This document shows positions 1 through 64,000 of a DNA stretch of 64,000 bases, piece by piece. This DNA comes from Bolinopsis microptera (lineage: Eukaryota > Ctenophora > Tentaculata > Lobata > Bolinopsidae), in assembly GCF_026151205.1 (NCBI RefSeq), contig NC_087075.1:11206303-11270302 (forward strand). Reading direction: 5' to 3'. Position 1 is the first letter of the stretch. Every line of letters starts with the position of its first letter. Position numbers and translations under genes: made by a program. A model generated the notes under the pieces. The model made no database searches. It was given only the letters and a program-made list of their open reading frames with translations, and was not told the DNA's origin.

Positions 1-562
1 GATATCATAATAAATATAAGTAGACATCCTATAATAAACTTGTTACATCCAGTACAACCCAAGATGTCAGCCGACCAACAAATATAATGAATTAAAGAAA
101 GTATGCTAGCATGCTCATAGTTTTTCTAACGAGCATACTTAGGCTGTACGGAAATAGCTTCAATTCTACGTCATATTAAAAACGTTCATTACATCATTTT
201 TGAGATACAAAAATAAATTTTAAAATAAATAACTCTTTTGCTGCTTAGGCGCGGCACCGCGCTTGACCCACATGCTATACATCGTGTAGCAACACAGCGC
301 TGAAAACAGAAAATGAAGAGGCTATAACATATAAGCGGTGCGCCGCGCCTAAACCTAAAACCATTAACTTTAAATATTGTCAAGATATTAAACGAGTACA
401 GTTTTGCGAAATAATATAGCATGCTGACTTCGTAGGATATTACAATTATAGGGTTATATTTTTACCACAGTTTTAAAAATTTGTACCATTTTTAAAGAAT
501 TTTTATATAGGGTCATTGCTATATTATGTGTATATTGTTTGAATTTCGTTTTTATTAGTTAA
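1..562. other. AT-rich intergenic sequence, nothing recognised
   Basis: I see no coding signal, RNA gene or clear repeat here. Short open frames near 189-422 have no domain character. Confidence 0.4.
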
Positions 563-690
563 CTAGAACTCTGTAGCGCGATGCACTACTGGGTCGCGCG
601 CGCTTCCAATAATGCTTCTCGAAACCTTCGGTAGGTTGGCGAGATGCACCACTGTGCCTCACTGAGCTGCGAAGGATTGACATCGTGAAT
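563..690 (-). repeat. Diverged copy of a GC-rich foldback MITE family
   Basis: This GC-rich stretch (tgtagcgcgatgcac, gcgagatgcaccactg, gattgacatcgtgaatcaa) is a diverged reverse-orientation relative of the elements at 16693-16939 and 39261-39505. Those copies end in the same near-palindromic gattgacatcgtcaatc motif. It looks like a non-autonomous inverted-repeat element; no target duplication is obvious here. Confidence 0.5.
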
Positions 691-1275
691 CAAACTAGAA
701 CTAAACTTGAGGAAATATTCTTTGGTGATTGTATATAATTATTTAAAAACTTTATTTGGTTGTTAGTATTTTTATTATGGCAAGTTAGGGGAATTTAGTG
801 AGACAAGGTCAGTTTCTTTATTGTCTTAGAAAAATGTCTACTTCACAGTAGGCAATGTATGTAATGCTGAGTGGCAGGAATGAGGGACCAAAATGTTGGG
901 GCTAACAATGGCCCAAATATTTTAGTAGAGTAAATTGATACACCACAATTCAAATAACTTTGACTTAATAAAGAATATGATTTCTAAATGTATTGAAAAT
1001 GACTTTCATTTTTGGAATGTTTCGAAAGAAGTTTTATCAAGAATTGATTAGATAGATTAAGATTAGATTAAGAATAATGACATAAACATCATCACTAGTT
1101 TTAAACATTCTTTCTGATTTCCTCATTATCAGAACTGTGAACATTTCACAGCCTTCGTCATTAAAAAAAACAAACAAATTCTATAACTAACATAATTGTC
1201 ATAATTTATTTACATATAAAAAAGTTTAAAAAGTTAAAAACCGTTAATTTAAAAAATAAATAAATAAAAACAAAT
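691..1275. other. Intergenic AT-rich sequence
   Basis: No gene or recognisable repeat. The A-rich stretch near 1200-1275 may be the 3' tail side of the LINE fragment that follows on the minus strand. Confidence 0.4.
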
Positions 1276-1790
1276 TCATGAGATATTTATTCCCTTTCTC
1301 TTGGCAACACACGGATTTTTATATAAATATTGGACTTGTTGCTTCTTCTTTTCAATATAATTTACACCCTCTATTTTTGCTAAAACTATATTTGACACTT
1401 CCCAAAAGTTGCCTGTGTCTACTAAATTATTAGTCTTTTTAAATTCTTCTAGATTAATTTTAAAATCAATAACAGACACTGAATTTCTAACAAAAGATGG
1501 TAATTTATTCCAAAAGCTGATAACACGCTCTGATAAAAAATTATTAGACAAGGTTTTAATATTTCTATCAATATTGTTAGATTTAGTGCTAACAATTTTA
1601 TCTCCCGATCTACTTAAATTGAAAATATCTTTTCCATACTCAACCAATCCATTTACAATTTTGTAGGCTTCAATCAAATCTCCTCTAACCCGTCTCTCTG
1701 CGAGTGTTGTAATCTGTAAGGCATCCAACCTTTCACTGTAAGGAAGTGTTCCAATATCATCAATAAGGCGTGAAGGTACCAGTTATATCA
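1276..1790 (-). mobile_element. 5'-truncated LINE fragment (C-terminal tail of a CR1/Jockey-like RT)
   Basis: A minus-strand open frame of about 150-170 residues carries the motif series seen after the thumb in many CR1/Jockey-group reverse transcriptases: YSERLDAL, then TLAERRVRGDLIEAYKIVNG, then FLSERVISFWNKLP. Only the far C terminus is present. The palm, fingers and endonuclease are missing, and the frame closes upstream near 1790. This is a typical 5'-truncated dead LINE copy. The clade cannot be fixed from this tail alone. Confidence 0.75.
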
Positions 1791-2354
1791 GTAATAAGGA
1801 AAAACACAATGATTATCTGTGGTTTCATCCTTATGTAGGATTTTTATTCATGATTAATATTTGATATATTATTACCTTTAAATTTGATGGAGAAATAGTT
1901 ATTTTTCCGTGTAGTGTGATGATACTTTGTAGACATTAGTGATGATGTTATGTCATAATTTTTACTTTACATTACTTTACTTTTATGAATATTTAGCTCT
2001 CTTTTTTGCTATCAATCTATTTGTGTCTACTCCATATCGTATAGTCAAGTCAGTCGAGTGGTATGAATATCTGTAATTGAGCTATATACTAGAGACCTTA
2101 TGAAAAAAATTTGAATTTTGTAAGGGTGTTTTTAAATACACACATGTTTAACTGTACGGTTAAGAGCTACTGAGAAGAATTCCAATCAATAATATCATTT
2201 CTGCAGTCTGATAACATAACACAACATTATAAATAACGGAACGATTCTGCCAATTGGAAATATTAGTGAGCAGTGAGGGAGTTAATCTAATCTTTAGTCG
2301 CGAAGGTGTTTTTTGTTACAGTTGAACGGCAACCCTTGTGTACATACTGTTCGA
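1791..2354. other. Intergenic sequence, nothing recognised
   Basis: AT-rich sequence with no coding signal or recognisable repeat boundary. Confidence 0.35.
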
Positions 2355-2955
2355 AAGTATCACTAGAATTGTGTTTGATCCTAATTAAATGAAAAACCTG
2401 AAGATTCACGATTTTTGATGATAAACGTCTGGTGATTTAAGTTGGAATGTACCCAGTAATAAGATTGGTATGTTGTATATAATAACAAGTAGCTGAGCTG
2501 CAGCAATCGTAAAATCGGGGACTAAATTCTGGCTTCAATAATCTTGCTTTGATGGCACTTCCTACATGTGTGCACTGATGTTGGGATGTCCAGGACCAAT
2601 CTCTACTCTGTCTCAAACCTGGCATTTTATTTTAATTTATACATTTTTGTAGAAGTATTGCGTCAAATCGTCGTTTGAACGTGCGTGTGGGACGATTTTG
2701 AAAAACTCAACTGAGGTAAACTTAGCAAAACTGCGCATATTGCTCTACAAGTATACTTTTTAGAGATTTTACAGACGTATCCTTTAAAATCACAAATTTT
2801 TTTCGGCGAGGGGTGCCAACAGGCAACGTTACACCACTGGTGTGATGATGTTTGTGTCATTATTTTTTGATTTGATTGTTACTTGGAGAGAACAGTAGCT
2901 CAATCTGTATACCTTTGTTGTCTCTAAATTTTAAAAGTTTTTAATATGGTGCCGC
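2355..2955 (-). repeat. Dispersed repeat R1, copy A (non-coding)
   Basis: This block matches 55940-56445 in reverse complement. Shared pieces include the outer text around cactagaattgtgtttgat, the stretch around aacaagtagctgagct, the region near ggcgaggggtgccaac and the end around atatggtgccgcttata. Copy A carries about 150 bp near 2517-2665 that copy B lacks; copy B has a homopolymer C tract there. No protein is encoded. It may be a SINE or MITE. Ends were placed by eye. Confidence 0.6.
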
Positions 2956-3164
2956 TTATAGTTATATCATTTGCTCATGGTAGCCAGTTATTTTAAGATT
3001 TTCATCATCATCATATCATTTCCTCATAGTATCCTTTCAAGTTACTGTTCAGGGAACAAGACAGTGGCTCGACATTTTTGTTGTCACTCCTTACAATATG
3101 ATATCTATTACAATATGATATCTATTGCTCAGGATTTACGATTGTGCTCTGCCAATTGCATCAC

Positions 3165-4071
3165 TTGATTTAATTTATTGTCTGCTCAATTCACATAGCT
3201 CGGCGAGGCAGCGGCAAGTTGTGTTTAGATGTGAAGCAGGGTCAAACACCCAACTAGTGAGAGAGTCTCCTGCGGTGAGAATATATAATATAACTCGATA
3301 TCAATTAGAATTTACTAATTTTACCATAAACAGGATAAGTATATGCTGTGTGTTATATATGATATTATCTGAATCACGGTCCATCACCGAACCTCTAGAC
3401 ATACTTACAAAATACACCAACCTTACCCCCCCACACTTACCCCCCTTATACAACCTACCCCCCCATCAAACACTTACCCCTCACGAATTACCCCTCACAC
3501 TTACCCCCCAACACTTAACCCCTCAACGACTTAACCCCGTCACACTACCCCTCACACTTACCCCACCACACTTACACTTCACACTATACCCCTCACAATA
3601 TACCCCCTCACACGTACACCAGCGATCACTCTATCCCCCTCGACCCCTTACTCCCCTCACCCTTCCGCCTACCCAATTTACCCCTGCAACAATGTTCCCC
3701 TGTTAGTGGTATATTTGGTATAACAACTTTATTTAAATGAACCATAACTAAAAACAGTTTAGAGTTTCCAGACGTTTAACCGAAATTACTTTCTTCCATA
3801 TTACTCTTCCCTAAAGGCTAAAATATATACAAATATTTTAATTACTTTACAGTGGCTTGTCCAGTGGGAAGTACAGATCTGGTACCATGACTACAATGTG
3901 AGCTGTGTCCTGCGTGGGTTGCTATGGATCAAAGGTGCGCGCGGCAATCTGAGGTGTTTCATCTTGCGGTCCGAACGGAGGTCAGCTCTGGGACAGCTGG
4001 ATACTACTATGTGTAAGGGGTGTGGTGACGGAACATCCTACCTCTGATTCTTTACAGATTGGACTTTTAGA
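3165..4071 (+). repeat. Indel-ridden duplicate of 4440-5270 (probable unpolished-read artefact or decayed exon copy)
   Basis: This segment follows 4440-5270 collinearly through exon 1, the C-rich minisatellite intron and the chimeric exon of gene 1, including the same deletion junction (gtagtggtatatttgg). It differs by single-base insertions and deletions every few bases, in exon and intron alike. The splice sites and Cys codons are therefore recognisable but no frame stays open. The pattern resembles uncorrected long-read error more than evolutionary decay, though a decayed tandem copy remains possible. Confidence 0.65.
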
Positions 4072-4204
4072 GTGTTTTGTATCATTTAATATTTGGTGAT
4101 ACAATAGCTGTTTTTATTGGACGCTACAATTAGTTCCAACGGACCAACTGTTTTTTGCACATTTCTTGCATATATTTTTTGTATTTCATAGCATTTCTTA
4201 GAAT

Positions 4205-4375
4205 TTCTTAGTATCTTTTGGTATTTGTTGGTATTCCTTGGTATTCGTTGGTATTTGTTGGTATTTGTTGGCATTTGTTGGTATTTCTTACCATTTTTTG
4301 GTATTTGTTGGTATTTGTTGGTATTTGTTGGTATTTGTTGGTATTTGTTGGTATTTGTTGGTATTTGTTGTTCTG
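4205..4375 (+). repeat. 10-bp minisatellite (ttggtatttg)n, short allele
   Basis: About seventeen imperfect 10-bp units, ttggtatttg with variants such as ttggtattcc. The matching array in copy 2 (about 23494-23865) is roughly twice as long. It lies immediately upstream of the acceptor of a gene 1 exon, so it is intronic or 5' flanking. Confidence 0.85.
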
Positions 4376-4394
4376 ACCTCTAACCATCCCTCAG

Positions 4395-7300
4395 TTGGGT
4401 GCACGGTGGGTCAGTACAGAGCAGAAGGGATGTCTAATTGTCATCGGTGTCCTGCTGCTCAATTCACTAGCTCGGCTGGCAGCGCAAGTTGTGTTGAATG
4501 TGAAGCAGGTCAAACACCCAACAGTGAGAGATCTGCCTGCGGTGAGATATATAATTAACTAGATATCTAATTAGAATTTATCTAAGTTTTACCATAAAAA
4601 GGATATGTATGTGTGTGTTATGTATATATTATAATCACTCCTCACTCGAACCTCTAGATCAAACTTACAAAATACAACCAACCTTACCCCCCACACTTAC
4701 CCCTTACACCTACCCCTCACACTTACCCCTCACACTTACCCCTCACACTTACCCCCAACACTTACCCCTCACACTTACCCCTCACACTTACCCCTCACAC
4801 TTACCCCACACACTTACACTTCACACTTACCCCTCACAATTACCCCTCACACGTACACCTCACACTTACCCCTCACACTTACCCCTCACACTTACCCCTC
4901 ACAATTACCCCTCAAATCTATGTCCGCCTGGTAGTGGTATATTTGGTATTACCAACTTTATTTAATGAACCAGAACTAAAACAGTTTAGTTTCCAGACGT
5001 TTACCGGAAATTACTTTTTCCGAAATTACTTTTCCCTAAAGGCTAAAATTAACAAATATTTTATTATTACAGTGGCTTGTCCAGTGGGGAAGTACAGATC
5101 TGGTACCATGATACAATGTGAGCTGTGTCCTGCTGGTTCTATGAGCAAAGTTGCGGGGCAATCTGAGTGTTCATCTTGCGGGCCGAACGGAGTCAGCTCT
5201 GCAGCTGGATCTACTATGTGTAAGGGGTGTGGTGACGGAACAGTCCCTACCTCTGATTTTACAGATTGTGGTAAGAATTAACCAATCTCAAATAATTAAA
5301 ATTGATCAGAGTTTAAAGTTGTCTGTTTTTCTGGTGTGTAAACTGAGGCGTGCAGTTTAAAATAGTTATCTATTAAAGATGCATGGTTTACCAAATAAAT
5401 CAATTTCTAATTTCAGTACCATGCCCTGCCGGAACCAAGCAATCCGGAAACGTACAAGAATGTTCATCTTGCGGTCCGAACGGAGTCAGCTCTGCTGGAT
5501 CTGCTATGTGTATGGGGTGTGGTGACGGAAGAGTCCCTAACTCTGACTTTTCAGCTTGTGGTGAGAATTGGTCAATCTCAAAGAATTGTAGAATTGATCA
5601 TGCTGTTTACACTAAACAGTTGTCAGTGTTATGATAGTTTACTGATATGCAAAATAGAGGGGCACAGTTTAAAATACCATATCGAACCTTATTTGGTCGG
5701 AAATTTTGTGAGCACTGAAGGTTCACGTAATGTTCGCTCAACTTAAAGTTCAGCTACTTTGTACAATGTACTTCCAATAAGTTTGTACGCCCATAATTAT
5801 GTCCTCCCACGAAATTTTTGCCAAAAACAAAGTCCGACAAGGTGATTTATTTATCAAAGATGCATGGTTTACCCAATAAATCAATTTCCAATTTCAGTAC
5901 CATGCCCTGCCGGAACTAAGCAATTCGGAAACGTACAAGAATGTTCATCTTGCGGTCCGAACGGAGTCAGCTCTGCTGGATCTGCTATGTGTATGGGGTG
6001 TGGTGACGGAAGAGTCCCTAACTCTGACTTTTCAGCTTGTGGTGAGAATTGGTCAATCTCAAAGAATTGTAGAATTGATCATGCTGTTTACACTAAACAG
6101 TTGTCAGTGTTATGATAGTTTACTGATATGCAAAATAGAGGGGCACAGTTTAAAATACCATATCGGACTTTATTTGGTCGGACATTTTGTGAGCACTGAA
6201 GGTTCACGTAATTTTCGCTCAAGTTAAAGTCCAGCTACTTTGTACAATGTACTTCCAATAAATTTGTACGCCCATAATTATGTCCTCCCACGTAATTTCT
6301 GCCAAAAACAAAGTCCGACAAGGTGATTTATTTATCAAAGATGCATGGTTTACCCAATAAATCAATTTCCAATTTCAGTACCATGCCCTGCCGGAACTAA
6401 GCAATTCGGAAACGTACAAGAATGTTCATCTTGCGGTCCGAACGGAGTCAGCTCTGCTGGATCTGCTGTATGTGGGGCGTGTGGACCCGGAACAGTCCCT
6501 AACTCTGATTTTTCAGCTTGTGGTAAGGGATCTGGGATATGTTTAGTCTCCTGAAGGTTTAGTTTGCCAAAAATTAAGTTTTTCGAAAATTACGTATTCC
6601 AAAAACAAGTATTTAATAATTTCAGAACAATGTCCAGCTGGAACCAAGAAATTTGGAGACGATCAGGAATGTTCATCATGCGGTCCGAACGGAGTCAGCT
6701 CTGCAGCTGGATCTACTATGTGTATGTGGTGTGGTGACGGAAATGTCCCTAACTCTGATTTTACAGATTGTGGTAAGAATTAACCAATCTCAAATAATTA
6801 GAATTGATCAGAGTTTAAAGTTGTCTGTTTTTCTGGTGTGTAAACTGAGGCGTGCAGTTTAAAATAGTTATCTATCAAAGATGCATGGTTTACCAAATAA
6901 ATCAATTTCCAATTTCAGTACCATGCCCTGCCGGAACCAAGCAGTCCGGAAACGTACAAGAATGTTCATCTTGCGGTCCGAACGGAGTCAGCTCTACTGG
7001 ATCTGCTATGTGTATGGGGTGTGGTGACGGAAGAGTCCCTAACTCTGACTTTTCAGCTTGTGGTGAGAATTGGTCAATCTCAAAGAATTGTAGAATTGAT
7101 CATGCTGTTTACACTAAACAGTTGTCAGTGTTATGATAGTTTACTGATATGCAAAATAGAGGGGCACAGTTTAAAATACCATATCGAACTTTATTTGGTC
7201 GGACATTTTGTGAGCACTGAAGGTTCACGTAATGTTCGCTCAACTTAAAGTTCAGCTACTTTGTACAATGTACTTCCAATAAATTTGTACGCCCATAATT

Positions 7301-10300
7301 ATGTCCTCCCACGAAATTTCTGCCAAAAACAAAGTCCGAAAAGGTGATTTATATGTATCAAAGATGCATGGTTTACACAATAAACCAACCTTTAATTTAA
7401 GATTCATGTCCTGCCGGAACCAGGAAATCTGGGATTGAACAGGAATGTTTATCTTGCGGGCCGAACGGAGTCAGCTCTGCTGGATCTGCAGCATGTGGGG
7501 GGTGTAGTCCCGGAACAGTCCCTAACTCTGACTTTTCAGCTTGTGGTAAGGGGTAGCAATATGCAATTTTTGTTTGCCATGTTTATTGATTATACTTATT
7601 ATACTCCTTTTATAATAAATAAATAATAACAATAATGATAATTTAAATTCTCCCCTTTAGTTAACTGCGGGCCTGGAAACTACATAAGCTCTGAAACAAT
7701 GTGTACGAAATGCCCACTCAACTCAATCAGTTCAAGAGCAGGATCTGTTTCTTGTAGTTCTTGCTCTATTGGGACAGTTTCTAATGCAGACAGGACTTAC
7801 TGTGGTATGTATTATTTTGAGATAGGTTGGATCATGATTTACCTGGGGACCCCCGACCCCTCACCCCAGGCTATCATGTTCAAAAACACTGTCATTCGGC
7901 ATAATGACAGGCTGAGCGCCGCCCAGTAAGGTTATGATGAGGTGTTGGGTATTTTAATTAGGGGTTATATTGGTCCACTCAGTCATCCGAAAGCTTATAA
8001 CGATGAAACATATAAGTGCATACTAATACTGAAGATAATAGAGAGACCGGACATGATTTTCCCAATACATACGTAGTCAGAAAAATAAATTTGTTGCCAT
8101 AACTGTATGAAAAATATCACTTATATTTCATTAAATTACCTAATTCAGGGGAATGGCGTTATAACTTACCACTTCCGGATTCATATTCATTGTATTAACC
8201 AATATTGACTTTGAGTCAACCGGACCAAAATGAATAAACAAAACATAATTTGTCCCTCTGCAAGCATTTCCAACTCTGCGTAAAGTTTCACCTTCAGATA
8301 CCTGTCCAGAAGGAAGTTACAGGGACTCCACCATGACAGAATGTGTGGTCTGTGGTAAAGTGGGAGAAGAACCGAGCTCTGGGCTCAACTCATGTGGTAA
8401 ATATGAATCTTTGCGAAACATATATGGTTCTATTTTAAAGCCTCCCCTCTAAAAATAAAATAACATAACTTTCCTCGATTATTTTACAAAAAGTACCGAG
8501 AGCATAATTGAATTTTGAGGTTCTTTGTTTTCAGTTCCATGTAAAGGCGGTACGTACAAGGACACATCTATGCAAGTGTGTAAACCGTGTGGAGCTAATC
8601 ACTACAGTGCTGAAGGGGCGGGAATCTGCATCCAGTGTCCGGTATTCAGCGCAGCCAGTGAGGATAAAACGGAGTGTGGTAAGATGATTTTTAGGAACCT
8701 TTTGTGGTAATTTGTGGTACTCTAATGGTATTCTTTGACAGTATGACAGAGATTATACTATTGTAAAATGTAGATATTTAACAGCTTTTCAGATCAACAG
8801 CGGCGATACAAATATTTATCCGTAGTAACCGAATATTCTGTCACACTAAAGAGTATATTATTCTACTTCAGTGTCCTGTAGCGGGCTACCCCAAACCTAC
8901 ACGAACATGCTGTCCAGTGAAAGGTTCCCCGTTCCACCCGGCACCGTGGTAACCATCACGTGTGAGCAAGGTCACTCTCATGTTGCAGGTGGTGCTGGTC
9001 TGGTTACTTGTGTAAGAGACAGGGTGTTTGATGTAGATGGAAATTTTAAGTGCGATAAAGGTGAGAATTAGATCTGGTTAAATATGTAATTGGGATAGTA
9101 AATTATTAGACGATTAATCAATAAACTAAACTATTAGATAATTGAGACAGTATTTTGCACACTTTAAAACGTTTTACATATCCTGTGTAATCGTTTGTAA
9201 TCCTTTGCCATCCGATCCCTCAGACATGTGCACAGGAGTTCCAAACATTCCAAACCTCACTTCACCCGGCACCGAATTCCCTGTGGAGTACGGCTCCCTA
9301 GTAACAGTCACGTGTCAGAGTGGGAGCTCTCTTCAGGGGGATGGAGTTATTACATGCCAGAGTGGAACTGAGTTCGTGCATGAGGCGGAGCCGAGTTGTG
9401 TGGAAAGTAGGTCCTGTATTTTTAATAGTGATGATGATAACCAGATTATTACACTTTTTTTGTGATTCAAAACAAAATACATCGCCTGCCCATGGATGCC
9501 AGTCGAAATCCCTTTCATAATTTAATCTTTCGTAATAGTCGGTATTCTTACTTTCTTATCTACTGTAGAATTCTACCGGCGAAAGTTGAGTTTTCCACCA
9601 TGTTCAGCTGTGCAGATCCCGTAAACACCACTAACTCATATTACCACAGAGAGGTGCACTGGGTTACCTCCTCATATAGACCACATCACCACCACAACAA
9701 GTTTCCCTACTGCCCACAGTACTGTGGTAACTGTGCTCTGCGACCCTGCTTCTGGAGCTCAACTACGTGGTAAGACCAGTTTGAACATATTTCTCATGCA
9801 AAAATGAAAATGTTTGTCTGGACGACACTATGATTTCAGTTCAGAAACAGAGTTTGGAGGTGAAGCCACTGATACTTCGCTACACATGGGTGATGGGTTC
9901 CATCTTCTGAGTCCCACCCCTCGCAGGAGATCATATCTTGATAATCTCTGTGTCTCAAACCTCTACCGTCAGCTTCTTGGATAAGTGCCAAGATTTCTAG
10001 AGCTCTTAATCACGTGATCTATTTCAGGTGACAGTTCTATAACGTGTGATGATACAACTTCATTTACGTTCGAAGAGACACCACGCTGTAATGAACAAGG
10101 TTTGTTACTCCATCTTGGAAGTCTAAAAATATCATCCCAGATCAATCTGAAATCTGTTAATGAACCCTTATCTTTGTTCTAACTTTGTAGATTACGCTAT
10201 TAATTAAGTGAAAACACCAACAACACAAATGTATTCCTCACTCTCACACCAGGCAAATGTACAGAGCTACCTCCAAACCGTTACCTAGCAACAAACATCA

Positions 10301-13300
10301 TCTTCCCTGTACCCGCGGGAACCCAAATAATGGTGATGTGTGAGACTGGAACTACCCACACCTTAGGAGACAGTGTTGTCACGTGCGTCACAGATGATCA
10401 GTACACTTTTCAGCAGAGCATGCCTACTTGCTCTATTGGTGAGTACGGTTAGCCCGACGTCAGGGTTATTGTAGGTTTATTATCTACAAGACGTCAGGGT
10501 TGAGTCGGGCTTTGGTCAGGATAGCTTTAAGAATAAGTAGGAATTATCCTAAGACCTAAATTGATCGGGTTTCTGAGCGTCACGATAATATATTGAGTTG
10601 ACGAAGTTGTTTGAAGTATATCTAATCACAGTTTAACTATTGATAATTATTAATTAACCCTTCGCCTGCAGACACTTGCTCGGATCTACCGGATATATAC
10701 AACCTGATTACAGACACTCCCTTCCCTGTTGACTACGGAACTACAGTCAGGGTATCCTGCTTAGCTAGATATACGCTGGTTGGAGATGATGCTATTACCT
10801 GTGTGAAGGGCAGAACATTTCTAGTGGAAAATGCAATGCCTGGTTGCCAGCTAGGTTTGCAACAATTGTTTCTGTTCTTTTGATGAGGAATCCCGTCCGT
10901 AATTACGGGGTATACCTGACCAGTGACCATATACTACTACTAGTAATAATAGTATGTGCTAAAACTTTCCAACGGGAAGCAGATTTTAACAATAATTTTT
11001 TCCTTTTCACCCTTTTGAAAAAAGGCAATAGTGAAAGGTTACGAATGGAGGTTTTTGCAGAAAAAAGTGGATTTTGGAGATTGCAGTAGGTGGGTCAAAT
11101 ATATGTCGTGTTCCTTGCTTCCGTTCGTTACCAAGCAACGAAAAAGTTGCGCGCGCGCGAGGATTGCTTGCAGAGATGTGATGTATAGATAGCTTGTGAT
11201 CTATAAGTATAAATGCGCGGCGCGACTGTGTTTTAATGTATATGATGCATGTAATGTATAATATTATTATTAGGTAATACGCCCAATTTGTACGTGGCAC
11301 GCGTAGTGTATTGATGTGTACACGAGTATAGTTTACCTTTGCTGATAATTTCTTGAATTACAGATACAAGTTAAGTTTTACGGCAATTGAACTGAATTTT
11401 TCCCCGTATTTGATGCATAATTTATCAATATTACTATCATGAAGATTGAAGTGAGCTGATTGGAGCTTATACTTAAATTTATAGTAAATGTGAAATGGAA
11501 ATCTAGCGTCCGCCAAAACGAAACAACGGGCGCAATTCTTGTTGTTTGAATAATCCCAATATCTCCCAGACGAATGCACGGAACTGCCCAACCTTCCAAA
11601 CATCAAGACAAACACTACCTTCCCTGTGGTTGTTGGGACGGTGGTAGAACTGTGGTGTATTCCCGGATACACCCTTCAGGGAGACTCTCAGATAACCTGT
11701 CTTAATGGAAAGGAGTACTTGATCAGCTCCCCTCCGAGTTGTCAGGTCAGTTTCTTTTCCTCTTGAGTGGAACTAACCTCGGGTTTCAGTGCTTTTATGA
11801 CTTAACTACTTAACTAGTGTAACCCGGCCTTCGGCCGGGATTTCACTGCCGCAGTTAAAAAGGGTAGGAGTAATTACCCGCTGATTCAAAACCCAAATTA
11901 GGTGAGCAATTCTATTCGGAGTGCCCTCACGTATACAATAGTATCTTAAACAATAATCTCATAATCAGTTCTTTCTCGTGTCATTATTAGACACCACATT
12001 CCATGATCATAAGGTCCGAACACCGACTATTACACCTCATCACTCCCGTCTTGAACCGCTTTCCATTTTTATTTAAATCGTTTTAGAACCACCACACCCG
12101 CCTATTATATTTGAAAAACGCATAACATTGTCGTATGAAAGTATGAACTCTCTCTGCAGTTCAAACAGACCCCAAACAGTGCCCCCTCCCTTATAAGATT
12201 ATAGTATAACATGGCAGCGAATCTTATCCCGCTAACCCAATTCTCCAATTATGGTTATTACTTATGCAGCTACATCATACATATACAGTAATGTGTAATG
12301 GGAGAGAGAACGAGCCCCGTAACTCTTACCGTTTTCTTGATTAAGCTGCTCCAGCCATTTTATGTAACATTTGTGGTACAAAACCATCAATTATACCACT
12401 TACCACCGACCGATTTAAAAAACCTTTGCCATTTAACTTCGTCAGAGTTTTGTCGGCACTTTACCGAAAAAATCAGCCCCGTAATTCTTACCGTTTTCTT
12501 GATTAAGCCGCTCGGAAATTACACACGCACACACAGAAAACACACATTCATTTTGAGATTATTGATTAAGATACTTCTGTCAAGGCCGGGGCCCGGGGGT
12601 CCACTCCTGGGGGTATGACTATGAGAGTATTTTAGGACACTAAGACTTGGCCTTCAAACCAACAACAATTCATCTGCAGAATTGATAAACAAATAATTTA
12701 ACCGTCAATAAGTTAACAAATCCCCAGATTGACACGTGTAATGAGCTGCTCTTTGTGGACGATCTGCAAACAAACGCTACCTTCCCCCTGTTGTACGGGA
12801 CCCCCGTGACAGTCTCATGTGACTCGGATACTCTCACCTTGTTGGGAAGTGAGGTGATATTCTGTGAGGTGGGCACCACCTATCAGTTCCTTTCCCTTCC
12901 CAGATGTGTGGACAAAGGTAAGACATTCGGTCTGAACGAGGCCATATAGTTTTGTATAAATGCTTAGACTTGATATTTTTTATGAGCCGTTGGCTTATTA
13001 TATTATATAGATCTTCAGATCTTCAGATCAAGAGATTAAAATAAATTGTAAATGCAATTTTTTCATCGTTGGTGATTTTAATCTCAATGGAGTAGATTGG
13101 TTTTCTGAGGACGGAATTGTTACACCTTCTAGTTTAATTGAAGAGGACTTCATTACAACATTCCATAACTTTGATCTAGATCAATGTATAAGTAGTCCTA
13201 CACATGTTAAGGGTAACATACTAGACCTTCTTTTGAGTAATTGTAAAAATTTAGTAAGAGATCTTACGGTATTGAAGGGTCACGGTGCTTGCAAATCTGA

Positions 13301-16300
13301 CCATTATCCAATAGCTTTTAAAGTTGCTACAAAAATCACTTATTCTAAATGTCCTAAAAGAAAGATTCTCAACTTTAAGAAGGCAAACTGGACGGCCATT
13401 AACGAAGACTTGAATTCTATTGACTGGAATGCTATGTTTTTAAAGCTAGGAGATCCTGAATATTGTTGGCTTGCCTTAAAGTCTGTAATATCGAAAAGTA
13501 TCTCAAAGCATATCCCAACTATTACTTTAAAGTTAGCATATAGAAATCCCTGGTTTGACTCAGAGGCCCATGAGGCATACTTGAAGAAAAAAAGAGCTCA
13601 TGAAAAGTGGAAACTAACCGGCCAACAAAAGGATTATTTTAAGTTTTGCTCACTAAGAACACAGTTCAAAAATCTATCTGATCAGAAGATGAACGATAAT
13701 CTATATAACGATGATGACCCTGCATTGATCTCAAAGAAATTCTGGTCGCATGTAAAATCCTCTTCAAAGAATTCAAGAATACCGGATAGGATGTACCTTA
13801 GAGAAACATACAGAGAATCTCCATTAGACAAAGCAAATATGTTCAATCAGTATTTCTCAAAACAATTTTCTGACGAATCTAAGTATGATATTGATATTGA
13901 TTGGAGAAGTGATACTGAATTCGACTTAACTTTCTGTGCAGAGAATATAAAACATCTCTTAAGGAACATTAATTCTAACAAAGCTTGCGGCCCTGACGGT
14001 ATCCATGGTAAGATACTGAAGAACTGTGCTGGTAGTCTCGCTTGCCCACTTTCAATTTTATTTGAGATATCATATAACTCCGGTATTATTCCAACTGAAT
14101 GGAAGCTGGCTCACGTAGTTCCGGTTCACAAGAAGGGTAGTAAGGAGGACATTGAGAATTATCGGCCGATTTCCCTAACTAGTCTTATAATGAAAACATT
14201 TGAACGCCTTATTAAACAGGAACTCTTGAATAAAACAATGCATCTTCTTGATGATAGACAGCATGGATTTCTTGGAGACAGATCTTGTACCACAAATATG
14301 ATTAACTTTATTGACAGTGTCACGCTATCCCTCAATGACTGTTCGACTATAAGTGTAGACATCATTTACTTTGATTTTGCTAAAGCCTTTGATTCTGTAA
14401 ATCATGATCTTATTCTTAAGAAACTTAAACTCGTTTTTAATATTGAAGGAAGGCTACTCAAATTCCTAACCAACTATCTTAGTGAACGGGAACAATGTGT
14501 TTTAGTTGATGGTAGACATTCAGAGATCAAACCTGTTTTGTCTGGAGTTCCTCAAGGCTCCGTCCTAGGTCCCATTCTATTTGTCTTATTCATAAACGAT
14601 CTTCCCATGAGATTAAGTTCAGGCACAAATTTGGTACTTTATGCTGATGACACGAAAATATGGAGTCCTATTAAATCATACAACGATTATTGCACACTTC
14701 AGAATAACATAAATGAACTTAATTCTTGGAGCATAGAAAATAAGATGCGATTCCATCCATCAAAGTGTAAAGTCCTCTCTATTCCTGGAAAGAAATTCAG
14801 CAGTAGGATATTACCTATTCCATTTATCAGATTTCAATATTTGCTCGGTAATACTCCCTTAGATTACACCAGTACGGAAACAGATCTTGGAGTCGTTATA
14901 AATCAGGGCTTTCGTTTTGAAGAACACATAACTAAAATAATGTCCAAAGCTAACCAAAAATTTGGGCTGCTGAAACGCACTTGCTCATTTGTCCAAGATG
15001 AGAGACGAAGAAGAAATTTATATCTTGCACTTGTTAGAAGTCAATTTGAACACTGTTCCCAAATCTGGCGTCCATTTAATAAAACACAACTAGATAAGAT
15101 GGATGCTTTTCAAAAAAGGTGTATTAAGTGGATTTTTGATGAGGAATTCACAAGCTATCAGTCCTTTGAAAACTATACTTACAAATGTCATCAATTGAAA
15201 ATCCTTCCTCTCAGCAAGAGGTTTGAATTGAATGACCTGACCTTGTTTCACAAAATAGTCAATGGTGTATGCACACAAGAGCTTCCTAATTACTTACAAC
15301 TATACAAAGGAAGCACACGCTTAAGATCATGTCACCATGACAGCCTAAGTTATGTAACGACTCTTGTTCAAACACAGTGTAATAGCAGTCTCCTTAAGAA
15401 ATCATTCTTTTATCGGACACATCTGCTCTGGAATAAACTTCCTCTCGAAATAAGAGACCATAGCTGTCCTGATATCTTCAAGGCCAAACTTAAGGATCAC
15501 CTATGGTCGGAAATGCTACCCACAGATCCAAACGATAGTCACGCTGAATTCTACCTGTCTGATAATGATTAGATGCATCTCATTTCTCCCAATGCCAATT
15601 CTCTAATCTAAAATAACCGATCCAAACTATTTAAGGGGTTAGGGGTGGGTTGGGTTGTGGGTTGGGTTTTTAAAAGTATTGTATGATATAATCTATTTCA
15701 TTAAAAAATTAACAAATTATTAATATTATGATATTTTATGCACGCTGTATTTTATTATTGCACAATCATCTCTATTACTATATATCTTACATTTATATGT
15801 GTTGATTGTATGTATGAAATGTTTTGTCAGGGACCATATTTTGTAGGTGTAATTTTTGCACGAACTACGTTCTGGTTTCCCGTCATTATAGTACATAGAA
15901 ATCACTTTTTGACCGTGTTATTTTCATGCAATTACATTGATGTATGTACTATTTTGAAAAGATTTTCAATAAAAAAAATATTGAAAATTACTTTTCTACA
16001 GTTGTTTTGAATTTGATGTTATGCCACTATTATCAAGTAACTATCAATGTACATAAATTCGTGTCGTACGATTAATATGTTTATGAATGTGGATTCTGGT
16101 AGGGAGATGAGGCATATTTGTTTACCTGAAAGAGTGAAAGTTGACACGTGATCAATCCATGAAATTATTCCATATATGGTTATTGGTATAATTACCTCCC
16201 CAGCAGAATCCACATCTATTCACGTCCTTGTGCATTGTTTGTGTCCAAAACTCATTGATGTTTTAAACGTTTTAAGCGATCAAAAACTGATGATTTTGAC

Positions 16301-16519
16301 AAAAGAATTTGTACACTTAACGTCAGATATCAATTTAACTTGGCTGGCCATCCCCTCTATCCGTATTTGTTTTACTTAATTTATTCTAGAGCCAAAAAGA
16401 AACGAGCCACATTCAGAGACTATAAGCAAACTGGATGAATATTAATTTAGCAAGTGTTCATGGTCATGAAAAAATGAAATTTTTGGCATTTTCACTTTTC
16501 AGACTACGCTAAGATTTAG
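4395..16519 (+). CDS. Gene 1: secreted-type modular protein with ephrin-receptor-like (GCC2/GCC3) repeats and seven sushi domains, 5' incomplete
   Basis: Twenty exons can be read by splice phase: 4395-4541, 5073-5270, 5417-5560, 5898-6041, 6379-6522, 6626-6772, 6919-7062, 7402-7545, 7661-7804, 8298-8396, 8535-8678 (six-Cys modules of the C-P-x-G...C-x2-C...AGS...C-x2-C-x2-G...C type), then sushi exons 8872-9060, 9224-9406, 9650-9769 plus 10028-10099 (one domain split), 10253-10438, 10672-10854, 11570-11745, 12728-12917, and a possible last exon 16503-16519 (DYAKI, stop). Nearly all are phase 1-1 and open, about 970 residues. No signal-peptide exon is visible upstream, one module exon present in copy 2 is deleted, and exon 5073-5270 is a chimera. 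Exon 7402 has a weak aag acceptor. It is either a 5'-truncated duplicate or a gene whose start is misassembled. Function unknown; extracellular ligand or surface binding is inferred from the domain types. Confidence 0.65.
4685..4915 (+). repeat. 12-bp C-rich minisatellite (ccctcacactta)n
   Basis: A strand-biased array of ccctcacactta units with variants (caattacc, cacgtac). Copy 2 has a shorter version at about 24175-24236, where it runs straight into a cctcag acceptor and probably serves as the polypyrimidine tract. In copy 1 that acceptor has become ctcaa and the following exon is lost. Confidence 0.85.
5365..6807 (+). repeat. Tandem 481-bp exon-plus-intron units in gene 1
   Basis: Exons starting at 5417, 5898 and 6379 are spaced exactly 481 bp apart, and both the 144-bp exon and its flanking introns are nearly identical. 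A fourth close relative starts at 6919. The unit encodes one six-cysteine module with symmetric phase, so copy number can change without breaking the frame. Copy 2 has a different number and order of these units. Confidence 0.85.
7838..7930 (+). repeat. Short dispersed repeat (acctgggga...gccgcccagtaag)
   Basis: This roughly 90-bp intronic sequence recurs at 27300-27390 (the paralogous position) and, diverged, at about 20276-20350 upstream of gene 2. The shared core is aatgacaggctgagcgccg. The third, non-paralogous copy shows it is a dispersed element. Type unknown. Confidence 0.6.
10999..11541 (+). mobile_element. Dispersed repeat R2 inserted in gene 1 intron
   Basis: Copy 2 reads directly from acaataattttt to gtttgaataatccc at 30505-30523, while copy 1 has about 540 extra bases at this point. 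The insert begins with a small hairpin (ccttttcaccctttt...aaagg) and ends ...gcgcaattcttgttg. Parts of it (aaaggttacgaatgga, cgcaattcttgtt) reappear in reverse complement at 55420-55800. It is non-coding and includes a gcgcgcgcg tract. It inserted after the duplication, or was lost cleanly from copy 2. Confidence 0.7.
13059..15978 (+). mobile_element. 5'-truncated APE-type LINE (CR1/L2/Jockey-like) in the last long intron of gene 1
   Basis: The open frame runs in phase from 13059 to the TAG at 15572, about 837 residues. It starts inside the AP-endonuclease domain at [11 protein letters not shown] and continues through the reverse transcriptase: [47 protein letters not shown], then the catalytic YADDT near 14640, then the C-terminal [10 protein letters not shown] region. 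The 3' UTR of about 400 bp ends in aataaaaaaaat. Copy 2 (around 38554-38560) has the uninterrupted site aatgcaatattgg, so insertion limits are clear. There is no stop in the RT, so it is young. The first codon is lost by truncation. Confidence 0.9.
15979..16502. other. Rest of gene 1 last intron
   Basis: Sequence shared with copy 2 (38560-39076). Open frames on either strand are not conserved in a coding manner and I see no domain. Confidence 0.5.
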
Positions 16520-16692
16520 TTTTAGCCTGCTGGGATAACAGGGATCACATAAATTCGTTCAGTATTTTATAGTACTCGATCTTCTGCAGCATCCCTAAAT
16601 CTAAAAATCAAATTGATACTTTTGCCTTTGGCCGTGTCAAGGACGAATTAGTTGGCATAAAACACAATTCACGATTGTGGTGCTAGAAGTAG

Positions 16693-16939
16693 GATTCCGA
16701 CTTAATTGACGATGTCAATTCATCTCAGCTCGGCGAGTCGGCGCGGTACAGTAGCGCATCTCGCCGATCTAGCGCATCTCGCGGCACAGTAACGCATCGC
16801 GCTACAAGATTCCGACTTAATTGACGATGTCAATTCATTTCAGCTTTGGATCGGACTTCGCCGCTTCGACGCGCCGCGCAAACTAGCATTCTTGCTTCGC
16901 AGAGCAACGATCTCGACGGATTGACATCGTCAATCAACG
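16693..16939. repeat. GC-rich foldback MITE, copy 1
   Basis: The element starts gattccgacttaattgacg and ends gattgacatcgtcaatc, with the inverted motif ttgacgatgtcaa at both sides and near the middle. Internal sequence has repeated tagcgcatctcgc units. The paralogous position 39261-39505 carries the same element, so it predates the segmental duplication. A relative lies at 563-690. Confidence 0.6.
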
Positions 16940-17389
16940 ATTTACTTGAATCTTAAAAATGGCGAGCTGGAGGCCAGTCTTACTGCTAAAACATTTAATG
17001 AATATTTTACGGGTATGGGTACTAATGCGGAAATAAATTACGGTAGAATACACTACAGTGCACATCCTCCGGTTCCTGTACACCCTTCGTGGGGTGTGGT
17101 TTACTATAATTGTCTTGTACGTCATGTTCAGCTCTTAGATTGTAGCTCTATAAAAAAAGTAGTTTACCAGCATCCAGTGGCATGTTTTTGGATGCCAGGC
17201 CACTAAAGGGGACAAGCCCTCTCAGACTTTGGTACATTAATTTGAGATGACTTTGGTTATTGCTATTATCTGGACCTGGGTTAAGTTTGTGTTGTGTATC
17301 AGGTCGTGACCCCCATTGCTCCGATACAGCCGCGCAACGGATTTACAACGTGTGACAAGGTTAAGAATAAGTATGCTAATGCTATTGCT
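16940..17389. other. Sequence downstream of gene 1, shared with copy 2
   Basis: Unique-looking sequence with no coding signal. A short open frame (16946-17206) is not preserved in frame in copy 2. Confidence 0.4.
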
Positions 17390-17764
17390 CGAGCGTGCTA
17401 AATCACTCTACAGTCGATCTTCGAGATTGTTCTAAAAGGGCCCCCGACGGTTGTAACCCACTTCAATCGATGTATTTTCGGACGCTGATTCCGAATCACC
17501 CCCCATGACATAGGGTTAAAATGCTCCCCTGACGAGATATTGGCGAAAAACTGTATCGATCACGTGATATGACCATATAAGGAAGTTAGTCTAATTTCTC
17601 GTTAGGGTTAGGGTTTCAGCATATGTTTTTGTTAAGGATTGGGTTAGGGTTAGGGTTGGGATCAGATTAGAGGGTTAGGGTTTCGAAAAGTCGTTCAGAA
17701 CTAGCTAGAGAACGGGTTGAAAAAGTCACGTGACAGTCGAGTGTAGAGTGATTAATCATCATCC
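17390..17764. mobile_element. 375-bp MITE with internal TTAGGG-like repeats (copy 1 insertion)
   Basis: The element is flanked by the 9-bp direct repeat gctattgct (17381-17389 and 17765-17773), which occurs once at the empty site in copy 2 (around 40158). Its ends form imperfect inverted repeats around taaatcactctac. Inside is ggacgctgattccgaatc, shared with the element at 40412-40785, and a run of ttagggttaggg units. Nine-base duplications suit Mutator-like elements best; no transposase is present. Confidence 0.8.
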
Positions 17765-17773
17765 GCTATTGCT

Positions 17774-18095
17774 TGTATTGCAGATTACAAGCAAAACTAA
17801 CTTTAACAAAACGAAATTCATATTTAATCCAATTTCTGTCCCATTTCGAAGTATGAAAATTTCGCCCAGAGACTTTTGCCCAGAGACCAATTAGTTAGTT
17901 AATTGATGATGGTATGAAACCAAATTGAAGTACTGGAAGTCAAAATCCCGAAAAAAATTGAAAAATCATACTGTCCCATTTTCGGTTTTTGAAGATGAAA
18001 TTTCAAGAATATGGCAACTATAAGTATAATTTTTTTGGAATTATGACACGATTGAGGTGCTGGAAGTTCGATTTCGGTCCGAGGAAGCTCAATGA
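17774..18095. other. Sequence downstream of gene 1, shared with copy 2
   Basis: No gene recognised. The minus-strand open frame at 17899-18360 is not conserved as a frame in copy 2 and spans the copy-specific insertion. Confidence 0.4.
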
Positions 18096-18247
18096 TTTTT
18101 TCCCTACTCTTGCCGAAGGCAAAAAGATCGTAGGGAATAAGTAATCGGGTTTGGATATATTGTATGAGGTGGCTCGACGGCCCTACGGTGAAAAAAGTCT
18201 GCTCCTTCGGAAACTTGATCGTGCGTGGTTTAACCGCGGCAAAATTT
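18096..18247. mobile_element. Copy-1-specific insertion of about 150 bp
   Basis: Copy 2 reads gctcaatgatttttgtatacg without interruption near 40840. Copy 1 has about 150 extra bases between the matching halves, with a tccctac...gtaggga inverted pair near the left end. The target duplication is ambiguous because the site is a T run. Type unknown. Confidence 0.5.
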
Positions 18248-19258
18248 TTGTTGTATACGTTTTGTACATGATACTTCTCTTGAAAAATGAAAGACGCTTT
18301 TTCACAACTACCAAAAGTTACCCAGGGAAATAAGGCAAATATTACATTTCTCTTGATCAATGATGGATCATGTATTCAGCATTCAGAATTATTAAATTGA
18401 AAACTAGTGTTCTTCCCAGTTAGCCTGAGCTCTTATTAACGATCACATATATATATTTTATAGTCTTGACACCAACACTTCATAGCACAGTTAGAACGGG
18501 TAAAAGTTATCAATATGTGAAAATATTGGAAGGCAGATCGGGTGATCGGTAGATGGAACGAAAAGGTTATCAAACCTGGCACACACGATCAATAAAGGTT
18601 GAGTATTTCGTCTGATGAAAGTACTACAAGTGGCTTCCCATTTCTATTGATCATATATGACACTTTTACAGAATCCTTGCGATCCATTATCTCTACCAAT
18701 AATAACACGCTCAGGAGCAATACTTGGAAAATTAGCTGCGGACGTGCCATTTATAAAAGACGCCCAAGTGTGAAATGAGCCATTGCTCTGAGCTCAAGAT
18801 TTGTCAGCTGACACGAACTTGAGTGCCCTAATATAGCAAATGTTTGTGGGCGTCTTCCTCAAACGGCTTAAAATCTCCACTTATAAGATTGAAGCAGATC
18901 TCTGAAGTTTGCTTTCTTTTAAATATTTACCAATCAGATCCTCTAATAACAGATATACAACTAATATCAAAATGGTAGGAGATTGCTTAAAGTAGATTTG
19001 TGTAAATACACTGTACTAATACTGTATAGTAGAATATGTTCACCGATTACAAATAATTTTACAAGATATCGTTTGACAATTAACAGTGTTAACTAAGCAA
19101 AGACCGCAATCCGTAAAAAGTAAACCAATCTTGATCCCTAAACTTTCAAATCAAAAGACCTAGGTGGAATTCAACGCTTTCATCTCCGACCGAGTAAATA
19201 ACGGCCGAAGATTTTAGGTGCTTTTTCCAATTTCTCTCTCTTTCTGTACGATTTTAAA
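18248..19258. other. Sequence between gene 1 and the minus-strand Cys-rich exon
   Basis: Shared with copy 2 to about 41890. No gene seen; probably 3' flank of the minus-strand gene. Confidence 0.4.
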
Positions 19259-19540
19259 TTATTTAGTTAAACACAAGCAACAAGGAAATATTTCCGTCTT
19301 TGCACATGAATATGAATTAATTGTACATCTCAAGCATGGGTAGTTATAAGTTTGTAGATCTAAGTTAACACCGTTCAGGCACTGCACCACTTGATTACAA
19401 TTTGTACTCGTGAATCCAGGGTACTTTACACATCCTGGGTCGATGCTCTGATACATGCACTCTTCACCAGCTAGAGCCACAGCTTCTTCAATATTTATAC
19501 CACATACATAATATGTAACTATGATACTTCCTTGCTGATG
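19259..19540 (-). CDS. Last exon of a cysteine-rich small protein gene, function unknown
   Basis: A minus-strand frame ends at a TAA at 19259 and encodes a peptide with ten cysteines over about 75 residues (spacings EEC, PGC, NC, QC, PCLRC, SC, PCCLC). It can be read upstream to about 19540 through GINIEEAVALAGEE before a possible acceptor (ttctag). No TM segment is visible. The spacing suggests a disulfide-rich secreted protein, but I do not recognise the family. Copy 2 (41895-42031) has only the 3' part with a 4-bp deletion that breaks the frame. Whether upstream exons exist in 19541-21234 is unclear. Confidence 0.4.
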   Translation of the reverse strand, partial: HQQGSIIVTYYVCGINIEEAVALAGEECMYQSIDPGCVKYPGFTSTNCNQVVQCLNGVNLDLQTYNYPCLRCTINSYSCAKTEIFPCCLCLTK

Positions 19541-21234
19541 CTCTCTAGAACGACTAAAATAGTTTTTACACGTTACAGAGCATACTCACAAAGTCCATTA
19601 TAACCCATGGCGAGTAAGCAGTGAGCTACTAGTTCACTAATGATATTGAGACAGCTGCAATGGCACGATGCACTGGTATATGCTTATATATTAAAGTCAT
19701 TATTGTAACGGTATATTAGAGCCAGACAGAAACAAAGTATATATATATATATATTATATATATGTATATAAGTCACACCTGCCCAAGCTAGAGAGCCATG
19801 GCAGGGTCAGCAAGCAAGGCCCGGACCAAAACAAACTGAGCCGACAGAAACAAAGTGTGAAGGGCCTGAGTTAGTGAGTAGTAAGCTACTAGTTCACTAA
19901 TGTTATTGGGACAGCTCTGTTATAATATTGACCCCGGGCAAAGAGCTGCGACGTAGCGGGCCTGGGTCAATCCCTTATATATGGACAAGTCCTTGATATA
20001 CCCCCCATTTACCCTGCCTTATATGGTATTGGTTGAGTCAGCTGGGGATCTGACTCTGGGGATCTAACTCGGTTTTTAGTGAGTGGGTTTACTTAAACTA
20101 ATGGTATTGTCGGAGCGATTAACTTGTTGAAAAGGGATCTGTATGCCGGGTCAGAGATGCAATGTTCATAAGCTCTTGTGCTCTTGGTGGCTTACTATAC
20201 TCTCTAGTGTCTACCAGTAACCAGTAGTCGGTCCCTCGAAAATCAGACTCCTTGTAGCAAATCCTGATCTGTCTTACCTGGGGACCAAGGCTATTATGTT
20301 CATAAACAAAAAGATTCGGCGGAATGACAGGCTGAGCGCCGACCAGTAAGATCTGTCATAACATATTTTATACAAACGATTGCGAACGTTTTTCTACTAT
20401 GCAGGACCTTTATATTCAATTTAAGGTTTCGTCGCGATTTTATTTTGAAATAGGGTGCTCCATATGCACCCGGTGACTGAGAAACAGCCCAAATATTTAA
20501 TTCATTATAAATATTTTCTAGGAAATAAGTTTCCACATTTTTGTACAGGAATGCATGTTTTCCATAGTCTGAGGAACCACCAAAACGAGTTATAGAAATA
20601 GATTTGATGGGCACAACTAGCTATAAAATATTTTCTCCCGAACACAAAGAACAAGCTTGAAAAATTTATTTCTGCCATGCTAGGAAGGCACTCAGGAGCT
20701 CAATCGTAGAGAATGCAAAATGACCACATTGTGGCAGGCGATTAATAATGATGGTTTTATAAACCATCGCGAATCGAGATATTTTAATTTTCTGGGAAAA
20801 ATTGAAAATTGCTGGTATTTTTGGTTAATTTTTGTAACTTTCGTTTGCAAACTTTTGGATAACTATCATTATCTTTAAAATCCTTTTAAGTACACTTCAT
20901 TCTATCATATAAGAACCCTAAAAGAAGTCCCAGGGCTCGAGCAGAAAAGTGTGATATTTGCCCGTAACAGCCTCAGCTATAACTGATTCTATCAAACTGA
21001 TATACTTAAATATTTTTATTTGTTCGGTGCATAGACTCAATCGTACGAATTTGATATTCGACTTTGATTAAAATTCTTATAGTATCACTATCAGTTGGAA
21101 GATTTTTAAAATATATTTTGATACTGAAAGACAAATTTGCAAGTTAGACTTAGAGTTATAGACATTATATTTGTGATAGATTAACAATTACTGCGAATTG
21201 AATTATTAATTATTTGTATCCGTAGCATTAAGCG
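19541..21234. other. Intergenic region between the Cys-rich exon and gene 2
   Basis: Contains an (at)n microsatellite near 19738-19765, two related stretches around agctactagttcactaatg (about 19622 and 19888), and a copy of the short dispersed repeat at 20276-20350. It should include the promoter and any 5' UTR exon of gene 2, but no core element can be defended. Confidence 0.4.
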
Positions 21235-21319
21235 ATGATCTGTTATATGTTACTGTCAGTGTCAGCACTAACAGTAATCATGATGACTACATTGCCAATG
21301 GCAAACGCGTACGATCAAG
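21235..21319 (+). CDS. Gene 2 exon 1: start codon and signal peptide
   Basis: ATG at 21235 opens a 28-codon exon ending in phase 1 before gtaatt. It encodes MICYMLLSVSALTVIMM followed by TTLPMANAYDQ: a hydrophobic core, then an A-N-A site suited to signal peptidase. The next in-frame exon begins with a CPAGT module, so this fits the N terminus of a secreted protein. Copy 1 has no equivalent in the window. Confidence 0.7.
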
Positions 21320-24300
21320 GTAATTTTCTAGCTTGATTGATTGCTGTTCTGGTTTTTTTTCAATCCACTGCTTTTGCTAATTATGGTTGGATGTTTACAA
21401 CTGATGGGTTATGTGTACTGAGATACACATTGTGTCATCGCGCCGTGAAATTTTATCGCTTATTCGTTTAGAAACATGGGTTGACAAAATCAAACAATAA
21501 TTTGTCAACAGGTGGCTTTTCATACAAATTGTGAAAAAATACAAATTTTCGTAATGCTGCGAATTAACTTTTATCCAGGTTCGAGCAAGTTATAATTTAA
21601 TTCTACGATTAAATACATTTTATTTGCTTATTAATCTTTTAGTTCATTTCATTGCAATAGCCATGCCATGCCATAGGTATAGACTATAGATAGCCATGTT
21701 ATTGACTATAGATACAAACCTTACCAAACTTTATTTTGTTCGATTGTATGAATACCTGTATTTAAAAAAGTAACGATTTGAATTTGGCCCCTGATAAATA
21801 AATCGACTTGTTTCTATTCTGACCACCTTAAGACTTCCATGTTTCGTAATACTAATATCGTAGTTTATCATCTTTGTCGAGTGATTCAAAGGCGAATACT
21901 AAAATTGATAAGTACTAGTAGCATTGTACTTTCTGTATTTTCCCAATTTTTAAGGCCAGCTAGCAACAAATTAAGGTCAGGAATATGTTTTACGGCAAAA
22001 TAGGGGCTGATAATGAATTTACTGAATATCTGTCATAAGTTTAACTGCTCCTTTTTATTTCCATTTTATTTCAGGAAACTGCCCAGCTGGGACCTATTTC
22101 AAAGAAGATGATCGCGTGGTTACCGATCCTCCTTACGACAGTGGAGGAGGCGATTATAGCGGTGGAGGAGGCGATTATAGCGGTGGAGGAGGCAGTGTTA
22201 ACGGTGGAGGAGGCGGTTCTTACAGTGGTTACTGTGAGATCTGCCAGGGTAACACCTACAGTGAAGGAGGATATCTGCTCGAGTGCTGGAGTTGTCCTGG
22301 AGTCACCACCGCCACCTCTGATAAAACTAGCTGTGGTGATATACTGCGTTGTATTAGTAGTTTTGAACTTCCGATATTCGTTGCAGTCTAGAAGTAGATG
22401 ATTAACTTTAAGTGTTGCTAAAATTTTAAAATATTTTGTTTTCAGTCTCGACAGAGAGAAAGTCTGGAAGTAATGAGAATGGTAATAGTATCCGAAATTA
22501 TGACGACTCGGACAATCCAGTGAAAGACTGGGATGCTTACAAAGATAGGATTGTCTGGAAGTTTGAAAACAAGCAAGACCACTGGATAACAAAGTTGACT
22601 ACAGCAAAGATAAAGGCATCAAATAGGATCAGTGGGTCATCAGAATCATATCACACCAGGGTAGCCTTGCTCGGGAAGATAGGCAGCACTTTCTACATCA
22701 TATGTGAGCACCACCTCTCCGGGACCCAGACGTTGAAGGATTTCTACATAAACGGAAAGAATGAGCAAGAAGAACGTTGGGATCGGCAGCTCGTTGCATT
22801 TGATGAGATACAGATGGTGGTAAGCACTGTGCAGTACACGGGATGGGGAGCATCGTATTACTATTGGCAGGTCGTAGCCGAGTACTCTATTCAAGGTAAC
22901 TTCATTCGGTAACACGTGAACGGTTAGCTTTCATAGATCGGGCTCTTTTCTTAAATATCGTTCCATATCATCCAGGTCATGTTAAAGTTAGACATATGAG
23001 GTTGAATAAGAGAGCGTCAAAATGGACAGTTTTAAAGAATATATTTTCCAAAATAAAACTAAGCCCATCCTCAAAAGTGATGGCATTTTAATTTCAGAGC
23101 CCTGCCAAGCAGGACGCTACCGTTATCAAATATCTGGACCAGGAGGTTATGTTTGCTCTCCGTGTTCTGGTGTGCTGGAGTACAGTTTTAGGGGTACTGT
23201 AGACTCCTGTGAAACTTGTCCTCTTGGGCAGATTGCTAACTCGCAGCATGATTCTTGCGGTGAGCAATTAAGTATTACGACTGTCCCCTGCTGCTCTCTG
23301 ATTTTGTTTCGGATCTATTCTTTCTTAAAATCTGTTAAAATGTAGCTTTAAAGGATGTGTTTTGTATCATTTAATATTTGGTGATATAATAGCTTTTTTA
23401 TTGGACGGTACAATTAGTTCCAACGGACCAACTGTTTCTTGCACATTTCTTGCATATTTTTTGTATTTCTTAGCATTTCTTAGCATTTCTTGGTATTTTT
23501 TGGTATTTGTTGGTATTCCTTGGTATTCCTTGGTATTCCTTGGTGTTTGTTGGTATCTGTTGGTATCTGTTGGTATTTGTTCGTATTTGTTGGTATTTGT
23601 TGGTATTTGTTGGTATTTGTTCGTATTTGTTCGTATTTGTTGGTATTTGTTGGTATTTGTTGGTATTTGTTGGTATTTCTTAGCATTTTTTGGTATTTGT
23701 TGGTATTTGTTGGTATTTGTTGGTATTTGTTGGTATTTGTTGGTATTTGTTGGTATTTGTTGGTATTTGTTGGTATTTGTTGGTATTTGTTGGTATTTGT
23801 TGGTATTTGTTGGTATTTGTTGGTATTTGTTGGTATTTATTGGTATTTGTTGGTATTTGTTATTTCTGACCTCTAATCCATCAGTTGGGTGCACGGTGGG
23901 TCAGTACAGAGCAGAAGGGATGTCTAATTGTTATCGGTGTCCTACCGCTCGATTCACTAGCTCGGCTGGCAGCGCAAGTTGTGTTGAATGTGAAGCAGGT
24001 CAAACACCCAACAGTGAGAGATCTGCCTGCGGTGAGATATATTATTAACTAGATATCTAATTAGAATTTATCTAAGTTTTATCATAAAAAGGATATGTAT
24101 GTGTGTGTTATGTATATATCATACTCACTCCTCAATCGAACCTCTAGATCAAACTTACAAAATACAACCTACCTTACCCCTCACACTTCCCCCTCACACT
24201 TACCCCTCACACTTACCCCTCACACTAATCCCTCAGATCCATGTCCACCTGGGACAAGCAAGTCATCAGACGATGTAGAGTGTTATTTTTGTAGTCCTTC

Positions 24301-27300
24301 CTCTTTCACCACAGAGCCTGGTGCTACGGAGTGCATCTCGTGTACAGAGGGATTTAAGGCCGATGAAAAAAGAAGTGGCTGTGGTGAGCGGTTATATTTT
24401 TAATAGATTGATTCAAAACATTGTTGTGAATTTTTTCAGTGTAAAGTGTCAAATAAACTTGAAATCGGTTTTATATTTGGTATATTTGGTATTACCAACT
24501 TTATTTAATGAACCAGAACTAAAATATTTTAGTTTCCAGACGTTTCCCGAAAATGACTTTTCCCTAAAGGCTAAAATTAACAAATATTTTATTATTACAG
24601 TGGCTTGTCCAGTGGGGAAGTACAGATCTGGTACCATGACACAATGTGAGCTGTGTCCTGCTGGTTCTATAAGCAAAGTTGCGGGGCAATCTGAGTGTTC
24701 GTCGTGTGGTAATGGAAAGATGTCTAACCCAGACCGGACTGATTGTGGTGAGTCTATTGGTGATTTATATATTTTTATGACACGTGACTATGATTAATAT
24801 TGCTAAGTCTTTTTTTGAGATTTTACTTGGTCAATAAGAAAAATAGTCAGTTTCAAATTTCAGAACAATGTCCAGCCGGAACCAAGAAATATGGGAGCGA
24901 ACAAGAATGTTCATCTTGCGGTCCGAACGGAGTCAGCTCTGCAGCTGGATCTTTTATATGTATGTCGTGTGGTGACGGAAATGTCCCTAACTCTGACTTT
25001 ACAGATTGTGGTGAGAATTATAAACCAATCTTGAATCGTAAATAATTAGAATTGATGAGAGTTTAAAATTAAAGTTGTCTGTTTTGCTGGATGTAAACGG
25101 AGGCGTGCAGTTTAACTAAACATAGTTATTTATCAAAGATGCATGGTTTACGGTTACCCAATAAATAATTAATATCCAATTTCAGTACCATGCCCTGCCG
25201 GAACTAAGCAATTCGGAAACGTACAAGAATGTTCATCATGCGGTCCGAACGGAGTCAGCTCTGCAGCTGGATCTACTATGTGTATGTGGTGTGGTGACGG
25301 AAATGTCCCTAACTCTGACTTTACAGATTGTGGTAAGAATTAACCAATCTCAAATAATTAGAATTGATCAGAGTTTAAAGTTGTCTGTTATGTGTTTTCT
25401 TGTAGGTTTATAACCTACCAGTACCAGGACGCGCGCCGAGTTGGACTCGTCGACAGTCCTGGATAATATTTGGAACAAATATTTTACGAGTATTACCCGT
25501 TAAGTGTTTTCTGGTGTGTAAAAGGAGGTGTGCAGTTTAAAATAGTTTATCCATCAAAGATGCATGGTTTACCCAATAAATCAATTTCCAATTTCAGTAC
25601 CATGCCCTGCCGGAACTAAGCAATCCGGAAACGTACAAGAATGTTTATCTTGCGGTCCGAACGGAGTCAGCTCTGCTGGATCTGCTGGATGTGGGGCGTG
25701 TGGAGCCGGAACAGTCCCTAACTCAGATTTTTCAGCTTGTGGTAAGACTAAGAGATATGTTTGGTCTCCTGAAGGTTAAGTTTGCCGAAAATTAAGTTTT
25801 TCGAAAATTACCTATTCCAAAAAACAAATATTTAATAATTTCAGAACAATGTCCAGCTGGAACCAAGAAATTTGGAAACGATCAGGAATGTTCATCTTGC
25901 GGACCGAACGGAGTCAGCTCTGCAGCTGGATCTACTATGTGTATGTCGTGTGGTGACGGAAATGTCCCTAACTCTGATTTTACAGATTGTGGTAAGAATT
26001 AACCAATCTCAAATAATTAGAATTGATCAGAGTTTAAAGTTGTCTGTTTTTCTGGTGTATAAACTGAGGCGTGCAGTTTAAAATAGTTATCAATCAAAGA
26101 TGCATGGTTTACCCAATAAATCAATTCCCAATTTCAGTACCATGCCCTGCCGGAACTAAACAATTCGGAAGAGTACAAGAATGTTCATCTTGCGGTCCGA
26201 ACGGAGTCAGCTCTGCTGGATCTGCAGCATGTGGGGTGTGTGGTGACGGAACAGTCCCTAACTCTGATTTTTCAGCTTGTGGTAAGAATTCACCAATCTC
26301 AAATAATTAGAATTGATCAGAGTTTAAAGTTGTCTGTGTTTTCTGATGTGTAAACGGAGTCGTGCAGTTTAAAATAGTTATTTATCAAAGATGGATGGTT
26401 AACCCAATAAATCATTTCCAATTTCAGTACCATGCCCTGCCGGAACTAAAAAATTCGGAAACGTACAAGAATGTTCATCTTGCGGTCCGAACGGAGTCAG
26501 CTCTGCTGGATCTGCTATATGTATGTGGTGTGGTGACGGAAGAGTCCCTAACTCTGACTTTTCAGCTTGTGGTGAGAATTGGTCAATTTCAAAGGATTAC
26601 AAAATTGATCATCCTGTTTACACTAAACAGTTGTCAGTGTTATGCTAGGACTTTATTTGGTCGGACATTTTGTGAGCTCTGAAGGTTCACATAATGTTCG
26701 CTCAACTTAAAGTCCAACTACTTTGTACAATGTACTTCCAATAAATTTGTACGCCCATAATTATGTCCTCCCACGAAATTTCTGCCAAAAAAAACGTCCG
26801 ACAAGGTAATTTATCTATCAAAGATGCATGGTTTACACAATAAACCAACCATTAATTTCAGTATCATGCCCTGCCGGAACCAAGAAATCTGGAAATGAAC
26901 AAGAATGTTTATCTTGCGGTCCGAACGGAGTCAGCTCTGCTGGATCTGCAGCATGTGGGGGGTGTAGTCCCGGAACAGTCCCTAACTCTGATTTTTCAGC
27001 TTGTGGTAAGGGGTAGCAATCTGCAATTTTTGTGTGCCTTGTTTATTGATTATACTTATTATACTCCTTTTATAATAAAGACATAATAACAATAATGATA
27101 ATTTAAATTCTCCCCTCTAGTTAACTGCGGACCTGGAAACTACAAAAGCTCTGAAACAATGTGTACGAAATGTCCACTCAACTCAATCAGTTCAAGAGCA
27201 GGATCTCTTTCTTGTAGTTCTTGCTCTATTGGAACAGTTTCTAATGCCGACAGGACTTCCTGTGGTATGTATTATTTTGAGAGAGGTTGGATCATGATTT

Positions 27301-30300
27301 ACCTGGGGACCCCCGACCCCTCCCCCAGGCTATCATGTTTAAAAACACTGTCAGTCGGCAGAATGACAGGCTGAGCGCCGCCCAGTAAGGTTGTGATGAG
27401 GTGTTGGATTGACATACGTTGCATGCCACATTTCGCGCGCGAAGCGCGCGCCGCCGAAGGCGGAAATAATAATAATATCTCTGATATTTGTGATACATAA
27501 CATGTATCAATAAATACATTATACTAATACTGAAGATTATAGAGAGACCGGACATGATTTTCCCAATACATATGTAGTCAGAAAAATAAATTTGTTGCCA
27601 TAACTGTATGAAAAATATCACTTATATTTCATCAAATTACCTAATTCAGGGGAATGGGGTTATAACTTACCACTTCCGGATTTATATTCATTGTATTAAC
27701 CAATATCGAGTCAACTGGACCAAAATAGATAAACAAAACATGATTTTTCCCTCTGCAAGCATTTCCAACTCTGCGTAAAGTTCCACCTTCAGATACCTGT
27801 CCAGAAGGAAGGTACAGGGACTCCACCATGACAGAATGTGTGGTCTGTGGTAAAGTGGGAGAAGAACCGAGCTCTGGGCTCAACTCATGTGGTAAATATG
27901 AATCTTTGCGAAACATATGGTTCTATTTTAAAGCCTCCCCTCTAAAAATAAAATAACATAATTTTCCTCGATTATTTTACAAAAAGTACCGAGAGCACAA
28001 TCTAATTTTAAGGTTCTTTGTTTTCAGTTCTATGTAAAGGCGGTACGTACAAGGACACATCTATGCAAGTGTGTAAACCGTGTGAAGCTAATCACTACAG
28101 TGCTGAAGGGGCGGGAATCTGCATCCAGTGTCCGGTATTCAGCGCAGCCAGTGAGGATAAAACGGAGTGTGGTAAGATATGATTTTTAGGAACTTTTTGT
28201 GGTAATTTGTGGTAATTTGTGGTACTCTAATGGTATTCTTTGAGAGTATGACAGAGATTATACTATTGTAAAATGTAGATATTTAACAGCTTTTCAGATC
28301 GACAGCGGCGATACAAATATTTATCCGTAGTAACCGAATATTCTGTCACACTAATGACTAAAGAGTATATTATTCTACTTCAGTGTCCTGTAGCGGGCTA
28401 CCCCAAACCTACACGAACATGCTGCCCAGTGAAACGTTCCCCGTTCCACCCGGCACCGTGGTAACCCTCACGTGTGAGCAAGGTCACTCTCATGTTGCAG
28501 GTGGTGCTGGTCTGGTTACTTGTGTCAGAGACAGGGTGTTTGATGGAGATGGAGATTTTAAGTGCGATAAAGGTGAGAATTAAATCTGGTTAAATATGTT
28601 GGGATAGTAAATTATTTGACGATTAATCAATAAACTAAACTATTAGATAATTGAGACAGTATTTTGCACACTTTAAAACGTTTTACATATCCTGTGTAAT
28701 CGTTTGTAATCCTGTGCCATCCCTCAGACACGTGCACAGGAGTTCCAAACATTCCAAACCTCACTTCACCCGGCACCGAATTCCCTGTGGAGTACGGCTC
28801 CCTAGTAACAGTCACGTGTCAGAGTGGGAGCTCTCTTCAGGGGGATGGAGTTATTACATGCCAGAGTGGAACTGAGTTCGTGCATGAGGCGGAGCCGAGT
28901 TGTGTGGAAAGTAGGTCCAGTATTTTTAATAGTGATGATGATAACCAGTTCATTACACTTTTTTTCTTATTCAAAACAAAATACATCGCCTGCCCATGGA
29001 TGCCAGTCGAAATCCCTTTCACGATTTAATCTTTCGTAATAGTCGGTATGCTTCCTTTCTTATCTACTGTAGAATTCTACCGGCGAAAGTTGAGTTTTCC
29101 ACCATGTTCAGCTGTGCAGATCCCGTAAACACCACTAACTCATATTACCACAGAGAGGTGCACTGGGTTACCTCCTCATATAGACCACATCACCACCACA
29201 ACAAGTTTCCCTACTGCCCACAGTACTGTGGTAACTGTGCTCTGCGACCCTGCTTCTGGAGCTCAACTACGTGGTAAGTCCAGTTTATTAAACATATTTT
29301 TCATCAAAAATCAAAAATCGTGTCTGGACGACACCATGATTTCAGTTCAGAAACAGAGTTTGGAGGTGAAGCCACTGATGAGATACTTTGTTACACATGG
29401 GTGATGGGTTCCATCATCTGAGTCCCACCCCTCGCAGGAGATCATATCTTGATAATCTCTGTGTCTCAAACCTCTACCGTCAGCTTCTTGGATAAGTGCC
29501 AAGATTTCTAGAGCTCTTAATCACGTGATCTATTTCAGGTGACAGTTCTATAACGTGTGATGATAAAACTTCTTTTACGTTCGAAGAGACACCACGCTGT
29601 AATGAACAAGGTTTGTTACTCCATCTTGGTAGTCTAAAAATGTCATCCCAAATCAATCTGAAATCTGTTAATGAACCCTTATCTTTGTTCTAACTATGTA
29701 GATTACGCTATTAATTAAGTGAAAACACCAACAACACAAATGTATTCCTCACTCTCACACCAGGCAAATGTACAGAGCTACCTCCAAACTGTTACCTAGC
29801 AACAAACAGCATCTTCCCTGTACCCGCGGGGACCCAAATAATGGTGATGTGTGAGACTGGAACTACCCACACGTCAGGAGACAGTGTTGTCACGTGTGTC
29901 ACAGATGATCAGTACACTTTTCAGCAGAGCATGCCTACTTGCTCTATTGGTGAGTACGGTTAGCCCGACGTCAGGGTTATTGTAGGTTTATTATCTACAA
30001 GACGTCAGGGTTGAGTCGGGCTTTGGTCAGGATAGCTTTAAGAATAAGTAGGAATTATCCTAAGACCTAAATTGATCGGGTTTCTGAGCGTCACGATAAT
30101 ATATTGAGTTGACGAAGTTGTTTGAAGTATATCTAATCACAGTTTAACTATTGATAATTATTAATTAACCCTTCGCCTGCAGACACTTGCTCGGATCTAC
30201 CGGATATATACAACCTGATTACAGACACTCCCTTCCCTGTTGACTACGGAACTACAGTCAGGGTATCCTGCTTAGCTAGATATACGCTGGTTGGAGATGA

Positions 30301-33300
30301 TGCTATCACCTGTGTGAAGGGCAGAACATTTCTAGTGGAAAATGCAATGCCTGGTTGCCAGCTAGGTTTGCAACAACTTTTTTCTGTTCTTTTGATGAGG
30401 AATCCCGTCCGTAATTACGGGGTATACCTGACCAGTGGCCATATACTACTACTAGTAATAATAGTATGTGCTAAAACTTTCCAACGGGAAGCAGATTTTA
30501 ACAATAATTTTTGTTTGAATAATCCCAATATCTCCCAGACGAATGCACGGAACTGCCCAACCTTCCAAACATCAAGACAAACACTACCTTCCCTGTGGTT
30601 GTTGGGACGGTGGTAGAACTGTGGTGTATTCCCGGATACACCCTTCAGGGAGACTCTCAGATAACCTGTCTTAATGGAAAGGAGTACTTGATCAGCTCCC
30701 CTCCGAGTTGTCAGGTCAGTTTCTTTTTCTCTTGAGTGGAGCTAACCTCGGGTTTCAGTGCTTTTATGACTTAACTACTTAACTAGTGTAACCCGGCCTT
30801 CGGCCGGGATTTCACTGCCGCAGTTAAAAAGGGTAGGAGTAATTACCCGCTGATTCAAAACCCGAATTAGGTGAGCAATTCTATTCGGAGTGCCCTCACG
30901 TATACAATAGTATCTTAAACAATAATCTCATAATCAGTTCTTTCTCGTGTCATTATTAGACACCACATTCCATGATCATAAGGTCCGAACACCGACTATT
31001 ACACCTCATCACTCCCGTCTTGAACCGCTTTCCATTTTTATTTAAATCGTTTTAGAACCACCACACCCGCCTATTATATTTGAAAAAACGCATAACATTG
31101 TCGTAAACGGATTAAACGGATTAAACGGATTAAACGATTCAAAAGTCAAATTACAATGGTAATGTCTGACAAGATAAAAAAATTAAATTTACCCAAAAGT
31201 CATAAAGTATATATATATACTTTATGACTTTTGGGTAAATTTAATTTTATATACAATGATTTATTTTAATATATATACAATGAACCCCGTAAGTGAGATT
31301 CAAAATACTTAATAATTTAAATGAACTTTTCTGAAAGTGTTCCGAGTCATAGATTATAATTTGGCAATATTGTTAATGTTAGGAATTTGTTTGGGGGATG
31401 CTTTTGGTGGCAAGAGATTTTTATAATCTCAGGAAATAGTGATCGTGTAACTTATAACCTCTCCTATTTCAATGACCATAGTACTACACCCTTTACGAGG
31501 TGCCACTATTAAGTACAGTAATCTGTTCTGGGTGATTCCAGTTTAAACAGATGAGGTGCAACAAAAAACTATGGATCTAGACCAGTAAAGGTCGATAAAA
31601 AACTACCAGGTTCGAGGGGCCAGCTACCCTTCAGCCTTAAAATAGCTACTGAAACATCAATGAATAACCAAAAGTGGAGTGACTCTCGGAGTTCAAGGAA
31701 GGGTGTAGCCAGGATGAAGTGCTCTGGGCAAAGCCGCAAGGACCCCAGTGTGCAGATGAGAACAAAGAAGTCGCCTTATTTCAACAGTGTTATTAGTTCA
31801 CAGCATATCACTCATGTGGACCCGGAGAAGGGGAGAGCACTCCCATGCAACTTTATCAAACACAGCATTAATGTGGGAACGTGGAATGTGTTATCATTGG
31901 AGAGCAGTTCCTCAAAGCTGTATGAATTGTCACAGAATATGTCAGCATATAAAATGGATGTCTTGGGGCTGACAGAGACGCACAGACCCGGCACTGGTGA
32001 GGTTACCTTGGATGATGGGTCCCTCTTTATTAACTCAGGAAGAAGTGATGGATACAGACGACAAGGGGTAGGTTTAGTCCTCTCGAAGAAGACTAAAAAT
32101 TCATTGATTTCATACAGTCCGATATCAGAACGTATTCTTGCAGCGAGGCTGCACAGTCGACATATCAACATTTCGATTGTGATAGCTTATGCTCCAACTG
32201 AGGATGCAGCAGTCGGGGTAAAGGATGACTTTTATCAGCAGCTATCTGGGGCATTTGATGAACTACCAGCTCATGACGTGAAGTTTTTACTTGGAGATCT
32301 AAATGCTCGCATTGGCCAAGATAATTCAGCTTGGTCCGGTGTGATTGGTAAGCATTCCCTTCACGTTTCATCAAATGACAACGGCCTTCGACTATTAGAT
32401 TTCTGTGCATTACATCAGCTGACAATCGGTGGGACGCTTTTCCAGCATCGTGATATTCATAAAGGAAGTTGGAAGTCTCCAGATGGCCGCACAGTAAATC
32501 AGATTGACCATGTCTGTATTTCTACCAAGTGGAGTCACTCTCTACTTGACGTAAGATCATGCAGGGGTGCAGACATTGGCTCCGATCATTATTTGGTTCG
32601 GGGTCAATTTAGAGTCAAACTTATGGCAGTTCAAAAAATGAACGCTTCTCGTAGGATATCTCCAGCAATTGAGAATCTTAGAGATCAGTCCAAGGTTGAA
32701 GAGTACTGCATTGCTCTTCAAAATCGTTTTAGCTGCCTACCAATGGAGGAGAATCTTGATGGAGAATGGACATTAGTTAAGGATACCATTAAAGAAGTGT
32801 CTATGGAGGTACTGGGTGAGCGCCCCCGGCGCAGAAAGCAGCAGCATTTGTCTCAGGAGACAAAAAGCCTTATTGCAGAACGCAGTAAGATTAAACAGAT
32901 GGCGCCTAGTGACAACAACAATAGGAGCGAGTATTCTCGGAACATCACTGTTGAAGACACGCCAGTGCAGCAAGTTAGTGATTTTACGTACTTAGGTACA
33001 ATTATTTCCAGCGACGGTACTATCGACCGTGAGTTGTCAGCTAGGATTCAGAAAGCTTCCGGAGCCTTCAATCAACTGAGTAATATATGGAAAAACCGCA
33101 ACATCCAGTCTTATACAAAGATCAGGATTTATAAGGCAGCGGTTTTGACAATATTGTTATATGGTAGTGAGGTTTGGAACACAACCAAAAAGCAGCTACA
33201 TCGCTTTGAGGTGTTCCATCAGCGTTGCTTGAGGAGAATACTTAGGATAAGATGGCTCGATCGGGTTAGAAACACTGAAGTGCTGGAGCGTGCAAAGATA

Positions 33301-36300
33301 AATCCAGTAGAGACGTACATAGGAGCAAACCGCCTGCGTTGGTTTGGCCATGTCACCAGAATGCCAGACACTAGGCTTCCTAAGTACCTGCTTAACTGGA
33401 CCCCTGCCCATGGGAGAAGATCTAGGGGCCGTCCAAGAAAGAACTGGAGGAAATGTTTGCTGGAAGATGCTGCAGCGTTTACAGGAAACACTGACATAGA
33501 CCTAGAAGGAGCGAGCGAGATGGCTAGTGACCGCAAACTTTGGAGGGAGATGATACGTCACAAACGGGAGTTCATTGGTGCAGGCCACTCGAATGATTGA
33601 GGAGACCTAATCAAGTACAAGTAAGTATGCTTTAGGGAATCTTCGTTCATGAGCTTTGGTAAGGAACCTTCCTAGGTCTCCGATGGTTGTAGGGTGTGCG
33701 AAGATCTGTCCAATGTCAGAGAAGAGTAATGTTTTACTTTGTTGGGACAAACAATGGCGGAGATCTTCATAGAGAGGGCAAATACGCAATACATGAAGTT
33801 CATCTTCGATGATTGGATCAGGGAAAGGAAGCTCTAGAAGAAGATCGAGTGACTCCACATCTGTAGTAGAACAGTGTTTGCATGCCCTATTCGAAAGTTT
33901 TTGTCGATGCATGCCGTGTCTTCCAGTTTCGATGTTGTATTGATGCGAGCTTGTTCTGAGTTGCGCAAGTCTCCTAGTCTGCTGTGGCCGTAGGTTGATC
34001 GACAGGTATGTTTCGCAACCGAAGCTTGCCTTGATGAGGTTGTAGAATCCTAGTTTTCTGTTGAGTTTTCGCTCTTTGTTCCATTGTTGAACGAAAAGGG
34101 TTTTCATAGCCTCGCTGATTTTGAGCGGGTTTGAAATATCACTTCCTCCTGTCAGTTCTTTCACTGTGTTCTTGGTGGATTCCAGCCGGGAGAACCATAA
34201 CAGTTTCAGATCCCTCTGCTCGGCGTAAGCGTGCCTCACTAAAGAAGAGCATCCCTCTTTGTCCAGTCCCTCCAACCTCCCGAGGTAGCTATAGACTTGG
34301 GACGTAAGCTCGATGGCAAGCGGGTATCTTCCAGTGTCACCCCACACAGCGGTGTTTGAAGTCGATTTGTTGACATTCATAGTCCATTTCATAAATGATA
34401 GGTGAACTTTCTCCAGGGGGTCTTTTGCTGTATCCTGAGAAGCCGGATAACTCCCCGAAGCAAAGATAGACATGAAATTTGTCATGGGAAGCCAGATCTG
34501 ACACCCGTAGGATAGAACAGGAACAATCAGAGTGTCGAAAAGCTTAAACACAGTTGTCTTCCGGAGGTATCGGAGGTCAAGCATACTCTTGAGAGAGAAG
34601 TAGCTCCGGAGCCCTTTTTGTCTAAGCTTTATCTGAGCAAGTTTTAATGATCCCGTGAGTGTGAACGTAATTCCAAGATATGTGTACTCACGCACTGATG
34701 GCAAGGTCATTTCCCCGTAGACAAAATTAGTACTGTCCTTGAGCACCCGTCCTGCCCGGTTAAACACCATAATTGCTGTTTTTGATATGTTAACCGATAA
34801 CCCCCACTCTTGACAGTAGGTGTGTAAAACTTCTAACATTCTTTGAAGACTCTCTTGATCGAGAGCCAACAGAATCAGGTCATCGGCCCAGAGGAGGTGG
34901 GTTACTCTAGTACTTTTCAGTAACGGTACTTCGACATTTTCCATAGAATTAAGGTCTTCTGATAGTTGGTGTATGAAGCATTTGAAGAGTTCTGGAGACA
35001 TGGGGTGTCCTTGTTCAGTCCCGCAAAGAACATCGATCTTTTCAGAGAGCTTGTTCAAGAGCTTGATTTTTGCTTTGGAGTTTGTGTACATGAACTCCAT
35101 GCAACCAAAGAATCTTCCTTTGATGCCTAGTTTCCAGAGTTTGTACAAGAGTGCCTCCCGGCAGACTGTATCAAACGCTTTGGCGTAGTCAACAAAACAG
35201 GAGAACAATCTGCCTTTGTTAGCTTTTACATATTTTTCTATGCAAGTCGACAGTGTCAATATATGATCTGCTGTTTGCGCGTTTTTGCAAAACCCCAGTT
35301 GATTGGGGGTGTCAGGGTTTGTCTCAGCACGGAATTTTATAAGTCTCTGGAGGAGAATACTTGCAAACAGTTTTCCCACGTTGCTGGCTACTGCAATTGC
35401 CCTATAGTTGTTGGGATCGTAGATGTTGCCTTTTTTGTGCAGAGGCGTCACAACAGATGTTCCCCAGGGATAAACTCTGTGTGATAAACATAGGTTAAAG
35501 AGATGCAGTATAGCGCACTGCATATGTTTTCCAGAGAGTTTGATAAATTCATTGGGGATTAAATCCTCCGACACTGCTTTCCCTTTCTTGAGCACTCGAG
35601 TACAAGCCAACAGTTCTTCGGAGCTTATGTCTTGGTCAAGGATTTCTGTGAGTGTTTGCTGGGTGGCATCTCTGTCCATTTCGTCTTGTAGTTCTTTTAT
35701 TTTCTTTGGGCTGATCGATGGTTTACTATACAGCTCTTTGAAGAATTTGCTGAAGTTAAGCATATCAAACACGTCCAATTTGCTTCCATTTGTCTTCATA
35801 TCTTTAAGCCTCTTGAAACGGGACCAGTTAATATTTTTGCCTCGTTCGATGTCACTACATAGGTCCTCTATGAATGCAGACTTTTTAAGTTTTATGAGTT
35901 TCCGATATGATCGTCGACTTTCATAGTAAGAGTCTCTGAGTTTTTTATTTGTAGGATTTTTGCCGTAACTTTTGGACAGTTTGTTCAACTCCCGCTTGCC
36001 GTTTATACAACTTACATCAAACCACGGAGCTTTGGGCTTCATCCTTTGTCTCCTTTTTCTTTTCTTTTTCTTTTTCCGCTCATCATTTTCCTATCTGGCT
36101 TGTTCCTCGGACCCTTTGTCGGAAGAATAACATCGGCAATGTCTTGGAAGATAGATACGAGTTCTTCATTAAGACACAAAACTTGTTTTCTGTCTGTGCA
36201 TTGGGTTTCCGCGATTCGGGTTATTTTCTGAACAAATTCTGGCGAATTCTGGATCGCATGAAACTGAAATTGAAGTTTCTCGTCCTCATTATCCCATTTG

Positions 36301-39093
36301 TATTTTTTAGGTGCGTCTTCTAGTGTTTCAAGTAGATCCTCTGCATCAACCAAGTTGTGTTTGTGCTTTATTTTGCAGATGCACGGCTTGTGGTCAGAAA
36401 ATTTGTTAAGATTCTGCACTTGGAATGACAGCACTGATTCCAACAATTCAGGTGTGACTGCCATATAGTCAACTACGCTGGCACCATTGTAGTTGACAGA
36501 GGTATATTCCCCAAAGATGTCTCCCAGTGTATTACCATTTAGCAGCAATAGTCGATTACAAGCGAGGAAATCTAACAGTAGGTTACCCCTAGAGTTAAGT
36601 ACTTGATCCTTGCTTACTCTCCCGCTAGTCTTCGGATGGCTGGAGGGGATTTCATCTGGTTCAGAGTTAGGGTCGTCATCTTCAAATTCGAAGTTTGTGT
36701 TTCCAGTACGGGCATTTAGGTCACCCACCAGCAACATCTTGCCAAGATCGGGATTCTGAGCTTTAAAGTCAAGGAGGTGCTCTAATGTTGTCATGTAAGG
36801 GGAGCCATCTCCAGCCTTGCGTTTTGACTTGTACGACGACTGCTCTGGTGAGTCGTAGACATTGATGATGGTGAACTTGTTTTCCATATCATTGGGATAG
36901 AAAGTAATAGCTTGGAAGTCAGGGCAATTTGTTTTGACTAGCTTTACTTGTTTTGAAATTGAGCGATGTACCCCAATGCAAATTCCACCCGATCGAGAGC
37001 CTTTTCTTGTGCTGTTGAAGCACTCATAGTTGGGGAGAAAAAAGTCCTGTTTGGTTTCTTGCAGGCAAAAGACGCTGCTTTGTGTCAGGATGTTGACAAA
37101 GTCACTGTCTTCCATTTTGGGCCCTTCTTGGCTCATAACCGAGTCGTGGATGTTCCATGATAAAATAGGGAGGTTTTCGAGCATAGTGACCTTTTGTGCG
37201 ACAGGAGGCAATCTGTGTGTTTTATTCATTTAGAGTCCGTTCCTTTGAGAGTGAGCTAGCGTTCGGTAGGTCAAGGCATCTATAGAAGCAATCTTTGAGC
37301 CTCAACCAGAGTAACCTCTTTCCGTTCTCGTTAATAGAGAGGTCTCTATTTTGGGAGTTGGATAGTCTTGTAACGAATCCTCCAAGACGTTCGTTACAAG
37401 AGCAGTATATTCTGTCTGCAAAGTTTCCTCGCCTTCTTAAGTACGAGACAAAGTTCGAAACTTCTTTGTTAACGTATAATATGTCTTCATTTATGTCCGG
37501 TAATCCTGGTATTGGGATCATCAGCGAAATGCATACTTTAGCTGATGTAGATTCCAATAGATCATATACAAGTTTTTTGTAGTTTGCAATGAGGTCTTTT
37601 GGGGTGGTTTTGTTTTTATACAAATCTTCCAGTCCAGCGTGAATATAAATAAGGTCTGATTTTAGATTACGCATGAAAGTATGAACTCTCTCTGCAGTTC
37701 AAACAGACCCCAAACAGTGCCCCCTCCCTTATAAGATTATAGTATAACATGGCAGCGAATCTTATCCCGCTAACCCAATTATGGTTATTACTTATGCAGC
37801 TACATCATACATATACAGTAATGGGAGAGAGAACGAGCCCCGTAACTCTTACCGTTTTCTTGATTAAGCTGCTCCAGCCATTTTATGTAACATTTGTGGT
37901 ACAAAACCATCAATTATACCACTTACCACCGACCGATTTAAAAAACCTTTGCCATTTAACTTCGTCAGAGTTTTGTCGGCACTTTACCGAAAAAAATCAG
38001 CCCCGTAATTCTTACCGTTTTTTTGATTAAGGCTTAAGCCGCTCGGAAATTACACACGCACACACAGAAAACACACATTCATTCTGAGATTATTGTTTAA
38101 GATACTCCTGTCAAGGCCGGGGCCCGGGGTCCACTCCTGGGGGTATGAGAGTATTTTAGGACACTAAGACTTGGCCTTCAAACCAACAACAATTCATCTG
38201 CAGAATTGATAAACAAATAATTTAACCGTCAATAAGTTAACAGATTGACACGTGCAATGAGCTGCTCTTTGTGGACGATCTGCAAACAAACGCTACCTTC
38301 CCCCTGTTGTACGGGACCCCCGTGACAGTCTCATGTGACTCGGATACTCTCACCTTGTTGGGAAGTGAGGTGATATTCTGTGAGGTGGGCACCACCTATC
38401 AGTTCCTTTCCCTTCCCAGATGTGTGGACAAAGGTAAGACATTCGGTTTGAACGAGGCCATATAGTTTTGTATAAATGCTTAGACTTGATATTTTTTATG
38501 AGCCGTTGGCTCATTAAATTATATTTAAGAAGAGATTAAAATAAATTGTAAAATGCAATATTGGAAATTACTTTTCTACAGTTGTTTTTTGAATTTGATG
38601 TTATGCCACTATTATCAAGTATCTATCAATGTACATAAATTCGTGTCGTACGATTAATATGTTCATGAATGTGGATTCTGGTAGGGAGATGAGGCATATT
38701 TGTTTACCTGAAAGAGTGAAAGTTGACACGTGATCAATCCATGGAATTATTCCATATATGGTTATTGGTATAATTACCTCCCCACCAGAATCCACATCTA
38801 TCCACGTCCTTGTGCATTGTTTGTGTCCAAAACTCATTGATGTTTTAAACGTTTTAAGCGATCAAAAACTGATGATTTTGACAAAAGAACTTGTACACTT
38901 AACGTCAGATATCAATTTAACTTGGCTGGCCATCCCCTCTATCCGTATTTCTTTTACTTAATTTAGAGCCAAAAAGAAACGAGCCACATTCAGAGACTAG
39001 CAAACTGGATGAATATTAATTTAGCAAGTGTTCATGGTCATGAAAAAATGAAATTTTTGGCATTTTCACTTTTCAGACTACGCTAAGATTTAA
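21235..39093 (+). CDS. Gene 2: secreted modular protein, signal peptide + ephrin-receptor-like (GCC2/GCC3) modules + seven sushi domains
   Basis: Exons by splice phase: 21235-21319 (start and signal peptide), 22075-22335, 22446-22895, 23098-23259, 23885-24031, 24237-24383, 24601-24747, 24864-25010, 25186-25332, 25598-25741, 25845-25991, 26138-26281, 26428-26571, 26862-27005, 27121-27264, 27793-27891, 28028-28171, 28384-28572, 28728-28910, 29154-29273, 29539-29610, 29764-29949, 30183-30365, 30539-30714, 38244-38433, and probably 39077-39093 (DYAKI, stop). Total 4119 nt, in frame throughout, 1372 residues. Almost every exon is phase 1-1, the classic shuffled-module layout. Six-Cys modules fill about residues 300-930, four-Cys sushi domains the last 430 or so. 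Sushi domains lack the usual Trp before the last Cys. No TM segment or GPI signal was seen, so secretion is inferred. Partner and role are unknown; the domain mix resembles matrix or innate-recognition proteins. Confidence 0.75.
22075..22335 (+). CDS. Gene 2 exon 2: Cys module interrupted by a Gly/Ser/Asp repeat
   Basis: The module starts NCPAGTYF and ends CWSCPGVTTATSDKTSCG. Between them lies a low-complexity insert of SGGGGDY-like units encoded by near-perfect 18-bp repeats (ggtggaggaggcgattat). The insert probably acts as a flexible spacer. Opposite-strand and other-frame openings here are shadows of the repeat. Confidence 0.75.
22446..22895 (+). CDS. Gene 2 exon 3: unrecognised 150-residue extracellular domain
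   Basis: A single 450-bp phase 1-1 exon encodes an entire domain with one cysteine (YIICEHH) and many aromatic and beta-prone stretches (RIVWKFENKQDHW, RVALLGKIGSTFYI, GWGASYYYWQVVAEYS). I do not recognise the family. A beta-sandwich is possible from the alternating hydrophobic pattern, but that is inference. The duplicated copy 1 does not contain it in this window. Confidence 0.7.
23494..23865 (+). repeat. 10-bp minisatellite (ttggtatttg)n, long allele
   Basis: Roughly 35 units of ttggtatttg and close variants in the intron upstream of the exon at 23885. As ten is not a multiple of three, the array cycles through frames with a 30-bp period. It happens to contain no stops, which gives long spurious open frames on both strands. 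Confidence 0.9.
23885..28171 (+). CDS. Gene 2 module block: thirteen six-Cys (ephrin-receptor-like) exons
   Basis: Exons of 144 or 147 bp (one short at 99 bp, 27793-27891) each encode one module: CPAGT..., C-x2-[11 protein letters not shown]...C-x2-C, VPNSDF, CG. All begin after cag and end at TGTG|gt, leaving phase 1. Neighbours share intron sequence, so they arose by repeated tandem duplication. Disulfide pairing would follow the GCC2/GCC3 pattern; ligand unknown. Confidence 0.85.
25401..25503. mobile_element. 103-bp insertion with 9-bp target duplication
   Basis: The intron between exons 25186-25332 and 25598-25741 contains 103 bp flanked by gtgttttct (25392-25400 and 25504-25512). The related introns at 26040 and 26335 have the site only once. 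The left end folds on itself (gtaggtttataacctac). It is too short to code and is probably a MITE remnant. Confidence 0.7.
28384..38433 (+). CDS. Gene 2 sushi/CCP block: seven domains in eight exons
   Basis: Each domain has the four-cysteine sushi layout: C-x-GLP or C-x-ELPN at the start, FPV/FP..YGT-V-V-x-C, then G...ITC, then PxC at the end. The third domain is split over 29154-29273 and 29539-29610. The exon at 30539-30714 ends in phase 0 and the next at 38244 begins in phase 0; all others are phase 1. A 7.5-kb intron, swollen by LINE insertions, separates domains six and seven. Copy 1 has the same set at 8872-12917. Confidence 0.85.
31107..31135 (-). repeat. Tandem 9-bp tail repeat (aaacggatt)n
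   Basis: Three units plus a partial one lie exactly at the left edge of the insertion. Read on the minus strand this is (aatccgttt)n, which fits a short tandem tail at the 3' end of a LINE. Confidence 0.65.
31179..31248. repeat. Perfect 70-bp palindrome
   Basis: Two 35-bp arms pair without mismatch around the centre gtatatatatatac at 31213/31214; the arm includes tttacccaaaagtcataaag. The RNA would form a long hairpin. It lies about 45 bp inside the left end of the insertion. Confidence 0.85.
31660..33600 (+). CDS. LINE-derived ORF: complete AP endonuclease joined to RT C-terminal region, RT core missing
   Basis: A 646-codon frame. Residues about 70-320 form a complete APE endonuclease: VGTWNVLSL, LTETHRPG, AYAPTED, LLGDLNARIGQD, VNQIDHVCIS, GSDHYLV. 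Around residue 420-428 the sequence jumps to the post-palm region of an RTE-like or BovB-like RT: VSDFTYLGTIISSDG, KAAVLTILLYGSEVW, RLRWFGHVTRMPD. The fingers and palm, including the catalytic aspartates, are absent, yet the frame stays open across the junction. It cannot encode an active RT. The 5' flank (31270-31659) looks like a LINE leader. The stop is 6 bp from the stop of the opposing ORF. Confidence 0.8.
   Translation: MNNQKWSDSRSSRKGVARMKCSGQSRKDPSVQMRTKKSPYFNSVISSQHITHVDPEKGRALPCNFIKHSINVGTWNVLSLESSSSKLYELSQNMSAYKMDVLGLTETHRPGTGEVTLDDGSLFINSGRSDGYRRQGVGLVLSKKTKNSLISYSPISERILAARLHSRHINISIVIAYAPTEDAAVGVKDDFYQQLSGAFDELPAHDVKFLLGDLNARIGQDNSAWSGVIGKHSLHVSSNDNGLRLLDFCALHQLTIGGTLFQHRDIHKGSWKSPDGRTVNQIDHVCISTKWSHSLLDVRSCRGADIGSDHYLVRGQFRVKLMAVQKMNASRRISPAIENLRDQSKVEEYCIALQNRFSCLPMEENLDGEWTLVKDTIKEVSMEVLGERPRRRKQQHLSQETKSLIAERSKIKQMAPSDNNNRSEYSRNITVEDTPVQQVSDFTYLGTIISSDGTIDRELSARIQKASGAFNQLSNIWKNRNIQSYTKIRIYKAAVLTILLYGSEVWNTTKKQLHRFEVFHQRCLRRILRIRWLDRVRNTEVLERAKINPVETYIGANRLRWFGHVTRMPDTRLPKYLLNWTPAHGRRSRGRPRKNWRKCLLEDAAAFTGNTDIDLEGASEMASDRKLWREMIRHKREFIGAGHSND
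33607..36042 (-). CDS. LINE ORF: reverse transcriptase (811 aa)
   Basis: RT motifs in order: VSEDLIPNEFIKL, VVTPLHKKGNIYDPNNYRAI, CFVDYAKAFDTV, GTEQGHPMSPELFKCF, then LLWADDLILLA near 34880 (ADD catalytic pair, Trp before it), then FNRAGRVL and YTYLGITFT. The C-terminal region has a CKHCSTTDVESLDLLLELPF-type His/Cys stretch. The ATG overlaps the stop of the endonuclease ORF as ATGA (36039-36042). The frame is intact, so the copy looks young. Confidence 0.85.
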   Translation of the reverse strand: MKPKAPWFDVSCINGKRELNKLSKSYGKNPTNKKLRDSYYESRRSYRKLIKLKKSAFIEDLCSDIERGKNINWSRFKRLKDMKTNGSKLDVFDMLNFSKFFKELYSKPSISPKKIKELQDEMDRDATQQTLTEILDQDISSEELLACTRVLKKGKAVSEDLIPNEFIKLSGKHMQCAILHLFNLCLSHRVYPWGTSVVTPLHKKGNIYDPNNYRAIAVASNVGKLFASILLQRLIKFRAETNPDTPNQLGFCKNAQTADHILTLSTCIEKYVKANKGRLFSCFVDYAKAFDTVCREALLYKLWKLGIKGRFFGCMEFMYTNSKAKIKLLNKLSEKIDVLCGTEQGHPMSPELFKCFIHQLSEDLNSMENVEVPLLKSTRVTHLLWADDLILLALDQESLQRMLEVLHTYCQEWGLSVNISKTAIMVFNRAGRVLKDSTNFVYGEMTLPSVREYTYLGITFTLTGSLKLAQIKLRQKGLRSYFSLKSMLDLRYLRKTTVFKLFDTLIVPVLSYGCQIWLPMTNFMSIFASGSYPASQDTAKDPLEKVHLSFMKWTMNVNKSTSNTAVWGDTGRYPLAIELTSQVYSYLGRLEGLDKEGCSSLVRHAYAEQRDLKLLWFSRLESTKNTVKELTGGSDISNPLKISEAMKTLFVQQWNKERKLNRKLGFYNLIKASFGCETYLSINLRPQQTRRLAQLRTSSHQYNIETGRHGMHRQKLSNRACKHCSTTDVESLDLLLELPFPDPIIEDELHVLRICPLYEDLRHCLSQQSKTLLFSDIGQIFAHPTTIGDLGRFLTKAHERRFPKAYLLVLD
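36039..37229 (-). CDS. LINE ORF: AP endonuclease (396 aa), separate from RT
   Basis: APE-type motifs: LSWNIHDS, FCLQETKQDF, IINVYDSPE, LLVGDLNARTGN, VVDYMAVTPE, FSDHKPCICKI. It ends in a basic tail (RKMMSGKRKRKEKGDKG) and then TGA. In most LINEs this domain is continuous with the RT. Here an ATGA overlap separates them, so the arrangement is either a natural stop-restart or a single frameshift. Its start overlaps the end of the upstream ORF by 8 bp. Confidence 0.85.
   Translation of the reverse strand: MNKTHRLPPVAQKVTMLENLPILSWNIHDSVMSQEGPKMEDSDFVNILTQSSVFCLQETKQDFFLPNYECFNSTRKGSRSGGICIGVHRSISKQVKLVKTNCPDFQAITFYPNDMENKFTIINVYDSPEQSSYKSKRKAGDGSPYMTTLEHLLDFKAQNPDLGKMLLVGDLNARTGNTNFEFEDDDPNSEPDEIPSSHPKTSGRVSKDQVLNSRGNLLLDFLACNRLLLLNGNTLGDIFGEYTSVNYNGASVVDYMAVTPELLESVLSFQVQNLNKFSDHKPCICKIKHKHNLVDAEDLLETLEDAPKKYKWDNEDEKLQFQFHAIQNSPEFVQKITRIAETQCTDRKQVLCLNEELVSIFQDIADVILPTKGPRNKPDRKMMSGKRKRKEKGDKG
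37222..37672 (-). CDS. LINE ORF1 fragment: SGNH/esterase-like domain, 5' truncated
   Basis: About 149 residues: LIYIHAGLEDLYKNKTTPKDLIANYKKL resembles block III of SGNH hydrolases (GxND-like, here GLED), followed by VCISLMIPIPGLPD and a C-terminal LSINENGKRLLWLRLKD. CR1-group LINEs often carry such an esterase in ORF1. The frame is cut by the insertion boundary at 37672, so the domain's beginning, including the nucleophile block, is lost. Confidence 0.65.
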
Positions 39094-39260
39094 TTTTAGC
39101 CTGCTGGGATAACAGGGATCACATAAATTCGCTTAGTATTTTATAGTACTCGATCTTCTGCAGCGTCCCTAAATCTAAAAATCAAATTGATACTTTTGCC
39201 TTTGGCCGTGTCAAGGACGAATTAGTTGGCATAAAACACAATTGTGGTGCTAGAAGTAGG

Positions 39261-39505
39261 ATTCCGACTTAATTATAACGATGTCAATTCATCTCAGCTC
39301 GGCGAGTCGGCACGGCACAGTAGCGCATTTCGCCGATATAGCGCATCTCGCGGCACAGTAACGCATCACGCTACAAGATTCCGACTTAATTGACGATGTC
39401 AATTCATCTCAGCTTTGGAGGACTTCGCCGCTTCGACGCGCCGCGCAAACTAGCATTCTTGCTTCGCAGAGCAACGATCTCGACGGATTGACATCGTCAA
39501 TCAAC
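39261..39505. repeat. GC-rich foldback MITE, copy 2
   Basis: Paralogous to 16693-16939, with the same ends and only small differences. Being present at the same place in both copies, it predates the duplication. Confidence 0.6.
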
Positions 39506-39832
39506 GATTTACTTGAATCTCAAAAATGGCGAGCTGGAGGCCAGTCTTACTGCTAAAACATTTAATGAATATTTTACGGGTATGGGTACTAATGCAGAAA
39601 TAAATTACGGTAGAATACACTACAGCACATCCTCCGGTTCCTGTACACCCTTCGTGGGGTGTGGTTTACTACTAGTACTGTCTTGTACGTCATGTTCAGC
39701 TCTAAGATTGTAGCTCTAGCATCTAGTAGTTTACCAGCATCCAGTGGCATGTTTTTGGATGCCAGGCCACTAAAGGGGACAAGCCGTCTCAGACTTTGGT
39801 ACATTAACTTGAGATGACTTTGGTTATACTTA

Positions 39833-40022
39833 TACCGTTACTGTCACCAAGATGTAATCAGATCGAACGCAGAAATTAGATCGAACCGGTTTGATCTAGG
39901 AATTAGATCGAACGCTGGCGCGAGATACATATACAAATACATTGAAAGCCGCGCCGCGCGTTCGATCTAATTCCTAGATCGAACCGGTTTCTGCGTTCGA
40001 TCTAATTATATCTTGGTGACAG
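39833..40022. mobile_element. 190-bp foldback element with 9-bp target duplication
   Basis: About 70-bp inverted arms (actgtcaccaagat... and ...atcttggtgacagt) contain repeated agatcgaacg units. Direct repeats ttatactta flank it (39824-39832, 40023-40031). Copy 1 lacks the element at the matching point near 17255, although the site there is also 6 bp shorter. No protein coding. Confidence 0.75.
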
Positions 40023-40411
40023 TTATACTTAATGCTATTATCTGGACCTGGGTTAAGTTTGTGTTGTGTATCAGTGATCAGGTCGTGACCCCCATTGCCC
40101 CGATACAGCCGCGCGACGGATTTACAACGTGTGACAAGGTTAAGTATGCTAATGCTATTGCTTGTATTGCAGATTACAAGCAAAACTAACCCAACTAAGT
40201 TTAACAAAACGAAATTCATATTTAATCCAATTTCTGTCCCATTTACAAACATGAAAATTTCGGAACACAATTTTGACAGAATGGTATGAAACCAAATTGA
40301 AGTACTGAAGTCAAAATCCCGAAGAAAATTGAAAAATCATACTGTCCCATTTTCGAAGATGAGATTTCAAGGATATGGCAACTATAATTTTTCGGAATTA
40401 TGACACGATTG

Positions 40412-40785
40412 CGCTCCTACTAAATCGCTCGCCCAAATTTTAAGAAAATTCTTGTGAAAAGGCCCTTTGGGTATGAAATTGATCGGGATAGGTGTATTTT
40501 TGGACGCTGATTCCGAATCACCCCCATGACGTAGGGTAAAAATGCTTCCCTGGAGAGTTATGGGCAAAAAACCGTTTTGGTCACGTGACAGGCTAGTAAA
40601 ACATGAATTCGATTGTTTAGGGCTCGGGTTAGGGTTAGGGTTGTGGTAAGGGTTATGGATAGCTTCGGGGTTATGGTTAGGGTTAGGGTTGGGATTAGGG
40701 TTTATGTAAAACCGTTTTGTACGGCTGTAAAACCATAAAAACCAAAGTCACGTGAAATTTTTGGGCGAGCGAATTAGTAAGAGCC
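40412..40785. mobile_element. 374-bp MITE with internal TTAGGG-like repeats (copy 2 insertion)
   Basis: Flanked by acacgattg (40403-40411 and 40786-40794); copy 1 has this once at the empty site near 18046. The terminal inverted repeats are about 28 bp (cgctcctactaaatcgctcg against ggctcttactaattcgctcg). The interior shares ggacgctgattccgaatc and TTAGGG-like units with 17390-17764. No transposase, so it was mobilised in trans. Nine-base duplications suggest a Mutator-like source. Confidence 0.85.
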
Positions 40786-40794
40786 ACACGATTG

Positions 40795-41894
40795 AGGTGC
40801 TCAGGTGCTGGAAGTTTGACTTCGGTCCGAGGAAGCTCAATGATTTTTGTATACGTTTTGTACATTAAACTTTTCTTGAAAAATGAAAGACGCTTTTTCA
40901 CAACTACCAAAAGTTACCCAGGGAAATAAGACAAATATCACATTTCTCTTGATCAATGATGGATCATGTATTCAGCATTCAGAATTATTAAATTGAAAAC
41001 TAGTGTTCTTCCCAGTTAGCCTGAGCTCACACGATCACATAGATATATTTTATAGTCTTGACACCAAAACTTCATAGCACAGTTAGATCGGGTAAAAGTT
41101 ATCAATATGTGAAAATATTGGAAGGCAGATCGGTAGATGGAACGAAAGGGTTATCAAACCTGGCACACACGATCAATAAAGGTTGAGTATTTCGTCTGAT
41201 GAAGGTACTTCTGAGATAAAATAATTAACCTACACATGTAATGGGTGTAATACAAGTGGGTTCCCATTTCTATTGATCATATATGACACTTTTACAGAAT
41301 TCTTGCGATCCAATTAATGACCCACCCGATATATCTACCGATAATAACACATAGGGTAACACGCTCAGGAGCAATACTTGGAAAATTAGCTGCGGGCGTG
41401 CCATTTATAAAAGACGCCCAAGTGTGAAATGAGCCATCGCGCTGAGCTCAAGATTTGTCAGCTGACACGAACTTTAGTGCCCTTATATGGCGTCTTCTTC
41501 AAACGGCTTAAAATCTCCACTAATCAGATTGAGGCAGATCTCTGAAGTTTGCTTTCTTTATATTTACCAATCAGATCCTCTAATAACAGATATACAACTA
41601 ATATCAAAATGGGAGGAGCTTGCTTAAAGTAGATTTGTGTAAATACACTGTACTAATACTGTATAATAGAATATGTTCACCGATTACAAATAATTTTACA
41701 AGATATCGTTTGACAATTAACAGTGTTAACTAAGCAAAGACCGCAATCCGTAAAAAGTAAACCAATCTTGATCCCTAAACTTTCAAATCAAAAGACCTAG
41801 ATGGAATTCAACGCTTTCATCTCCGACCGAGTAAATAACGGCCGAAGATTTCAGATGCTTTTTCCAATTTCTCTCTCTCTCTGTACGATTTTAA
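40795..41894. other. Copy 2 sequence without genes
   Basis: Matches 18055-19240 of copy 1 with small indels, including a 45-bp copy-2-specific stretch near 41216-41260. No gene recognised. Confidence 0.45.
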
Positions 41895-42031
41895 ATTATT
41901 TAGCTAAACACAAGGAAATATTTCCGTCGTTGCACATGGATATGAATTAATTGTACATCTCGAGCATGGGTATAAGTTTGTAGATCTAAGTTAACACCGT
42001 TCAGGCACTGCGCCACTTGATTACAATTTGT
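41895..42031 (-). pseudogene. Truncated, frameshifted remnant of the Cys-rich gene
   Basis: It matches the 3' end of 19259-19400 but carries a 4-bp deletion after the LQTY codons, which destroys the downstream cysteine pattern, and a 6-bp loss near the end. The duplication boundary removes everything upstream. It now directly follows the SZRD1-like stop codon on the same strand. Confidence 0.65.
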
Positions 42032-42043
42032 CCTCTACATTTT

Positions 42044-44543
42044 TCAGCCCGGTTGTCTTTGGTTTCCGTTGGATTGGTTGTTTCTGAAAAAAAAAATCGT
42101 TTTAAATCATTGGGTCAATATTTCTAATAGACACATGGGTACGTATGAGACTTTACTAAACTTTGCAAAAGGATATCAACTAGACTTGCTGCCACTCAAG
42201 GATTCCAACCTCCCATTCTTTGAAGACTTTGATCAATTACCACCGGCCATTAAAATATAAATCAAACATAAAATAACTAACCTGCGGTGGTTGTTCCTAT
42301 CTCTCCTGCCAGACGGTTTCGAGCTTGACTTGCTTCCCATTATACGTTCTCTGCGGATACATGAACATTATTATTAATGCAATTCGAAGAATCGATAATT
42401 AATAAACTCCTTAATCCTTATAGTTCTAACTTAAAGTGTTAACCTCTGCTGGTCTGGGACAGACATCAGTGGTATAACGAATTTAAACGCTTTTGGGCGG
42501 CAATTTTTCATTAAGGACATTATTCTTTGAGGTTATTATAATATCGACAACTCCTAAACACAGTTTCCTAGATGTTGAAACTAAACACGTGTACACTGTA
42601 TTTACAATGTATATTGTATAATCATAGCAATAGAATTTCTCAAGTTGAGCCTAGGAATTACAACAGTTAAACTACTTTACGAGAAGCAATCTAACTTTCC
42701 AGTAACCACCCACCGACCAGCTGGAGTCAGAGTATTCAGGTAAGTCAGAGTAGTGAGTACCACGTCACAAGACGGAACAAACATTTCCCAGGAACAGCGG
42801 TGGTTTCAAGAGCATTTGTATCAGAAGAAGTTTGCGTTTCTTATCAATTATTCTATCACATTTCATTTCTAGATTGTTTGCTTCAATCCTATGTGAAGTC
42901 TTAAGTTGCCTGGAATTCAGATACCTTCTACAAGTAATTACAATGTTAATTGCGGCCTGGTTATTTGAATCTTATCACCGTCCCGATTCCAGAATCCCGA
43001 TCGTGTTGGTGCTATGAATAGATTGCAGCATAGGCCAGTTAGCGACAGTTGACCAGGCGATTTCTGGGTATTTAAAAGGAGTTCTCGCGTGCGCGTAGCA
43101 CAAAATGTTGATTGACAAGTGTTTACTTTCTATGTGGGCAATATTTTTACAAAGCGCGCGGCTGTCAGTACATAAATAGCGCGCGCAAGCCGCGCGCATT
43201 GATGGGTGGAGTTTGACCCATAAATTTTACCCACAAACTGGACTATAAAACCCTATCAGTAATCAGATCACAGATGGTTCAGTTTGCTCCAGTTTAGCAA
43301 TGATTAATTGGATAAGAATATACAAAATTTGCAAACTCAAAATATTCCCGAAATATTACTTTAAAAAATGGCAATTGCAATTACAAGACAGGTCCATCAC
43401 AATAAATCGGCAATTATTAATACAGTGACGACCTTTCTCAAATGCTGAAGAAAGAACCGGATTATCGACCCGGATTAGACCCCAACCATTTTATCGTTGA
43501 TTAACGCACAAAATTATTGGATAAAGCAAAAATCTGCAAGGGGTCAACAAAAACAGTGAAGAGGAAAATTTGCAAAAGCAAATATGAGTTGTCGAGACCT
43601 GCACTCTGCAGTCTGCAGGGCCTGCGTGGTATTTTTTCAGTCGTGTGGCCAGCAAAATGAGACCGTAGGATTTCTAAATGGCTCCTTTTACATAATATCA
43701 AATAACAAGTTTATTTTTTACTTTTACATGTACTTACCTTGCAACAGCGTAGTCTTTTTCTCTTTGAGCAACGCTTTGCTCGATCAGTGTCCTGTTTTCC
43801 GGATGCACTTTTTCAACTTCTCCCTCTCGACTGGAAAAAGATCACACATTAAAAATGATAGAGATAGAGAAAGTATAATAGTTCAACATATCAACATTTC
43901 AAGACATCATCATGTCATTATTACTCAGCAACATGATAAACTATGAAGATAGTAAATATATGGCATGTTGGTGTCACAGAAAATTACCTTGCCTCGCTCC
44001 GCTTCAGGATTTTTATCTGTTTGTCGGTTTTAAGATTATCCACTGTGCTCTGTTCCCCCTGCTGGTCACGCGGGATCCTGTCAATATGACGTCACGTGAG
44101 AGGATAGGACGTCACGTGAGAATTCGTGACGTCACGTGAGTGAGTGTGACGTCACGTGAGGATGGGTAACATTTTATACAATGCATTGAACTCATAACAA
44201 TATCAGTGGAAAATGAAAATGAACGAGATGTCGAACACTATGACGTCACGTGAGAGTGCGTGACGTCACACAACAGGTATTTACCCGATTGGTTCCAGTT
44301 GGTCGCTGTCGAAGTTTTCTAGCTGCTCGTCCAACTGCCCTGGAAAAAGGAAAAATCTAGAAGGGCTGTGTTTAATCAAACGAATAAGTGAAACTATTTT
44401 AGTCGATACCATTAAGAAGTCAGCGCTGTAATACACTAAAAATCAGTTGATTGATCAATTAAGCAATTTACTAAGAAATTAACTAAGTAGTTACCAGAGT
44501 CGTAGATATCTTCCCAACTACACTCCTCATTACAGCCGTTCAT
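42044..44543 (-). CDS. szrd1: SZRD1-like SUZ-domain protein, five short exons
   Basis: Minus-strand exons 44495-44543, 44285-44339, 43738-43830, 42282-42350 and 42044-42083 join in phase to an open 101-residue protein (306 nt with stop). The N terminus CSWEDIYDSGQLDEQLE matches the acidic SWE...DSG...LE start of SZRD1. The third and fourth exons give SVAQREKDYAVARERIMGS, the SUZ RNA-binding motif (AQREaeYaeARkRILGS). The C terminus NNQSNGNQRQPG resembles the polar SUZ-C end. Human SZRD1 is longer. Every donor and acceptor is canonical. An upstream acceptor at 44566 and a donor near 44754 suggest a non-coding first exon. A short overlapping ATG precedes the start. Likely an RNA-binding cytoplasmic protein, by homology. 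Confidence 0.8.
42840..43737. other. SZRD1-like intron 3 (part)
   Basis: Intronic to the SZRD1-like gene. It includes a GC-rich gcgcgcg/cgcgcgc inverted pair near 43085-43200. No exon or gene of its own recognised. Confidence 0.4.
44087..44269. repeat. 20-bp-period array of CRE plus E-box motifs
   Basis: The string TGACGTCACGTGAG or a close variant occurs at about 44087, 44107, 44127, 44147 (exact 20-bp steps), again at 44241, and as a shortened TGACGTCACA at 44260. Each fuses a full palindromic CRE (TGACGTCA) with an E-box (CACGTG). It lies in intron 2 of the SZRD1-like gene. Two more copies with the same 20-bp step lie at about 52858-52892 in the CDK12/13 intron. Regulatory role is inference; a simple satellite is equally possible. 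Confidence 0.6.
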
Positions 44544-44565
44544 TCATAACACATTAATGTTCCGT

Positions 44566-45415
44566 CTAGAAGAGAAAAATTAATTGATTAATTGATCTAT
44601 GAGTTTACATAAAATACAGGGCTTTCCAGGAAGCATTTCCGCCGTCCGACGCATCGATATGATGAAAAACACGAATTGTAACTAAAATTTATGAAGTGTG
44701 AAGTTTTCAAAAGCTATAGTATCTGAAACAGCGATACTAACCTGTGTTGGTGCTCCTTTATCAAACTATACAATTTTTGCAATAAATTACTTAAATGCCG
44801 GCCAGTTACTAAAAATCATTTATCTATCAAATGTTTGAAGGTTTTCATAAAATCAACAATTAAAAACTATTACTTATATATTATATCGTATATATAGATC
44901 GCCTTTTGAATAAAATTCACAGAAAACTCGTCAATTAGCTTGATGCGCAGGGTAAAAATGTTTTAAGATCACAAATCTTATTTTGGTTAAACAACAATTG
45001 CGCCGATCAAGGAGGGAATTTCTGACAGTGGTTTATCCATAGGGCATACCATCAAAACCTAATACCCCGATTTCGAATTCTAAAATCTATAAAATTGAAA
45101 AATAAATAACTTAGATTACTATCATATATATCATCAAACAACTATTATCTATCACAGAAGACTTCGCGGTGGCCCATTTCAGCACGACAATCTGAGGAAA
45201 ATCCAGGAAGCACAACTTTACCAAGTCTTTTTTCTTTCTCGTTTAGGTCTCGCTCTGCAGTCTGGTTCTATTTCTTCGGCGGTCTCGCATCACTTACATT
45301 ATTTCTGTACAAAAACATCTGACAACACATTAGAAAATATCATTATATCATAGACCCCTCGTTGCGTAATTATTTAATTAATTATACAATTACATAATTA
45401 ACTCATAAGCTGATC
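44566..45415. other. Region between the SZRD1-like and CDK12/13-like genes
   Basis: Should contain the SZRD1-like 5' UTR and promoter and the CDK12/13-like 3' UTR (both minus strand). A possible 5' UTR exon of the former ends near 44754. No further exon can be supported. Confidence 0.4.
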
Positions 45416-46450
45416 TCATGGTACCGCTTTACCGGGTGGTGGAACTTGGTTTTGTGATAATCTCGAACCCAGTTCTTGTTGCTTCCGATTTTTCTCCTTG
45501 CGTTTATGCATCTTACACCACATTTCATGGCAGTCTTGCGATGGTAGTTGCATCGGGGGCTCCTTTGATAAATCAACATCTGACAAAAATTTGTGTTTCA
45601 AGCATTCTTCAGCTGTAAGCCTCTGATCTGGATCCATAGTCAAGGTTTTGTCGACTAAATCCAATGCATGCTCGGGGAAATAACAAAATTCTTTCCTCAC
45701 AATTCGTGGGTATTTTTTCTTATTATACTCAATAAGAGAGCTGTACAAACTCAAGTTCACAACGTTGGGCCAGTTGTCAGGATTGGGGCTTCCACAAATC
45801 CTACAGATGACCTCTAGTTGATCCTGTTCACTGCGCGCTCTAAACAGCGGTCGCTTTGTAAACATTTCCCCTAAAATACACCCACTTGACCAGATATCAA
45901 CCGCGGGCCCGTAATGTTCTTCACCCAGTAACAACTCTGGGGGCCTATACCAACGTGTAATAACCTTGTTTGTGTAGAGTCTGTGGGGATCATCCTTTCT
46001 CCAGTACCGTGCTAATCCTAGATCAGCTAGTTTTACTTCTCCTTTATTGTTTAGTAGCACGTTGGCACACTTGATGTCGCGGTGAAGAAAGTTTTTAGAG
46101 TGACAATACGCGAGACCCTCAAACAGTTGCCGCATACAGAGTTTTATCTCGCGTGGTCCAAACTTAACAAGATCTGATTCAATCAAACCCATTAAATCAT
46201 GGTCCATATATTCGAAAACTAAATAAATGGACGCGTCAGACCGCCGGTAGTCATCGGCTGACAACCGATCTGTAACAATGGCTTTTAAACTAATGATATT
46301 CTTGTGCTGAAGCTGCTTCAAGATCTTTATCTCCCGAACAGCTGTGATGGGGAACCCTTCTTTGTTCTTGCTGTCCTCTTTACCGGTGTCACATCTTACT
46401 TTCTTTAGAGCTACGATGTCGCCGCTGCTATTGTGTCGGGCTTTGTAAAC
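45416..46450 (-). CDS. cdk12: CDK12/13 kinase-domain exon with C-terminal tail
   Basis: This 1035-bp exon starts at [11 protein letters not shown] after a cctgcag acceptor at 46451 and encodes most of the kinase domain through the stop (TGA) at 45416. It has the catalytic HRD and the metal-binding DLG, the T-loop threonine in YTNKVITRW, and the tail [21 protein letters not shown]. The protein ends about 45 residues after the kinase fold, shorter than the vertebrate proteins. Confidence 0.9.
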
Positions 46451-49400
46451 CTGCAGGTATTCCTCGGTTATAAAATAGTAATTTGACAATGCCGTTTGTT
46501 AGTTAACTTTGAATTTGCTATAAATGATTTTGGAGGTATGTATTTGGTTGGTTAATTTCCCGTAATTTCTCGACCAAAGTAATTCAACTCAGATTCACTG
46601 ACAGATTTACACTGACATTAGTATTCATAGTAAAATGTTACAATCTATACATTAAACATAAACACTAGATCAATGATAGATGACAGGTAGTGATATACTG
46701 ATATAGCTGGATAAATTGAGATAAGTTTTCTGAACGTGCGCTGGAACATGGTCGATTAAGATTCCGAAAGGGCCAAGAAAACAGGAAATTAAATGACCGC
46801 TCTCACACAAAGAGAATTTCATTGCGGCCACGATTTTGCTGAAAAGTAAATTCACCGAAAATAGAACCACAGTTTAGTGTAAGATAAAACTTACAAAATG
46901 AATTGTGAGCAGCTCAATAGAACTTTAAATAACTTTATATAACCTCAGATAACAAGAAGGAATACATTACAGCTGGTAATTTACATGACCTCACAGAACA
47001 ATAGACATGTCCCTGATTTATACCATTTAGTATAATGTAAGATATATATATATAAAGGGGGCGCAGTGCCAAAGTTTTAATTCATTTTAGTGGTGTACTG
47101 AGTGGCCGGCCTATCAAGCAACTATAGAATGTTGTCATTTTCTAGGGATTAAAACTGTCCGCATTCTTCCAGATACTGGGTTACTGTTTTAATCGTGGTC
47201 GACGGTCGTAGATATAATGTAATCATAATATTTACTGCAACCTTTTTTTCTAATAAATCTATTATATTCATTGTCACGTAAATTTTAAATAGTGATTGTA
47301 AATAAATTTGCCGACTACAGAGTCCTTTTGTTAATTTTTACTGATTAAATGATTACTCTTAATGAACAAGGAAGAAAACGAGCAAATGAATTACCTGGCC
47401 GTAAGTACCTTCACCAATTTTATCAAGGATTTTGAACTGTTTTATTCCCTCGTCTTCATCAATTTTGTAGTTAGGGTTCTCCGGCGAGTTTTCCCTGTTC
47501 GACCTGAATAGAAAATGTGTTAAAAAACGGAAAATCTAAAAACAATTGCGCAGCAATTGTTCACACGAAAATGATTCTAGAAACGACGCTAAATTAATTG
47601 TTAAACTGAATGACATCATGTTCTTTATTAGTTTTCGTTACACCATCGGTTGTCAAACATTCAAACCTTATTTGTCACCCATAGCTCTTCAGTTTTACAC
47701 CGAAATTCATTAGGCACAACTGCCATTTAACTATTTATATTTTATTTAAAGCTTGGAAATATCTGGATAATGTTGAGAAGGTGATTGTGAACCATATTTC
47801 TTTTGATACGTGATTCAGACTTCAGAGTTGTTAATTCTTAACGCTGATTGGTTAATCGCAGTCACGTGTCAGATAAATATGGTTCACCACCCCACTATAA
47901 GATAAGATCTAAATACTCTCTCCTCACCTCAAAATGGCATCAATGTTAGGACTACTGTCCGTCTCTTTAACCCTATCCCCGAACCCAGGTATCAGATCTG
48001 GGAGAGCGGAAGGCTGGTTCTTGTTCGGAGGGACCTCCTTCTTCACTGGAGTGTTTACCTCCTTTTTAGGGGTAATAGTAGCTGGAGGGTCCTCCTTTCT
48101 GGCGGGAGGAGGAGGAACGGGTAGATCCTCTGAATGGTGGTTGTGTGGGTTGTGGGGGTGGAGGGAACCGTTGGTGGGGACAACTTCTGAGGGGGAGGTC
48201 TGTGTTAAGAACAACACATGTGTGTTATGAAATTGTGGGGGGAATATATTTTACATCTTACAGACTATCTGAATTGGAGTGTGAACGTAAATGTAACGTG
48301 AACAACATTGAAATATTGATGATCGGTATCATCAGATATAATGAAAGTGATTGAAAGTAAATTAAGGCTGAGAAACAGAATACAAATTTAAAATTGCATG
48401 CAAGCTGCGTAAAACGTGCAGTAAAACGTGCTTTGAAAAATAGCTGTAAAAAATAGTTGTTTCAGCGATTAAATCTGAAGGATCTTTTGGAATACTGATA
48501 TCTGGATATTATCCGGTTGGAAGAGACAAGGACAAGTGAAACAAGGAAGTTAGGAGTAAGGGCAAATTTTCGGCGTCAACGCCATCTTCAGGCTAAAATT
48601 GTTATAAATGTTAGTATATAATAAATGCTTCTATACTAGTTAAAATGCTAAATTAAAATTACACACACTGAATACAGGTTACATCAAATGGTATTGTACA
48701 TTACATTAAAAATAGTGATGTACACACGTTTTACACTCTGTCCAAGTACATAATATCTACTGAACAGCAGGGTCGTGTGCTATTTGTTTAAATTTGTCTT
48801 TGAATATGTTGTAAAAGAAATCCCTTAAGCTTCTCGCACTCTTCTTTGTTATTGATACTGGGTTTAAATAAATTAATGTAGTAAGCTTCTGTCACTTTAC
48901 GTTTAATGGTGCTATATAAGTTAATTTCTAAAATATCGAAGGAAATATCTGGTTCTATGTTATCGTGAAACTCTGAATAATGAGCAGCCAACGCATTATC
49001 AGGATAGGTTAAAGGCCTGTTGACTGCTCTTCGATGCTCTGAAAATCTATCGTGTGCTGTTCTACTCGTTTCCCCTATATATAGCTCTTGACATAATTTA
49101 CACGTAACTTTGTATATGACACATTTTGGTTTGCAGTCGTGATTTGTTGTGATGAGTGGACATATGATACAGTTTGGTATGGTGCAGTGTGGTTTGTCGT
49201 GTGGTCGTGATGAACATAAGATCTCTGAGAGTTTCTTACCTGGTGTGAATATGAATTTGACCGGTAAGTTGTGTGAGAGGGCAAATTGAGTGACTTCTTT
49301 GGAAAATGGCTCGTTGATGAATGGTAGAGTGCATGTTACGTGGTCGGTATCTTGTATGTTTGATGATGAAGGGTTATGACGTGTTGTAGGTGAGAGAGGG

Positions 49401-52400
49401 TGAAGTCGTCCTGTTTTGTTTATACGTCGTGGGTCTTGGTAACCGTTGTTGACCAACAAGTTGTCTACTATCTTCATGGACTCTTCTTTATACTCTGGTG
49501 TTGATGAGCAAAGAGCAGCCGTTTTGTAGAAGTTCTTGATGGTTGCTACTTTAGTTCCCTCATTGTGGTGGCTGTTGGCGTGCAGTGTGATATTCTTTTT
49601 CTGCTTCTTTCTGTAGAATTTGTGGTGTAGTGTTCCCTGTTCGTCGATCTTTATCTGGGTGTCGAGGAATGGGGTGAAATCCTGACGGCTTTCCGGATAG
49701 TCAATTTCCCATTTGAGCAACTGGTCTGGGTCCTCGTTTGAGATGGACTCCACTATCCTCAGAGCTTCTTCTTTGGAGCTGGCTAGACTCCCGGCATCAT
49801 CCACGTATCTCCGGTAGAATGAGACGTGTAAATCAGTGTAAATCGATCTTCTCTCGAACATATATACTCGTACTATCGCTCCTATTGGTGATGGTTGGCA
49901 CCCCATGAAGAGACCAATTTTCTGGAGGTAGAGTCTTGAGTGATATGTAAAGTATGAGTTGGTGAAGACGAATTCAAGGATCTTGTGGATGTGCGTGAGT
50001 GTTAGACCCCAGGTGTCGAGGTCTTCCCAATGTTCTTCGGTGAGTGTAATGAGGTCTTGAATGCAGCCACTGATGTTGATGTTTGTGTACAGTGCTGTGA
50101 CGTCAGCTGTGAAGAATGAGAGACCTGAGAGTTGTTGATGTGACATGTTTTGAAGCTCTTCTAGGTGAGTGTGTATATTGCTCAGGTGAGATGGAACATG
50201 ATTAAGCAGAGGAGATAGAATAGATTTAACAATCCAAGCAAGCTTCTCAGAAGGGGAATTTATACAAGACACAATTGGACGTATTTTACAATTAGAAATA
50301 ATATCTACATCTGAAACTAAGACATTACAATCAAATTTATGAGTTTTCTGTATTAAATAAATAGTCGGTAGTTGGGTATTATGTGATTTAAATAAGTCTA
50401 CTGTTTTGCTGTCATAATTACACATCCTACTTATCTCTGTCCATAACACATTACTCTCAGTCTCTAGTCTCTCAGTAACCCTGTTGATGAGGCGGCTGTA
50501 GGAGACTTCTGAGGGGTTTGCTATTGGTTGGATCCGATTTTGTCGCGTGGTGGTAGGTGCAACGTAGGTGTACGCTTCTTGCGAGGTCATGTCTGACAGA
50601 TGTTTCTGCGTAATCTGCTGTTGTACTCCACTGCTCATAATCACAAACTCACCCCCCTTGTCGCTTCTCGAGAAGTGGAGTTCTTCTTTTCTTGCAATCA
50701 AGGATTTGAGTCCCTCCCGTTGTTTTGCTGTTAGGTTAGAGGGTACTTTACTGTGTTCTAATCTGGTGTTAATGATGTAACACAGTTGGCGGAGGTGATG
50801 TTCCATGGCGAGGTTGGTGGTGGGTGGAGCACCAGCAAACGGTCGTTGAAATGGCACGTTTTTCGACTTAATAAATGCGAAGCTGGTCGGGCATGTATCA
50901 TCTGGGGTAGCAACCATCAAGAACTTCTACAAAACGGCTGCTCTTTGCTCATCAACACCAGAGTATAAAGAAGAGTCCATGAAGATAGTAGACAACTTGT
51001 TGGTCAACAACGGTTACCAAGACCCACGACGTATAAACAAAACAGGACGACTTCACCCTCTCTCACCTACAACACGTCATAACCCTTCATCATCAAACAT
51101 ACAAGATACCGACCACGTAACATGCACTCTACCATTCATCAACGAGCCATTTTCCAAAGAAGTCACTCAATTTGCCCTCTCACACAACTTACCGGTCAAA
51201 TTCATATTCACACCAGGTAAGAAACTCTCAGAGATCTTATGTTCATCACGACCACACGACAAACCACACTGCACCATACCAAACTGTATCATATGTCCAC
51301 TCATCACAACAAATCACGACTGCAAACCAAAATGTGTCATATACAAAGTTACGTGTAAATTATGTCAAGAGCTATATATAGGGGAAACGAGTAGAACAGC
51401 ACACGATAGATTTTCAGAGCATCGAAGAGCAGTCAACAGGCCTTTAACCTATCCTGATAATGCGTTGGCTGCTCATTATTCAGAGTTTCACGATAACATA
51501 GAACCAGATATTTCCTTCGATATTTTAAAAATTAACTTATATAGCACCATTAAACGTAAAGTGACAGAAGCTTACTACATTAATTTATTTAAACCCAGTA
51601 TCAATAACAAAGAAGAGTGCGAGAAGCTTAAGGGATTTCTTTTACAACATATTCAAAGACAAATTTAAACAAATAGCACACGACCCTGCTGTTCAGTAGA
51701 TATTATGTACTTGGACAGAGTGTAAAACGTGTGTACATCACTATTTTTAATGTAATGTACAATACCATTTGATGTAACCTGTATTCAGTGTGTGTAATTT
51801 TAATTTAGCATTTTAACTAGTATAGAAGCATTTATTATATACTAACATTTATAACAATTTTAGCCTGAAGATGGCGTTGACGCCGAAAATTTGCCCTTAC
51901 TCCTAACTTCCTTGTTTCACTTGTCCTTGTCTCTTCCAACCGGATAATATCCAGATATCAGTATTTCAATCATGAGACTAATAAACAGCGAACTACTCCG
52001 TTATTTGATCTTTTGGAAGCAAGTGATAAATTTTGAAAAGGAATTTTCTATGATGAAAAGGTGTCTCTCAAAACAACTGCACCTTAAGCCTGAACTGCAG
52101 CTGAAATGCCCTAACAACATACCTTACGAGACATATTTAAATGGTACGAAACTCGGTGGTTTTTCGAAAAAAACACCATATTTTCGGACTTTATGACTAT
52201 CGATTTACTATCAACTTATCAATATAGTAAGTTATAAATATGATTCATCAAACAATTAAACAATTAATGAACACTAGTATTCGATCATGAATTGCTTTTA
52301 AGATGATTTTGGACACGTTCCATTAAAAATAAGCAATCTTTGTCACTACTTTATTGGCCAAGTCGGTGAAATTTCGGGATTAATGGAAGATAGCAAACAC

Positions 52401-55368
52401 TGTCGGTCTCCTATAACCTCTGGAGGATTATAAGGCTAACTTTCAAAGGCTCAGAAGAAATTGTATACAAGATGAAACAGATGATCAGAGAAGATTTTTG
52501 TATCTAATTTTCTCAAATATTGGGTTTCATTTTTGTAAAATAAGGAGATGAAAAAAATTCCCAAATACCATGATTTAATTTGGGGTACGAAATGTGGCGG
52601 TTTTTGGTAAAAATTCCCATATTTTCGTTCACAAATCATTTAGGTCACCGGAATTATGTCGAACATAAATATGTCTCGTAAGGTAGTCAATTGGGTGTTA
52701 ACCAAAATGAAAGTGCAGCCGTTATCTTGCCTTTTTGGAGGTGAGATTGTTTTTCTAGTTTCTGTTTCTCTTTCCATTCGTAGCCTGGTGTGGGTAATGA
52801 AGTTTGTGAGGTGGACTGTGTGAGGGAGCGGGGTGTCACAACACATTCGTATGAAGTGTGACGTCACGTGAGGAAGTGTGACGTCACGTTGGGGATGAAG
52901 GCTAACTGAGATTATGATGGATATTCGCTGCTAGCGACTGCAGGGTTATAAAATATGATATGAGACAGATGACAGTGCCATACTGAAGAAAAACATGATT
53001 TTTGTTTTCATACCATTCAATCTGGATGCAGTCTGTGTGTGAAATGATTAAAGAAAACTGAACAAAGGAAGATACGGCTGAGTCGCTTTTATTTGAGAGG
53101 CATGCTTTGAGCTTAACACAACCTGGAATTCCCCTAAAACTCACCAGCAGCAGCAATGGCGATGTTTCTTCTCTCTTGAAGATCTCTCTTCATCTTTTCT
53201 TCTTCCGCTTTCTGTTTGGCATCCTCTTCCGCAGCAGTCTCCGCTTTTTTACGTGCTTCCTCCGCTATCTTTTCTTCCTCCCGATTTAGTGCAGCCAGCT
53301 TTTTTCTGATCTGAAAAATGAATTTGTGACGTCATCTAAATGAACGATAATGTGGAAGTAGTTGAGTATCAGTTATTCCATCACCAAAATGGATGTATTT
53401 AAAGAGAATTTAAAGTCAAAGATAATTTCTTTCCATTTTTGGAATAAAAACCCTCTCACCCATTTAAATGTGAGTCCTTAATACTAATAATTTTAAGGCC
53501 ATACCTTTTCGCGTTTATGATTGAGTTTCATAGTGTTAGGGGATCTGCTCGCCGACCGATTACGACCCCGTACTGGAGACCGCTGTCTGTCAGCATACGC
53601 GGAAGGTATATCTATCTTTTTCCGGTGATCTCTTGGCTCCCTCGGTGGAAACGCTTCTCGACCGTCCCCAGAGAATGGTGATCGTCCTGGCATTGGCCTG
53701 GGCTCGTCTTGTGATCGGTGGAAGGGATCTCTGATATCCCGGGGAAAGTGGTCACGTGGTGGATATGGGGACCCTCTGTTGGCTGATGAAATGTAAGGTG
53801 ATCTGCTGTCTGAAAAGGTATTGGATTTTTAACTGGCAGTTGTTTTATGGTGCAGGTTTAAATTATTGATTGATAAGATATACTTCTCCTAAAATCAACA
53901 GTTTTTCGTTGGTGTTTCAAGTTAAGGAGTACAATTTCATAGTACGGTGTATGTACCAAAATTGAGAAAGATCACAATTTTCTCTAATATAAAAAGAGTC
54001 CTGACCAATGAAAAAGTGTAATAGTGATAAAGAAAACCCAGGCATATCACTGAAAATTTCAGCCATACCACCTGAAAATTATGCCGTGGATCAGTATTTA
54101 AAAATACTTAATTTTAACCAACCTGAATGGTGACTCCTAGCATCTCTATCATCCATCAATAAATCTCGGGGCTTCTGATGACTTCTAGCATCCCTTTCGT
54201 CCATCATCAAATCTCGAGGTTTCTGATGACTTCTAGCATGAGCATCCCTTTCGTCCATCATCAAATCACGGGGTTTTTGGTGACCCCTGGAATCTCTTTC
54301 ATCCAACATTAATTCCCGTGCTTTGTGACGATTTCTAGCATCCCTTTCATCCAACAATAACTCTCGCGGCTTCGGGTGACCCCTGGCATCCCTTTCGTCC
54401 ATCAATAAATCCCTAGGTTTCTTCCTTGGAGGACTAAACCCCTCTCGTAGATGATCTCTTATTGAGGTACTTGAAGGCAGAAGTTCTGGAGCAAGGTGGG
54501 ATTTGTGTTTCTTTCTCTTCGACTTTTTCTTCTCTTTTGCTCTGGGGATGATAGAATAGATTAAGACAGGTTCAATGGTTCAAGTTCTTGAGAGAAATTT
54601 ATTATTGAATATTGATAGAATATTGACATGATTTTATCATAGCACGCAATTACGAATTATCAGTGGCCAGTGTAATGAACGTGGCAGTTAAATAGTGCAT
54701 TAATTCGATCATATTCTTTAAATTACCACAAGGGCTACAAGGTACAAACCCTATTAAGTCTAGATCTGCGATGGGATTCAAATTGGAACATTCTACCGAC
54801 CTCTGCTGTTCAGCGAACTCTTCATCGTTCAGATAAACTTGAAGATCTTCTCTTGACAATTTGCTCTTCTTTTGTTTCTTTTTCTTTTTGTTCTTCTTGG
54901 CAAGGGCAGAGCTAGAGTGTGGAGATCGTGAAGATCTCTCGGGTGATGAGTCGTAGTACGAGGGTGCCAGAAGTTTTGGCATACCAGGTTCCGTAGGTCC
55001 ACTGTTGTACCTGAAAGTTTTGCTGTTAAAAGGATAATCCATTTATTTCATAGATTATGCAGCAGAGTAGGTCTCTGTAGCTGATCATCATTTTTAAAAG
55101 GTCATGCTTATGCTAAAATATAAGTTTAAAATGTCATTGCAATGTGTCTACTGTTTATTATAATTTGATATACATTACATTGCACACCAAAATGTCATTA
55201 TGTACCCAACATGATACCTGTGAATTCAAAAATTTTAAAAAGTAAGACAGTAAATTACCTCGAACTTGAAGACGCTGAGGGTTGGTTGTAACCGTGTGGG
55301 TAGTAATGGGATCCACTGTTTTCAAAATGCCTGGGCGGAGGAACAGTGTACCCTGGTCGTGAGGACAT
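45416..55368 (-). CDS. cdk12: CDK12/13-type cyclin-dependent kinase
   Basis: Exons from the ATG: 55259-55368, 54801-55010, 54123-54541, 53505-53809, 53145-53310, then 47928-48199, 47395-47503, 45416-46450. Phases agree except across the 53145/48199 intron (phase 1 into phase 0), so at least one small exon there is unresolved. The N-terminal part is Lys/Arg/Ser-rich with polylysine, a DERDAR repeat and a charged coiled-coil stretch. The kinase begins [19 protein letters not shown], with VALKKV, the PITAVRE helix typical of CDK12/13 (PITAIRE class), [28 protein letters not shown] in place of DFG, and [13 protein letters not shown]. The tail DCHEMW...KRKEKNRK matches the CDK12/13 extension helix. 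It should pair with cyclin K and phosphorylate the RNA polymerase II CTD in the nucleus. Assignment to 12 or 13 is not possible; non-vertebrates usually have one gene. Confidence 0.85.
46451..47394. other. CDK12/13 intron
   Basis: Lies between the exons encoding GEGTYGQ and VYKAR. Contains a short (at)n run near 47043-47054. Nothing else recognised. Confidence 0.6.
47395..48199 (-). CDS. cdk12: Two CDK12/13 exons: Pro-rich linker and glycine-rich loop
   Basis: Exon 47928-48199 encodes a Pro/Lys-rich linker ([21 protein letters not shown]) ending NIDAILR. Exon 47395-47503 continues [22 protein letters not shown] and then [14 protein letters not shown]. The split codon (ag|g) and phase 0 exit agree with the neighbouring exons. 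A 424-bp intron separates them. Confidence 0.85.
48788..50920 (-). CDS. Penelope-like reverse transcriptase with GIY-YIG endonuclease (710 aa)
   Basis: The RT part has [62 protein letters not shown] and the catalytic [12 protein letters not shown] near 49800. The C terminus carries [24 protein letters not shown], the GIY-YIG nuclease of Penelope-like elements, preceded by a Cys/His motif ([10 protein letters not shown]). The first dozen codons read across the inverted-repeat junction at 50907, so the natural start is uncertain. One frame, no stops. Confidence 0.9.
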   Translation of the reverse strand: MMVATPDDTCPTSFAFIKSKNVPFQRPFAGAPPTTNLAMEHHLRQLCYIINTRLEHSKVPSNLTAKQREGLKSLIARKEELHFSRSDKGGEFVIMSSGVQQQITQKHLSDMTSQEAYTYVAPTTTRQNRIQPIANPSEVSYSRLINRVTERLETESNVLWTEISRMCNYDSKTVDLFKSHNTQLPTIYLIQKTHKFDCNVLVSDVDIISNCKIRPIVSCINSPSEKLAWIVKSILSPLLNHVPSHLSNIHTHLEELQNMSHQQLSGLSFFTADVTALYTNINISGCIQDLITLTEEHWEDLDTWGLTLTHIHKILEFVFTNSYFTYHSRLYLQKIGLFMGCQPSPIGAIVRVYMFERRSIYTDLHVSFYRRYVDDAGSLASSKEEALRIVESISNEDPDQLLKWEIDYPESRQDFTPFLDTQIKIDEQGTLHHKFYRKKQKKNITLHANSHHNEGTKVATIKNFYKTAALCSSTPEYKEESMKIVDNLLVNNGYQDPRRINKTGRLHPLSPTTRHNPSSSNIQDTDHVTCTLPFINEPFSKEVTQFALSHNLPVKFIFTPGKKLSEILCSSRPHDKPHCTIPNCIICPLITTNHDCKPKCVIYKVTCKLCQELYIGETSRTAHDRFSEHRRAVNRPLTYPDNALAAHYSEFHDNIEPDISFDILEINLYSTIKRKVTEAYYINLFKPSINNKEECEKLKGFLLQHIQRQI
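50907..51965 (+). repeat. Inverted arm (5'-truncated Penelope copy, GIY-YIG end)
   Basis: The plus-strand frame ending at 51668 repeats the last 229 residues of the minus-strand protein with one visible substitution (ILKINLYS for ILEINLYS), followed by the same 3' UTR. It is the inverted pLTR arm, not an independent gene. Confidence 0.9.
52121..52684. repeat. Inverted-repeat pair about 560 bp apart
   Basis: The sequence accttacgagacatattta (52121) returns in reverse complement at 52666-52684 (taaatatgtctcgtaaggt). Related text lies just inside both arms (ggtacgaaactcggtgg against ggggtacgaaatgtggcgg, direct). It may be a degenerate non-autonomous transposon in the CDK12/13 intron; no target duplication found. 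Confidence 0.45.
53145..55368 (-). CDS. cdk12: CDK12/13 N-terminal exons (RS/charged region)
   Basis: Five exons encode the start [19 protein letters not shown], the [13 protein letters not shown] stretch, the [13 protein letters not shown] stretch, then six copies of a 16-19 residue unit around [16 protein letters not shown]. Next come an RS-type segment ([25 protein letters not shown]) and a helix-prone charged segment ([15 protein letters not shown]). Splice phases agree exon to exon. The exit of exon 54801-55010 (cagag|gtcggt) is the weakest donor. An acceptor at about 55408 suggests a non-coding first exon upstream. Confidence 0.8.
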
Positions 55369-55419
55369 AGAACCAGTTTTACACCTTTTATTGATTCTCA
55401 GCCATCCCTAGGATAGTTG

Positions 55420-55800
55420 AAAGGTGAAGTTACAATTATTAAAATATTACAAAGCAATAGTTTTAAACGATTGTTTGTGAGCAAAATTCATAAAATTCAT
55501 TGCTCACTATCTCTAACAAGAATTGCACCAGTTTTTTTGTTATATATGGCGGATGCTAAATTTCCGTTTACTACAAGCTCTGTCATGGTAAAGTGTGACG
55601 AACAGACACTAAATCGAGAGCCACCTCCCCGATCCCCGAATCAATCTTTTTCTGCAAAAACGTCCATTCGTAACCTTTCACTTAACATTTTTGCAAAAAA
55701 GGGCAAACATCAGCTTCAAATAGGTTGTTCCCCACTTCTGCATGACAATTTTTTAGGTCTTAATGGGCCTGGAAACAATTTTTGACAGCATTTTGGCCAA
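55420..55800 (-). repeat. Dispersed repeat R2, copy B
   Basis: Segments of this block are reverse complements of the copy-1-specific insertion at 10999-11541 (gtaacctttcac..., aagaattgcaccag). The plus-strand open frame of about 122 codons falls wholly inside the repeat and has no domain character, so I do not annotate it as coding. Confidence 0.55.
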
Positions 55801-55939
55801 ATGCAAGGACTTTTAACTTTTAAGGTGTAAAATAATAATGAATTGATTACGTGATGCACAATTTATTGTAAAGAGTGACAAAAATATCGAGCCGCTCTCC
55901 TGTTTTCTGAACAGTAACTTGAAAGGAGACTACAAAGAA

Positions 55940-56445
55940 ATGATATAAGCGGCACCATATTTTATAACTTTTAAAATTTAGAGACAGCAAAGGTCAAGGT
56001 ATACGCTACTGTGGGCTACTGTTCTTTCCAAATATCAATCAAATCAAATAATAATGAAACAAACATCATCACACCAGTGGCATAACATTGCCTGTTGGCG
56101 CCCCTGCCGAAAAATTAGGTGATTTTAAAGGATATCTTTTAAAAAGTATGTTTCTAGAATAAAACGCACAGTTTTGCTAGTACCGCAGATCAAGTTTTTC
56201 AAAATTGTCCCACATTCAAACGGCGATTTGACGCCCCCCCCCCCCCCCCCCCCCCTAGATTTTACGATTGCAGTAGCTCAGCTACTTGTTATTATATACA
56301 ACATATTACATACCAATCTTATTACTGGATACATTACAACTCGAATCACCTGACGTTTATCATCAAAAATTGCGAATCTACAGGTTTTTTATTTAATTAG
56401 GATACATTAACAAACGATAAACACAATTCTAGTAATATTTTCGAA
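55940..56445 (+). repeat. Dispersed repeat R1, copy B, with a 22-base C run
   Basis: Reverse complement of 2355-2955. A homopolymer of 22 C (56234-56255) replaces about 150 bp found in copy A. Confidence 0.6.
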
Positions 56446-57050
56446 CTAAGCAAAGAAAAAAGAAAATTAACGAATCAATTTAGTCATATTTTTTCCTGTA
56501 ATAGTTTCTCAAGTAGTATCCATCAATCAATACAAACTTAAGTGTGAAGGAAGTGTCCATGATAAGCGAAATAAAATATTTAAAAAACTCTTAAAAATAA
56601 CTTCACAACTTCGGAAATATCTAAAAATTAATCATGAATTCAACAATAAAAACAGACTAGTCTGTGCACAATTAATTATCCCATTAAAAATGAAACTAAA
56701 AATTAATATCTATGCTATGTTCTTACTTGAAATAAAACAAATTTGTATGATGCTTTTGGCACCAAGCGTCCACTTTAGTTTTCAATTCTACAATTACTGA
56801 TAATATGTTTCAGGTTTCTGGTATATTCTCGTATTTCTGACATGCTTATAGCATTTATAAATTACAGCAAATAACTAAATAGCTTCCTGAGTAATTGTTA
56901 AGAGTAAAATATTATAGTAAACATATTACTAGAAGCTCATCTCTCAGCTCCTTACAAGAAGGGTAAAATTGTTAAGCCGATTAAATGTTATCCCAATACA
57001 AGATTAGGTACCCGAAAAGTTAACCAGGTTCAAAACCTCAACCATGGTAT
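56446..57050. other. 3' flank of the NC-motif membrane protein gene
   Basis: AT-rich, no coding signal. Probably 3' UTR and intergenic sequence. Confidence 0.4.
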
Positions 57051-58181
57051 CTATTCCTGTGAATAGAAGTATATCACAGTACATACAAAAAAAGTAGCAG
57101 GGAATGCTGTAATGGTTGCCTTGATGAGGAAGGGCTTCAACCAAATACAGATATTTTCAAAAAAAGATAAGGAAGAAGTTATCTGAGTTGGCAGTAATTT
57201 CCACAGGCAAATTAGAGTTACAAGTAATATAAACCCAAGGAGGACATATGTCAAAACTACATAAACCATTGTATAACTTAGTGGTGACCACAATGTATAG
57301 ATAATAGGACCTGATCTCCAAATCTTTACATACTGTGCTCCTCGCCTTCTGACAGCACCTAGAGGTGTGTAAAAGATTCCTTCTACTAAAAGGACAAGGA
57401 GGAACATAAATGAAATTGCCGATCCTAAAAGATCATTTGTTTCCTCCTTAGCCTTATTAGTAAAATATATTATGATTGGCAAGACCATTATTGATATGCC
57501 CACTAAATACTGATAGTAATAAAATGAATCATTCCCCATACCATCATTGAGCAGAAGATAAAGTTCATAGACAAATGAGGTACTATACAATATTGCGTAA
57601 AAAGGATTTCCACCATCGCTGAACAATGTTAGTGGACTTGTCAGATCAGTGGGTGTAGTGAGTTTCCAAGATTCCCTTTCTGCAAACTTATCAAATATTT
57701 CTTTTGTAAAATGTTGGCAGTTACTTCTAAAAGGTTCGTAAAGATTTTGCGGCAAAACATATTTCAGATGTTTGACTATTCTCCCGACTGAGACAGTTGA
57801 CGAATCTTGAGTTATCCAGTGGACAGGAGTAGCACGTGGTTCTCTGTTGAAATGGAATAGAACAGAATCAAGACTTCTTCCCCAACTGACGAAAATTCCT
57901 TCCCTGATCTTATCAAGTGCCCACCACATTCCATCACTTGTCTCAATGACAATAAATGCATGAAAATCCACAGGGGAGAATTGCCTCTGCAAGTAACTGC
58001 GAATCCCGGGTTTTGAGCTTATAAATGGAGCACTCAATGGAGTACTGTAGATACTTATCCGTTTGACTGCTGCAGTTTCATAATTCTGAACATTGTTCCT
58101 GATTACATCTTCAACATTTCTCTCAGTAATTAGTTCAGATCTGGCAGGGTCTATATATGTATCAGCATTAGGAGGGGGCAT
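57051..58181 (-). CDS. Papain-fold (LRAT/NlpC-P60-like NC motif) multispan membrane protein
   Basis: An uninterrupted 376-codon frame. Residues about 45-165 look like a permuted papain-like domain: FHAFIVIE with His74, WWALDKIREGIFVSWG, and RSNCQHFTKEIFDKF with Asn154-Cys155 and His157, the NC-x-HF arrangement seen in LRAT and related thiol enzymes. Five hydrophobic segments follow, near 194-211, 223-240, 252-273, 302-330 and 355-373. By family it could be a thiol acyltransferase or hydrolase at a membrane; substrate unknown. The ATG context (MPPPNADTYID) has no signal peptide. No intron is visible, unlike its neighbours, so it may be a retrogene. I do not recognise a named orthologue. Confidence 0.6.
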   Translation of the reverse strand: MPPPNADTYIDPARSELITERNVEDVIRNNVQNYETAAVKRISIYSTPLSAPFISSKPGIRSYLQRQFSPVDFHAFIVIETSDGMWWALDKIREGIFVSWGRSLDSVLFHFNREPRATPVHWITQDSSTVSVGRIVKHLKYVLPQNLYEPFRSNCQHFTKEIFDKFAERESWKLTTPTDLTSPLTLFSDGGNPFYAILYSTSFVYELYLLLNDGMGNDSFYYYQYLVGISIMVLPIIIYFTNKAKEETNDLLGSAISFMFLLVLLVEGIFYTPLGAVRRRGAQYVKIWRSGPIIYTLWSPLSYTMVYVVLTYVLLGFILLVTLICLWKLLPTQITSSLSFFENICIWLKPFLIKATITAFPATFFVCTVIYFYSQE

Positions 58182-58934
58182 GGGTGTTCTAGTTGGCTTA
58201 AACTAACTTTTAAACTAATTACAACACTACAAATCTATTACATTTATTGAGGAGCCCTAGTGGGACATCACACCTCAATAGAATGTAACAACAATTGCAG
58301 ATTGTTGTATGTTGCATGACTAAAGTTTGGCAGAATACACAATAGTTTTCGTGTTCCTCACTCACTCATCTCAGCAACCACCCCAACTCATACCTAAACG
58401 GTGAGTTTCACAGCTGAGATTAATTGTCATTCATCTAAACTCAGAAAAGCTCTTTTGTCAGCACTGCTGGCAATCCCTATCACACTTTTCTGGTGCCCAT
58501 ATCCTTTCAGGTGTTGGGAAATCGATCTCTAAACGAAGCGCAAAGCAAAGGCTGCAAAGACAATCAGACTACGTCCAAAGAGAACAAAATAGCTACTTTC
58601 TACTACTTGGTACTGTAAACTGTAAACTGTTAATCAATTCGGAAACATTTGGAATTCAGTTTGACAACGAACAGTGTATAGACATTAACAAGGACAATCA
58701 CTTAGCAAAACTAGTTATAGTAAAGTTTAGCCAAGTGTTGCCTGTTTCAAGAGCTCGTTTTTAAAGCTCTTTCTGGAAAGTTAAGCTAGTTCAGTAAAGC
58801 TTAACACCCCATTACTCTGACTAGACATTAATCAAGTCAGATATCATAGAATTGTGACAGTTAAAGCTAGTTTTACAAAAGCTCTGAGCTGTAACAATTC
58901 TACTTGGTTTGGTTTCTTGTGACGGCACACAAAG
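58182..58934. other. Leader of the right-hand LINE and flank of the membrane-protein gene
   Basis: No ORF of note. The LINE 5' UTR must start somewhere in this interval; I cannot place the insertion boundary. The promoter of the minus-strand gene would also lie here if that gene is native. Confidence 0.4.
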
Positions 58935-61781
58935 ATGTTTAATAAACTGAAACCTAACAAACCAAAGGTTGTGTCAATTGCAACAGTTGACACTGCAAAA
59001 AACAACCAATTCGAAAGTTTGTATTGTAATCTATTAGAGACTACAGACTCAGTTGTTGTGTCAGCCTCAAACAAAAAGATGCTCACAAACTGTATAAAAA
59101 CAAGTCACATATACAAACAGCTTCAACTATTGAGTCCAAGTTTAGAAGTTTTATTTTGCTTTGATGGGCAGTCAAACTTTCTTTGCTCCTTTGTTGAACT
59201 TTCAGATACTGCTCACCAAATTTCCCTGCCTAAAGATATTGTTCTTGCATACTCTGGCAAAACATTAAACTTTGAAGACAAAAAGAAAGTGCTATACCAG
59301 ATGCACATAGGAGAAAAACTACACGATGTAGCAGATGTCCCATGGTGGGCCTTAACACTCCCACAGATGATTGCAGTTGGCCAAGAACGACTTGAAAACA
59401 TTGTTGATACAAAAGTAAGAGCACTTTCTTACCCCCACACCTGGCTGGCAACCAAACTCAAGTCTGGTACAGAATTCAAACAGCAGTTTGGAGCACCTAG
59501 TAACTTTGACTATGCACTCTTTGCATTTTCTATGAAAACTCCCTTGGATTGTTCCTGGTCCTGTATCAAGTTTGCCGAGAACAAGGAGTATGTCTCTCAA
59601 GTCAAGACTCTATTCACAAAGATGCAATCACCACCTCATACCCCTTTAAAGACACATCTCAAAATATCCTTACATAACTCTGCAAATCAAAAATCAGGAC
59701 CCAATAACAAAGTGGGAAATCAGAAACTCATAACGAAAAGTCCTACATCTGTGAACACACCGAGCACATTTCAGATCGATCTTGAATCAGACTTTTCACT
59801 TGTTCCGTCCATATTAAAGAAAGACTTGCATGTTATCCAAGAGGACTCTGGGATGATATGCTGCCATTGCCAGAATGAATGCAAACAGGAGTTGCTCACA
59901 TGCGGATACTGTGAACTGAAAGTACACTACAAATGTTATGATTCACAAACAACAACAACAACAACAACAACCAAAAGATCTGGTGAAACTAGAAAGAAGC
60001 CAATGGCAGACTCCACATATAGAAATATATGCAAAATTGAGAATTTGCATTGGCTTTGTAATTCATGCGACTCTCCAAGCCTACTAAACCACATTCTGGA
60101 TCTAGCCACCGTAAAAGTTAAAGCTAAAATCGCAGAGTTAACCAAAAAAGATGGGGAGTACACAACTGTAATGAGAAACGATGTGGACACGCAAACAACA
60201 ATTCACCCCTATAAACAGCTGTCTGATAGCGCCTCCATAGATGACTCGGCCCCAACTGAACACATCTCAGATCTGTCAGCTTCAGATACATATGATAACC
60301 TCTCTATCTTGTGCAGCAAATCTGACAGAAATTTCAGCAGCAGTCTGTCCTTGAGATCCATTGAGTCCAATACACATCTAGAAGACTCTATAATCAAAAC
60401 ACCAGACCTCAATCCTCCAGTTTGTTGTCCAATCCGAACCTCAACACCTGAAAGAAGAGATGGGGGAAAAAAGAAAAATATCCAGGTAGACTCACAAGAT
60501 ATGCTAGTTTGTAGTAAAGAGATGGTTGACCCATTGACATTGTACTCAAATATCAGTAGTTCAGAACAAAATATCCACATCAACAGAACTCTGAGTGACC
60601 AAGTTGATGTATTAGCATCGCAACACTCTGCAATCTGCTCTATCGAAAGATCTATATCCCAAATGAAGGCTGAAATGAAAGACTTTCGAGAGAGTGAAAC
60701 GAAACACTTTGAATATCTAAAGACGAATTTAACGGAGAATATGGGAAATTTGTTAGCTAAGGGGGTTCCCTTGATTAACAAAGTATCCTCAGTCCCACAA
60801 GCCGACAGTGGTATGGATGAAGCACTTCGCACACTGCATAACATAACGGAGGAAAATAAAAGCATCCTAAAAGAGATGAACAGAGTAGAGTTCAAGAGAA
60901 CTGCAATTGGACATCAAGGTGTTTCTACAAGACACACAAACCTGGATCTTTTCAGTACCATAGCAGAAGATAAAACATATGAGGGCAAACAATACTACAT
61001 TCACCAGCCATCAGAAACCACTGTTAATGACTCCATGACAGTCCTAGTCTCAAGAGGACTCTCAAGAAATTATCTTAAAAACAGTGCAACTATTAAGAGA
61101 AACTTCAATAAATATTTTAAAGATATGGCCATAAAATCGACATTTGTCACCAAAGGTGGATCATTGATGATTGAGCTCACATCTAAAGAAGATGCAATAA
61201 GAGTAGAAGAATCATGGAAAGGTGATTTCTTTGCAAACAGTAACATGACTACAGAATGCAGGATCTTAGAAAAGCTAAGCTGGGCAGTCATTCTCAAAGG
61301 AGTACCCACAAACATTCAGGATAGTGATCTAACAATTTCTGTGGAAAGGTGTTATCCAGGAGCTAGGGCAAAAAGATTTGTGACACGGGACAACATTTCT
61401 CTGAAAACTCTTAAGATCAACTTTCAGACTAAGGAAGACTATGAGAAATGCTTAGGAAATGGGTTAAAGCTCGGACAGGTAATTTATACTGCGGAAGAGT
61501 ATAAGCCGAGAAGGAGAATCATCCAATGCTACAATTGTTACAGGTTTGGCCATGTTGCTAAACTTTGTACCCAAAACCATGCAACATGTAGCAAATGTGG
61601 AGACAATCACCACTCCAATCAATGCAAGAGTAACCGAAGAGACTACTGTATTAATTGTGATGTCTTTGGCCATGTAGCTACAAACAGAGATTGTTCAACA
61701 TACCAAAATATTGTCATGAAACTCAACATGCAACCAAACAAATGTTCAAAATCACCCACACAACCCAACAGTAGATTATGA
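58935..61781 (+). CDS. LINE ORF1: PHD finger, coiled coil and CCHC zinc knuckles (948 aa)
   Basis: Order of parts: an unrecognised N-terminal domain (about 1-240, with DVPWWALTLPQMIAVGQ); a PHD-type C4HC3 finger at about 309-378 (CCHCQNEC, CGYC, HYKC, WLCNSC) carrying a poly-Thr insert; a Ser/Asp-rich linker; a coiled-coil stretch (SISQMKAEMKDFRESETKHF); an RRM-like region; and three zinc knuckles at about 865-920 (CYNCYRFGHVAKLC, CSKCGDNHHSNQC, CINCDVFGHVATNRDC). This is an RNA-binding ORF1 of an APE LINE. Its stop overlaps the ORF2 start as ATGA (61778-61781). Confidence 0.85.
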   Translation: MFNKLKPNKPKVVSIATVDTAKNNQFESLYCNLLETTDSVVVSASNKKMLTNCIKTSHIYKQLQLLSPSLEVLFCFDGQSNFLCSFVELSDTAHQISLPKDIVLAYSGKTLNFEDKKKVLYQMHIGEKLHDVADVPWWALTLPQMIAVGQERLENIVDTKVRALSYPHTWLATKLKSGTEFKQQFGAPSNFDYALFAFSMKTPLDCSWSCIKFAENKEYVSQVKTLFTKMQSPPHTPLKTHLKISLHNSANQKSGPNNKVGNQKLITKSPTSVNTPSTFQIDLESDFSLVPSILKKDLHVIQEDSGMICCHCQNECKQELLTCGYCELKVHYKCYDSQTTTTTTTTKRSGETRKKPMADSTYRNICKIENLHWLCNSCDSPSLLNHILDLATVKVKAKIAELTKKDGEYTTVMRNDVDTQTTIHPYKQLSDSASIDDSAPTEHISDLSASDTYDNLSILCSKSDRNFSSSLSLRSIESNTHLEDSIIKTPDLNPPVCCPIRTSTPERRDGGKKKNIQVDSQDMLVCSKEMVDPLTLYSNISSSEQNIHINRTLSDQVDVLASQHSAICSIERSISQMKAEMKDFRESETKHFEYLKTNLTENMGNLLAKGVPLINKVSSVPQADSGMDEALRTLHNITEENKSILKEMNRVEFKRTAIGHQGVSTRHTNLDLFSTIAEDKTYEGKQYYIHQPSETTVNDSMTVLVSRGLSRNYLKNSATIKRNFNKYFKDMAIKSTFVTKGGSLMIELTSKEDAIRVEESWKGDFFANSNMTTECRILEKLSWAVILKGVPTNIQDSDLTISVERCYPGARAKRFVTRDNISLKTLKINFQTKEDYEKCLGNGLKLGQVIYTAEEYKPRRRIIQCYNCYRFGHVAKLCTQNHATCSKCGDNHHSNQCKSNRRDYCINCDVFGHVATNRDCSTYQNIVMKLNMQPNKCSKSPTQPNSRL

Positions 61782-64000
61782 TCTTTGGCCAAATAAATAT
61801 AGCAAAGATGTCAACTAACTCTGAGATGACACTTGACAAGTTTATCTACGAAAATGAGATACTCTTGATGGCGGTTCAAGAAACAAGCTCTTGAACTCAA
61901 TCAGACGGAAGTTTCCTTCATAAAAAGGTATTTCATAAAGCTGGGGACATAAATAAAGGGACAGCTGGGGTAGCGCTCGTCATTGATCCTTCACTACATC
62001 CAGAGTTGGTCTATGACCTTAACGTAGACGAAGTTGATGCTGTTTGGTGCCAAATAAAAGTTGAAGGAAAGAGATATTTGGTGGGATCAGTTTATTGCAA
62101 ACCTTGCAATAACTCTAATGATTCCATAAGAAAATTTGAAGGACTCCTTGCCCACATTGATAAAGCAAGAGAATATAAGGCTAAATATAAATTCAACTCT
62201 CTTCTCACATATGGAGACTTTAATGCAAGACATCATGACTGGGGAGATCATGTTACCACGCAGCGAGGAAAGAAGCTTCTAGACTACGTTGAAAAGGAAA
62301 CCCTAACTCTCTGCTCGCCATACGACTGCACATTTGTCTGTACAAATGGAGGAAGTGTTATTGACTTAGTGTTAGCCGAAGGCCCCATCATCTCAAAGTT
62401 GGGAAATCAGTGGATGGATAAAGATGTTGAATTATTTTCAGGTGCCCCAAGAAGAGGTCACTATCCGGTGCTTCAAGAAATCTGCAGAGGGATTCCAAAA
62501 TCAGACACTGTCCCCAGAGTGTGTATGGACTGGAAAAATGCAGACTGGAAAAGATGGTCAAATGCAATCGAGACTAACTGTCAACATCTTCGTTCGGCCC
62601 CAGAGTTATTAAACCAAGGGGATCAGCTATGGCAACAGTTATTACATAAAATACAGGAGGCTAACCGAATGTTCATCCCTCAGAAGACAGTATCCATTCA
62701 TTCAAAACCATATTGGTGTCCTGCACTTACAACTCTATCTAATGAAGCTCTAGAAGCGAAAGAAAGATTCAAGCAAAGGTCAACTCCCAGAAACAAGGCC
62801 ACACTCACTGAAAGCATTGAATCATTCAAAAAAGCGCTGATTAAAGAAAAGAATGAATGGATTCGTGACAGAGTTGAAGCACTAAACACCAAAGACTGCA
62901 CTCAATTCTGGAGAAAATATAAACGAGTTTTTGGGGCCAAAACTGACAACTTCATCTGCAACCTCAAAGACTGTGACTTGCTGGTCACATCTGAAAAAGA
63001 TAAGGAAGAGCTGTTATTTAATACTTTCTTCACAGGAAAACACCTTCAAAACCAACCCAATGACCAAGAGCACGAAATGCATGTAAATAATGAGTTCAGT
63101 AAATTAAAGAATGTTAGCAGCAAATCTGCAAGTAGTTACAATGAAGATGATCCGCTGAACAACCATATTTCCATAGACGAGATAAAATCAGCTATAGAAA
63201 GGCAAGAAACAAATGACAAATCATGTGATGCAGACAATATTCACCCCACCATCCTCAAACACATGAAAACAAATTGTCTTCACGTCTTGCAGATCATATT
63301 TAACTGGTGTATGAGCACAGGAAAATGGCTGTGGAAATCTTCCGATGTAACATTCTTGAGGAAAGAAGGAAAATCCAGCTACATGTTACCTGGTGCTTAT
63401 AGACCGATTTCCATATCATCCTACTTTGGAAAGATTTGTGAAAGAGTGCTAGATAAAAGATTGAGACTCTTCCTGGACATTGAGGGAACTCTTGATGAAG
63501 ATCAGGAAGGTTTTATTGGAGGGAGATCAACAACGCGATATCTTTTCAGAATGCTGGCTAACCTTGAGGAAGTTAAACGACAGAAGCTGGCATGTATAGT
63601 GCTTTTCCTTGACTTCGAAAAGGCATTTGACAGTGTTCATCTTCCATCACTATGTGTCAAACTATCAACTCTCGGTATTCAAGGAAATATTCTTAACGTG
63701 CTGAGAAGTTTCCTGTTCAACCGGACGATATGTCTAAAAGTGAACAACTATAAAGGAGAAAATAGAAAATGTACAATATTTGGACTACCTCAGGGGGCTG
63801 TACTCTCACCTCTCCTCTTTATCCTTTACATAGCAGACATGACGCACAACACCCCGGAAGAGGTAAAAAGATATCTAAGCTGCTACAAATTTGCTGATGA
63901 CGGTACACTTATGATTTCCTTTGAGAACATCTCCGGATGCCATGAAAAAATGCAGATGGTATGTGACCACCTCGGCAAGTGGTGCATCAAGAACAAGCTA
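61778..64000 (+). pseudogene. LINE ORF2 (AP endonuclease + reverse transcriptase), runs off the window, one in-frame TGA
   Basis: Reading from the ATG at 61778 gives MIFGQINIAKMSTNSEMT..., then LLMAVQETSS, then an in-frame TGA at 61892-61894. The same frame continues without further stops to the window edge. Endonuclease motifs: GVALVID, YGDFNARHHDWG, VIDLVLAE. RT motifs: CDADNIHPTIL, YRPISISSYFGKI, FLDFEKAFDSV, FGLPQGAVLSPLLFILY and the catalytic KFADDGTLMI near 63890. The rest lies beyond the window. The TGA inactivates this copy unless read through or a sequencing error. It is transcribed, if at all, with ORF1. Confidence 0.85.

Follow-up and report, generated by a model that had tools for sequence, protein, structure and literature searches.

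False duplication in genome assemblies was described by Ko et al. 2022 (PMC9516828), where falsely duplicated neighbours were joined by gaps or by incorrectly filled gaps. The locus described here was found in a window of 64,000 nucleotides (the whole stretch of DNA that was analysed, C4:11206303-11270302) from the ctenophore Bolinopsis microptera. Like false heterotype duplications (PMC9516828), it consists of neighbouring, collinear copies of a gene body with allele-level divergence, and one of the two is missing its ends. As in those cases, the assembly was built from long reads, the animal was probably heterozygous, and there appears to be a wrongly filled gap at one end. Unlike in the described cases, the filled gap is located on the outside of the pair and not between the copies. 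The locus also resembles a recent tandem segmental duplication with gene conversion, in that the copies are direct, adjacent and 2-3% divergent and share a more similar central tract, but it differs in that the unit boundaries are not repeated, there is a single spacer and a single 3' flank, and the left end appears to be an assembly join. The insertions that distinguish the copies are like those in empty-site comparisons of transposon insertion polymorphisms: there are seven, with relatives at 98-100% identity where these were searched for, and nothing essential differs from this ordinary case. Finally, the predicted protein is similar to secreted or ectodomain proteins that combine GCC2/GCC3 (ephrin-receptor-like) and sushi/CCP modules, in that it has a signal peptide, each phase 1-1 exon encodes one module, and the sushi modules score above the Pfam cut-off. 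It is different from these proteins in that its GCC modules do not reach the gathering score of Pfam, no Pfam family matches one of its exons, and neither a transmembrane segment nor a clear last exon was found.

The Bolinopsis microptera assembly was produced from PacBio CLR reads with wtdbg2, HiRise scaffolding, TGS-GapCloser, Purge Haplotigs, and Pilon, and its assembled size is 265 Mb compared with a k-mer size estimate of 254 Mb (PMC10232365). The published assembly of 265 Mb comprises 13 chromosomes, the largest of 26.2 Mb, with a G+C content of 38.5% (PMC11797021); the sequence searched in this study totals 264.65 Mb and has 13 large contigs. In the ctenophore Hormiphora, heterozygosity is 2% for single nucleotides and 3.2% in total (PMC8527503). 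We place at about one half the probability that the first copy in the window (A) represents the gene body of the second copy (B) on the other parental haplotype, in other words an uncollapsed, false heterotype duplication.

Self-alignment of the window, which had been proposed as a check on the original prediction, showed that the homology between A and B is real at the sequence level. The two blocks are collinear and direct, both on the plus strand, and extend from 4072 to 19409 (A) and from 23357 to 42035 (B), compared with predicted extents of 4072-19405 and 23357-42031; exons, introns and flanks all align. Chance similarity was excluded by the collinear alignment of 15 kb at 90-99% identity. 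The possibility of a larger array or multi-copy family was rejected because the unique body matches just two places: in a search of the 265 Mb assembly, the only full-length matches to 8020-10990 were A and B. No RNA families were found in the window. To the right of the module array there were 177 differences in 7557 aligned columns (2.34%, K2P 0.024), made up of 103 transitions and 74 transversions. This is compatible with the single-nucleotide heterozygosity of 2% in Hormiphora, a value that belongs to that ctenophore and not to Bolinopsis microptera (PMC8527503).

Analysis of the left end of A identified a raw-read-like patch (X; 3182-4061, plus strand), which repeats A 4455-5268 with many errors and includes a truncated first module, a 13-bp minisatellite, and a hybrid exon. 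Comparison of X with A 4455-5268 gave 762 matches, 28 mismatches, 61 insertion events (49 of a single base) and 14 deletion events, a strong bias towards insertion (p = 4e-8). In control comparisons of A with B, indel events were balanced and rare (7 versus 8, 6 versus 4, and 9 versus 7), and most changes were substitutions. Insertion-dominated error at such a rate is the profile of a raw PacBio CLR read. At the 20 sites that distinguish A from B, X was identical to A at 15 and to B at two. The stretches of the left flank that could be compared (1046-1772 at 99% and 3115-3181 at 97%) had no such error pattern, and the transposons within A and B were clean of raw-read-like errors. An origin of X as an old extra module block was rejected, since nearly all of its divergence consists of extra single bases, unlike any A/B comparison. 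Because X is an A-type copy with insertion-dominated errors right at the start of A, the left end of A is best explained as a hidden assembly join, and apparently an unpolished fragment of an A-type read was used to fill this join, or lies at its end, at the very position where A starts. Gap fillers put in such unpolished fragments (PMC7476103). The hidden join favours the reading of A and B as alleles, as does the published combination of CLR reads, wtdbg2, HiRise, TGS-GapCloser and Purge Haplotigs with an assembly larger than its k-mer estimate.

The position of X also counts against the allele reading. X is at the outer end of A and not between the copies, so a second, traceless false join would be needed between A and the spacer; and if X is a true spanning read, it links A to the left flank with no spacer in between. 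Such a linkage of the left flank straight to A-type modules, together with the single-copy state of the 5' exons, would fit a structural allele, in which one haplotype consisted of the left flank, X and A without 5' exons, the other had the spacer and B, and the assembler strung both together. However, X may be a chimera or may have been put in the wrong place because of repeats, and the exons of A are intact, which an allele without a start would not need; we consider a structural allele of this kind improbable.

The spacer between the copies (19410-23356, plus strand) bears the 5' exons of the gene. A copy search of the window and 30 kb of flank found no second copy of the spacer, other than a dispersed repeat of approximately 75 bp, and no second copy of the sequence beyond B (from 42036). 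The homology ends at 19409 in A and at 42035 in B; A and B are homologous end to end, and neither flank of A is common to B. Since A matches B end to end, and the spacer and the sequence to the right of B have no second copy beside A, the arrangement looks like a haplotig placed next to its partner.

If most of the gene had instead truly been duplicated in tandem, the unit would run from the spacer to 42035, and the 5' exons of the first copy would have been lost or would lie in a gap to the left of A. In that case the spacer or the 3' flank should recur. Neither was found again in the window or the 30 kb around it, for which later loss or an assembly gap may be responsible. The hidden join at the left end of A also argues against a tandem duplication. 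On the other side, the sequence is gapless through A, the spacer and B, a search for a raw-like patch or N at the A/spacer join found none, and the read in the patch sets the left flank directly ahead of A-type sequence. A tandem duplication is therefore quite possible, if short of probable, and the uncollapsed haplotype, the outcome that had been named in advance as refuting a duplication, is at least as likely. The prediction of a segmental duplication held for the paired homologous blocks, but the patch at the left end of A, the unshared flanks, and divergence compatible with the heterozygosity of Hormiphora leave duplication as only one reading of them.

The junction between A and the spacer cuts into a repeat, two relatives of which on C2 run at least 300 bp past the junction point and are 87% identical to each other; these two lie next to each other and may stem from the duplication of a single unit. 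Because the C2 relatives continue past the junction, the repeat copy in the spacer seems to break off at that point, where either a contig ends or a real breakpoint lies, and this hints at the allele reading. A minus-strand open frame across the junction (19262-19585) was considered as an exon that would prove a native join, and was dropped when the C2 relatives were found to match the spacer side only.

Divergence between A and B was uneven along the pair. A scan statistic with permutations identified a tract of low divergence (A 10387-12931, plus strand) that holds the sites of a 543 bp and a 6.6 kb insertion. Divergence was 0.56% in this tract versus 2.97% outside it, and the scan statistic exceeded all 200 permutations; in non-exonic columns alone the values were 0.65% versus 3.16% (p = 8e-9). 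The tract is the product of gene conversion if A and B are paralogues, and of ordinary variation in coalescence time if they are alleles. Such a distinct tract fits a tandem duplication, under which the copies would have taken up transposons separately and the two insertions in the gene-conversion tract would be younger than the conversion, but uneven divergence is expected between alleles too. Because they lie inside the low-divergence tract, the 543 bp and 6.6 kb inserts should postdate the average A/B split under either reading.

From its sequence, the gene is predicted to encode a signal peptide followed by cysteine-rich GCC2/GCC3-like modules and sushi modules. As had been proposed, the only visible gene start is in the spacer. 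Sequence inspection placed exon 1 at 21235-21319 (plus strand), with an ATG and the signal peptide MICYMLLSVSALTVIMMTTLPMANA, followed by a phase-1 donor at 21320. Other 5' exons in the spacer are at about 22076-22334, 22447-22895, and 23101-23261. The third exon (22447-22895, plus strand) encodes a domain without a Pfam match, and a genome search found it in a single copy; because this exon occurs once genome-wide, the assembly contains no such start that belongs to A. Downstream of the 5' exons are one-module exons of phase 1-1, encoding six-cysteine GCC2/GCC3-like units and sushi units. The sushi modules (PF00084) scored above the curated Pfam cut-off (34.6 and 27.8 bits versus 20.7). The best score to the GCC2/GCC3 ephrin-receptor-like family (PF07699) was 22.1 bits, under the gathering score of 23.1, and these modules are hence called GCC2/GCC3-like only. 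Neither a transmembrane segment nor a clear last exon was found 3' of the final sushi exon. A possible last exon after it, at about 15993 in A and 38585 in B, has a two-T difference that would alter the C-terminus.

Thirteen exons that correspond one-to-one between A and B have open frames and do not differ in length; they contain 17 synonymous changes in 456 sites and 20 non-synonymous changes in 1476 sites (dN/dS 0.36). With these exons open in both copies and this dN/dS, the possibility that A is a decayed pseudogene was rejected, and the same exons favour the allele reading, even though A is without a start in the assembly.

There are 10 GCC2/GCC3-like modules in A and 12 in B, plus one half module in each. 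Only A has a 481-bp tandem array of module exons (5366-6524, plus strand; 2.4 units, 92-97% identical), and a module exon in B (24242-24385, plus strand) is missing from A. An exon in A (5078-5272, plus strand) is a hybrid, the 5' half of which is similar to the B exon at 24606 and the 3' half to the exons at 25850 and 6631, joined in frame. The hybrid exon is also present in X, which is apparently an independent sequence of an A-type molecule. Module gain, module loss and a hybrid exon are what unequal exchange between near-identical exons would be expected to produce. Unusually fast ectodomain turnover, in a secreted sushi/GCC-module ctenophore gene that has an in-frame hybrid exon and varies in module number between alleles or paralogues, is an unlikely explanation.

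Sequences related to this gene were also found elsewhere. Two places on C4 that are 5.8 kb apart (C4:5615529 and C4:5621340) have identical scores and are pieces, approximately 80% identical, of a sushi exon and intron of this gene. The same locus matches window positions 52198-52401 at 89%, and is possibly a gene fragment captured in a repeat. On C12, sushi exons at 977815-979793 and 1119515-1121504, 142 kb apart, also have identical scores, which may represent another recent duplication or uncollapsed haplotype.

Each copy was predicted to contain mobile elements missing from the other, and base-by-base examination identified seven large insertions, each facing a site in the other copy that is empty or almost so. 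The insertion points had been described as exactly delimited, which was accurate for the 384 bp and 391 bp inserts, where target duplications are clear (9 and 8 bp), but only approximate for the 543 bp, 2.9 kb, 6.6 kb, and 205 bp inserts; no clean target duplication was found at the 543 bp, 2.9 kb or 6.6 kb insert.

Four of the insertions are in A and empty in B. The first (10999-11541) is a 543 bp non-autonomous element about 30 bp upstream of the splice acceptor of a sushi exon, from a family in which at least 39 further full-length copies were found, the best at 98%. The second (13060-15976, plus strand) is a 5'-truncated non-LTR retrotransposon with a reverse transcriptase open frame at 13233-15572 (RVT_1, E 2e-30) and relatives at 99.7-100% over 2.9 kb. 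The 384 bp insert (17381-17764) comprises an element and one GCTATTGCT target duplication, and 378 bp of it has a match at 100% on C11. The fourth is a 152 bp insert (18099-18250).

The largest insertion in B, empty in A, is 6,568 bp (31105-37672) and was resolved by Pfam and genome searches into two nested non-LTR elements. The outer element is on the minus strand (31105-31407 and 33629-37672), is 5'-truncated with 9-bp 3' repeats, and has uninterrupted copies at 98-99% on C6, C10, and C13. The inner element is on the plus strand (about 31408-33628), with an in-frame internal deletion and the target duplication ATGCTTT. At 31660-33600 it has a single open frame in which an endonuclease is joined to the C-terminal end of the polyprotein and most of the reverse transcriptase is missing in frame; many relatives are 99% identical up to about 32940. 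The non-LTR inserts of A and B matched RVT_1, Exo_endo_phos and Exo_endo_phos_2 in Pfam and have length-variable copies with one common end; a reverse transcriptase linked to an EEP-type endonuclease and variable 5' truncation are characteristic of non-LTR retrotransposons. B also contains a 205 bp element with inverted ends (39828-40032); A is without it and is also a few bases short of a clean empty site. The 391 bp insert in B (40412-40802), empty in A, consists of an element and the target duplication CACGATTG, with relatives at 95-99%. Degenerate TTAGGG-like repeats are present within this element at 40617-40702, and its family is numerous genome-wide.

The insert families searched, which were those of the 384 bp, 391 bp, 543 bp, 2.9 kb and 6.6 kb inserts, were all young and multi-copy, and since relatives 98-100% identical were found elsewhere in the genome, these families have been recently active. 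The proposed use of the locus as an assay of recent transposition is supported, as the empty-site logic holds and each insertion postdates the A/B split.

Other elements were found to the right of the copies. A 1,063 bp inverted repeat (48487-49549 and 50907-51969, 99.8% identity) consists of head-to-head pieces of a reverse-transcriptase element. By eye its C-terminus is similar to a GIY-YIG nuclease, as in Penelope-like elements; Pfam gave RVT_1 only, under the cut-off. An open frame of 948 aa at 58935-61781 has PHD-like and zinc-knuckle-like motifs by eye and no Pfam match, and is probably a retrotransposon ORF1.

From the observed homology, insertions, intact exons, raw-like patch and unshared flanks, we infer that A and B are most likely alleles. 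There would then be a single gene, which begins in the spacer with the signal peptide and the other 5' exons and continues into phase 1-1 GCC2/GCC3-like and sushi exons. The other haplotype of its body would have been retained as a short contig and scaffolded beside B as A, and the gap at the left end of A closed with the unpolished long-read fragment X. The differences between A and B would be allelic variation, comprising 2.3% substitutions, module counts changed by unequal exchange, and seven transposon insertion polymorphisms.

Transposon polymorphism and changes in repeat number are ordinary between alleles or young paralogues; the concealed gap fill is a useful caution. The empty sites are valid under either reading, and between alleles they are ordinary insertion polymorphisms. 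If A and B are alleles, the locus is a warning against inferring gene duplication or paralogue evolution from this assembly, and divergence made up of insertions only would offer a way to spot hidden gap fills that needs no reads. If the duplication is real, seven insertions from several families would be dated against known empty sites, and module gain, module loss and exon fusion could be followed within one gene at 2-3% divergence.
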